Positions 1-37,557 of a stretch of DNA of 37,557 nt are shown here, in pieces (position 1 is the stretch's first letter; every line of letters starts with the position of its first letter). Made by a program: the position numbers and the translations under genes. The stretch comes from a virus: positions 1 to 37,557 of the IMG/VR virus record IMGVR_UViG_3300003323_001042, one strand, 5' to 3'. A model generated the notes under the pieces. The model was not told the origin of the DNA and ran no database searches. It worked only from the letters and a program-made list of their open reading frames with translations.

Positions 1-1556
1 TTTGGGCTGATGATCCGCAGCAGCAAGCCCAACTCGCTTTGACTCAAGCTCAAACAGCTGTGCAACAGGCAAATCTTTCTGGGCAGCCTGTTACTGTAGA
101 ACAAAAAATAGCCCTTGGTAAAGCCATAGAAGACGCTATTAATAATGGAATCGATCCAACCCAACTTGGTTTACCAGGAATTTCAAGCCAACAGGATTTT
201 AATAATTCAGGGTTTGGACAGGCCTATGTGCCAACTAATTCACTAGATGGAATTTTGGGAAATTTTCAAAATGGAAAGTTAACAATTTCATGCCCTCCTT
301 CCTCATCAGGACTTCAGTGCGGAGCAGGTGTAAACAGATTTTGGGGACTTTCTTCTGGTAGTTCTGGTGGAATGCCCGATTCTTATGCTGGGAAACAAGC
401 TTTAGTAGATAAAAATGGTATACGGTCATCCGATATTACTGACCCTAATACACAAATTAAACCTGGAATGGCTTTCGTTATGCCAGAAAAGGGAGAATAC
501 GCCGCCAACGGTCATACTGGAATTGTCACCCAAAATCTAGGAAATGGTTCATTTTCCTATGTTGCTTGGGATGATGATGGGAATGGCCACATGGGTTCAG
601 GAACTATGACAACAAAACAAGTTTATGGTTTCGCGAATCCTCCTTCAGCAAATGTTCAAATTCAAAATGTCAATGGACAATCTACAATTCTTACCCCGGC
701 ACAGGTAAGAAGCATGTCATCTGATGATCTTCAAAACGCGGTAGCAAATGGAGCGAAATTCAATACCGCTGCATTTAAAATAGTAAACGATACTCTGGGG
801 GCGGACACTGTGAAACAGCTTCAATCTCAAGCAGGACTGAAAAACGTTAAAGGATTAGACGATCAACTTCCGAATGGGTTGACCCTGAAAGATTATGTAA
901 ACACCTCGAATAATGGAAGAAACTATTTGAGCACTGAAACCATCAGTGATTCAAAAGATAAAGCTATGGCGGAAAAAGCTGCTAGAAACGCGGGAATTCC
1001 TGTTGTCACAAAAGACCAGGCGGCCACCCTCGAAGAAATTGACGGAGCTATGTCGGCTTTGAAAGATTATGAAGACGCTTTAAATGACCCAGATGTTCAA
1101 AGCCAAATTCCGAAAGATTGGACAGGTAGACCATTTGCTATTGGTTCTCAGGACTTTCAAAAAGCAGCAGAAAGTAACCCAAAACTTGCATCCCTTGGTT
1201 CTTACAGCGATGCAACAATTAAAGTCTTAAAAGCTTTGGCGGGAACGAAAGGATTAAGAATCAATCGTGCGGAAATTGCCAATACTTCGAGTACGTTACC
1301 AGTTCCTGGCGACACTCAAGAAACAATCAAGCAAAAATTTGCGAATATTCGAGGTCTTATTCAAAACAACGAAGATGCAATTTTAGGTAAGCCGAAATCA
1401 CAGAATAGTGGAAAATCTCAAAGTGGTGGCCTTAGCGGTTTTTTAGGTGATTTATTTGGAAATGGCGGTGGAAATAACCTTGTACAAGATCACCATACTG
1501 CAACCGGACAATACGCTGTTCCTGAAGATCATCCCGTAACTAATTACCAATTTTAA
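1..1556 (+). CDS. C-terminal part of junction-spanning virion protein with CHAP-like peptidase domain
   Basis: This is the continuation of the gene that begins at 36159. Codon 467 is split across the ends of the sequence and the frame continues without a stop, so the TTG at position 39 is not the start. In full-protein numbering, residues about 555-670 look like a CHAP/NlpC-P60-type cysteine peptidase: Cys573 in the motif CGAGVNRFWG, then KPGMAFVMP, then His638 in NGHTGIV followed by a beta-rich stretch. Such domains in phage tail or injected proteins cut peptidoglycan during entry. The rest is Gln/Asn/Ser-rich with a low-complexity Gly/Ser segment near the end, as in ejection or tail proteins. 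The next gene starts 1 base after the stop. The virion role is inferred from position and composition. Confidence 0.8.
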   Translation, partial: WADDPQQQAQLALTQAQTAVQQANLSGQPVTVEQKIALGKAIEDAINNGIDPTQLGLPGISSQQDFNNSGFGQAYVPTNSLDGILGNFQNGKLTISCPPSSSGLQCGAGVNRFWGLSSGSSGGMPDSYAGKQALVDKNGIRSSDITDPNTQIKPGMAFVMPEKGEYAANGHTGIVTQNLGNGSFSYVAWDDDGNGHMGSGTMTTKQVYGFANPPSANVQIQNVNGQSTILTPAQVRSMSSDDLQNAVANGAKFNTAAFKIVNDTLGADTVKQLQSQAGLKNVKGLDDQLPNGLTLKDYVNTSNNGRNYLSTETISDSKDKAMAEKAARNAGIPVVTKDQAATLEEIDGAMSALKDYEDALNDPDVQSQIPKDWTGRPFAIGSQDFQKAAESNPKLASLGSYSDATIKVLKALAGTKGLRINRAEIANTSSTLPVPGDTQETIKQKFANIRGLIQNNEDAILGKPKSQNSGKSQSGGLSGFLGDLFGNGGGNNLVQDHHTATGQYAVPEDHPVTNYQF

Positions 1557-1557
1557 T

Positions 1558-3876
1558 ATGCCAGCAAACCCAGTTATTACCACTTATCTTTCAGATACTT
1601 CGGTACCTGTAGATGTCCGCAGGAACGTAGCGAATGGTCTTAATAGTGGCGATTTATCAGAAAATTCAGCCGTTCAAGGAATAACAGCAAAATATGGCAA
1701 TAAATATAGCTCCTCAGCAATAGCGCCCGCACAGTCTACGCCGGGAAATAGTCCGACTCCAAATTCTGACGGGAATCCCGGTGATAATTCTGTCGCTTTA
1801 CAGGCCGGTGGAACTATTGCGAAAGGTATCATAAATGCTTTAAATCCAGCGAAGGCCATTCCCGCAATAACACAAGGCGCTGCAAAAATAGGTATAGCAG
1901 CAAATAATAATGGATTATTGGGTGATGATATCCCAACTCCTGATCAACAGGAAGAAAATCAAAATGAATCCCGACAGGGAGCAGATCAGCTGGCCAAACA
2001 ACTACAGGATAAAGACCAACAAGAACAGCAGGCGCAGCAAAAAGAAAAAGCTTTTGAAGATTTTAAACGAGGTGGGGCTTTGACTATTCTTGGTAATGCC
2101 GCGAATGCTGCTGGACAGGGAGTGAGTCAAATTTCCCAAGCAGGTGGCAGCGATGAGTTTGGTGGTGCTATTTCCGGTGTAGATTCACAAGGTAATCAAT
2201 TGGGAGCAGACCAGAGAGTTATAGCGGCGGGCAAGGGGGCGGCTGACGTAGTGAGCGGAACCCTTAAAAGTCTTTTCGCCATTCCTGGTTCAATCGTCAA
2301 TGCAGTCCCTGGTGGTCAACAAGTTACAGGAGCCATAAACGATACACTGAATAAGGCGAGTGGAGCAGCCGGAAATGCATTTATGAATTCGATGGGTATT
2401 GATCCTAATAGCGAGCAGGGAAAAATTCTCGCTCAACATTTCCAGAATCTTGGGCAACTTTTCGCTACAAAGGTTAGCGAAGACACGGCTTCAGAGCTTG
2501 GGAGGCAAGGTGATTTAGCGGATGCGCAAAAGGCGGTAGAAGATGCAAAAGCGAGTGGAGACATGAGTGCACTTGAGCAGGCCACCAACAATTACGAAAA
2601 ATTGGCAGGTCAGAAACCTTCTACAATTACTGGAAATTTAGGTGCCAACACGGTACAAGGTGCTACAGCATTGGCTAAACCTATAGTTGAAGGAGCCACT
2701 ACCGCTGGAAAGGCTGCTTTAGATACTACTGGCGCCATTGCAGGAAAAACTATTCAAACAGTGGGTAAAGGGGCTTCGGATTTAGGGAAAAGTGGACTAT
2801 CTTTAGTATCTGGTCTGAATAGAGGAACGATAGATACCGCCCTTGAAAACCCTGATGCTTTAAGTGCTGCTCAGAAAGTTGGTATTGACGCTAGTCGTCA
2901 AAATACCCTCAGTATGTTAAAAAATCCGATAGATCAAAAAATATCAGATTTAAGTGATACTGGTAAAGCTTACGATCCTATCAGAAATGGTGGACAGACA
3001 ATCGATGTTCCAGAAGATTATTTAAAAAATAAATTAGAAGAAGCTGGAATTAACGTTGATAAAAATGGAAACCTTTCGGCTACATCTAAAAGCTCTGTAA
3101 GAAGTAATGCGGATATTAACCGACTTCAGGATTTTTACGATATGTACAATAAACCACAGCTTGGAGCAGACGAATTCTTGAATATGCGCCAAGATCTGGC
3201 AAATTTAGCAAAATACGAATCAGGAAAAACAACCCAGCTTCAAAATTTCGCAAGGGATTTGAGAAGTTCAGCAAATGAAGATTTAAGGCCCCAAATAGAT
3301 GGACTGGAAGATCTGGATAATAAATATTCTTCTACGACTGAAGATTTGAAAAAGGTCAAGAATCTTATTTATGACAACAAAGGAAATATTAAAGATAATG
3401 CCGTTTCTTCAATAAACAACCTTCTGAATAAAGGTAAAGAGGGGCAGCTGGGAAGAATTCAGGAAGCGTTGCCAGATTTTGATATGAATAAATTTGCCCA
3501 ACAAATAAAGGTGACTAAAGCGCTTGAGGATATTGAAATAGCTAAAGGTAATAAAATTGGAACTTACGCACGAGGTGGACTTACCGCAGGAGCTGGAGCA
3601 TCACTAGCAACTGGCAATATTCCAGCGGCTGCGGCCATTGTAACGGGACAAATATTAACTCATCCTACGATATTAGTCCCAATTTTAAAAGCTTTCGGTA
3701 AAGTTTCAGATGTGAGTTCTGATTTTGTTTCTGATGTCACTTCAAAAATCATGGATGGTATTAAACCAAATGATGGAGAGGCCGAGTTTGTTCAAAATGC
3801 TCTGAAGAATGTAAAACCAGAACAAATTCAAAAATTCATAAAACCTCTACCCCAAAAGCAAAAAACTAACGTTTAA
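1558..3876 (+). CDS. large Ala/Gly-rich virion (probable inner or ejection) protein
   Basis: A 772-residue protein, last gene of the late operon. It has a Gln/Glu-rich helical segment (about residues 125-165), long Ala/Gly stretches with small-residue hydrophobic segments (about 205-275 and 355-420), a charged helical part (about 490-650), and a hydrophobic Ala-rich segment near 675-720. This composition fits internal core or DNA-ejection proteins of short-tailed phages, which must cross membranes, but I do not recognise the family. It directly follows the CHAP-domain protein, 1 base after its stop. Its 3' end overlaps the convergent minus-strand gene at 3866 by 11 bases. Confidence 0.7.
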   Translation: MPANPVITTYLSDTSVPVDVRRNVANGLNSGDLSENSAVQGITAKYGNKYSSSAIAPAQSTPGNSPTPNSDGNPGDNSVALQAGGTIAKGIINALNPAKAIPAITQGAAKIGIAANNNGLLGDDIPTPDQQEENQNESRQGADQLAKQLQDKDQQEQQAQQKEKAFEDFKRGGALTILGNAANAAGQGVSQISQAGGSDEFGGAISGVDSQGNQLGADQRVIAAGKGAADVVSGTLKSLFAIPGSIVNAVPGGQQVTGAINDTLNKASGAAGNAFMNSMGIDPNSEQGKILAQHFQNLGQLFATKVSEDTASELGRQGDLADAQKAVEDAKASGDMSALEQATNNYEKLAGQKPSTITGNLGANTVQGATALAKPIVEGATTAGKAALDTTGAIAGKTIQTVGKGASDLGKSGLSLVSGLNRGTIDTALENPDALSAAQKVGIDASRQNTLSMLKNPIDQKISDLSDTGKAYDPIRNGGQTIDVPEDYLKNKLEEAGINVDKNGNLSATSKSSVRSNADINRLQDFYDMYNKPQLGADEFLNMRQDLANLAKYESGKTTQLQNFARDLRSSANEDLRPQIDGLEDLDNKYSSTTEDLKKVKNLIYDNKGNIKDNAVSSINNLLNKGKEGQLGRIQEALPDFDMNKFAQQIKVTKALEDIEIAKGNKIGTYARGGLTAGAGASLATGNIPAAAAIVTGQILTHPTILVPILKAFGKVSDVSSDFVSDVTSKIMDGIKPNDGEAEFVQNALKNVKPEQIQKFIKPLPQKQKTNV

Positions 3877-3991
3877 AAGTTTTATCCCAGTCTTCAGAAC
3901 GTGCTTTATTATAGCCTTCTTCTTTGGCATTATGAAGTAAGCCAAGAATAACTAAAATGATGATTGCAATTGCCCAAAGTGGTATATACAT
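3866..3991 (-). CDS. 41-residue single-pass membrane peptide (paralogue 1)
   Basis: The reading frame begins MYIPLWAIAIIILVILGLL, one strong transmembrane helix, followed by a polar tail containing EEGYNKARSEDWD. It ends in TAG and overlaps the convergent late gene tail-to-tail. It resembles its immediate upstream neighbour (start M-aromatic-IP.W.I.I, then VI..GL, then GYN.A), so the pair looks like a tandem duplication, which supports real coding. The function is unknown; small phage membrane peptides include superinfection-exclusion proteins and spanins. Confidence 0.55.
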   Translation of the reverse strand: MYIPLWAIAIIILVILGLLHNAKEEGYNKARSEDWDKTFKR

Positions 3992-3994
3992 ACC

Positions 3995-4099
3995 TTATTT
4001 TTTATTGATCGCATCATTATATCCTTGTTTATAAATGTGTACCATCAGGCCTGGTATAAAAATTACTAAAACTATAATTATCCAAGAAGGAATAAACAT
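3995..4099 (-). CDS. 34-residue single-pass membrane peptide (paralogue 2)
   Basis: It starts MFIPSWIIIVLVIFIPGL, a transmembrane helix, then a short polar tail with GYNDAINKK. It is the first gene downstream of a good sigma-70-like promoter on this strand (positions 4150 to 4122) and is followed 3 bases later by its paralogue. Conservation of the IP.W start and the GYN.A motif between the two copies is the main evidence for coding. Role unknown. Confidence 0.55.
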   Translation of the reverse strand: MFIPSWIIIVLVIFIPGLMVHIYKQGYNDAINKK

Positions 4100-4121
4100 A
4101 AAATTGATTAAAGATAACACT

Positions 4122-4150
4122 ATTAAACTACTAAATTTTATCGTTGTCAA
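4122..4150 (-). promoter_or_regulatory. sigma-70-like promoter for the two membrane peptides
   Basis: On the minus strand TTGACA (4150-4145), a 17-base spacer and TTTAAT (4127-4122) form a near-consensus promoter. The predicted start near 4115 lies about 16 bases before the ATG at 4099. The arrangement implies expression independent of the late operon. Confidence 0.6.
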
Positions 4151-4165
4151 CGCACCATAAAAAAC

Positions 4166-4231
4166 TCATTTATCCATCCGAAGAACCATGAACACTATGG
4201 AAATTATTGCTAAAATAATCGTCCAAATCAT
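4166..4231 (-). CDS. possible 21-residue hydrophobic peptide
   Basis: A very short frame starting MIWTIILAIISIVFMVL, essentially one transmembrane helix, ending RMDK and TGA. Its ATG overlaps the TGA of the upstream secreted-protein gene (ATGA), the coupling used at many junctions in this genome. The size makes coding uncertain, but its position in a run of small membrane genes supports it. Confidence 0.35.
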   Translation of the reverse strand: MIWTIILAIISIVFMVLRMDK

Positions 4232-4656
4232 TCGTTCACCCAGTTAGTAGCGTAAGATTGTGCCGCACAAATATAAGCATAAAAGGGGTTAATATCGTCT
4301 TTTTGTTCTGCAATACTTAAAAACCCTAAAATATTGTAGTCGCTATCAACAACTACTGGTGGATGTAAAGAAAAATCACTCATGGCGCTATAATCGCTGT
4401 ATTTACTTCCAAAGTCACCATAGGGGTCAAAAATCGAATCAGAATCGTATTTGCTTCCTTTTCCGTATCTATCTGCGATAGATTCAGTGTCATATTTATT
4501 GAATATTCCGCCGATAAATTTATAACCACCATCGGAAGTCTGTCCATAAATGGCCGCTCCATCGATTGGGCTACAATCAATGCCGGCAGCATGAACAGGA
4601 ACAACAAAGGCTAGGGCCAAAATTGCAATAAATGTGGAAGAAATAATTTTTTTCAT
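4228..4656 (-). CDS. secreted protein with Tyr/Ser/Asp-rich short repeats
   Basis: Start placed at the ATG at 4656, so that the protein begins with a classical signal peptide: MKKIISS, a hydrophobic core, and an A-x-A site (PVHAAG); an upstream in-frame ATG at 4689 would only add 11 residues. The mature part of about 118 residues holds short repeats of the type DSDSIFDPYGDFGSKYSDYS followed by a PP..V.D segment and an LxI strand, a pattern I recall from small bacterial exported proteins of unknown function. A secreted bacterial-type protein inside a phage late region on the opposite strand suggests lysogenic conversion. It overlaps the next small frame by ATGA. Confidence 0.7.
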   Translation of the reverse strand: MKKIISSTFIAILALAFVVPVHAAGIDCSPIDGAAIYGQTSDGGYKFIGGIFNKYDTESIADRYGKGSKYDSDSIFDPYGDFGSKYSDYSAMSDFSLHPPVVVDSDYNILGFLSIAEQKDDINPFYAYICAAQSYATNWVNE

Positions 4657-4738
4657 AGGTACAGTAGAGGGAAGGAAATACTGGCTCAATTATAATTATA
4701 AAATATAAAAATAAATGATAAAAAGATGAATAAGAAGA

Positions 4739-4948
4739 TTAAGATTTAAGTTTACGCTCATCTATTGCTCTAAGAATAAGAGCAACGATTCCAGAAACAA
4801 TCAAAAGAGCAGGCCAAAAGAATATTGGTCCAACAAAAACAACCAACATTACACTGCTATAGTGTCCGTCCGCCGCTCCAGAAATCAATAAAAATAGGAC
4901 AATTAAAGCATACCCAATGCCTAAACTTTTTAAAATGAAGGTAGCCAT
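4739..4948 (-). CDS. 69-residue two-helix membrane protein
   Basis: Two hydrophobic segments (about residues 8-28 and 33-62) separated by a short polar turn, with a basic C-terminus (DERKLKS). This is the topology of a small class II holin, but it sits on the strand opposite the lysis genes and in a run of membrane genes, so a superinfection-exclusion or other membrane role is equally possible. No Shine-Dalgarno is present. Confidence 0.55.
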   Translation of the reverse strand: MATFILKSLGIGYALIVLFLLISGAADGHYSSVMLVVFVGPIFFWPALLIVSGIVALILRAIDERKLKS

Positions 4949-4999
4949 AAAGAGATTTTTTCATGGGGTGGAGTGAGTGATAAGAACAATATTTTTATA

Positions 5000-5098
5000 T
5001 TAGTCTTTAAGGGTATAAGAAATTTTCTCATTAATTCGGTCAATTTCCTCTATCAAACCAGATAAAAAGATACTAAAAACCTGAGAAAGTGGATTCAT
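5000..5098 (-). CDS. possible 32-residue amphipathic peptide
   Basis: The frame MNPLSQVFSIFLSGLIEEID followed by a charged helix ends TLKD and TAA. It is the most upstream member of the minus-strand small-gene cluster. No recognisable domain. Called because it fills the gap in the same orientation and has a plausible amphipathic helix; it could be chance. Confidence 0.35.
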   Translation of the reverse strand: MNPLSQVFSIFLSGLIEEIDRINEKISYTLKD

Positions 5099-5231
5099 AG
5101 AAATCTATGAGTAAAGGTTAATAACAGAGTACTATTTTTTAGCATTCCGTCAAGTTTGCGATCAATCTGTCACTTTTCTGTCATAAAATGATACTGTGAA
5201 ATAGTAATAATTCCCTAGCAATACTAAATGT

Positions 5232-5443
5232 AGTGGTGAGCGCCACTCACCCTAGGCACAGTTAGTGTATTTTGCTACAGTTATGATTGGCTGAAATAGT
5301 TTAATCAGCCTGCGAGCGAGATTGTCTAGAATTAAGAGTTTTAGAGCGAAACCCTTAAAAACCATTGTTGCTAGCCAATCGAGGTAAAACTCATTGGCTC
5401 GCAAAAGTGGTTTTTTTAAAACCCCTATCTGTTAAATAGGGGT
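5232..5443 (+). ncRNA. candidate structured non-coding RNA upstream of tRNA-Asn
   Basis: This gene-free stretch is packed with stems: GGTGAG/CTCACC (5235-5251), GGCTGA/TCAGCC (5289-5310), TTAAG-GTTT/AAAC-CTTAA with one mismatch (5332-5358), AGCCAAT-GAG/CTC-ATTGGCT (5373-5399), an enclosing AAAACCA/TGGTTTT pair (5358-5364 with 5408-5414) running into seven T, and ACCCCTAT/ATAGGGGT (5421-5443). GATTGGCT (5285-5292) can also pair with AGCCAATC (5373-5380), giving an alternative fold. No frame looks coding. Orientation is assigned from the T-run and the downstream tRNA. Boundaries and function are unknown. Confidence 0.55.
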
Positions 5444-5452
5444 ATGAAATGT

Positions 5453-5551
5453 GGGACGTTCGCATAGTTAGGCCTATTGCGCTCCGCTGTTAACGGAGTA
5501 AGAGTGAATAATCCTCACCCTTCAGGGGTTCAAATCCCCTACGTCCCGCCA
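5453..5551 (+). tRNA. tRNA-Asn(GTT) with an extended variable arm
   Basis: Acceptor stem GGGACGT/ACGTCCC (5453-5459, 5541-5547), discriminator G and encoded CCA (5549-5551). D-arm with GG in the loop. Perfect anticodon stem CTCCG/CGGAG with loop CTGTTAA, anticodon GTT at 5489-5491. T-arm AGGGG-TTCAAAT-CCCCT. The variable region is 25 bases (5499-5523) and forms its own stem, AAG-GTGA/TCAC-CTT, with one mismatch and a 7-base loop. Bacterial tRNA-Asn normally has a variable loop of about 5; long arms belong to Leu, Ser, Tyr and Sec tRNAs. It directly follows the structured RNA. Confidence 0.85.
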
Positions 5552-5609
5552 TTACAACACTGGGTTGTCAAAACAAAGTCTCTCTTATTCTAAGAAGTAT
5601 AGCACAAAT

Positions 5610-5629
5610 AGGAGTAGAATTCTATTCCT
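5610..5629. repeat. inverted repeat between tRNA and lysis genes
   Basis: AGGA-TAGAATTCTA-TCCT is a near-perfect palindrome with one unpaired base on each side. It lies about 70 bases upstream of the putative promoter at 5678 and could be an operator or transcript hairpin. The rest of 5552-5768 holds only that promoter and the late-type motif. Confidence 0.4.
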
Positions 5630-5677
5630 TTCTCTTATTATTCGCAAGATTTAAGACATTTTCATTTTAGTATCCTA

Positions 5678-5706
5678 TTGACGAAAAGTAAACAGAATTA
5701 TATTGG
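5678..5706 (+). promoter_or_regulatory. possible sigma-70-like promoter upstream of lysis genes
   Basis: TTGACG (5678-5683), 17 bases, then TATTGG (5701-5706). The -35 is good and the -10 weak; TATATT at 5699-5704 with a 15-base spacer is an alternative. It would place a start just before the shared late motif at 5717. Confidence 0.4.
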
Positions 5707-5716
5707 GTTTTTAAGG

Positions 5717-5737
5717 TTGCCGTCAATGCGTAAAATG
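5717..5737 (+). promoter_or_regulatory. shared late-type motif, copy 1
   Basis: The sequence TTGCCGTCAATGCG followed by TAAAATG matches, with 18 of 21 identities and only transitions, a copy at 22457-22477. Both begin 50-52 bases before the first ATG of a late transcription unit. TAAAAT could act as a -10 element, with the conserved upstream half as the recognition site of a phage-specific factor. See findings. Confidence 0.5.
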
Positions 5738-5768
5738 TTACGGTTGAGGAGATTCTTCAGCCATTTTT

Positions 5769-6290
5769 ATGCAAATATTCAAACAGCGTGATTATCCTCA
5801 TGTCCTTCTCGGTTCATCGAATCTTACCATAGCCGCCGACGGTTGCTATACCTGCGTTTTGGCTGAAATTAATAATATTTTCGGTGCAAATTGTACTCCC
5901 GACCAAGTAGCAGCGCATAAAGAGTTTTACACTTTAGATGGACAGATCATTAATACGAAACTTGACCTTCAAAATACTGTTTTCGATTGGTCTGGAGCAT
6001 GGGATCAATCTAAAGTCGATGAATATTTATCTGATTGGCAAAACAAACAAATGGCGGTGAAAATCCAGCTTCCTAGGGGACAGACTCATTTCATGAAAAT
6101 CGATCAAAAAAACTGGTTGGGACGATACCAGTGTGATGATCCTTGGAGTGGACAGAAAGTCGATATTGAACATTACGGGCCCATTATCGGAGTCCGGTAT
6201 TTCTCGAAACGTGAACAGCCCGTAAAATTCAATGTTCAGCCGATCAGCTCAGATACAACGGAAGTTACGCATAACCCGAACGGATTTTAA
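5769..6290 (+). CDS. papain-like (peptidase C39-type) endolysin candidate
   Basis: A 173-residue protein with the order of a cysteine peptidase of the C39-like fold: the N-terminus is followed by DGCYTC (nucleophile likely Cys26, possibly Cys29), a helix, then His107 in GQTHFMKID and Asp123/Asp124 in CDDPW, completing a Cys-His-Asp arrangement. No signal peptide is present, so release would depend on the holin encoded 41 bases downstream. Its position at the head of a lysis cassette suggests cell-wall peptide cleavage; the enzyme class is inferred from motif order only. Confidence 0.65.
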   Translation: MQIFKQRDYPHVLLGSSNLTIAADGCYTCVLAEINNIFGANCTPDQVAAHKEFYTLDGQIINTKLDLQNTVFDWSGAWDQSKVDEYLSDWQNKQMAVKIQLPRGQTHFMKIDQKNWLGRYQCDDPWSGQKVDIEHYGPIIGVRYFSKREQPVKFNVQPISSDTTEVTHNPNGF

Positions 6291-6331
6291 ACGTATACAC
6301 TAGACATTTATTATACATTAACTATACATAT

Positions 6332-6592
6332 ATGCCAAAAACTAAACCCTGGTACATGTCAGTCACGATCTGGTACAATATCGCTCTTGCAACGGTGCTT
6401 TTTCTTCAAACAATTTCAACATGGGTTCCATTTCCAATATGGCTAACTGCTGATTTACTCGCTGCGGGTAACTTTCTTTTAAGGTTCAAAACCGATAGTT
6501 CAATTTTAAGTTTACCGTCAAATCCGGCCCCAACAGTTGCAGATCAAAATGATCAAGCACCTTTAACCCCTCCTACTGATGTATCCAATTGA
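6332..6592 (+). CDS. phage holin
   Basis: An 86-residue membrane protein. After KPWYMSVTIWYN comes a transmembrane helix (about 14-30), a short turn with Trp/Pro, a second helix (about 36-50), then LLRFKTD and a Pro/Asp-rich cytoplasmic tail. This is the layout of a common phage holin family (two helices, LLRF motif, charged tail). It follows the endolysin candidate and overlaps the next gene by 14 bases. Holins permeabilise the inner membrane at a set time. Confidence 0.75.
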   Translation: MPKTKPWYMSVTIWYNIALATVLFLQTISTWVPFPIWLTADLLAAGNFLLRFKTDSSILSLPSNPAPTVADQNDQAPLTPPTDVSN

Positions 6593-6809
6593 AGGAATTG
6601 TTAGCCTCTACCTTTCAGACCTCGAAAAACGCCAGTCTAAGCTCGAAAATCTTCCAGCTGGTGATGAACGTGCGGTTCGCTCAGAAATCGCCAAGAAGGT
6701 GAGATCTCTCATTATGAACCTTGAACATGAGGTCATGAAAGGATTTCCCTTAGGAGAACGTATGGAGCGCATGATTGATGATATCGAAAAATATTTGGTG
6801 AAAATTTAA
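6579..6809 (+). CDS. small helical hypothetical protein in lysis operon
   Basis: 76 residues, highly charged and predicted fully helical (DLEKRQSKLENLPAGDERAV, then a second helix ending DDIEKYLVKI). It overlaps the holin gene by 14 bases, so co-translation is likely. No catalytic motif or membrane segment. Family not recognised. Confidence 0.65.
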   Translation: MYPIEGIVSLYLSDLEKRQSKLENLPAGDERAVRSEIAKKVRSLIMNLEHEVMKGFPLGERMERMIDDIEKYLVKI

Positions 6810-6827
6810 TTTTTTATTTTTTTATCT

Positions 6828-7097
6828 ATGAATTTCGGAGAAGCTTTAAATGCTCTAAAAAAAGGTTTTGCCGTTACCCGAAAAGGCTGGAATGGGAAAG
6901 GTATGTATCTCTATTTTGTTACAGAAAATCATTATCCTGCGGTAACTGAAATAGCGAAAAAACAATTTGGAGAAATAGTTCCTTATACTTCTTATATAGC
7001 TTTAAAGACGGCCCAAGATAAAGTTGTACCGTGGGTGGCTTCACAGTGCGATCTTTTAGAAGAAGATTGGGAAATGATCGAGAATGAAATGTCTTAA
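6828..7097 (+). CDS. tad2: DUF2829 / Tad2-like anti-Thoeris protein
   Basis: 89 residues with the DUF2829 signature: MNFGEALNALKKGFAVTRKG at the N-terminus, W-N-G-K-G-M, a middle strand PYTSYIALKTA, then VVPWVASQCDLLEEDW at the C-terminus. Members of this family (Tad2) are known to bind and sequester the cyclic ADP-ribose-type signal made by Thoeris ThsB, blocking the abortive response. Length matches the family. It is the last gene of the lysis operon, just before a bidirectional terminator. The family assignment is strong; the anti-Thoeris activity is inferred. Confidence 0.8.
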   Translation: MNFGEALNALKKGFAVTRKGWNGKGMYLYFVTENHYPAVTEIAKKQFGEIVPYTSYIALKTAQDKVVPWVASQCDLLEEDWEMIENEMS

Positions 7098-7117
7098 TTT
7101 ACGGCCCTAGAAAAGCC

Positions 7118-7152
7118 AAAAAGAGACGGAATATACATTGTCGTCTCTTTTT
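7118..7152. terminator. bidirectional intrinsic terminator
   Basis: AAAAAGAGACG (7118-7128) pairs perfectly with CGTCTCTTTTT (7142-7152) around a 13-base loop; the A- and T-runs give a U-tail on either strand. It separates the rightward lysis operon from the end of the leftward early operon. Confidence 0.85.
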
Positions 7153-7166
7153 GAATATGAATAAAA

Positions 7167-7544
7167 TTACTTTGATGGTAGTAATTCAGGGTTTTCGTAG
7201 ATGTTTCCGATAATTTCAAACCATTCTATATTACCTATTTTCTCCATAGGATTATGCAATAGATCAATCCAATTGTCTTGACGGACATAAAATGCAGCAA
7301 ACCCATCTCTATAAAATACTTCAAAAATTCCTAAAGGTGTTTGTAAAATATCCCCCTCAAAAATAAGCTTACCGTTCTTATCTTTGAGGCCGGTGCATTG
7401 CATGATTTCGCAATTTTCTTCATAAACTGGCTGTTCAGCGCGTTGTAAACGTCCAAGATGATAGCAATCCTGATCATATAGATCAAATTCAACCATAATT
7501 TTTTGCGTTTTATCCCAAGCCCTAAATTTAAATCGATCATTCAT
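7167..7544 (-). CDS. YopX-family protein, copy A
   Basis: 125 residues with the YopX hallmarks: start FKFRAWDK, centre MQCTGLKDKNGKLIFEGDIL, end IGNIYENPELL. YopX proteins are common in phages and prophages; their function is not established. This is the last gene of the leftward operon, and a second divergent copy lies at 10418-10852 in the same operon. Confidence 0.9.
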   Translation of the reverse strand: MNDRFKFRAWDKTQKIMVEFDLYDQDCYHLGRLQRAEQPVYEENCEIMQCTGLKDKNGKLIFEGDILQTPLGIFEVFYRDGFAAFYVRQDNWIDLLHNPMEKIGNIEWFEIIGNIYENPELLPSK

Positions 7545-7617
7545 AGTAAATTAAAATTATATCTACGAGAATTTATTCATTTTGTTTCCTTTGTGATTTT
7601 CAATATTTAATTTTGGA

Positions 7618-8052
7618 TTAAAAATCACCGTAATCGCACTGGAGACACGTAAGACCTATTGATCTCCACATTTTTACAACCTTATCACGGTCATCGATCA
7701 CGAACTCAATATCAAAATCCTCCTGAATATTTTCCATGAAAATTTCTTTTTTTACGATCGTATCATCTCGATTATCGCCGGTTTTTCTCATAAATATTTT
7801 GTCGTAACTTACCATATTATGAAGTAACCATGATTGCGTGATAGATTCATATTCCTGAGGACGTCCTGATACGATCAAAATCGAGTGAGTATCGTGAAAT
7901 TTGTCGATAATGCGACGACACCAGTGATTTACGTCATCTTTACCCATTTCAGCATAGAACGCTTTAAAATCGCCGTCCTGAGCGTGATGACGCCTATGTG
8001 TGCAGTTGGCGAGTGTGTCGTCCATGTCAATGATGATAGCTTTCGTTTTCAT
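7618..8052 (-). CDS. HAD-type polynucleotide 3'-phosphatase-like protein
   Basis: 144 residues. The N-terminal DMDDTLANC (Asp9, Asp11) is the HAD nucleophile motif; SGRPQEY is motif II and VIDDRDKVVKMW is motif IV, as in the phosphatase half of T4 polynucleotide kinase/phosphatase. There is no kinase P-loop, so it is phosphatase only. In T4 the enzyme heals RNA ends left by anticodon nucleases; here it shares an operon with unusual tRNA-like genes. No RNA ligase was found. Its ATG overlaps the upstream TGA (ATGA). Confidence 0.8.
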   Translation of the reverse strand: MKTKAIIIDMDDTLANCTHRRHHAQDGDFKAFYAEMGKDDVNHWCRRIIDKFHDTHSILIVSGRPQEYESITQSWLLHNMVSYDKIFMRKTGDNRDDTIVKKEIFMENIQEDFDIEFVIDDRDKVVKMWRSIGLTCLQCDYGDF

Positions 8053-8234
8053 TCTGATGTTTTGGTTAATTGATCCTCATTAAAGATATGCAACAATCGG
8101 TAATGATCCATTTCAACTACTATTCGTATATCACCTTTTGTAGTCTCGAATACTGAAACTACAGTACCAGGAAAACCATATCCTTTTGTCTTGTTGACTT
8201 TATCGCCAACTTTGAATTTAGAAAGTATTTTCAT
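8049..8234 (-). CDS. small KOW/SH3-like protein
   Basis: 61 residues, beta-rich, with FKVGDKVNKTKGYGFPGTVV, the pattern of a KOW-like small barrel. It overlaps both neighbours by ATGA. Possibly nucleic-acid binding; function unknown. Confidence 0.65.
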   Translation of the reverse strand: MKILSKFKVGDKVNKTKGYGFPGTVVSVFETTKGDIRIVVEMDHYRLLHIFNEDQLTKTSE

Positions 8235-8479
8235 TGTTTTGTTGGGTTAAGAATTTTCCTTTTAGTCTCATCGAATATAACTTTTAAAACTTCATTCATA
8301 ATTCCCCCCTGTATACAATCATGAATCTCTTGGACAATTTCAGCATCCTTCTCTTTCTGATCTTGCCGGACGGCTTCGAGAATTTTTTCAACATAATTAT
8401 GAATTCCTATCTCCATAACTTCTGGAGTGATTAATTGTTTTCTCCATTTTCCAAGAAGTCGTTGTTGTTCTTCAGTCAT
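8231..8479 (-). CDS. small helical protein, paralogue of 9500-9766
   Basis: Start chosen at the ATG at 8479 rather than 8506, because the resulting N-terminus MTEEQQRLLGKW aligns with MIPEQKQLLENW of the gene at 9500-9766. Both then carry the shared segment EAVRQDQKEKD and end in KILN. The protein is 82 residues, helical and charged. It overlaps the upstream zinc-rich gene by 8 bases and the downstream gene by ATGA. Function unknown. Confidence 0.65.
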   Translation of the reverse strand: MTEEQQRLLGKWRKQLITPEVMEIGIHNYVEKILEAVRQDQKEKDAEIVQEIHDCIQGGIMNEVLKVIFDETKRKILNPTKQ

Positions 8480-9047
8480 TTTGAGGTTGGTTAAAATACT
8501 TTTCAATCTTGTTTATTGCTTCATTTTTTGCCCAATAATCGGTGAAAATAAAATCATTTTCTATCATTCCTTTCAAATCCTCATAAATCTGCTGTTTTTG
8601 GGATTCTAGAAGATTTTTAATCAATTTAATAATTTGGTTTCTCCAGAAATCTGGATCATCTTTATTTTTATATTCTGATGTCTCAAACATGCAATGATTA
8701 CATGAATTTATCGGGCATGTGCACCAAATGCTTATGGGAGAGTGCCCGCATCCTTCATGACAACGGCATTCACATTTTTCACTTAATTCCAGATATTTTT
8801 TAACGCATCGACAATCAATTTTCCTTATTGTTAAAGGATTGTACCAAGATTCATCACCAACGAAATCTCCTCTAACGATATTTCCACCTTCAGCAACGGT
8901 AAAATATTTTTTATCGTAACAGTATTTGCAGTTTGGCTGCGACTTAGATTCTAAGTCTATATCTATTCCGATATTGCATTCATGGGAATGATCTTTTGTT
9001 TCTGTGCATCCAGGATCCCAAGTACATTTTTGATTTTCTTTATTCAT
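8472..9047 (-). CDS. Cys-rich zinc-binding hypothetical protein
   Basis: 191 residues. The first 120 contain about 18 cysteines with several His, in pairs such as NCKYCYDKK, CRCVKK, CECRCHEGCGHS and CTCPINSCNHC, suggesting several zinc sites; the last 70 residues are helical. No catalytic motif recognised. It is the first gene downstream of the tRNA-like gene at 9080-9154. Confidence 0.7.
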   Translation of the reverse strand: MNKENQKCTWDPGCTETKDHSHECNIGIDIDLESKSQPNCKYCYDKKYFTVAEGGNIVRGDFVGDESWYNPLTIRKIDCRCVKKYLELSEKCECRCHEGCGHSPISIWCTCPINSCNHCMFETSEYKNKDDPDFWRNQIIKLIKNLLESQKQQIYEDLKGMIENDFIFTDYWAKNEAINKIEKYFNQPQND

Positions 9048-9079
9048 AGCTTAAATTTAAGAATGATTAACCCCTAAAA

Positions 9080-9154
9080 GCAGACGACAGGATTCGAACC
9101 TGCATGGATGGTTCCGCGGCCGCACCCATCGCTTTCCAATTCAGCCACGCCTGC
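9080..9154 (-). tRNA. tRNA-like gene with enlarged anticodon loop
   Basis: On the minus strand, acceptor GCAGGCG/CGTCTGC with one wobble, TGGCTGAATTGGAAAGC as D-arm, and T-arm GCAGG-TTCGAAT-CCTGT are canonical. The only fully paired anticodon stem is GATGG/CCATC, which encloses 14 bases including GCGGCCGC instead of 7. The anticodon therefore cannot be assigned. The acceptor helix extends past the tRNA ends (TAAAA/TTTTA), giving 12 pairs. Twenty bases of its 5' end are identical to those of the tRNA-like gene at 20830-21005, so the two are related. Confidence 0.7.
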
Positions 9155-9203
9155 TTTTAAGGTTCAATTGATTCGGTTTTGTTAGGGACCAACGCGCGTT
9201 TGA

Positions 9204-9281
9204 TTAATCATGATAGAATTCCCCTTTTTGTCCGAATTCCAGAGCGAAGTGTTGCAACATCTCCGCCACTTGTAAGGCCAA
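9204..9281 (-). CDS. possible 25-residue peptide (TTG start) after the stop of 9303-9503
   Basis: From TTG at 9281 the frame reads as an amphipathic helix (ALQVAEMLQHFALEFGQKG) and ends TAA at 9204. It is in the same frame as the upstream 66-residue gene, separated only by TAA and a few codons, so readthrough or a decayed longer gene is possible. There is no ATG except an internal one. Weak call. Confidence 0.22.
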   Translation of the reverse strand: MALQVAEMLQHFALEFGQKGEFYHD

Positions 9282-9302
9282 GACCTCATGAAGGTTAAAT
9301 AT

Positions 9303-9503
9303 TTATAAATGTTTTAAATTAGATATTTTCTCTGAAAATTTTCTTGCCTGATCGTCAGTGACCTTGAATTCTGTTAGGGCTTTAATAAATTTTTCCATGC
9401 CATCCTCTGTAATCATAATTTGCCCATCATCAAGCTCAACTACTTCGATAAGGTATCCTCCAAATTCAAATTTTTCAGATTTTATTGCTTTGGGTTTATT
9501 CAT
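9303..9503 (-). CDS. small acidic hypothetical protein
   Basis: 66 residues: a beta-rich first half (FEFGGYLIEVVELDDGQIMI) and a helical second half ending SNLKHL. ATGA overlap with the upstream gene. No family recognised. Confidence 0.6.
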   Translation of the reverse strand: MNKPKAIKSEKFEFGGYLIEVVELDDGQIMITEDGMEKFIKALTEFKVTDDQARKFSEKISNLKHL

Positions 9504-9766
9504 AAGTTTTGGTTAAGAATTTTTTGTTGAAGTTCGAATCTTACCGTTTCAAATCCTGTTGAATCATGGCCATATTGATGATTACGTACTATTTGAACAT
9601 CCTTCTCTTTTTGATCTTGTCTGACGGCCTCGAGAAGTTTTTTTATAATTCTTATACTTTGTTTGCAATCAAGGCATAATTCAACTTTATAAGGCAACTT
9701 GATGCATCTCGCGCACCAAAAATTCTCTTTCCAATTTTCAAGCAGTTGTTTTTGTTCTGGTATCAT
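9500..9766 (-). CDS. small helical protein with CxxC pair, paralogue of 8231-8479
   Basis: 88 residues. It has CARC and CLDC near residues 18-33, a probable zinc knuckle missing from its paralogue, followed by the shared segment EAVRQDQKEKD and an end in KILN. Its TGA overlaps the next ATG. Function unknown. Confidence 0.65.
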   Translation of the reverse strand: MIPEQKQLLENWKENFWCARCIKLPYKVELCLDCKQSIRIIKKLLEAVRQDQKEKDVQIVRNHQYGHDSTGFETVRFELQQKILNQNL

Positions 9767-9769
9767 AAA

Positions 9770-9928
9770 TTATAAGTTTATAGGGTAAAAATCTTCATAT
9801 TCCCAGTCTTTGATCTTAACTTTTCCGTGTTTTTTGCAAATTCCGACAACTTCGACAATTTCATTATATCCTTCGCTAACAATTGCCGTATTATCTTTAG
9901 TAAATTTTCCGCATTCTGGACATTTCAT
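9770..9928 (-). CDS. 52-residue zinc-ribbon protein
   Basis: Begins MKCPECGKF and later has CKKH, a compact C2-CH metal site on a small beta-rich protein ending PINL. Its ATG overlaps the TGA of the upstream gene (ATGA). No family name assigned. Confidence 0.6.
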   Translation of the reverse strand: MKCPECGKFTKDNTAIVSEGYNEIVEVVGICKKHGKVKIKDWEYEDFYPINL

Positions 9929-10197
9929 AAATTAGAGAAAAATGATTCGATGTCTTTTCCTTCAATAAGATGTTCAATAAAAGAGTGCCATTTGAACTTC
10001 CAAGCCTCTACAATATGGCCTCTCACCTGAATTATCTCCCATCCCATCACATTCTCAAGAGATCGCCAGAATAACGGATCGAGGAAGAAAAGTTCTGGAT
10101 TTGCTCCAAGTGGAATTTCCCCATCTATATCAAAAATTTCACTCCCTTTTTTAAATCCACCTTCAATAGCTTTTTGGATTGTTTCTTCGAGAGTCAT
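9925..10197 (-). CDS. hypothetical protein
   Basis: 90 residues: an N-terminal helix (MTLEETIQKAIEGGFKKG), an acidic turn, and a Trp/Phe-rich second half (MGWEIIQ, AWKFKWHSFIEHLIEG). This resembles small phage proteins of unknown function. Coupled by ATGA to the zinc-ribbon gene downstream. Confidence 0.65.
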   Translation of the reverse strand: MTLEETIQKAIEGGFKKGSEIFDIDGEIPLGANPELFFLDPLFWRSLENVMGWEIIQVRGHIVEAWKFKWHSFIEHLIEGKDIESFFSNL

Positions 10198-10224
10198 AAG
10201 AATTAAGTAAAGGATTTAAGAAGG

Positions 10225-10389
10225 TTAAATTCCACGTTCTGGAGCATATCTTGCCGTAATCAATCCAAAACGATGGCATTTTTTATTTTGGCAATATCTA
10301 AATTCTAGGCTACTCCATTTTTCTAAAGTTCCTGCGCATTTTATACAGAACTCTCCCTTTTCAATCCGTTTTTCTTTCTTTTTGGTCAT
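10225..10389 (-). CDS. 54-residue zinc-finger protein
   Basis: A basic N-terminus (MTKKKEKRIEKGEF), then CIKC, a spacer, and YCQNKKCHRFG: a four-Cys zinc finger. It has the same orientation and spacing as its neighbours. Function unknown. Confidence 0.6.
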   Translation of the reverse strand: MTKKKEKRIEKGEFCIKCAGTLEKWSSLEFRYCQNKKCHRFGLITARYAPERGI

Positions 10390-10417
10390 GGTAATAAATC
10401 AGCTAAGAAATAAAGGG

Positions 10418-10852
10418 TTACTTTGATGTTAGTAATTCAGAATTTTCGTAAATGTTGCCGACAATTTTTAAATTGCCAGAATGCACACGAAGTCGTTCAT
10501 TGTAGGAAGATGCGTCTTTGTTCCATTTAACGATAAATTCACCTGGTACAAACTCAATAATCCCTGTTCTATCAAGCCATTCTACAATATCCCCCTCAAA
10601 AATAAGATTACCGTTCTTGTCTTTTAAACCGGTGCATTGCATGAGAACGCAATTATTTGATGAAATGTAACCCGCATTGCCAGAATTTATAGCAAAACAA
10701 TCATGGACTCCGTTTGATCTAACACCACAGTAACCATCATCAAATACTTCAAGATTATAACATTGGCATGATCCATCAGTTCCAACCTTCCAAACATCAA
10801 ACATCATTTCGCATTTTTTATGCCAAGCGCGAAATTTTAAACGATAATTCAT
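10418..10852 (-). CDS. YopX-family protein, copy B
   Basis: 144 residues with the same frame motifs as copy A: LKFRAWHKK, VLMQCTGLKDKNGNLIFEGD, IVGNIYENSELL. Between them is a longer Cys-containing insert (DGSCQCYNLE, YCGVRS). The conserved centre and end but different middle indicate an older duplication or separate acquisition. ATGA overlap with the upstream gene. Confidence 0.9.
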   Translation of the reverse strand: MNYRLKFRAWHKKCEMMFDVWKVGTDGSCQCYNLEVFDDGYCGVRSNGVHDCFAINSGNAGYISSNNCVLMQCTGLKDKNGNLIFEGDIVEWLDRTGIIEFVPGEFIVKWNKDASSYNERLRVHSGNLKIVGNIYENSELLTSK

Positions 10853-11298
10853 AGTAAATCAGCAATAAAAAATAATGTGGGGTCGTCCTGTTCGTGGAGG
10901 GGTTTGAGAAGGTTCCATTTTTGCTCAAATCGAATCTTTCCATTCCCCCAAATTGGATGAATAAGTTTATCCATGGCTTCATATAAGCTCAAATCAGAAG
11001 TAAATTCTTTATGAAGGGCAAGCAAAACATCCGCGAGCTGGATGTCTCGACCGAGGATAAAAAATACTTTCCAATTCAAGAATACCCGATCTCCTTTTTC
11101 ATAGGACATCAAGGCTGCTCTATTAAATTTCGTTCCATCATTGCAACACCAATATTGACCATTTGCATCCACAATAATTTTTTCCTCCTGACCATCACTT
11201 AATTTGCATCCAAACTTTAATTCCAAAATTGCAGGGTTGGCTTTCACACATGCAGCGTTGATTTTGTCGAGGGCTTCTTGTCGGGTCAAATTTTTCAT
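10849..11298 (-). CDS. hypothetical protein
   Basis: 149 residues. N-terminal helix (LTRQEALDKINAACVKA), a beta-rich middle with CKLSDGQEEKIIV and WCCNDGT, and a helical end WNLLKPLHEQDDPTLFFIAD. I do not recognise a named family. Coupled by 4-base overlaps to both neighbours. Confidence 0.7.
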   Translation of the reverse strand: MKNLTRQEALDKINAACVKANPAILELKFGCKLSDGQEEKIIVDANGQYWCCNDGTKFNRAALMSYEKGDRVFLNWKVFFILGRDIQLADVLLALHKEFTSDLSLYEAMDKLIHPIWGNGKIRFEQKWNLLKPLHEQDDPTLFFIADLL

Positions 11299-11489
11299 TT
11301 AGGTAAAATTAAAAATATAGCTATCCAGAAAATAATAATGATATAATTGATTGTTTTAGCATTATCTTCAGAAATATCTTTCCATCCAGTAAATTCTCCG
11401 TAAAGTACTGCTCCTGAAATTAATGTCGCAATATATCCCAATAAACAAAGTCCTGCTTCCTGAAAAATGTTCAAAGTGAAAATGATCAT
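11295..11489 (-). CDS. 64-residue two-helix membrane protein
   Basis: Two transmembrane helices, about residues 10-30 (CLLGYIATLISGAVLYG) and 45-62 (NYIIIIFWIAIFLIL). It sits in the early operon between NinG-like and hypothetical genes. Membrane-targeted early proteins can alter host physiology or exclude other phages; no evidence selects one role. Confidence 0.6.
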   Translation of the reverse strand: MIIFTLNIFQEAGLCLLGYIATLISGAVLYGEFTGWKDISEDNAKTINYIIIIFWIAIFLILPK

Positions 11490-11962
11490 GGGTCGGTTTT
11501 GTTATGAGATAAATTACCTTCTTGCATGTTGTTTAGTAAGGACTGATACACCCTAATAAGTTCCTCTAGTTCTTGAGGAGTAAATTTTTTATTCCGATGG
11601 GCCCTTAGTTCGAGATTATGAAATCTGATCTCCCCTATTTCTCTTCTAAGACGAACTGAATATTCAGCCAAATTTCCGCTTTTCCAGTTATTGCATCCAA
11701 CACATTGAGTTCGAATATTATCCAGGTCAAAATAAGTAGCTGGATGCCCCCCTCGACTCCAGAAATGTCCAGCCTGGCGATCTTCCCACGATAAGGATTT
11801 ATCGCATGTATAACAGGAAATATAACTTAATCGTATGAGCTTAGATGTAATAATCCAAAGCTTATTTTTTAATTCTTTTCTCGTATGTTTTTTTGTTTTA
11901 AGTTTTAGTTTTAGCTTTTCAATTTTAAGTTTAGCTTTTTCTAATTTCTGTTCTGTTTTCAT
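11486..11962 (-). CDS. ninG: NinG/Rap-like recombination nuclease
   Basis: 158 residues: a Lys-rich coiled N-terminus (about 1-35), then the NinG core: CYTCDK, WEDRQAGHFWSRG, FDLDNIRTQCVGCN and GNLAEYS. These are the zinc cysteines and the His of the HNH-like site. Lambda NinG (Rap) resolves branched recombination intermediates. It sits next to the tyrosine recombinase, and NinB- and exonuclease-like genes lie upstream in the same operon, suggesting a recombination module. Confidence 0.8.
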   Translation of the reverse strand: MKTEQKLEKAKLKIEKLKLKLKTKKHTRKELKNKLWIITSKLIRLSYISCYTCDKSLSWEDRQAGHFWSRGGHPATYFDLDNIRTQCVGCNNWKSGNLAEYSVRLRREIGEIRFHNLELRAHRNKKFTPQELEELIRVYQSLLNNMQEGNLSHNKTDP

Positions 11963-12813
11963 CGGAGAGGAGTTAAGAATTTATGGTGAAGCCTTTTAAT
12001 TTCAGCATCTGCGAATCGGATATAATCTTGAGTCGTTATCACGTATGCATGCCCTAGCATGTCCGACACTGCCTTGAGGGGGCACCCATTTAAATGAATA
12101 TTTTTAGCAAAAGATCGTCTTAAACAGTGCGGAGTTACATTCTTTTTGATTTTCGCTTTTTTGGCGTATTTATGAATAATTTCTTGGATCGTCCATGTCC
12201 TTAGGCGGCCGTTTGAAGTTTTTCTCTTATAGGATATGAAAAGGGCCGGAATCTTATCTTTTCTTGTTTTTAAATATTTTTTAAGAACCTTTTTCGTAGA
12301 AATTGGAAAGAAAACCGTTCTTGGCTTCTTCCCTTTTCCGGTAATGAGAATTTCACGACGTTTAAGATCAACTTGTTTTCGGTCAATATTTATTAATTCA
12401 CTTATTCTCATTCCGCTCACCGCGAGAAGATCGCAAATAACATAATTACGTAAATCTCTTTTATCTTTAATTTCTATGGCTCTGAAAAATCTCTTAAGTT
12501 CTCTTTCGGTTAGAAAATCCATAAACGGAGGGTGAGTTTTTATAAGTTCAACTCTCGTGTAGTCTAGGCATTCATGACCATCTCGTCGCCTCCACTGAAG
12601 ATATCTCCGCAAAGGCTTAAGATGCATATTTATCGTATTGGGTTTGTAGTTTTTCTGACTTAACTGAATTTGATATTCTCGAACCGATTGAATAGTTATT
12701 TCTCGTCCGTTTAGGAAATTTTCGAACCTTTCGAGAAGCCACTGATACATCCTGAGTGTTTCTGGAGACATTTTTTTAACATGCTGAATATAAAGAAGAA
12801 AATCTGTAAACAT
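11959..12813 (-). CDS. tyrosine recombinase (XerC/D or integrase type)
   Basis: Start taken at the ATG at 12813 (284 residues, normal for Xer-like enzymes); an extension to 12939 would overlap the upstream small gene. An N-terminal SAM-like DNA-binding domain (FLLYIQHVKKMSPETLRMYQ) is followed by the catalytic set: Arg136 in SGMRISEL, Lys161, His229 and Arg232 in HCLRRSF, His255 in LGHA and Tyr264 in TQDYI. It could integrate the phage, resolve dimers or circularise the genome. No attachment site was identified, and its place inside the early operon is unlike typical int-att layouts. Confidence 0.88.
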   Translation of the reverse strand: MFTDFLLYIQHVKKMSPETLRMYQWLLERFENFLNGREITIQSVREYQIQLSQKNYKPNTINMHLKPLRRYLQWRRRDGHECLDYTRVELIKTHPPFMDFLTERELKRFFRAIEIKDKRDLRNYVICDLLAVSGMRISELINIDRKQVDLKRREILITGKGKKPRTVFFPISTKKVLKKYLKTRKDKIPALFISYKRKTSNGRLRTWTIQEIIHKYAKKAKIKKNVTPHCLRRSFAKNIHLNGCPLKAVSDMLGHAYVITTQDYIRFADAEIKRLHHKFLTPLR

Positions 12814-12877
12814 AGAAAATAAGAGGGAAGGGGTAATTCCGGAGTTTCCCACGATTACAGAAAAAAGAATTATGTTG

Positions 12878-13030
12878 TCATGACTTTTTCGAACGTAACT
12901 CTTTAAGTCCTTCCTGTGATCGCTGGATGGTTTTCTCAAGTTTGGCTTGAGCAGTTGATAGTAATTCCTTTGAAGGATTGGATTTTTTTAGGATTGATTT
13001 GATTTCTTGAGGGGTAAAATAGATTTTCAT
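12878..13030 (-). CDS. 50-residue basic helical protein
   Basis: MKIYFTPQEIKSILKKSNPS, then a Lys/Glu-rich helix ending LRSKKS and TGA. It occupies the space before the recombinase and argues against the longer recombinase start. Family unknown. Confidence 0.5.
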   Translation of the reverse strand: MKIYFTPQEIKSILKKSNPSKELLSTAQAKLEKTIQRSQEGLKELRSKKS

Positions 13031-13054
13031 ATTGGTTTAAAGGAGTTAAAGAGG

Positions 13055-13360
13055 TTATTTCCATTGACGCAAGAAAGTGACCACCTTTTTCCAAACTTCA
13101 CATCCCCAGGAAGATTGCTGAAGTTGAAATTTAGCTTCTTGATAAGGAATTTTTTGAGTGGCAACACTTTTTGCTATTTGTTCGGGGTAAGAACCGTTGA
13201 TTTTTTCGGGAATGTGCTTGTACTCGACCGAATCTAAGCCATTCTCATTTATTGAATATAAATGCTGCCAGTTTCGGCAATTTTTACAGTAATTCCGGTT
13301 TGCGGAAAAAAGGGAAATGGGCTTATTTTCGCCACATAACCGGCAAACTTTTTCTAGCAC
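13055..13360 (-). CDS. zinc-finger hypothetical protein
   Basis: From a GTG at 13360 the protein is 101 residues; an ATG at 13423 would overlap the upstream gene by 40 bases. CRLCGENK and YCKNCRNW form a C4 zinc finger within the first 35 residues, as in small HNH-associated or transcription-type fingers. The rest is charged and has no His typical of an HNH site. The start is uncertain. Confidence 0.6.
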   Translation of the reverse strand: MLEKVCRLCGENKPISLFSANRNYCKNCRNWQHLYSINENGLDSVEYKHIPEKINGSYPEQIAKSVATQKIPYQEAKFQLQQSSWGCEVWKKVVTFLRQWK

Positions 13361-13383
13361 AAGGATGAAATAAGGAAGTAAGT

Positions 13384-13785
13384 TTATTTGATATTTTTGA
13401 GCATTTTTAAGGCCGATCCACATTTACCGAAGTGGATTTTTAGAGTTTCAGGAGTAAACGTTTCTCCATCGATTTCAATTGAATCTTTTGAGACTTTTAT
13501 ATCATCAGAACTTTCGAAATGTTTTTTCCATGTTCTATCTTTCCTTTTAGAATCTTTAGTTCCTTTCGGAAGAAATCTATCGATAATATCACAACTGAAA
13601 AAAAAAGGATTTCCATCACATTCGTAAGCGTTATCTCCTCTATAACCCATATTACTAATTAAATATATTTTTAATTTTTGACCAATAAAGGATGATGCAT
13701 CGCCATTACATGATGTAGATTTAATTTTTGCATCATTCATTTCTTTGGTGTAAACGAATGTGTCTCCGACTTTAAGTTTTGGCAT
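13384..13785 (-). CDS. hypothetical protein with KOW-like start
   Basis: 133 residues. MPKLKVGDTFVYTKEMNDAK resembles the small-barrel start at 8234. The middle is polar, and the end is helical with FTPETLKIHFGKCGSAL. No family recognised. Confidence 0.6.
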   Translation of the reverse strand: MPKLKVGDTFVYTKEMNDAKIKSTSCNGDASSFIGQKLKIYLISNMGYRGDNAYECDGNPFFFSCDIIDRFLPKGTKDSKRKDRTWKKHFESSDDIKVSKDSIEIDGETFTPETLKIHFGKCGSALKMLKNIK

Positions 13786-13790
13786 AGTTT

Positions 13791-13943
13791 TTAGTGAGTA
13801 AAATAAGTAATAATTTTGATTAAATCTTTTTCCGCTTGGCCGTCTTCTCCATAATTATTCTCTAATAAACAATCTGTTATACACGCAAGAATATCTGATA
13901 CTTCGGGATCGGTTATATTGTTAATAATTTGTTCTATTGTCAT
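13791..13943 (-). CDS. 50-residue acidic helical protein
   Basis: MTIEQIINNITDPEVSDILA, then a helix with two Cys, ending ITYFTH. Small and acidic, in line with the operon. Family unknown. Confidence 0.5.
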   Translation of the reverse strand: MTIEQIINNITDPEVSDILACITDCLLENNYGEDGQAEKDLIKIITYFTH

Positions 13944-13974
13944 AAATTACTTGTGATTAAGGGGTAAGTTTGGG

Positions 13975-14262
13975 TTATCGATATAAAATTTCATCTGGTA
14001 TTAAGAGCATCACAATGATCTCATTAAGAACGGCGTAATCTCTCTTTAAAAGATTTAGGGCTTCAAAATAAAATTCCTGCTTCGTTTTAGTGAATTTTTG
14101 GATGAGATCGAAGGTTTCCTCTTTTAAGATTCCTTCCGAATATCCAATGCAGATATAAATAAACTCAATTTTTGGGAAATAATTCCTGTAATATCCGTAG
14201 TATTCCCCACTGAGATAAAGGGCTATATTCGGAAGATTTTTTATAATATTTTCAGTTTTCAT
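13975..14262 (-). CDS. hypothetical protein
   Basis: 95 residues, Tyr/Phe/Ile-rich and helical (ALYLSGEYYGYYRNYFPKI near residue 20; LIQKFTKTKQEFYFEALNLL in the second half). No signal peptide. Family unknown. Confidence 0.6.
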   Translation of the reverse strand: MKTENIIKNLPNIALYLSGEYYGYYRNYFPKIEFIYICIGYSEGILKEETFDLIQKFTKTKQEFYFEALNLLKRDYAVLNEIIVMLLIPDEILYR

Positions 14263-14282
14263 TTGGGTTTAAAGTAAATAAA

Positions 14283-14696
14283 TTAATGAGAGTGGTACCA
14301 CTTATTGACAGTTTGAAGCCAACCATAGGCTTTATCGTTTCCTGTATACTTAATTGCGTCTTGAAGAGTAGGTAAATGATCGCCATACTTTAAAATCCAA
14401 AGCTGCTTAAAAGCAGTCTTAGAATCATCTATGGAAGAGAATTGCTTTAAGTGGCGTTTACCACCTGACCAAGACATGATTGATACACAGTTTTTAGCAG
14501 CTTTATGCCAAGAGGTTGAACAGTTCCCGCTTTCTGCTACGGCTACAGCGTTATAAAGTTTATCGTAATCTATAGCTTTTACCTCTGGTTGGGCCGATTC
14601 TTCCTTGATTGGTGAAATATCTGAAAGTTGACTTGGTAATAATGTAGATTTGCTTGGTTTTTGGCTTACCCAAGGGCCTACTTTAAATTTGAACAA
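14283..14696 (-). CDS. lysozyme-like / transglycosylase-like protein
   Basis: 137 residues. After a Pro/Ser-rich N-terminal 40 residues comes a small lysozyme-like domain: Glu55 in AVAVAESGNC is the probable catalytic acid, followed by W..AAKNCVSIMSW, a Gly-rich turn, FSSIDDSKTAFKQLWILKYG and a C-terminal YTGNDKAYGWLQTVNKWY. It overlaps the upstream membrane-protein gene by 19 bases. No signal peptide of its own. It could thin peptidoglycan early, for example during entry or secretion, or be a second lysin. Family placement is tentative. Confidence 0.6.
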   Translation of the reverse strand: MFKFKVGPWVSQKPSKSTLLPSQLSDISPIKEESAQPEVKAIDYDKLYNAVAVAESGNCSTSWHKAAKNCVSIMSWSGGKRHLKQFSSIDDSKTAFKQLWILKYGDHLPTLQDAIKYTGNDKAYGWLQTVNKWYHSH

Positions 14697-15040
14697 TTCA
14701 GAGTAGCATCATAGTCATTCGGGCAAGTCCATTGAGCTTTCTGGGCGTAGCATTGTTTCTGCACAGGAGTGAGTGAAGATTTTTGAGTTTCGAGAATATG
14801 AAGAGAAATAGAGGATTCGTTATCACAGAGAGCTTTTTGTGAACTGGTAAACGCTTGAGATATCGCTCCATGTTCATCGAGTTCTTTCTTGAGCTCCGCG
14901 TCCTGAGTCGGAACGAAAGCGTTGACGATTCCAATCGCCATACAGAACGTTACGAGAAGTAAAGTGAACCATTTAGCGAAACCAACGACGGCTTTTTGAG
15001 TGGTTTCAGAGTATTCGAATTGTTTATTTTCGGTTTTCAT
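14678..15040 (-). CDS. membrane-anchored protein with periplasmic Cys-containing domain
   Basis: 120 residues. One transmembrane helix (about 22-42, FTLLLVTFCMAIGIVNAFV) after a short cytoplasmic N-terminus; the outer part has four cysteines (ALCDNE, QCYAQ, TCPND, NCSNL) that could form disulfides. The overlap with the lysozyme-like gene suggests the two act together at the envelope. Function unknown. Confidence 0.6.
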   Translation of the reverse strand: MKTENKQFEYSETTQKAVVGFAKWFTLLLVTFCMAIGIVNAFVPTQDAELKKELDEHGAISQAFTSSQKALCDNESSISLHILETQKSSLTPVQKQCYAQKAQWTCPNDYDATLNCSNLK

Positions 15041-15075
15041 AAGAGTAATTTTTGTTTAAGAAATAAAATTAAGAA

Positions 15076-15252
15076 TTAGATTTTTTTATGTGGTCGATAT
15101 TCCGCATATTCATCAGAAATAACCGCTAAAGCCGACCAGAGGTGATTAATAAACGTAAGCTGTTTTTCCTTTTTACTTCTCCGGTTATCGCTTTGAATTT
15201 GGTTGAGAATATCGTAAATTTCTAAGATTATTTTTTTGAGTTTTTTGTCCAT
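15076..15252 (-). CDS. 58-residue helical protein
   Basis: MDKKLKKIILEIYDILNQIQ, a basic linker and a second helix with HLWSALAVISDEYAEY. No motif. It fills the operon with normal spacing. Confidence 0.55.
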   Translation of the reverse strand: MDKKLKKIILEIYDILNQIQSDNRRSKKEKQLTFINHLWSALAVISDEYAEYRPHKKI

Positions 15253-15262
15253 GAGGGAGTGG

Positions 15263-15478
15263 TTAAAGTATTGAATTTCCTTTTTCGTCTAAGGGAGTGA
15301 ATAGGTCATATTGACTCATCTCGAAATTTTTGAATTTGTTCCAAATGAATTCATGATGCTGTTCATAATTCTGGAACTCTACGAGTTCTCCCGAAGCAAG
15401 ACGAACAGTCAAAGGGTATTTAAGTCCCGTAAGCTGATTCCATCCAAAAGGAAGTCTTGGAATATAAATTTTCGACAT
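15263..15478 (-). CDS. 71-residue hypothetical protein
   Basis: MSKIYIPRLPFGWNQLTGLK, a beta-rich middle (VRLASGELVEFQNY) and an aromatic helix. It is the first gene downstream of the tRNA-like gene at 15556-15711. Unknown family. Confidence 0.6.
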   Translation of the reverse strand: MSKIYIPRLPFGWNQLTGLKYPLTVRLASGELVEFQNYEQHHEFIWNKFKNFEMSQYDLFTPLDEKGNSIL

Positions 15479-15514
15479 TGTTTTAATTTTTGTTAGGGAA
15501 TAAAAATTAAAGAT

Positions 15515-15533
15515 ACGCCGTTAAAAACGGTGT
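15515..15533 (-). terminator. hairpin downstream of tRNA-like gene
   Basis: ACACCGTT/AACGGCGT with a 3-base loop (8 pairs, one wobble), followed on the minus strand by a T-rich stretch. It lies about 23 bases past the 3' end of the tRNA-like gene and could be a weak terminator or processing signal. Confidence 0.4.
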
Positions 15534-15555
15534 AACTCTTTAGAAAGTTAAACTT

Positions 15556-15711
15556 TTCTGGCGGCGAGGATTTGACGAGAGTTTCGCTATTGGGCTTGAA
15601 TGGGCCTTGACACTCGTATAGTCACCTCGCATGTTCCTGTACTTAATTATCTTTTATACGGTGTACGGCAATGATAATCATGCTTGCGTCTACCTATTCC
15701 GCCACGCCAGA
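15556..15711 (-). tRNA. tRNA-Leu-like gene with 48-base T-loop insertion
   Basis: Minus strand. Acceptor TCTGGCG/CGCCAGA with discriminator A; D-arm GCGGAATAGGTAGACGC is typical of tRNA-Leu. Next come an irregular anticodon hairpin of about 16 bases and a long variable arm (GTAC/GTAC). The T-stem GCGAGG/CCTCGC is perfect, but its loop is 55 bases rather than 7. The normal loop appears as T...TCAAAT with an insertion beginning GACTATACGAG and ending CTCG, whose ends pair. No CCA is encoded. The anticodon is not assignable. A sister gene is at 20830-21005. Confidence 0.65.
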
Positions 15712-15791
15712 ATGCAGATGGATGTATGACAACCGGAAATGAAATCGGCAGCTTCTTATTTCCTGCGATATTCGAAGCCATCCATGTATTT

Positions 15792-16154
15792 TTACGTTTC
15801 AATTTGATTGGGGTCTGGAATTACCAGGTTGAACTCTTTTACAGCCCATCTTCGTATTCGTTCGCATAATTCTTCATCTTCTACCGTGGATAAATCCGAG
15901 GTATGTTTAACCTTAAATATCCACTTAATGATGCCTTTCATTTCTTCTTTCTCATACCCAAGATGATTCGCCAGCATTTCGATCACAACCCCGTGTAAAT
16001 ATCTGTTTTGCTTACCAGATCGTGGTTTCCTCTGTCTTCCTACTGTTACCGTTACTCGTTTACCTTCATGAGGAATAAACGCATTTTTGAAAGGTTCAAC
16101 GATGTCAGGATAGAATTTCCCGTTTTGGACTTCACCGTGAAATTTAAGAATCAT
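15792..16154 (-). CDS. ninB: NinB-like recombination protein
   Basis: Start at the ATG at 16154, which overlaps the upstream TGA (ATGA); an in-frame ATG at 16187 would add 11 residues. 120 residues with the NinB core: RSGKQNRYLHGVVIEMLANH, a helical GYEKEEMKGIIKWIFKV, and C-terminal IRRWAVKEFNLVIPDPNQ. NinB of lambda (Orf) is a recombination mediator that helps load recombinase on SSB-coated DNA, fitting the SSB-like and exonuclease genes just upstream. No recombinase of the Erf/Beta/RecT type was recognised. Confidence 0.7.
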   Translation of the reverse strand: MILKFHGEVQNGKFYPDIVEPFKNAFIPHEGKRVTVTVGRQRKPRSGKQNRYLHGVVIEMLANHLGYEKEEMKGIIKWIFKVKHTSDLSTVEDEELCERIRRWAVKEFNLVIPDPNQIET

Positions 16155-16588
16155 GGGGTTGTTGGAAAATGAATTTTTAGATGACATTTATTTTGAGAAG
16201 ATCTTTTACAAAGCCATATAACATCCAAAGGTCGTTGATAATTTGGATGATGGGCCTCTATATCTTCCAAATTACTGTTCGAACAAGATTCACATGGTAA
16301 CTTTTTTAATCTTCCATTTCTAAGTGCATTACTAACAGCCTGTCTTGCCTTATATTTTTCTGGATATTTTTGTCTCATCTTTTTACAAAGTTTTGTATAA
16401 TATCCAGAAATTGCTCTTTTCTCATTTCTATTCCTTTCAATAGATTTACCTTTTTCAGTTTGTAAATACTTCTTAATTCGTTTTTTTACACATTCCTTAC
16501 ATTTATTTAAATGTCCATCTGCCATTAAAGGGTGTACATAAAAACAATCCAACTCTTTTAGGGAGTTGCAGTTTAAACATTTTTTCAT
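16151..16588 (-). CDS. HNH endonuclease with atypical C-terminal finger
   Basis: 145 residues: N-terminal zinc pair CLNCNSL and CKECVKKR, a basic linker with TEKGKSIERNRN and YPEKYKARQAVSNALRNGRL, then the HNH part LPCESC, EAHHPNYQRPLDVIWLC and KCHLKIHF. This is a well-known free-standing phage HNH layout. The final Cys pair is normally LCxxCH; here it reads LCKRSSQNKCH, with extra residues between the cysteines, so zinc binding may be altered. These bases overlap the alternative start of the NinB-like gene. Confidence 0.75.
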   Translation of the reverse strand: MKKCLNCNSLKELDCFYVHPLMADGHLNKCKECVKKRIKKYLQTEKGKSIERNRNEKRAISGYYTKLCKKMRQKYPEKYKARQAVSNALRNGRLKKLPCESCSNSNLEDIEAHHPNYQRPLDVIWLCKRSSQNKCHLKIHFPTTP

Positions 16589-16604
16589 TGATATTGTTTA
16601 ATGA

Positions 16605-17252
16605 TTAAAACGGAAGACCATCTTCTGGATCAGGCATCTGGTCTGGAATATCAGAAGAGTCAACTTCACTTAGAATTACAGGTTTTTTTTCAGATTCCGT
16701 AATTTTGAGTTCTTGAAGTTTTTCAATGAGAAACGCTTCAACTTCCGCAAAATATGTTTTCCAGTAATTCTTTTTCAGCTTTTCTTTTTTCATCTCATCT
16801 ACCTCCGGGAATCCGTTACCTATTTTTTTACCATCCCAGAAATAATTCGTAAGCTTATTCCCGTTTTGCTGAAGGCTTATACCTTGTCTCTTTTTCCCAC
16901 CTTCGATCTCCATGTCATAGGGATGAAAAACCATTTCTTGGTTTAAATCTGCATTGAGAACTTTACAGGCGAAATCCGTAAAGTACCGACTGGAGGTGTT
17001 TAAGGTTAGGACTGCGTCTCCAAGGTCAATATTACAGACTTCTCCATAATCCGTTTCCTTGAAGAAAATGTTTTTGATTTTTCCGGTCCAGTTCATGAAG
17101 ACGAGTTCCCATTTTTCACCTTTTCCGCCATCTTTGAGTTCGTACTCTCGATGGCGAGCTCCTGGTGTTTCTTTATCGACTTTCTGGACGATGTTACCGC
17201 CTACGATGCTAAGATATGGTTTATTTGATCCTGAAATTGGTGTACCTGGCAT
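16605..17252 (-). CDS. single-stranded DNA-binding-like protein
   Basis: 215 residues. A beta-rich domain (about 45-150) with WELVFMNWTGKIKNIFF, CNIDLGDAVLTLN and aromatic-rich strands fits an OB fold. The C-terminal tail is acidic, low in complexity and ends DPEDGLPF, close to the DDDIPF tip by which SSB recruits partners. Its setting between PD-(D/E)XK nuclease and HNH/NinB genes suits a replication-recombination SSB. Fold assignment is inferred. Confidence 0.6.
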   Translation of the reverse strand: MPGTPISGSNKPYLSIVGGNIVQKVDKETPGARHREYELKDGGKGEKWELVFMNWTGKIKNIFFKETDYGEVCNIDLGDAVLTLNTSSRYFTDFACKVLNADLNQEMVFHPYDMEIEGGKKRQGISLQQNGNKLTNYFWDGKKIGNGFPEVDEMKKEKLKKNYWKTYFAEVEAFLIEKLQELKITESEKKPVILSEVDSSDIPDQMPDPEDGLPF

Positions 17253-17270
17253 AAATATAAAATTATAAAA

Positions 17271-18113
17271 TTAAACTTTGGATGAGTAACCTTTAGTGAT
17301 TTCTTTAATGATTTTTAATTCTTCATCGGAGTAACCGAGTCCGCACCCTTCTCGTTCGATAATGAGATTTTTATAAGGTGAATACTTTACCTGCCAATCT
17401 CCATACACAGCCCTATTCATTCGAGCATCCGAAATTGATGCCTTAGAAGCTTCTTTAAGTTTTTCAAGTTCATATTTGTACTTAAACTCACTTTTTGGTT
17501 CAATCTTCGGGATGATGTTATTTCGGTAAAGCCTAGCCCAGCGTTTATAAACATCCGTAATGTCGAAGCTAATAGAAAAACAAGTAAATACTGTTCCATT
17601 TCGCTTTAATTCGAATTCCCACGTATTTCCGGTACCTCTATCCATGTAAAAGAGAATTCCTCGATCGACATCAAGAAAATCCATATAGATGGCCAGCTGT
17701 TTGAGGTATGAGGTCTTTGGTTTACATGCGGTGAGTTCTCGTGCTTGGTAGTCTCCGTAAATGGTCTTTACTTCAATCGGAACTTTAACGTTATTCTCTT
17801 CGATGACAGCATCAATGTACCCAGTTACAGGAACCCCTTCTCGTTCCATTTCAACACGGTGTTGGGATGAATCGATCGGAACTAAGAATGTTGTAGATTT
17901 TTTAATTCTATCGACCAGAGCGACCTCGATCATCTTTGCGGCCTGAAACATAACGAGTTTTTCTGGTTCGATAGGGTTTGTGGGCGGTGTTCCCATCCAT
18001 CGGTGGTAAATATCGAAAACATTCGTTTCGGCTTCAGAGGCCCAAAAGCTTGTTTTTTCTCGATGATTTTTATCTTCTTCGAGAAGATGGGATTTTATAA
18101 TTTCTGTAAGCAT
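17271..18113 (-). CDS. PD-(D/E)XK nuclease (RecB/Cas4/lambda-exo type)
   Basis: 280 residues. Catalytic pattern: an N-terminal helix with Glu63, Asp101 in VTGYIDAVI, then VPIEVKTIYG (Glu114, Lys116), and a following Q-xxx-Y helix (Gln139, Tyr143 in YLKQLAIYMDFLD). This is the RecB-type exonuclease fold. No Cys cluster of Cas4 is visible. With SSB-, NinB- and NinG-like proteins nearby it likely resects DNA ends for recombination. Confidence 0.75.
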   Translation of the reverse strand: MLTEIIKSHLLEEDKNHREKTSFWASEAETNVFDIYHRWMGTPPTNPIEPEKLVMFQAAKMIEVALVDRIKKSTTFLVPIDSSQHRVEMEREGVPVTGYIDAVIEENNVKVPIEVKTIYGDYQARELTACKPKTSYLKQLAIYMDFLDVDRGILFYMDRGTGNTWEFELKRNGTVFTCFSISFDITDVYKRWARLYRNNIIPKIEPKSEFKYKYELEKLKEASKASISDARMNRAVYGDWQVKYSPYKNLIIEREGCGLGYSDEELKIIKEITKGYSSKV

Positions 18114-18119
18114 ATCAAG

Positions 18120-18317
18120 TTAAAATAAAGTAGGTTGATTTTGTTCCCGAAAGGTTAAATTTCTTATTCTAAGAAGTTTAGACCTTCCGGCGCATTTTCG
18201 TTCTCCCCTCTGGTACGGACAGGAATAACTTTCGTATTCCAGAAATTGTTCCAGTGGAAGACGATCTTTTAAATGACAGTTCAGGCATTGAAGCTCGACC
18301 CATAGAGAACTTTTCAT
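18120..18317 (-). CDS. 65-residue zinc-finger protein
   Basis: CLNCHLKDRLPLEQFLEY, then CPYQRGERKCAG: a compact four-Cys site followed by a basic tail. It lies between helicase and nuclease genes. Could be a replication accessory; no family recognised. Confidence 0.6.
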   Translation of the reverse strand: MKSSLWVELQCLNCHLKDRLPLEQFLEYESYSCPYQRGERKCAGRSKLLRIRNLTFREQNQPTLF

Positions 18318-18329
18318 AGTTTGAAGAGA

Positions 18330-19535
18330 TTAAGGTTTTTCTAGGAATATTTGACGACTTGGATAGTAAGTAAGTTCGATATTATCGATCTTACCGTTGC
18401 GGTTTTTAGCTATAATAAGTTTGGCATCTTGGGGAGTTATTGAACGATCACGATGAAGAAGCATGATGATGTCCGCATCTTGTTCGATACTTCCAGAATC
18501 CCTTAAATGGATAATCGATGGCTCTGCACTTTTTTCACTATCGCGATTCAGCTGTGCGGCGGTTAAAACGACACATTTCTTTTCTCCTGCTAATCTTTGA
18601 AGATTTTTAAGGATTCGTCCGATACGGTAAGTTTCAAGTTCTCCTCGTTCTTGTTTATCTCGTAAGAGTTGAAGGTAATCGACCACGACGAGATCAAACT
18701 TCATCTTACTTGCGAGATTTACGACTGTTTCCGATGTAGCACCTGGGGCATGAACGAGAAAAAAATATTTACCGATTGCAGTAAGCTCTTGAGCAATAAA
18801 GTTTTCATCGGCGATCGTGGATTTAATATCATGGAGATTATTTTTTGTTATTCCTGAAGCTAAACGATCGATAAGGCTATTCGTAGACATTTCCATGCTT
18901 ATGAACAACACTCGTTGCTGATAAACGGCTACCTGTTGAGCAAAATTCAAGCACCAAGCAGTTTTACCAATCGAAGTTCGTGCTCCAAGGACCACCAGTT
19001 CACCAGGTTCAAAATTCACGATTTCCGAGAGTTTCTTGAAATCATGAATAAGGCCTATAGCGCCATTTTGATGCATTCGTTCTTTTCGTTTCTTGTAGTT
19101 TTCGACATATTCAGGGATAAGATCGTTAATCGAGGTAATGAGATAACTTGTACCGATTTGTTCAATTCTTCTCATTTCGGATAGAAAGCTACCGGAATCG
19201 TTACAGTTCTCAGAAAGTTTCAATATCTCGTTCCGTTTGTAGTCTTCCTCAAGTCTCTTTACGGCCTCGATGTAATTCGTTCCGGTTAAGTATCGATCCT
19301 CTTGGAACAAAAATTTCAGTTCAGATATGGAGAATTTATTCGAGAGAGAAGCAATATCGATTTTTTGTCCTGTTTGAAGTCGTTCTCGAATTTCTATCCA
19401 TATTTTTTTAAGAAGTTCATCCGAAAAGTACGAATCTAAAAGTTCAATCTCGTGGTAAAGCCAAGGTCTTTGGCAAAGAGCTTCGAGGATTGAACCTTCA
19501 AGCTGAAGACGTTCGTGGTTCTGAAGGAGATCCAT
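18330..19535 (-). CDS. dnaB: DnaB-type replicative helicase
   Basis: Start chosen at the ATG at 19535 (401 residues), because MDLLQNHERLQLEGSILEAL is where DnaB N-terminal homology begins; upstream codons overlap the initiator gene and look non-homologous. N-terminal helical domain to about residue 110, then the RecA core: Walker A GARTSIGKTAW (184-194), FISMEMS, Walker B DLVVVDYLQLL (281-291) and AQLNRDSEK, and a late RDSGSIEQDADIIMLLHRD. It is somewhat short but has all core motifs. The initiator-like protein upstream probably loads it. No primase was found, so host DnaG is presumably used. Confidence 0.92.
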   Translation of the reverse strand: MDLLQNHERLQLEGSILEALCQRPWLYHEIELLDSYFSDELLKKIWIEIRERLQTGQKIDIASLSNKFSISELKFLFQEDRYLTGTNYIEAVKRLEEDYKRNEILKLSENCNDSGSFLSEMRRIEQIGTSYLITSINDLIPEYVENYKKRKERMHQNGAIGLIHDFKKLSEIVNFEPGELVVLGARTSIGKTAWCLNFAQQVAVYQQRVLFISMEMSTNSLIDRLASGITKNNLHDIKSTIADENFIAQELTAIGKYFFLVHAPGATSETVVNLASKMKFDLVVVDYLQLLRDKQERGELETYRIGRILKNLQRLAGEKKCVVLTAAQLNRDSEKSAEPSIIHLRDSGSIEQDADIIMLLHRDRSITPQDAKLIIAKNRNGKIDNIELTYYPSRQIFLEKP

Positions 19536-20241
19536 TTGTTTTTTTGTTAGAAAATATTTTTGAAAGTTCAACATCGATCTCTTCTTCCGTGAGTTGTTTA
19601 GGAAGGGGGGCGGCCGCAATGGGGGATGGATGATCTTTCCGGTACCAAGAGAGAAGAGTGTAGTAGTGGCTCTTGTATTTGACCCCTTTCGAGCCGATGT
19701 AACTGTTAAGGCGTGAAAGATAATCGTCGAACTGTACCTCGAGGACTTTACGGAGTTCAGCCTCTTCACGTTCCGATAAGAGAACGAAATCGAGGTGGCG
19801 TTTCTTTATATCATTTCTTTCTTTTATTTCTTTTATTTCATTAGTAGTGTTGGCATTTGCGTTCTGATCTTTACGCGGTTTGCGTTCGGAAGTGCGTTCG
19901 GAAAGAGGGTTATAAAAGTCATAATTTTCAATAGCTATAACGGAAAAGTGAGCGTTCGGTTTTATACGCAATGTGCGTTCGGATTTGAACGCGGAGAGCG
20001 TTCGGTTGACTTTATCTAGCGACCAATGCCACCTCTTCGAGAGTTGTCTTTGAGTTGTAGCGATTTCTCCCCGTTGGATGAAATAGTCGACTCCATTTCG
20101 ATTTATTTTTTTAGGTTCCGGGTTTCCGTTCGCGAGGAACAGAAGATCAATGAATGCTTCGAATCCACTAAATTCGCGGTTTCTATTCGCGGGATACAAC
20201 TTATGCTCCATAATTTTGTCCCAAAGTTTAATGAATCTCAT
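19498..20241 (-). CDS. replication initiator-like protein (winged helix)
   Basis: 247 residues. The first 70 carry FIKLWDKIMEHKLYPANRNR and, at about 50-85, GEIATTQRQLSKRWHWSLDK, a winged helix of the type found at the N-terminus of phage replication protein O/DnaD-like proteins. A polar linker follows, with a C-terminal helical region including a YTLLSWYRKDHP segment. The gene overlaps dnaB by 38 bases. Likely role: origin binding and helicase loading. Confidence 0.7.
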   Translation of the reverse strand: MRFIKLWDKIMEHKLYPANRNREFSGFEAFIDLLFLANGNPEPKKINRNGVDYFIQRGEIATTQRQLSKRWHWSLDKVNRTLSAFKSERTLRIKPNAHFSVIAIENYDFYNPLSERTSERKPRKDQNANANTTNEIKEIKERNDIKKRHLDFVLLSEREEAELRKVLEVQFDDYLSRLNSYIGSKGVKYKSHYYTLLSWYRKDHPSPIAAAPLPKQLTEEEIDVELSKIFSNKKTNGSPSEPRTSSA

Positions 20242-20242
20242 T

Positions 20243-20413
20243 TTATTTTTCGGATAGGTGGTAATAATTTTGAAGTTTTTCTTCGATTCTTTTTTTAGCT
20301 TCCTTTTTGGTGTCTCCAGTAGAAAAGCAAATCTGAAGACCCATCGAGGTGAACGCTTCCGCTAGTCATATTTGAAGATGAGGAAGCTTGGTTATTTTAA
20401 GGGTGTAGTTCAT
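20243..20413 (-). pseudogene. HicB-like gene interrupted by in-frame TGA
   Basis: Reading from ATG at 20413: MNYTLKITKLPHLQI, TGA (20368-20366), then LAEAFTSMGLQICFSTGDT, KKEAKKRIEEKLQNYY and a short tail to TAA at 20245-20243. Joined, this matches the HicB antitoxin pattern (N-terminal strand, a W-x-A-E-like segment, then GDT..EA....E.L..Y). Trp is common at the TGA position, so TGG to TGA is the likely change. TGA is a true stop elsewhere here, so this looks broken, unless the second half is translated alone from the ATG at 20344. No HicA was seen. Confidence 0.55.
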
Positions 20414-20424
20414 TGTTTTCATGA

Positions 20425-20490
20425 TTAGGAATAACCGTAAGTGCATTCGTAGCAGTTACAGTCAAGGTCGTGAGTAGAAGGGTATTTCAT
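20425..20490 (-). CDS. possible 21-residue Cys-rich peptide
   Basis: MKYPSTHDLDCNCYECTYGY and Ser, then TAA. Three cysteines in C-x-C-xx-C suggest metal binding. It lies 5 bases after the 67-residue gene in the same orientation. Weak because of its size. Confidence 0.35.
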   Translation of the reverse strand: MKYPSTHDLDCNCYECTYGYS

Positions 20491-20495
20491 AAGAT

Positions 20496-20699
20496 TTAGA
20501 TGGTTATGGTTTCGTCCGGTGGATCTGGGAGTAAATTTTCCATTTTCTTGAGAGTTTCAACGAGAGAATCTTTTGCCATTTCATAGCTTTTTTCGCTAAC
20601 ACTACATGTTATGAATTCCTCAGCTTCGTTATAAGCTTTAGCGACGTAGCAGAGGATATTTCCCTGGACTACAGAGGAATATTTGAAAGTGTATTTCAT
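20496..20699 (-). CDS. 67-residue hypothetical protein (HicB-like fold possible)
   Basis: MKYTFKYSSVVQGNILCYVA, then a helix (SYEMAKDSLVETLKKM) and a tail LPDPPDETITI. The beta-alpha order and Pro/Glu end resemble small HicB-like or DUF1902-type proteins. ATGA overlap with the upstream membrane peptide. Confidence 0.55.
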   Translation of the reverse strand: MKYTFKYSSVVQGNILCYVAKAYNEAEEFITCSVSEKSYEMAKDSLVETLKKMENLLPDPPDETITI

Positions 20700-20794
20700 G
20701 AGTATTTGAGGTTAAGAATGGTAATAACGATCCAGGTATAAGCTGCGCTACCAGCGAAAAAGGCTACACCCAGAAAAAAGGTGCGTAATGACAT
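20696..20794 (-). CDS. 32-residue membrane peptide
   Basis: MSLRTFFLGVAFFAGSAAYT and WIVITILNLKYS form one long hydrophobic stretch. Its TGA overlaps the next ATG, supporting translation. First protein gene of the leftward operon after the tRNA-like gene. Unknown role. Confidence 0.45.
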   Translation of the reverse strand: MSLRTFFLGVAFFAGSAAYTWIVITILNLKYS

Positions 20795-20829
20795 ATTTAG
20801 TGATTATGAATTAAGGCAATACCCTAGAA

Positions 20830-21005
20830 GCAGGCGGCGAGGATTTGACGAAGACCAATATGTTTCCTGGGCGTTTTACTTCCTGGGATTGGACTCGTAT
20901 AGTCACCTCGCATGCGCCTCGGCCATTAATGGAACTGGGCGCGAAACATCATAATTTCTGCGTCTCCTTGCATAGTTTTTCTCTATGTCTTTCCGCCACG
21001 CCTGC
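20830..21005 (-). tRNA. tRNA-Leu/Ser-like gene with D-loop and T-loop insertions
   Basis: Minus strand. Acceptor GCAGGCG/CGCCTGC is perfect and continues outward (TAGAA/TTTTA, then GCAATACC/GGTATTGC), about 20 pairs with one mismatch. The D-stem GCG/CGC encloses 31 bases with a hairpin CATAG/CTATG. The anticodon-like hairpin is GAAAT/GTTTC with only a 6-base loop. The variable arm is GCGCC/GGCGC. T-stem GCGAGG/CCTCGC encloses 63 bases, with the same insertion ends as at 15556-15711 (TGACTATACGAG...CGTCAAAT). It is the first element transcribed from the leftward promoter. Confidence 0.62.
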
Positions 21006-21067
21006 TTTTAAGGTATTGCTTTTTGAAGAAAAAGCTCATTTTTCGTGATAGATGAAAAATGGCTTAA

Positions 21068-21090
21068 AATAATGCCGAAATGGCATTATT
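21068..21090. repeat. 9-bp inverted repeat in control region
   Basis: AATAATGCC-GAAAT-GGCATTATT. On the minus strand it is followed by TTT, so it could be an attenuator or early terminator between the leftward promoter and the tRNA-like gene; it may equally be an operator. Confidence 0.45.
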
Positions 21091-21101
21091 CGACGATCGA
21101 A

Positions 21102-21117
21102 GTATAAAATCGTATAC
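21102..21117. promoter_or_regulatory. operator-like inverted repeat, site 1
   Basis: GTATA-AAATCG-TATAC. The half-site GTATA/TATAC is the same as at 21209-21227, suggesting two binding sites for one regulator, possibly the ribbon-helix-helix-like protein encoded at 21386. The rest of 21010-21200 holds only these repeats and a GGCTC/GAGCC hairpin near 21156. Confidence 0.45.
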
Positions 21118-21186
21118 CGAGGTAGACTCGTTTTTCAAGAAAAGTTTTTAGCAAAGGGCTCTCTATGGAGCCACAATATGCAGGAG

Positions 21187-21215
21187 TGGAAATTTTTCTT
21201 GATTTTTGGTATAAT
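21187..21215 (+). promoter_or_regulatory. extended -10 promoter, rightward
   Basis: TG-G-TATAAT at 21207-21215 is an extended -10; TGGAAA 17 bases upstream is a poor -35. Transcription would begin near 21222 and meet the terminator at 21267-21291. Confidence 0.5.
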
Positions 21216-21227
21216 ATGATGTTATAC
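21209..21227. promoter_or_regulatory. operator-like inverted repeat, site 2
   Basis: GTATAA-TATGATG-TTATAC is a perfect inverted repeat. It overlaps the -10 of the rightward extended promoter and the -10/start of the leftward promoter, so a bound regulator could shut off both. Confidence 0.55.
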
Positions 21228-21252
21228 TAGAAATCGTCTGATGAATTTTCAA
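21224..21252 (-). promoter_or_regulatory. leftward early promoter
   Basis: Minus strand TTGAAA (21252-21247), 17 bases, TAGTAT (21229-21224). Predicted start near 21217, upstream of the tRNA-like gene and the whole replication operon. The -10 overlaps operator-like site 2. Confidence 0.6.
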
Positions 21253-21266
21253 AGAAACTGTCTACG

Positions 21267-21291
21267 CCTACATCATAGCATGTAGGTTTTT
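21267..21291 (+). terminator. intrinsic terminator in control region
   Basis: CCTACAT/ATGTAGG (7 pairs, 6-base loop) followed by five T. It would end a transcript from the promoter at 21187-21215 after about 70 bases, before the consensus promoter at 21334. Confidence 0.65.
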
Positions 21292-21333
21292 AAATTGCAA
21301 GAGTAAAATAGTAAAAATACTAAAAAATATCTT

Positions 21334-21362
21334 TTGACAGTTATTTTTTACATGTATATAAT
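21334..21362 (+). promoter_or_regulatory. perfect-consensus sigma-70 promoter, rightward
   Basis: TTGACA, a spacer of exactly 17 bases, then TATAAT. The predicted start near 21369 leaves a leader of about 17 bases before the ATG at 21386, with no Shine-Dalgarno. Strong and presumably constitutive unless repressed. Confidence 0.9.
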
Positions 21363-21385
21363 GCAAGTGCATTTTAATTTTTAGT

Positions 21386-21562
21386 ATGAGAGTTGTTAAG
21401 AATGAGGCCGAAAGGAAAATTGATATTACCATTACTTTATCTAAAAAGGTAAAGTATGCGGCTATTATTTATGCAAATGAAAGAAATCCCAAAATTAGTC
21501 TTAGTCAATTAATTGAAAATCTTTTAAAAAAAGAAATGGGAATTGAAGATTCTCATAAATAA
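21386..21562 (+). CDS. ribbon-helix-helix-like regulator (58 residues)
   Basis: MRVVKNEAERKIDITITLSK followed by KKVKYAAIIYANERN and a second helix SLSQLIENLLKKEMG. An N-terminal strand then two helices, of length 58, is the Arc/CopG (RHH) plan. It is the first gene after the perfect promoter and lies about 160 bases from paired operator-like repeats, so an early regulator role is likely but inferred. Confidence 0.65.
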   Translation: MRVVKNEAERKIDITITLSKKVKYAAIIYANERNPKISLSQLIENLLKKEMGIEDSHK

Positions 21563-21564
21563 TT

Positions 21565-21627
21565 ATGCACCGAGAAACTCTTTTAAATGTTGGCCAGCTT
21601 GGAAATATTATATTAAATGTATGGTAA
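21565..21627 (+). CDS. possible 20-residue peptide
   Basis: MHRETLLNVGQLGNIILNVW then TAA. It starts 2 bases after the regulator stop and overlaps the next short frame. Too short to be sure. Confidence 0.25.
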   Translation: MHRETLLNVGQLGNIILNVW

Positions 21628-21680
21628 TTGAAGAAAATCCTCTAAAATACCTTGGAAAATTTTTAGATTCTAAAGAATAA
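21621..21680 (+). CDS. possible 19-residue peptide ending LDSKE
   Basis: MVIEENPLKYLGKFLDSKE then TAA. Its last codons (about 17 bases, TTAGATTCTAAAGAATA) recur as the end of the next gene at 21797-21813, so this may be a duplicated gene tail rather than a working gene. Confidence 0.25.
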   Translation: MVIEENPLKYLGKFLDSKE

Positions 21681-21682
21681 CT

Positions 21683-21814
21683 ATGGTTCCTCAATGTCCT
21701 TATAATTGCTCAAATTGTCGAGAACTTGAAGTGGAATATGCCCAAGATCAAGTACGGGCAGAGCAAATAGAAAAAATGAATAGAGAAAAAGAAAATTTAG
21801 ATTCTAAAGAATAG
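21683..21814 (+). CDS. 43-residue Cys-containing helical protein
   Basis: MVPQCPYNCSNCRELEVEYA, then a charged helix ending LDSKE. Three Cys in C-xxx-C-xx-C may bind metal. Ends TAG. Family unknown. Confidence 0.45.
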   Translation: MVPQCPYNCSNCRELEVEYAQDQVRAEQIEKMNREKENLDSKE

Positions 21815-21818
21815 ATTT

Positions 21819-22070
21819 ATGGAAACCAAGAGTATAGAACAGGAGAGCCTTATAGAATTAATGAATCAAATCCCTGCAAATGAATATTTTTTGACTTCAT
21901 ATTCTGGAATTGCAACAATTGGAGATAGAGTTTGGTATTGGGGTGCATGGGATGATAATGAAAAGGTTACGATTGGTGAAACTGGTGGCCATACGGTATT
22001 GGAAGCGACGAAACAAATGATTAAATTTTTGAAAAATAAAAATAAACTTAGAAGGACGGAAACTGTTTAA
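21819..22070 (+). CDS. 83-residue hypothetical protein
   Basis: An N-terminal helix (SIEQESLIELMNQIPA), a beta-rich centre with WYWGAWDDNEKVTIGETGG, and a C-terminal helix (TVLEATKQMIKFLKNK). No metal or catalytic motif. Same operon as the regulator. Unknown family. Confidence 0.6.
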   Translation: METKSIEQESLIELMNQIPANEYFLTSYSGIATIGDRVWYWGAWDDNEKVTIGETGGHTVLEATKQMIKFLKNKNKLRRTETV

Positions 22071-22095
22071 TTTTAGATCAATCTAAGGATTAATT

Positions 22096-22269
22096 ATGAA
22101 AGTAAAATCTAAAACTTGTAAAAGATGTAAAGATTGGTGCGGTTGTCATAAATTCGATCATTTATCAGAATTATTTAAAAATAATCAAAGGCCTATATAT
22201 TGTTTATGGTGTAATGGTGGAATGTCACCCCAAAAACAAATAGAATTACGTGATGAATTTATTAAATGA
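22096..22269 (+). CDS. 57-residue zinc-finger protein
   Basis: CKRCKDWCGCHKFDH and YCLWCNGG supply six Cys and two His for a treble-clef-like zinc site, then a helix ELRDEFIK. It resembles the N-terminal fingers of HNH-type proteins without the nuclease part. Ends TGA. Confidence 0.55.
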   Translation: MKVKSKTCKRCKDWCGCHKFDHLSELFKNNQRPIYCLWCNGGMSPQKQIELRDEFIK

Positions 22270-22288
22270 CTATGCTCTCTTACGAAAT

Positions 22289-22453
22289 ATGCAAATTACT
22301 TTTAATTTTAAAAAAATATCAGTTGGAGATACCATCCATTTAGGAGATCAGTATGATTTAATCGTTATCCAGAAACAAAGAAATAAGATCACAATAGAAA
22401 TTTTACAGAACGATATTTCTCTTCGACCTGTAGATTATAAGAAGTTAAATTAA
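22289..22453 (+). CDS. 54-residue beta-rich protein
   Basis: MQITFNFKKISVGDTIHLGD, then strands and VDYKKLN. Start at ATG 22289; a GTG/ATG at 22250-22253 would overlap the previous gene. It could be a small barrel. Unknown. Confidence 0.5.
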   Translation: MQITFNFKKISVGDTIHLGDQYDLIVIQKQRNKITIEILQNDISLRPVDYKKLN

Positions 22454-22456
22454 AGC

Positions 22457-22477
22457 TTGTCGTCAACGCATAAAATG
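22457..22477 (+). promoter_or_regulatory. shared late-type motif, copy 2
   Basis: TTGTCGTCAACGCA followed by TAAAATG, 50 bases before the ATG at 22507 that opens the packaging and structural operon. It matches the copy before the lysis genes at 5717. Candidate late promoter. Confidence 0.5.
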
Positions 22478-22506
22478 CAATCATTATTCTAGATTGTTAT
22501 TTTTTT

Positions 22507-22695
22507 ATGTTCGTTATTTTTCTTTGCCGATCATGTGAACAGGTCATCAAAGAAGTGGAAGTTCAGATGCCTCCTCCTATGGGTGAAAGATTGGGAATAG
22601 TTGCTGATAATTGTTATGAATGTTGGAGAAAAAAAGTGAATGAAGCGCTCGACGAATTTAACCAGCAGAAAAAATTAAAAAATTTATTTGTATGA
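22507..22695 (+). CDS. 62-residue zinc-ribbon protein
   Basis: FLCRSCEQV and NCYECWRKK form a four-Cys ribbon, followed by a charged helix. First gene of the late operon; it overlaps the metallopeptidase by 4 bases. Could be a late regulator, but nothing in the sequence proves it. Confidence 0.6.
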   Translation: MFVIFLCRSCEQVIKEVEVQMPPPMGERLGIVADNCYECWRKKVNEALDEFNQQKKLKNLFV

Positions 22696-23081
22696 ATCAA
22701 AAAATTCAAGAAAAAACGTATAAAGCTTTTGAAAATTATATTCATTCCGTTATTCAAGAATTTATTCCAATTCTATTGCTTCAACAGTATTTTTTTACTG
22801 TTGAAAAATATAAAGGGGAAAAAGCAGGATTGATTATGGAATGTGAATTAAGATACCCTTATTTGGATGCGACCATTCGTTATTCTGAAAAAGCTTTTGA
22901 TTGGTGGAAAAATGAAAAATCTATCAAGCCTTATATTGTTCATGAGTTAGCACATTTAATTACCGATCCTTTTTATTCAAAAGCTACTCAGCGCTTTGTT
23001 TCTAATTATGAAATCGAAGATGAACGAGAAAAGCTTACGGATTTGATTTCTAATATTGTTTTAAAATTACGTAACAAATAG
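22692..23081 (+). CDS. zincin-like metallopeptidase-fold protein
   Basis: 129 residues. His84-Glu-x-x-His88 in VHELAHLITDPF is the zinc-binding and catalytic motif; the later DEREKLTDLI may give the third ligand. Proteins of this kind are often found just before the terminase genes in phages; their substrate is unknown. Coupled to both neighbours by short spacing. Confidence 0.7.
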   Translation: MNQKIQEKTYKAFENYIHSVIQEFIPILLLQQYFFTVEKYKGEKAGLIMECELRYPYLDATIRYSEKAFDWWKNEKSIKPYIVHELAHLITDPFYSKATQRFVSNYEIEDEREKLTDLISNIVLKLRNK

Positions 23082-23083
23082 TC

Positions 23084-23575
23084 ATGACTGATGAAATTAA
23101 AAAAACAGGAAGGCCTAAAGAGTATAAATCGGAATACGTCAGTATGGTTTATGAATATTTAGCTTCTTGTAAAGATGAAGAGGTTAAAAGAGTTGTAACT
23201 GACGGTGAAAAATCTACCTCATACCAATACAGAGTGAAGGTAAATTTGCCCACGATTGAAGGATTAGCACTATTTTTGCATGTCAGTAAAGATACTATTT
23301 ATGAATGGGAAAAGGAGAGTATTGATACACTGTTTTCCGACGCATTAGTCAAGCTTCGACAAGAGCAGGCTGTAAAACTTATCAATGGCGGTTTGTCTGG
23401 TGATTACACTTCAAAGATCGCAACGGTTCTTTTGAATCAACATGGTTATAGGGAGCAAACTGCACAGGAAATTACCGGTAAAGATGGAAAAGATTTAATT
23501 CCTCATCCTATCTTAGGAAATGTACGAAAAGACAACGGCAACCAGGAAAGTAACACAGCTGAAAAAAAGAATTAG
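23084..23575 (+). CDS. terS: terminase small subunit
   Basis: 163 residues. KKTGRPKEYKSEYV start, then a helix-turn-helix (LPTIEGLALFLHVSKDTIYE, EWEKES), an oligomerisation helical region (LVKLRQEQAVKLINGG) and a GYREQTAQEITG tail. This matches the small-subunit pattern, and the large subunit follows with a 56-base overlap. It selects the packaging site and regulates the motor. Confidence 0.8.
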   Translation: MTDEIKKTGRPKEYKSEYVSMVYEYLASCKDEEVKRVVTDGEKSTSYQYRVKVNLPTIEGLALFLHVSKDTIYEWEKESIDTLFSDALVKLRQEQAVKLINGGLSGDYTSKIATVLLNQHGYREQTAQEITGKDGKDLIPHPILGNVRKDNGNQESNTAEKKN

Positions 23576-24806
23576 GGCTGTTCAGGGTGGAACTTCGGCG
23601 TCTAAAACTATTAGTATTTTGCTTTGTTTGATTGATTTTTCGCAATCGGATGAAGTCCAAACACTCACAAGTATAGTTTCAGAGTCCGTCCCGCATTTGA
23701 AGCGTGGAGCCATTCGCGATTTCAAAAATATCATGAAATCTCATAACTATTGGCGAGATTCACGGTGGAATAGTACTGATTCGATATATACATTCGAGAC
23801 TGGAAGCCAGATAGAATTTTTCAGTTCTGATAATGGCGATAAGCTTCGCGGTGCTCGTCGTGATAGACTTTTTATTAATGAGGCCAATAACGTTGCGTTT
23901 GACGCTTTTGAGCAATTAGAGGTTCGTACTAAGGAGTTCGTTTTTCTTGACTGGAATCCAACCAATGAGTTTTGGTTTTATTCTGAGATTCTAGGGAAAC
24001 GTGAAGATGTCGACCATTTGATACTTACCTATTTAGATAATGAGGCTCTTGATGTTTCTATCGTTGAATCTATCGAGCAGCGCAAGAATAGGCCTGGATG
24101 GTGGCAAGTTTATGGATTAGGACAACTGGGAGAGGTAGAGGGTAAAATTTATAAGGGATGGCAAATTATCGATGAAGTTCCTGCCGAAGCCAGGCTGATA
24201 CGAAGAGGATTAGATTTTGGTTATAGTATTGATCCCACTGTTCTCGAAGATATCTATAGCTGGAATGGTGCTTTTGTAATCGATGAACAGCTCTATCAAA
24301 AAGGTCAGAGCAACAAGAATATTGCTGATTTCATCCTTAATCTAGAAGATCCCGATAGGCTTGTCGTAGGAGACAGCGCGGAGCCAAAGAGTATAGATGA
24401 AATAAGGTCGTATGGAGTAAATATCATCGGTGCAACTAAGGGGCCAGGAAGCGTATATCAGGGTATTCAGTATGTGCAAGATCAGAAGATTTTCATAACT
24501 AAACGAAGTGTCAAAACCATTAAAGCTTATCGTAATTATCTTTTTGTAATAGACAAAAACGGAAAAATTATTAATGAGCCTGATGATTCTATTCATGAAT
24601 GGAGTAACCCTATGGACGCTATTCGATATGGGTTTAATTCGATTTATAAAGCAAAAGAAAATACGCAAGAAAAAGATTACGAAAAGGCCGCTAGGAGGTT
24701 TATTTCTTCTGGACAGGAGCGCAAGGTGATGTCTTCTTCTCCTTCTTATCGACAGAAATATGAGGAGTATGAAGATGCGGCATTAGATTTTATTTCTTCT
24801 ATTTAA
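23520..24806 (+). CDS. terL: terminase large subunit
   Basis: 428 residues. Walker A QGGTSASKT (22-30), Walker B RLFINEAN (about 115-122), and a C-terminal RNase H-like nuclease with three acidic residues: Asp232 in RLDFGYS, Asp285 in VVGDSAEP and Asp366 in NPMDAIRY. The long overlap with terS is real because the Walker A region is already within reach of the only plausible ATG. It packages DNA into the capsid. Confidence 0.95.
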   Translation: MYEKTTATRKVTQLKKRIRAVQGGTSASKTISILLCLIDFSQSDEVQTLTSIVSESVPHLKRGAIRDFKNIMKSHNYWRDSRWNSTDSIYTFETGSQIEFFSSDNGDKLRGARRDRLFINEANNVAFDAFEQLEVRTKEFVFLDWNPTNEFWFYSEILGKREDVDHLILTYLDNEALDVSIVESIEQRKNRPGWWQVYGLGQLGEVEGKIYKGWQIIDEVPAEARLIRRGLDFGYSIDPTVLEDIYSWNGAFVIDEQLYQKGQSNKNIADFILNLEDPDRLVVGDSAEPKSIDEIRSYGVNIIGATKGPGSVYQGIQYVQDQKIFITKRSVKTIKAYRNYLFVIDKNGKIINEPDDSIHEWSNPMDAIRYGFNSIYKAKENTQEKDYEKAARRFISSGQERKVMSSSPSYRQKYEEYEDAALDFISSI

Positions 24807-24812
24807 ACCAAT

Positions 24813-24899
24813 ATGTCTGACGAAAATTCTAAAAAACCTTTGACTCCTCAAGAATGGTTAAAGATTATTAATAATTTCTCGGAAAAAATAAAAGGTTAA
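24813..24899 (+). CDS. 28-residue acidic/basic peptide
   Basis: MSDENSKKPLTPQEWLKIIN and a short helix end IKG and TAA. It sits between terL and portal with normal spacing. No known family. Confidence 0.4.
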   Translation: MSDENSKKPLTPQEWLKIINNFSEKIKG

Positions 24900-24909
24900 A
24901 AACTCCAAT

Positions 24910-24934
24910 GGCGCATTTATTTACTTTTTGCACC
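24910..24934 (+). promoter_or_regulatory. start-abutting hairpin (portal)
   Basis: GGCGCA, 13 bases, TGCACC (one mismatch), ending 1 base before the portal ATG at 24936. Similar hairpins precede the genes at 32363 and 34863. Confidence 0.5.
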
Positions 24935-24935
24935 T

Positions 24936-26756
24936 ATGGATTCTAGTAAAACACTCGATTATCAGCCTAAACTTAACATCGTTAATGATACGGAAGATAA
25001 AGCCGTTCAGACGTTCCTTGAAGTTATCCGAAAGAACTTAACGGTTAAGGTGAGGCAGGACGGTCGGAACCAAACCATTCTTAAGCTTTTTCAAGAACAG
25101 TTTGAGTTAACTGATCCTTCAGGTTCCCGAAAGATAAGCTCTAAACTTCTTCAGCAAGCGATGTGGTTTGTTTTGAATCGCATTAAATTACTTGATTTCG
25201 AAATTCACGGGACGAACGCGTCAACAGCGGCAGAAGAACTTGTTACAGCCGGTGTAACCACCGTTATGCGGAGAGGCGGTTGGATTTCGGCTGTAATGGG
25301 GAAAGGTGGAGCGATGCATAAAGCCATTCCTTTTGGTGACGGGTTTGTGATGATTGGAACTGATCCAGAAAGTGACAACCCTATATTTTTTACACCAACT
25401 TCAAATTCAAATAATTACTTTGATTCGTATGCTACCGTTCTTCGCGGTGGTGGTATTGGTCGTGATTGTAAAAAATGGGTCACAATCTTTTCGATGTCGA
25501 AGAATGAATTTATTGAACAGTTCCCAGATTTTAAGGATAAAGTAGCCTACGGGAGAATTCCAAGAGATACCAGTTATTGGAAAGAAACAGAACGTGATTA
25601 CCACCAAACCGCGCAGATACAAGACGATATTATTGAGGTTGGTTATGGATATGATATTTCCAATATGGCTTTTTGTGTATTTGCCGGTAAAGCTTGCACC
25701 ATTATTAAAAAGATGCAAAAAGACAAATATCCTTTCATTCTTTATCAGGGAAATCCAAAAAATAAAAACAAGAAAAAGAAAGGAAAGCCATATATTCCTG
25801 TCCTCCAATTTTTGTGCTGGCCTTCCATGGAAGGATTTTATAATTATGGTATTGGGGGAATGCTTTATGACATTGCTATTATTCAGCGTCGATTAATGAA
25901 TCTTGCCATAGGGCACATTGAAGAGAACACCTATCCGTTTACTCTTGTAAATCTTCCTCAGGGGGAAGCCGCAAAGTTTTTCAACAAGCTTGAGTTAGCT
26001 GGTGAGATGAGAGCTAAAGGAAAGAAAGGAATGGTCGCTCTTGAATATGATCCAAATAGCCCAGGAACAAGCAAGGTAGATGCGCAGGCGCTTACGACGC
26101 AGAACCTCATTAATGAATGGGAGATTGTTTTTAATCGCCTGGATCAGGAAATTAAACGCATGGGAATTAATATTGATGAAATCCAAGACGCTCAAGATCC
26201 TAATCAGTTAGCCACTTCTATTCTTGCGGAACGTGAAACTTCTGATGCTTTCGTTAAGCAAATTCAAGAATGGAATGGCCCAACTTATGATTTCGCTCTT
26301 GAAGTTACTATGGATTTTATGAGGCAGTTTATTGATAAAGACGATGAAACTATTATTGATATTCCTGAAATGCTAGAAACCGATAGTGGGGATAAAGTCC
26401 CTTATAGCAATTTTACACTAGGGCAAATAGCTGAAGCTTTACGGCAAGATCATTATTATGGTCGATCCAACTATAGATCAGGAGCAATCACAAGCCATGT
26501 CGTAAGGTTCGCTGAAATTGGACGTATGTTGCCACTTACACAACCTGGTTCACCGGCCCAAATGAAACTGCTTCAAGAGTCTGCGGAATTAAATAATATG
26601 AAGTTTAGTGAAAAAGATTTTCAAGCACCCCAACCCTCGCCACAAGGTCAAGGGCCGAATAATCCACAGGCGAATCAGGGCTTATCATTGCCAACACCAA
26701 CGGAAACTGACCGAACTTCAATTAACCCTAAAGATAAAAGTATGGCCACTTCGTAA
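24936..26756 (+). CDS. portal protein
   Basis: 606 residues directly after terL and before scaffold and capsid genes, the usual portal position. It has a mixed alpha/beta N-terminal half (FVMIGTDPESDNPIFFTPTS, typical of portal wing regions), a long central helix region (LMNLAIGHIEENTYPF, then QEIKRMGINIDEIQDAQDPN) and a Gln/Pro-rich C-terminal tail. The length fits podovirus head-tail connectors. Family named by position and architecture. Confidence 0.82.
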   Translation: MDSSKTLDYQPKLNIVNDTEDKAVQTFLEVIRKNLTVKVRQDGRNQTILKLFQEQFELTDPSGSRKISSKLLQQAMWFVLNRIKLLDFEIHGTNASTAAEELVTAGVTTVMRRGGWISAVMGKGGAMHKAIPFGDGFVMIGTDPESDNPIFFTPTSNSNNYFDSYATVLRGGGIGRDCKKWVTIFSMSKNEFIEQFPDFKDKVAYGRIPRDTSYWKETERDYHQTAQIQDDIIEVGYGYDISNMAFCVFAGKACTIIKKMQKDKYPFILYQGNPKNKNKKKKGKPYIPVLQFLCWPSMEGFYNYGIGGMLYDIAIIQRRLMNLAIGHIEENTYPFTLVNLPQGEAAKFFNKLELAGEMRAKGKKGMVALEYDPNSPGTSKVDAQALTTQNLINEWEIVFNRLDQEIKRMGINIDEIQDAQDPNQLATSILAERETSDAFVKQIQEWNGPTYDFALEVTMDFMRQFIDKDDETIIDIPEMLETDSGDKVPYSNFTLGQIAEALRQDHYYGRSNYRSGAITSHVVRFAEIGRMLPLTQPGSPAQMKLLQESAELNNMKFSEKDFQAPQPSPQGQGPNNPQANQGLSLPTPTETDRTSINPKDKSMATS

Positions 26757-26772
26757 TTTTAGGTTGCGGTCA

Positions 26773-27180
26773 ATGGAGAATTTTGTATGTTCTGATCAGA
26801 TGAGAAAAAAACAATCAATAAATTATACGGCGCTACGACAGTTCCTTGAAAATAAGGCGGTCGAGAAAGACCGAAGCCCGTGTGAAAAAGTTTTAGGCAC
26901 GAATACAAAGGTACATAAATTTGCTCAATTCTTCGAGGAACATGCTTTGGATCTAGAAGTTATTGCTACGGCAAAATTAGTTGAATGGACTTCTGACCCC
27001 AAGAATAAATTTAATTATGAAGAAAGATCAGCTTTTATGGAAGGGATCGGGAAAATAGGAGCATTCTTCGCTGAATGTTTGGCTGAACGCGAGCAAGAAC
27101 GTCAAGAAAATCAATTAAATGTCACCTCTAGTATCGAGGGGGGAGCGCCACCCTACTTCGATACTGAAGGTGGTATTTAA
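26773..27180 (+). CDS. hypothetical protein between portal and scaffold
   Basis: 135 residues, start at the ATG at 26773, which sits inside a GGTTGCGGTCAATGG motif resembling the first half of the late motif. Basic N-terminus (MRKKQSINYTALRQFLENKA), then helices (FAQFFEEHALDLEVIATAKL, ECLAEREQERQENQ) and a Gly-rich end. Could be a head-assembly or connector accessory. Family not recognised. Confidence 0.65.
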   Translation: MENFVCSDQMRKKQSINYTALRQFLENKAVEKDRSPCEKVLGTNTKVHKFAQFFEEHALDLEVIATAKLVEWTSDPKNKFNYEERSAFMEGIGKIGAFFAECLAEREQERQENQLNVTSSIEGGAPPYFDTEGGI

Positions 27181-27214
27181 ACCATAATTGTTCTTTCTTA
27201 ACCCAACTCTATAC

Positions 27215-27907
27215 ATGTCTGACATGCTAAACACAGACGACAGTGATCAACTCTTCGACACTGAAGCCAGTGAAGATACCGCAGATACCGCTACTGACAC
27301 CACTGAGGGAACTGAAGAGCCCAAAGAAGGTGAACAGGGGCAAGAGGTATTAGACCTACAAGAGCCCAGCTCTGGTAAGTCCACTAAAACTTCGAACGCT
27401 GCGACCGTTCGCGCCAAACAAGCTGAAGTTTGGGCAAATCGTATTATGAGCGGTGAAAAAACTCTCGACGATATGCCTAAAAATCTTGGCTGGCTTAAAA
27501 AGGATGTTGAAAAACTCCTTGATGGCGATACGGTTAAATCTTCGGTAAGTGTGGAAGAAGTTGTCCGTGATGAAGTGGCTTTTAAGTCACAAATGGAGCG
27601 GATCAACTCTTTATCGCTTACGAAATCACAGCGATCGGAACTTCAATCTGAATATTCAGATTTGCGTTTAAGAGGATATTCTCGATCGGAGGCTCTAAAA
27701 AAAGCTTCAAAGATCGCAGGAATTCAATTAAATTCAACTGAAGGTGATGTTGAAGCCCGAAAACGGGATATGGCTCTCCCTAAAAATCAAGGAAGCCAGA
27801 ACACTGAAGATGTGGACGTCAATGATACCAAAATCACTGACCCTAAATTTAGGAAATTACCAGAAAAGAAAAGGCTCGAAATCCTGAAAAGGATGGCTAC
27901 TACGTAG
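27215..27907 (+). CDS. scaffolding protein
   Basis: Start at the ATG at 27215 (230 residues). The first 60 residues are strongly acidic and low in complexity (TDDSDQLFDTEASEDTADTA), followed by helical regions (QAEVWANRIMSGEKTLDDMP, then SQMERINSLSLTKSQRSELQ) and a basic C-terminus, typical of scaffold proteins that bind coat protein through a basic tail. Position between portal and major capsid gene agrees. Confidence 0.75.
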   Translation: MSDMLNTDDSDQLFDTEASEDTADTATDTTEGTEEPKEGEQGQEVLDLQEPSSGKSTKTSNAATVRAKQAEVWANRIMSGEKTLDDMPKNLGWLKKDVEKLLDGDTVKSSVSVEEVVRDEVAFKSQMERINSLSLTKSQRSELQSEYSDLRLRGYSRSEALKKASKIAGIQLNSTEGDVEARKRDMALPKNQGSQNTEDVDVNDTKITDPKFRKLPEKKRLEILKRMATT

Positions 27908-27914
27908 GCCGCGG

Positions 27915-27944
27915 GTTGAGAAGATAAATATTTATCTTCTTAAC
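27915..27944 (+). promoter_or_regulatory. 15-bp palindromic hairpin upstream of capsid gene
   Basis: GTTGAGAAGATAAAT pairs along its full length with ATTTATCTTCTTAAC (one G-T pair), ending 10 bases before the capsid ATG. Could stabilise or process the capsid mRNA, or act as an operator. No T-run follows. Confidence 0.55.
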
Positions 27945-27954
27945 TTAATTTCAC

Positions 27955-29139
27955 ATGACTGCTATTGCTGGTGCTAACGCTTCAGCTCTTGTACCGCAGA
28001 TATGGTTACCCATGGTACAGGACTTCTTGAACAACCGTTTGATTGCTCGAGAAATTGCCGAAACTAAATATCAGGCCGACCTTGTTGATGGCGATACTAT
28101 CAACTTCCCTTCTGTTGGTAATCTCCGCATCCAAAATGCTCCAGTAGATACCGACTTAACCATTGACGCTATTACTTCATCTCAAAGTTCGCTTGTCGTG
28201 AATCAATCACGTGCAGTGACTTTTGGTATGAACAAAATACAGGAAAGACAAGCTCGTGCTGATTACGGTGCTAAGCTTGCTTATCAAGCATCTTTCTTAC
28301 TGGCTAATGATGTCGATCAGCAGTTACTTAATACTGGTGTGACCGGAGCTGGACAATCTGTATCAGGTTTCACTACCATTGATGCTGGAAATATTTTCAA
28401 ATTAGTCACTTCTGCTCGTTCCGCTCTAAGCCGTGCAAATGCTACTGATGGGGATATGTTTGCTGTTATCGATCCAGAGCGTGAGGCTGTACTTTCACAG
28501 ACTTACGCTGCTACAGGTTTCCAGCAGGCAGATTACGCACTTTTGAATCAATTTATTGGTAAATCAAATGGATTCAAATTTTACGTTTCCAATAACCTTC
28601 CATCGACGCAATCATTGACGGTGGCTGTTAACCCGACCGCAGGTGATTCATTTGCTGTAGGTGGAGTCACGTTTAATTTTGTTGCAAATGGGACAGCTAC
28701 CAATCCAGGTGATATTTCTATTGGTGCCAATGCTGCTGCGACCCAGGCCATCATCGTTAATGCGATTAATGGTACAGGAACTCCAGGAGCTTCTACATAT
28801 ATTGATTTCACTTCGCCAGACGACAATCGTAAATTCTTGTTAAATCAAGTTTTTAATTGCGGAAGTTTCTCTTCAAATAAAGCGACCATTACTGCTTTTG
28901 GTCGTATTGGGAATACGGCAACGTTTACGTCAGGTTCTAACTTCTTTGGAACTGAAACAACCAATCTTCTTTTTGGACGTCAAGGGGCTATCGCTCTTGG
29001 TATGCAAATTGAACCAAATCTTACGGTCGTTCAAGAGCCTAAACAATTCCGAAGAAACTACCTCACAGGAACTCTCTACGGAACCAAAGTATTTAGCAGA
29101 AATGCTAATCGTCTTTGCAAAGTAACTATTAATGCTTAA
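27955..29139 (+). CDS. major capsid protein (HK97/P22-coat-like)
   Basis: 394 residues. An N-terminal region ALVPQIWLPMVQDFLNNRLI, a long-arm-like strand region (GDTINFPSVGNLRI), helical spine (YGAKLAYQASFLLANDVDQQ), ADYALLNQFIGKSNGFKFYV and C-terminal TVVQEPKQFRRNYLTGTLYG match P22-coat-like capsid proteins. Between about residues 222 and 310 is an inserted Gly/Ala/Thr-rich beta segment, AGDSFAVGGVTFNFVANGT, reminiscent of a surface domain. It follows the scaffold gene. Confidence 0.85.
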   Translation: MTAIAGANASALVPQIWLPMVQDFLNNRLIAREIAETKYQADLVDGDTINFPSVGNLRIQNAPVDTDLTIDAITSSQSSLVVNQSRAVTFGMNKIQERQARADYGAKLAYQASFLLANDVDQQLLNTGVTGAGQSVSGFTTIDAGNIFKLVTSARSALSRANATDGDMFAVIDPEREAVLSQTYAATGFQQADYALLNQFIGKSNGFKFYVSNNLPSTQSLTVAVNPTAGDSFAVGGVTFNFVANGTATNPGDISIGANAAATQAIIVNAINGTGTPGASTYIDFTSPDDNRKFLLNQVFNCGSFSSNKATITAFGRIGNTATFTSGSNFFGTETTNLLFGRQGAIALGMQIEPNLTVVQEPKQFRRNYLTGTLYGTKVFSRNANRLCKVTINA

Positions 29140-29150
29140 TCCCAACTTTT

Positions 29151-29504
29151 ATGGCTGGTGGTAAAAATCCAAATTATCTACAGAATATTAATATTCCGGT
29201 GACAACAGGAGCGGCCGCAAGCGGAGCTGTTACGGTAAATGATTATCACGTTCAAGTGACTTCAGAATCTCTTACAACGGCAGCTGGCGCGACGTATACT
29301 TTGACTCTTACGAATAATAAGATCAAAGCTACATCAATTGTATTAGTTACGGTCGGGAATGGTAGTAATTCGGCCGGGACTCCGTCCCTTGCCTCCGTTA
29401 CTCCTGCTTCTGGAAGCGTAGTGATAATCGTTCAAAACATTCATGCATCTGCTGCATTAAACGGAACACTAAAATTCAATATTGTTACGATAAATCCTGT
29501 TTAG
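29151..29504 (+). CDS. probable capsid decoration protein
   Basis: 117 residues, start MAGGKNPNYLQNINIPVTTG, then all-beta Thr/Ser/Ala-rich strands (TYTLTLTNNKIKATSIVLVT, SGSVVIIVQNIHASAALNGT). A small beta protein directly after the capsid gene suggests a head-decoration role. Inference from position and composition. Confidence 0.6.
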   Translation: MAGGKNPNYLQNINIPVTTGAAASGAVTVNDYHVQVTSESLTTAAGATYTLTLTNNKIKATSIVLVTVGNGSNSAGTPSLASVTPASGSVVIIVQNIHASAALNGTLKFNIVTINPV

Positions 29505-29564
29505 GTAAATATGGGAAGTCTCTTTAATGGGGCTTCCTTATTTGCTTAATCACTAAAAAAATTT

Positions 29565-29843
29565 ATGGCTGATAATTTTTTCACCGTAGTTATGGGACAA
29601 CCAAAATCTACGTATGCGATCACCCCGAGCGATTCGACTGATCTGACCACCACTGTAAAAAAAGGAATTTTTGTATCTGTTCCTTCAGGGGCAACAACTA
29701 CAGTCGCTTTCAAGCTCGCTAATGATACAGCAGCACAATCAGTCTCTTTGACTGCATCACAATATCTTCCTGGAGAATTTATTCGCGTTATGAGTACGGG
29801 AACAACTTTAAATGGAGCCACCATTATCGGATACGGTAATTAA
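29565..29843 (+). CDS. small beta-rich virion protein
   Basis: 92 residues: MADNFFTVVMGQPKSTYAIT, then alternating strands to IIGYGN. The Thr/Val-rich composition resembles its neighbour. Probably a decoration or head-fibre protein. A GGAAG/CTTCC hairpin lies in the 60-base gap before it, near 29514-29534. Confidence 0.6.
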   Translation: MADNFFTVVMGQPKSTYAITPSDSTDLTTTVKKGIFVSVPSGATTTVAFKLANDTAAQSVSLTASQYLPGEFIRVMSTGTTLNGATIIGYGN

Positions 29844-29854
29844 TAATTTTTCAA

Positions 29855-31615
29855 ATGTTTGCACCTTGGGTAGATCAGTTACTTTTAGAAAATAATTCAG
29901 GAGGCTTTCAGGTTTTCCCAGGATCGGCAGTGACAAATTTTAGTACTTCAAATAAATTGACCTCTTCAGGACAAATGGCTTTTGGACCCGGAATGTCACT
30001 TGTTTTGATCGTTGATAACATTAACAGCTTAAATTCAAATGACTGCGTGATTGGTTGTGGGAATGGAATTTTGGCTAATGCCGCTCGTAAAGGTTGGAGC
30101 GTTAATTTAATGGGGAATCAGTTTTTAGCGGTGAACGGAAGTGGTGATGGATCACATATTGGATATTTCGGCATTCAAAATAAATTCGGTCTTCAGGTCC
30201 ATGCATTAAGGTGGCAAGCATCGGACAACCATTGTCACTATGGTATTAATGGCGCTCTTACTGGTGATTTTGGTTTCCCAATTACACCTGGTAACGCTTT
30301 GGACGGGACGTGCCAATCAGTTATCGGCGCTCCTTTTACTGGTGATACGAATGCGGGAAAATATGCCGGTGGAATTTTAGGGTTTGCTATCTTGAATCGT
30401 GAAATTTCTGATGGTGAACTGACAAGCTTTACAGCCTTTGGAACGGGAACCCGTTTACGATTGCCCGCGTCCGTGGTGAATGATTCTGCGGCAACCGTTA
30501 TTTGGGAAGCGTCACAGGATTGGGATGGTGTTTCAGGAACTTCGATAACACGTGGAAGTTCACCGATCACGTTTACGGTGAATGGTTCACCGACAAAAAC
30601 GAATATGGCCGAGATGCGTATTCCGGTGACTGATTCAATACTAACTGACTCGAAAGTAAGTATTCAGGAAACAAATTATACTTATCACAATTGTTTTGCG
30701 CATATTAAAGCGGTAACAAGTGCGACGAGGGTTGGAATCGAAGCTTTTCAGGCAAATGGCCCGCTTGCTCAGCCACGGTATGGAATCTGGAAAAATGGAT
30801 CTTTTTTGATTGATCCTGCTCCGATTAATTCATCGAATGTGAATTACCAGGATGTTGCCGATGTTAATTTAGGATCAGGATCGAATAAAAATATGGATTT
30901 TATAGAAGGTACGCAGTTGGGGAATTCGCCCTATCCAACAGGATTTGGTATGACCCACATCAATGCTTTACGTATACAAATTGCACAGCCTTCATTCACT
31001 TTTCAGTCGCCTACCCGACCAACAAACAGGGCCGTATTTTTAGGAGATTCCATTTTTTCAGGCTTTGGAACTACTGATGTGATGAGCGATTCCATGTCAT
31101 TGAAGTTGAGAGCCGATCTTAACGGATCAGTGACAAATTTTTCATGGGGAAACGCAACTTTAAAGCAATTATGTGATGGAACCTACTACACTACGAATCA
31201 AACAGCGGCTCTTTTAGGACAGATGTTAGATGGAACAGCAAAGAATACTTTAGTTATCCAGGTACAGACCAATGATTACGCCGGAGGAGCTTCAGCAGCT
31301 AGTTATCAAACGAATCTTACAAATTTATGTTTGGCAGTAGAGGCGTTAGGCATTACTGGACTTAAAATCATTTGTTGCGGTGCGACTCAACGTATTTCTC
31401 CTGCGAGTGAAGCAGCAAATGGTGCTGGTAGTACTTTGGGAGATTTTAGAACAGCTGCCCAAACCGTAGCGGGCTTGAATCCATCGATTCGATCTTATGA
31501 CGATCTTTCGGCGGTAATTTTAAATTCAGACATCGCCGCAGTAGATGGTGTGCATGTAACCACAAGTGGAAACCAAAAATTCCATGATCATTATATTTCT
31601 CTTTTAGGATTCTGA
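29855..31615 (+). CDS. virion protein with lectin-like and SGNH-esterase domains
   Basis: 586 residues. N-terminal about 200 residues are beta-rich and lectin-like (HALRWQASDNHCHYGINGAL, AGGILGFAILNREISDGEL, as in LamG/concanavalin folds). A second beta domain spans about 240-370. The C-terminal 195 residues are an SGNH hydrolase: FLGDSIF (Ser399), QTNDY (Asn473), and DGVHVT (Asp564, His567). Esterases of this kind deacetylate or cleave surface polysaccharide. It sits between head genes and adaptor, so it may decorate the head or act as a spike. Confidence 0.8.
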   Translation: MFAPWVDQLLLENNSGGFQVFPGSAVTNFSTSNKLTSSGQMAFGPGMSLVLIVDNINSLNSNDCVIGCGNGILANAARKGWSVNLMGNQFLAVNGSGDGSHIGYFGIQNKFGLQVHALRWQASDNHCHYGINGALTGDFGFPITPGNALDGTCQSVIGAPFTGDTNAGKYAGGILGFAILNREISDGELTSFTAFGTGTRLRLPASVVNDSAATVIWEASQDWDGVSGTSITRGSSPITFTVNGSPTKTNMAEMRIPVTDSILTDSKVSIQETNYTYHNCFAHIKAVTSATRVGIEAFQANGPLAQPRYGIWKNGSFLIDPAPINSSNVNYQDVADVNLGSGSNKNMDFIEGTQLGNSPYPTGFGMTHINALRIQIAQPSFTFQSPTRPTNRAVFLGDSIFSGFGTTDVMSDSMSLKLRADLNGSVTNFSWGNATLKQLCDGTYYTTNQTAALLGQMLDGTAKNTLVIQVQTNDYAGGASAASYQTNLTNLCLAVEALGITGLKIICCGATQRISPASEAANGAGSTLGDFRTAAQTVAGLNPSIRSYDDLSAVILNSDIAAVDGVHVTTSGNQKFHDHYISLLGF

Positions 31616-31669
31616 TGCTTCTTATATTTACCCCCAAATCTAAAAAAATTATTTTTTTTGTTTTAAAAA

Positions 31670-31969
31670 ATGCAAACCCTAACACAAGATAAACCCCTAC
31701 CAATCTCAATAGCATTAATTTTACTTATTATGGGCGCGATTTTAAGCGGTTCTTATTATGTTTGGTCTATACGCAGTGATGTTGATAATCACGAAAAGAG
31801 AATAACAAATATCGAATCTAAGCAATCTGAAGAAATTAAGCAGCTTGTCTATCAACAAATTATCCTCATTAGGATAGCAGATAAATTAGGAGTCGATACC
31901 AGTAATCCATTAGATAAAAGTGGAGATATTATAAAAAATCTCAATGCTGACATTTCTATTCCTTTTTGA
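31670..31969 (+). CDS. membrane-anchored coiled-coil protein (spanin or holin-like)
   Basis: 99 residues. N-terminal polar stretch, one transmembrane helix (about 11-33, ISIALILLIMGAILSGSYYV), then a coiled coil (DVDNHEKRITNIESKQSEEI) and polar tail. The plan matches phage i-spanin or XhlA-like proteins, but its place among virion genes is unusual. Function unproven. Confidence 0.6.
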   Translation: MQTLTQDKPLPISIALILLIMGAILSGSYYVWSIRSDVDNHEKRITNIESKQSEEIKQLVYQQIILIRIADKLGVDTSNPLDKSGDIIKNLNADISIPF

Positions 31970-31977
31970 ATTGAAAT

Positions 31978-32130
31978 ATGAATCAAGACTCAAGAACCCA
32001 ATCACTTATAGATGCGTATTTAAAAATTCTCAGCAACAAATTTTCACCACCTCAACAAGATTTACGAAATTTTATTTTAAAAAGAATTCAGGATAGAAAT
32101 CCTAATCTTCGATCACAACTTACTGTTTAA
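31978..32130 (+). CDS. 50-residue helical protein
   Basis: MNQDSRTQSLIDAYLKILSN, Pro-Pro-Gln, then a basic helix to LRSQLTV. Could be a virion accessory. It follows the membrane protein by 8 bases. Confidence 0.5.
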   Translation: MNQDSRTQSLIDAYLKILSNKFSPPQQDLRNFILKRIQDRNPNLRSQLTV

Positions 32131-32155
32131 CTTATATTTTTTAACTTTTACCAAT

Positions 32156-32287
32156 ATGGCAAAAAAGTACAAAGAAGGTTCTGTTAAAGAAGAAAAAACA
32201 GAATCTAAAAAGAAAGAAACCCAGGAGCAAAAACTCATGAAAAAGCACATGAGTCGAGCTAAAAAGATTATGGGAAAGAAAAAGTAA
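32156..32287 (+). CDS. 43-residue strongly basic protein
   Basis: MAKKYKEGSVKEEKTESKKK and a Lys/Met-rich end (MGKKK): about 40% Lys. Such tiny Lys-rich proteins in head modules may bind packaged DNA. No family. Confidence 0.5.
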   Translation: MAKKYKEGSVKEEKTESKKKETQEQKLMKKHMSRAKKIMGKKK

Positions 32288-32335
32288 TTGTTTTCTCGGC
32301 TTCTTTTAAAGAGGCCGTCATAAACAATTAATTTT

Positions 32336-32361
32336 GGCGCACCAATTCTTAATGATGCGCC
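32336..32361 (+). promoter_or_regulatory. start-abutting hairpin (adaptor)
   Basis: GGCGCA, 14 bases, TGCGCC, ending 1 base before the ATG at 32363. Six perfect pairs. Same plan as before the portal and fibre genes. Confidence 0.6.
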
Positions 32362-32362
32362 G

Positions 32363-33013
32363 ATGGCAATACAACTCCAGGATGCTTACAATTCGTTTTC
32401 AGATTTTAAAAAGGACATTAGCGATATCTCGTTGACCTTATTTGTTCGCTGGTGCGACAGGATCAATAAATTCATTTATCGGAAACTTTTAGGGGTTGAC
32501 CCTGAACGTTTTTTAAATTCTCAACAAATTACCATCACCAGCGGAACACAAACCTCTTCTCTTCCGGCCGACTTTAAAGACATTACTCCTTTAGGTTCGG
32601 GAATTTTTAAACTGAGCAATACTTTAATTCCCACTGGCGAAAGGTTAACTAAAACAGGATATGGAAGCCAACAAGAAGGCTATTACATCAATAAGGGTTT
32701 GATCTTTTTTACCCCCATTCCAACCCAAACTGCATTTTACACTCTGAGATACTCTCCCGTTATAACGAAACTCACTTCTCTCAATAATTATTTCACTACG
32801 GATGGTACTCAGACGGGAACAATCTTGATTCCTGATGAGTATGATTACTTACTGGATAGTGCTTTAGACATTTTTTATACGGCGTGGGATGAAGATCCGA
32901 ATGCTGAGTTTATGGCGAATCCGCGTTTCGTCAATGCTTTAGATGATATTTTTTCAAATATCCCCCAAACCCCGACGGTTTACGGTTTATCAGATTTTTC
33001 AGCAAATTATTAA
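32363..33013 (+). CDS. head-to-tail adaptor protein
   Basis: 216 residues. N-terminal helices (MAIQLQDAYNSFSDFKKDIS, LTLFVRWCDRINKFIYRKLL), a beta-rich middle (ITITSGTQTSSLPADFKDIT, TAFYTLRYSPVITKL) and C-terminal helices (DEYDYLLDSALDIFYTAWDE). This is the plan of gp6/gp4-type connector adaptors in short-tailed phages. It shares one base with the following tail gene. Confidence 0.7.
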   Translation: MAIQLQDAYNSFSDFKKDISDISLTLFVRWCDRINKFIYRKLLGVDPERFLNSQQITITSGTQTSSLPADFKDITPLGSGIFKLSNTLIPTGERLTKTGYGSQQEGYYINKGLIFFTPIPTQTAFYTLRYSPVITKLTSLNNYFTTDGTQTGTILIPDEYDYLLDSALDIFYTAWDEDPNAEFMANPRFVNALDDIFSNIPQTPTVYGLSDFSANY

Positions 33014-34824
33014 TGCCATATCTAAGTACCAATGTACGTATAGGAAAAAGTAAGTTTCGTCCTCCGGTAGACTCTAAACAGGGGAATGTTTTGACAAATC
33101 CGACGATGGATTTAAAAGATGCTCCTCAGCTTTTAAATCCTAATCAGGCACTAAAAATAACTAATTATACTCCTACTACTGATTATGGACTTTCAAAAAG
33201 GTCTGGATTGATTCAATTACTCAATGACGCCGCGAATACGGCACCTACAATGCTGGAATGGTACACTCCTGATATTGTTTTTTATACTTTTGGAACAACT
33301 TTAAAGGCTTATCAGATATCTACGGGAGTTACTACCATCATAAAAAGCAATTTCACTTCTTCTGCTCCTTTTAGTGGTGCAAGGTATGGAGATTATTTCT
33401 TTCTTTGTAATGGTGGCGATCCGATCGGAAGAGTTTCTCGAACATTAGCATACAATACTCAAACGAGCGCGTTTACGGTCGGCAAAACCCTAACGGGTCA
33501 AACTTCAGGAGCAACTGCAACTATTCTTGAAGATTCTGGAACCGCTTTGACTCTTGGAAGCGTAAATGGAGTTTTTCAAAATGGAGAAATTATTAAAGAC
33601 AACAACGGAACTCCAGGAAGTGCAACATTAGGAGGCACATTGACGTACACTTTCACTTCCATATCAGGGGCACCTTTTGCCAAAGTTTTAAAAGCCATTG
33701 GAGGTCGTTTATTTGCTGGTAATTTGTCGACGGATTCTACTGCTGTTGCTTATTCCAATATCGATACTGGGGCAAACCCCCCTTTCACGAACTGGACAGT
33801 TCCATTAACGCCTTTGGCTGCTGACCCTGGACTCGTAAGGTTTGGTAATGCGGGTAGTGTGCAAGCGATTGATTCTTTAGGGCAAAACATCGTAGTGCTT
33901 GCTACAAATGGGAAATGGGCTTTTCAAATTACAAGCATTACGGTCAATAATCAACTTGTTAAAAATGATGATTTTATACTCCAGAGACTAGATTTAGGAG
34001 GTTCCAGGGCAAGTTTATCAACCCCAAAGGGTCTTTTTTACGTAAATAGTGCAGGAATTTGGCAATTAACGGCTTTAGGACAGCCAAATGTGCCTTTTAG
34101 CGATCAAGAGCAGGATCCAGCTATTCTTTTGGGATCAACATATTTTAATAATATTGATTTAACGAATTCCGATTTCACTTTTGATGGAAAAAATAACATT
34201 CTTTATCTTACTTGCGCTCAAGATTCATCGGTCAATAACTATGTTATCGCTTATAATATCCAAAATGGTACATTTGCGGACATTAAAGGATGGAACATTA
34301 ACAGATGGATGAAAATCGGCCAACAAATCTATGGTGCTAGCGCATTAAATGGTAAGATTTGGACTTGTTTTAAGGGGAATGACGATGACGGTAAAGAGAT
34401 ATGGACTCATTATCGTCAAGAAATAAGAACCGGTGACCTTGAAACTCGCCAAATGCTCGTCGGTGAATATTTAGATGCTTTAGTTTCGCCATCAACAAAT
34501 TTATTATTTGCTTTGGATATCGTTGACGTTTTTGGTACATTGATACCGAACAAACTGAAATTGAATTTTAAGCCTAAATATGTTGGCGGCTCAGGTGATG
34601 GTTATGGACTGGCTTCATGGGGACAAATGGCCATTGGAGGAGATGATGATTCTGGATCTCCAGCAGAGTACTTCGATGGAGCTCGTAAATACATCCGAAA
34701 TTACCAAAGAATTATTTTGGACATCAGTGAACATTCAAAAGTTCCTCACACTCTCGTTTGGTTTAAATTATTGACTCGAGTGAAAGCTGAAATAAGAAGA
34801 AGAGGAATGACAGTATTATCTTAA
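33013..34824 (+). CDS. tail hub / stabilisation protein (beta-propeller-like)
   Basis: 603 residues, almost wholly beta. N-terminal 40 residues polar, then repeated strand blocks such as DIVFYTFGTTLKAYQISTGV, ARYGDYFFLCNGGD, AIGGRLFAGNLS, SVQAIDSLGQNIVVLATNGK and NILYLTCAQDSSVNNYVIAY. This blade-like repetition resembles podovirus tail hub proteins (P22 gp10 type). It directly follows the adaptor. Confidence 0.7.
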   Translation: MPYLSTNVRIGKSKFRPPVDSKQGNVLTNPTMDLKDAPQLLNPNQALKITNYTPTTDYGLSKRSGLIQLLNDAANTAPTMLEWYTPDIVFYTFGTTLKAYQISTGVTTIIKSNFTSSAPFSGARYGDYFFLCNGGDPIGRVSRTLAYNTQTSAFTVGKTLTGQTSGATATILEDSGTALTLGSVNGVFQNGEIIKDNNGTPGSATLGGTLTYTFTSISGAPFAKVLKAIGGRLFAGNLSTDSTAVAYSNIDTGANPPFTNWTVPLTPLAADPGLVRFGNAGSVQAIDSLGQNIVVLATNGKWAFQITSITVNNQLVKNDDFILQRLDLGGSRASLSTPKGLFYVNSAGIWQLTALGQPNVPFSDQEQDPAILLGSTYFNNIDLTNSDFTFDGKNNILYLTCAQDSSVNNYVIAYNIQNGTFADIKGWNINRWMKIGQQIYGASALNGKIWTCFKGNDDDGKEIWTHYRQEIRTGDLETRQMLVGEYLDALVSPSTNLLFALDIVDVFGTLIPNKLKLNFKPKYVGGSGDGYGLASWGQMAIGGDDDSGSPAEYFDGARKYIRNYQRIILDISEHSKVPHTLVWFKLLTRVKAEIRRRGMTVLS

Positions 34825-34830
34825 AAATAG

Positions 34831-34861
34831 AATGGCGCAACTAATCATTAATTGCGCCATT
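34831..34861 (+). promoter_or_regulatory. start-abutting hairpin (fibre)
   Basis: AATGGCGCAA, 11 bases, TTGCGCCATT: ten perfect pairs, ending 1 base before the ATG at 34863. The core GGCGCA/TGCGCC with a 13-base interval matches the two other sites. Confidence 0.7.
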
Positions 34862-34862
34862 T

Positions 34863-36146
34863 ATGGCTAATGCCACATCTCTTCCAGCTCTTGCACTTGC
34901 TCAAGTCGCAACCCCTACTAATCCCAACCCAAGATTAGCTGCTCCGATTGATGCCGTTACGACGACTCTTACGTTTACTGCCCCTATCGTAGATCATACC
35001 GGAGCAGTAGAGACAAGGGCTTTTCTTCTATCGATTCGAGATACGGCAACGTCCTATGTTCAGCATTGTTATTGTCCTGCTAATTGTCTTTCGGTCGACG
35101 GTAAAACAGCCACGGGAGTAGTTCGCGGAATTCGACTTGAAGGGTTAGATTACACGACTGGTGATTCAACTTTAGCGATACCAGCTAATGCCGATAGTCC
35201 TATTTTCATGGACGTAAATCCGATTTATTTTTACCTGATGGTGCAAGCTATGCAGGGTGGAGTTTCGAGCGGAGGTGTGTCTTGGATTGTCGGAAGGAAT
35301 CTTAACGAAGATATTAAAGTTTTTGCCGGAATTGGAAATACGAACAATCCATTTTGGGGGTATGATCACTCAAATAATCGTTGGATATTTTCTAATGACG
35401 GCGTTTCCTCAACACCTTTTGGAACAGGAGCGGGTGTAAGTGGCGGATCGGGTATTTCAGTGTCATCCGGTGTAATTTCGGTAAATACAAGCGATAACAC
35501 CAAATTTGTTTCGACTTCTAGTGGTGCTGGCGATAGCGGTAAAGTTCCTTTCCTAGATGGGACTGGAAAGTTGGCTACAGGGTTTATTCCTTCAGGAACA
35601 GACAGCAGTAAGGTTTCCCTTTCGACGTTTACTACAAAAGGTGACATTGTTGCTGCAACTGGAAGCGGTGCTGTTGCGAGAGTGGCTGCTGGCACTAATG
35701 GACAGATACTTATTGCTGATTCTTCACAATCGGCTGGTGTTAGATATGGCACACTTACAAGGAGAAATGGGGTCGATTCCAGTAGATCTGGTAACGCCTC
35801 GAGTGGATCTCAAACTATCGCTCACGGATTAGGGGTAATTCCTACGTATGTCAAGATTACTGCCTCCTGTTTGGCGAACACAAAAGGTGTAGCTAAAAGT
35901 ACAGGAGTTTTTGATGGTTCAGGGCAAAATTGTGGTTATGAATATATGGACTCAAATACCAATACTGATGATGCGGCGTTATCTGCGGGAAAGATGATTT
36001 TTTTGGAAAATGGTGCAGGTTCAGCGAATAGACAAACAGCAACAATAGCTGTCGATGCTACCAATATAACAATTACCTGGACTTTGGGCGGTACGGGATT
36101 GGGAACCTCAATAAATCTTTTATGGGAAGTTCAGGCGATTGTATAA
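34863..36146 (+). CDS. tail fibre / spike-like protein
   Basis: 427 residues. N-terminal beta domain (about 1-125, TTTLTFTAPIVDHTGAVETR), a short hydrophobic segment, then Gly/Ser-rich repeats (GAGVSGGSGISVSSGVISVN, FTTKGDIVAATGSGAVARVA) typical of trimeric fibres, and a C-terminal beta domain (GSQTIAHGLGVIPTYVKITA) like tail-fibre tips. Probable receptor-binding or fibre-base protein; specificity unknown. Confidence 0.7.
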   Translation: MANATSLPALALAQVATPTNPNPRLAAPIDAVTTTLTFTAPIVDHTGAVETRAFLLSIRDTATSYVQHCYCPANCLSVDGKTATGVVRGIRLEGLDYTTGDSTLAIPANADSPIFMDVNPIYFYLMVQAMQGGVSSGGVSWIVGRNLNEDIKVFAGIGNTNNPFWGYDHSNNRWIFSNDGVSSTPFGTGAGVSGGSGISVSSGVISVNTSDNTKFVSTSSGAGDSGKVPFLDGTGKLATGFIPSGTDSSKVSLSTFTTKGDIVAATGSGAVARVAAGTNGQILIADSSQSAGVRYGTLTRRNGVDSSRSGNASSGSQTIAHGLGVIPTYVKITASCLANTKGVAKSTGVFDGSGQNCGYEYMDSNTNTDDAALSAGKMIFLENGAGSANRQTATIAVDATNITITWTLGGTGLGTSINLLWEVQAIV

Positions 36147-36158
36147 TTAATAAATTTT

Positions 36159-37557
36159 ATGGCCATTTCAGCAAACGGAGCAGGATTACTCTATCCGGCT
36201 CAAACAATTCAGCCTCAGCCTAAAGTTCCTTCTGTCCAACAAACGACGACCCCTTTTGTTAATGGAACCGGAGCTGGTCAAGGTGGATTTAATTCACGGG
36301 CTACAGTTCCTACACAATCTGTATCACCTTCTGTCGTTCAACAACCCGCTTCTCTGAAGCCGGTTACCCCTCCTCAAGCACCTCCCATTCCTCAAAATCC
36401 TCAACAGAGCAATTCGTCTCCTCCTGGATTTTTAATGACGGGAAATTCCCAATCCACTCCTAATCAAACTTCTCAAGGTACGGTCAACCAGCAGACCAGC
36501 CCTTGGTTGAATACTGATGGCAGTGTTAACTCAAATTACGTTCCAAAGGATTTAAGTCTTGATCCCGCTTTTGGGCCGAATTCTGGATTAAATCAATATC
36601 AAAAAAATCAACTTATAGTAAATTATTCAAAAGCGAACAATATTCCTTTTGACGCCTCTCAGCTACCAACTTCTCCAGAAGATGAACTTCAATTGAACGC
36701 TACCAATAATCAAGCTGATAAAAATTATTTGGATCAGCAAATTGATTATGCAATCTCTAAGTCACGTGAAAACACTTCAGAGGCAGAATCTGGTGTCAGC
36801 GCTTCTCTGGGATCTGTGAATAGAGAAGGAGCTACATCACAAGGAAACCAAAATGCAGCCCAATCTATTATTCAAAGATATGGTGGGGATCAGGCTAATT
36901 TGGAGGCTCAGTATGCAGAACAAAAAAGACAATTAGCTTTAGCGCAGGCGCGGGGAGATTCGAAACTTGCCGGAATAATATCGTCAAATATAGCTAGCAC
37001 GGAACAATCTTTGTTAAACACTTCGAATCAAAACCTCCAACAAACGGAGGGTTTATTGAATATCCTTCACGGCACGGGTGCTCTTGTGGGCTTAAGTTCA
37101 GACCAATTAAATCAAGTGGCGGGAAGTTTAAGGGATTTACCACCAGAAGCATCGGAGGCGATTATCAGCGCGATGTCGAAAGGTCAAAATCAAAGTTTTC
37201 AAAATACTGCTTTAACGACTCAAAGCACAACGTTGGATTTATTTAATAAAGCCGCAACCTCTGGGGTTCAAATGACGCCAGAGTTTGTGCAGTCCACCGC
37301 CGAGAAATTAGGTGTGAAAAGCTCTGATCTTCAAGGGTTGGTGGATCAATACAATACGAATGCTTCCCAAATTCAAGGAATGAAGGGAGTTGATGAACAG
37401 ACGAAACAGGTTCAGCTTCAGCAACTTCAACAGAATCTGAATGATTCCATAAATGGACTTACGACGTCAGCGGCCAAGAATGCCCAAGCCTTACAGTACC
37501 TTTATAAAACAGGAGCTCCACCAGATGTAATTCAGGCCTTTAAAGAATCGGCGGGGA
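36159..37557 (+). CDS. N-terminal part of junction-spanning virion protein
   Basis: The frame opens MAISANGAGLLYPAQTIQPQ and is Pro/Gln/Ser/Thr-rich for about 130 residues, then helical and Gln/Asn-rich (EAQYAEQKRQLALAQARGDS, QQTEGLLNILHGTG). It remains open at the right end and continues in the same frame at base 1 to the stop at 1556, giving 984 residues with a CHAP-like peptidase domain near residues 555-670. Probable tail or ejection protein that locally opens peptidoglycan. Confidence 0.8.
   Translation, partial: MAISANGAGLLYPAQTIQPQPKVPSVQQTTTPFVNGTGAGQGGFNSRATVPTQSVSPSVVQQPASLKPVTPPQAPPIPQNPQQSNSSPPGFLMTGNSQSTPNQTSQGTVNQQTSPWLNTDGSVNSNYVPKDLSLDPAFGPNSGLNQYQKNQLIVNYSKANNIPFDASQLPTSPEDELQLNATNNQADKNYLDQQIDYAISKSRENTSEAESGVSASLGSVNREGATSQGNQNAAQSIIQRYGGDQANLEAQYAEQKRQLALAQARGDSKLAGIISSNIASTEQSLLNTSNQNLQQTEGLLNILHGTGALVGLSSDQLNQVAGSLRDLPPEASEAIISAMSKGQNQSFQNTALTTQSTTLDLFNKAATSGVQMTPEFVQSTAEKLGVKSSDLQGLVDQYNTNASQIQGMKGVDEQTKQVQLQQLQQNLNDSINGLTTSAAKNAQALQYLYKTGAPPDVIQAFKESAG

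What the first reader, a model, noticed from the sequence alone, without database searches (positions are those of the whole stretch)
5453..21005. Four tRNA-like genes, each expanded in a different loop
Seen directly: 5453-5551 (tRNA-Asn) has a 25-base structured variable arm; 9080-9154 has a 14-base anticodon loop; 15556-15711 has a 48-base insertion in the T-loop; 20830-21005 has a hairpin in the D-loop and a 56-base T-loop insertion. Acceptor and T-stems remain almost perfectly paired in all, so selection has kept the frame while the loops grew. Two share a 20-base identical 5' end and two share T-loop insertion ends. No single intron type explains all four sites. Possible roles: tRNAs shaped to escape anticodon or T-loop nucleases of the host, unusual small introns, or decoy tRNA-mimic RNAs.
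Basis: partly seen in the sequence, partly recalled or inferred. Interest (0 to 1): 0.85.

Follow-up and report, generated by a model that had tools for sequence, protein, structure and literature searches.

The report
Anticodon-less tRNA mimics in phages
Two of the four odd tRNA-like genes in this phage belong to a widespread, apparently unnamed family of viral RNAs that keep the body of a transfer RNA but replace the part that reads the genetic code with a fast-changing knot, so they probably imitate transfer RNAs rather than work as them.

Summary
The four tRNA-like structures are real and at the stated coordinates, but they are three different things. 5453-5551 is a tRNA-Asn(GUU), probably ordinary in function, with an enlarged variable arm. 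15556-15711 and 20830-21005 are not tRNAs with grown loops: they have no anticodon arm. They belong to a large phage RNA family absent from Rfam 15: 7-bp acceptor, tRNA-Leu-type D arm, an H-type pseudoknot replacing anticodon and variable arms, 6-bp T stem, T-loop UGCAAAU. A subclass, including both window copies, carries a hairpin between G55 and C56. A covariance model built without the window finds both (78.9 and 59.1 bits). Members lie unannotated in SPP1, phi3T, Listeria, Enterococcus, Leuconostoc, Lactobacillus and Paenibacillus phages and in more than 150 IMG/VR contigs. All seven acceptor pairs covary. In one Enterococcus phage pair with nearly identical flanks the body is kept while the pseudoknot cassette is wholly replaced. 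9079-9154 is probably a second, smaller anticodon-less type on a ~15-bp base stem. Not intron-bearing tRNAs, not tmRNA, not Y RNA. Best reading: phage-made, non-decoding tRNA mimics, most likely decoys or ligands for a factor that reads the tRNA elbow. Structure and spread are shown; function is inferred.

The parts
15556..15711 (-). Type I anticodon-less tRNA-Leu-like RNA, T-loop-insert subclass
   Evidence: CM R2 (window left out of training) 78.9 bits, E 1.8e-17; motif shared with 41 IMG/VR contigs
15705..15711 (-). acceptor 5' strand TCTGGCG, pairs with 15557-15563
15686..15704 (-). D arm TGGCGGAATAGGTAGACGC (tRNA-Leu type)
   Evidence: identical to family consensus
15636..15685 (-). H-type pseudoknot in place of anticodon and variable arms: 15673-15678 x 15646-15651 (6 bp) and 15663-15668 x 15636-15642 (6 bp with a bulged A)
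   Evidence: sequence; architecture supported across the family
15575..15622 (-). 48-nt T-loop insert between G55 and C56, hairpin closed by CGAG/CTCG
20829..21005 (-). Type I element, T-loop-insert subclass, with an extra D-loop hairpin
   Evidence: CM R2 59.1 bits, E 1.2e-12
20971..20987 (-). D-loop hairpin CATAG/CTATG
20912..20959 (-). pseudoknot cassette: closing helix GCGCC/GGCGC and a weak 5-bp TGATG x CATTA pairing
   Evidence: sequence; pairing inferred by analogy
20848..20903 (-). 56-nt T-loop insert
20816..21019 (-). extended base stem GCAATACCTTAAAAGCAGGCG / CGCCTGCTTCTAGGGTATTGC, about 20 bp with one mismatch, enclosing the element
   Evidence: MFE fold and sequence
9079..9154 (-). 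Probable type II: small tRNA-like RNA without a usable anticodon, 14-nt loop containing the palindrome GCGGCCGC, on a ~15-bp base stem (9072-9085 with 9148-9162)
   Evidence: Rfam tRNA 46.1 bits; R1 29.6 and R2 21.2 bits; base stem; anticodon-less look-alikes beside type I elements in other phages
5453..5551 (+). tRNA-Asn(GUU) with encoded CCA, discriminator G and a 25-nt structured variable arm; not part of the family
   Evidence: only 14.8 bits with R1

Best explanation
15556-15711 and 20830-21005 are members of an unrecognised, widespread family of phage non-coding RNAs ('type I') that copy the tRNA-Leu body (acceptor, D arm, T arm, elbow) but cannot decode, because the anticodon and variable arms are replaced by a hypervariable H-type pseudoknot. 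The two window copies also carry a hairpin extruded from the T-loop between G55 and C56. Shown by computation: fold, covariation, spread, mobility as a unit, cassette swapping, absence of an anticodon. Inferred: the RNA is transcribed, folds into an L-shaped tRNA elbow, and acts as a non-translating mimic, binding or titrating a host factor that recognises the tRNA elbow or acceptor (candidates: RNase P, LeuRS, EF-Tu, SmpB, or a tRNA-targeting defence nuclease), while the fast-evolving pseudoknot tunes or protects this. 9079-9154 is probably a smaller second type of the same idea; 5453-5551 is a real tRNA-Asn.
For: R2, trained without the window, finds both elements at 78.9 and 59.1 bits. 41 IMG/VR contigs have the split T-loop motif; 28 of 41 also have the Leu-type D arm within 3 substitutions although it was not in the search pattern, and others have it with an indel. 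Members in named phages score 60-72 bits against 37-42 for phage tRNA-Leu and at most about 25 for other tRNAs; cellular hits, probably tRNA-Leu, reach 49. Acceptor: 7 of 7 pairs with compensatory changes, covariation 0.70 against 0.17+-0.01 shuffled (members had been chosen for pairing). The T-stem and acceptor also pair in loci found by the T-loop motif alone. Pseudoknot: inner pairing 11.88 against 10.35+-0.30 permuted, closing helix 13.3 against 9.7. tRNA tertiary residues U8, A14, A15, G18, G19, U48, U54, C56 invariant in the model alignment. Orthologous Enterococcus locus: flanks 96-98% identical, body kept with a compensated T-stem pair, middle replaced without homology (76 vs 151 nt); the same middle at 75/76 identity in a siphophage with unrelated flanks. 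Discriminator not conserved (55 A, 27 T, 25 C, 6 G of 113).
Against: No expression or binding data. G55 instead of U55 weakens a standard elbow. Many insert-class members sit on base stems of 10-26 bp, so they may not be released with tRNA-like ends. No partner protein is linked to the family; no Rsr gene was found in 14 phage records. Decoy function is by analogy only.
Confidence: 0.6

Rival explanations
1. Processing punctuation: the tRNA-like body is an RNase P / tRNA-end-processing signal that trims neighbouring phage non-coding RNAs or late mRNAs, and the pseudoknot is filler.
For: A ROOL RNA ends 14 nt before the element in L055; elements lie in non-coding stretches of several hundred bases with further structured RNAs, in tRNA arrays and directly after a phage tmRNA; conserved acceptor/T-stem stack.
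Against: Does not explain a D-stem without any variation or the constant G55; pairing often continues past position 7, strongly so in the insert class, which hides an RNase P site; several members have no other ncRNA beside them.
Confidence: 0.25
2. Leucylated adaptor: LeuRS charges the RNA, which then donates leucine outside the ribosome.
For: tRNA-Leu-type D arm; A14/A15 and U48 kept; bacterial LeuRS does not need the anticodon (general knowledge).
Against: A73, a strong leucine determinant in bacteria (general knowledge), is present in only 55 of 113; CCA follows in 2.
Confidence: 0.06
3. Small self- or protein-spliced introns in the T-loop of otherwise normal tRNAs.
For: Joining U54 to UCAAAU would restore UUCAAAU; group I introns do interrupt tmRNA T-loops (PMC11915505).
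Against: Insert-free relatives carry UGCAAAU, not UUCAAAU (69 of 77); the base before CAAAU is U, G or A while U54-G55 is constant (47/47); insert 21-87 nt; no anticodon arm would exist after splicing; the only bulge-helix-bulge-like pairing (TGAC/GTCA) is broken in the GGCA variants.
Confidence: 0.04
4. Degenerate phage tRNA genes under relaxed selection.
For: Phages carry decaying tRNAs (general knowledge); the middle regions share no sequence.
Against: Compensatory change at all acceptor pairs, constant G55, pseudoknot signal and wide spread.
Confidence: 0.05

Closest known systems
TLD-only tmRNA of mycobacteriophage DS6A
   Same: Phage-encoded tRNA-like body with the functional middle removed; a similar molecule strongly inhibits tmRNA, perhaps by titrating SmpB (PMC4131195)
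   Different: Ala/tmRNA-type body without a pseudoknot cassette; type I elements have a Leu-type D arm and do not match RF00023
Bacterial Y RNA, YrlA (RF02553)
   Same: Stem plus tRNA-like D/T module; non-decoding; also occurs in phages
   Different: Rfam's YrlA is permuted, T arm then acceptor-like stem then D arm; type I is in normal D-to-T order, no RF02553 match in the window, no Rsr gene found
tRNA-Leu (class II)
   Same: D arm, 7-bp acceptor, A15-U48, probable origin
   Different: No anticodon arm, pseudoknot, 6-bp T stem, G55, variable discriminator
tmRNA with T-loop group I intron
   Same: Insertion in the T-loop of a tRNA-like RNA
   Different: Known intron-form genes are at least 545 bp and the intron splices (PMC11915505); here a 21-87-nt hairpin, no anticodon or tag
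ROOL / GOLLD phage RNAs
   Same: Large non-coding phage RNAs near tRNA islands; a ROOL abuts a type I element in L055
   Different: 500-800 nt, unrelated fold

Membership tests
Decoding tRNA | 7-nt anticodon loop with anticodon | tested here: not met
   ARAGORN finds no gene at 15556 or 20830 and only an undefined one at 9078-9155
Decoding tRNA | acceptor + D + T arm L-fold | tested here: met
Decoding tRNA | U55 in the T-loop | tested here: not met
   G55 in 69 of 77 short loops and in all 47 insert-bearing loops
tmRNA (RF00023) | match to tmRNA covariance model | tested here: not met
   no hit in the window; in SPP1 only a 9.8-bit hit to a neighbouring T-arm
YrlA (RF02553) | match to Rfam model | tested here: not met
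   no match in the window or SPP1 and none on the type I elements
YrlA (RF02553) | permuted T-acceptor-D order | tested here: not met
YrlA (RF02553) | Rsr (TROVE) partner encoded nearby | tested here: not met
   PF05731 absent from 14 records; a host Rsr cannot be excluded
Group I intron | catalytic core, roughly 200 nt or more | tested here: not met
   inserts of 21-87 nt; no Rfam intron hit
Archaeal bulge-helix-bulge intron | conserved 4-bp helix with 3-nt bulges | tested here: not met
   TGAC/GTCA is lost in the GGCA variants (13 of 47)
Aminoacylated tRNA-Leu | A73 discriminator | tested here: not met
   55 of 113
Type I family described here | Leu-type D arm, pseudoknot cassette, 6-bp T stem, U54-G55...C56AAAU60 | tested here: met
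   R2 independent of the window
tRNA mimic binding a host factor | physical binding or inhibition | not testable with these tools
   needs bench work

The most novel reading that the evidence does not exclude
A new class of phage counter-host RNA: a constant tRNA elbow 'handle' carrying an exchangeable, fast-diversifying pseudoknot 'head', swapped as a cassette between phages, in which the head and, in a subclass, a second hairpin on the elbow set specificity for different host targets.
Probability: 0.25. Interest if true: 0.92.

Novelty: new variant of a known kind. Interest (0 to 1): 0.77.

Why it matters
A structured RNA present in textbook phages (SPP1, phi3T) and in many Listeria and Enterococcus phages is unannotated and absent from Rfam 15. 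If expressed, it is a ready test bed for why phages carry tRNA-like genes, a question open for decades: SPP1 and B. subtilis are genetically tractable. A body conserved across unrelated phages with a wholly replaceable middle suggests an arms race against a host factor that reads the tRNA elbow.

Tried and rejected
Intron readings (group I, bulge-helix-bulge): rejected on insert size, constant U54-G55, common insert-free relatives. Group I P7 resemblance of GACTATA: no AGTC partner. Y RNA: tested with RF02553, wrong order of arms. tmRNA: no match. Rsr partner: not found. Guide RNA idea: the longest match of the middle region elsewhere in its own locus equals shuffled (9.66 vs 9.69). Aminoacylation: discriminator not conserved. 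A 31-base pattern for the 9079 element found no other copy, but a looser one found L268/L272 and L026. A pattern for the long-variable-arm tRNA-Asn found nothing. No matching description was found in the paper searches; only openly licensed PMC papers were searchable, so prior description elsewhere cannot be excluded. SPP1's 2018 re-annotation has no tRNA mention. R2 with filters off gave poorer, partial alignments of the window elements than with filters on.
Full report
The observation. ARAGORN and Rfam see only two of the four structures, 5453-5551 and 9079-9154. The other two are nonetheless real: a covariance model (R2) built from 24 insert-bearing relatives, with the window left out, finds 15556-15711 at 78.9 bits (E 1.8e-17) and 20829-21005 at 59.1 bits (E 1.2e-12).

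What they are. A single pattern of the split T-loop, GGTGACTATACGAG-N20-50-GTCAAATCC, found 41 IMG/VR contigs, and a slightly looser form found 7 bacterial genome contigs. Although the pattern covers only the T-loop, most hits carry the same tRNA-Leu-type D arm TGGCGGAATAGGTAGACGC upstream (28 of 41 within three substitutions; others with an indel), a 6-bp T stem, and a helix of 7 or more pairs closing the whole. The constant U54-G55 in all 47 insert-bearing members, with the base before CAAAU free to be U, G or A, places the insert between G55 and C56. Its hairpin is usually closed by CGAG/CTCG, but the closing pairs covary in CTCGG/CCGAG (L144), CGAA/TTCG (L111) and TAGGA/TCCTA (L045).

The missing anticodon. 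Between D arm and T stem there is no anticodon arm but 36-151 nt of unrelated sequences. Two pairings recur: a helix (H1) whose 3' strand ends just before the constant U48, and an inner pairing of the segment after the D arm with the interior of H1, giving an H-type pseudoknot. Both exceed controls made by exchanging strands among sequences (H1 13.3 against 9.7; inner pairing 11.88 against 10.35+-0.30). In the window, 15673-15678 pairs with 15646-15651 inside 15663-15668/15636-15642. In the model alignment all seven acceptor pairs show changes on both sides, and U8, A14, A15, G18, G19, U48, U54 and C56 are invariant. Members were chosen partly for pairing, so the percentage paired is not independent evidence; the diversity of pair types is, and so is the pairing in loci found by the T-loop alone.

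Where it lives. BLAST and model R1 place it, unannotated, in Bacillus SPP1 (between genes 9 and 11), phi3T (1.7-kb gap between an HU-type gene and yonK), Bacillus phage Grass and Enterococcus Schiekvirus tRNA arrays (there directly after a phage tmRNA), Listeria LP-037 and LP-101, Leuconostoc Ln-9, Lactobacillus phiJL-1, Paenibacillus Pd_22F and, in minimal form, Enterococcus phiFL2A. P100 has a divergent copy (ATACTCG acceptor, T-loop UGAAAAU), which model R1 does not detect as a full member. Full members score 60-72 bits, phage tRNA-Leu 37-42, other tRNAs about 25 or less; the best hits in six bacterial genomes, 83-84-nt stretches that are probably their own tRNA-Leu genes, reach 49. The usual home is a non-coding stretch with about 300 bases besides the element. 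In L055 a ROOL RNA ends 14 nt upstream.

Evolution. Enterococcus phages 21C1 and EFDG1 share this locus: flanks 337/350 and 108/110 identical, acceptor identical, T stem GCAAGG/CCTTGC changed to GTAAGG/CCTTAC, yet the middle is 76 nt in one and 151 nt in the other with no more similarity than shuffled sequence. The 21C1 middle recurs at 75/76 identity in a siphophage record (L061) with unrelated flanks, so the element moves as a unit; and phiFL2A shares L061's 3' flank (119/120) but has lost the middle, leaving a 51-nt form. A constant body with an exchangeable head is the most telling feature.

The window in its family. TerL relatives (61-66% identity) L179 and L211 carry the insert-bearing element 1.6-2.4 kb upstream of the terminase. 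In the window the elements lie on the opposite strand, among leftward early genes; 20830 is the first feature after promoter-like sites around 21110-21300 (consensus matches only). The 20830 element sits on a base stem of about 20 bp and 9079 on about 15 bp, partly the same sequence. Long base stems are common in the insert subclass and rare in the other.

9079-9154 and 5453-5551. The former resembles small anticodon-less tRNA-likes found beside type I elements: phiJL-1, phiFL2A, SPP1, L019/L036 (23 nt away), L095 and L026, and L268/L272, which share an ATGGGT...AACCAT hairpin with it. Its assignment to this type II is likely, not proven. 5453-5551 has a GUU anticodon in a normal loop, discriminator G, encoded CCA and a good Rfam score: a working tRNA-Asn with an enlarged variable arm, by inference; a 94-nt tRNA-Asn(gtt) is predicted in another phage contig (L271).

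Mechanism. Shown: an L-type tRNA body is conserved, decoding is impossible, the middle diversifies. Inferred: a stable RNA that imitates tRNA at the elbow/acceptor. I rank a decoy or ligand role first because the D arm, G55 and tertiary contacts are kept across unrelated phages, because charging is unlikely (discriminator not conserved), and because a precedent exists: a tRNA-like-domain-only tmRNA, the form carried by phage DS6A, inhibits tmRNA (PMC4131195). RNA-processing punctuation is the main rival. Guide-RNA, intron and Y-RNA readings were tested and not supported.

Limits. No expression data. A published multi-omics study of a P100-like phage reports very abundant non-coding transcripts and suggests tRNA-mimic Y RNAs (PMC12282133), but I could not place this element within those regions. 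Model E-values are rough. Prior naming in papers outside the open library is possible.

Noticed in passing
window 6828-7097 (+): Tad2-like protein (PF11195, Thoeris anti-defence 2 fold), E 6.4e-27.
   Followed up: no
window 7618-8052 (-): Stand-alone domain matching the C-terminal (phosphatase-like) half of phage polynucleotide kinase families (phrog_505), 1 kb from the tRNA-like 9079; no ligase seen among the proteins scanned.
   Followed up: no
L261 (Enterococcus phage 21C1, PV945455 138222-138335 and 138406-138513, minus strand): YrlA-like RNAs below Rfam's cut-off (45.9 and 34.4 bits) inside a Gram-positive phage tRNA array, without an Rsr gene in the record.
   Followed up: partly
L257 3167-3242, L254 3390-3448, L165 3541-3586, L019 1852-1920, L026 844-948, L268, L272: A second kind of small tRNA-like RNA lacking an anticodon arm (type II), often close to type I elements.
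   Followed up: partly
L171 2955-4679 (phi3T): A 1.7-kb ORF-free stretch next to the type I element, with many apparent hairpins and a DUF3800-VIII RNA match.
   Followed up: no
L271 2943-3036: ARAGORN predicts a 94-nt tRNA-Asn(gtt), possibly another long-variable-arm Asn tRNA like window 5453.
   Followed up: no
window 9112-9125 (-): The 14-nt loop holds a perfect 8-base palindrome GCGGCCGC that could form a kissing dimer.
   Followed up: no
window 21334-21362 (+): Perfect sigma-70 promoter consensus (TTGACA-17-TATAAT) ahead of the rightward late genes.
   Followed up: no
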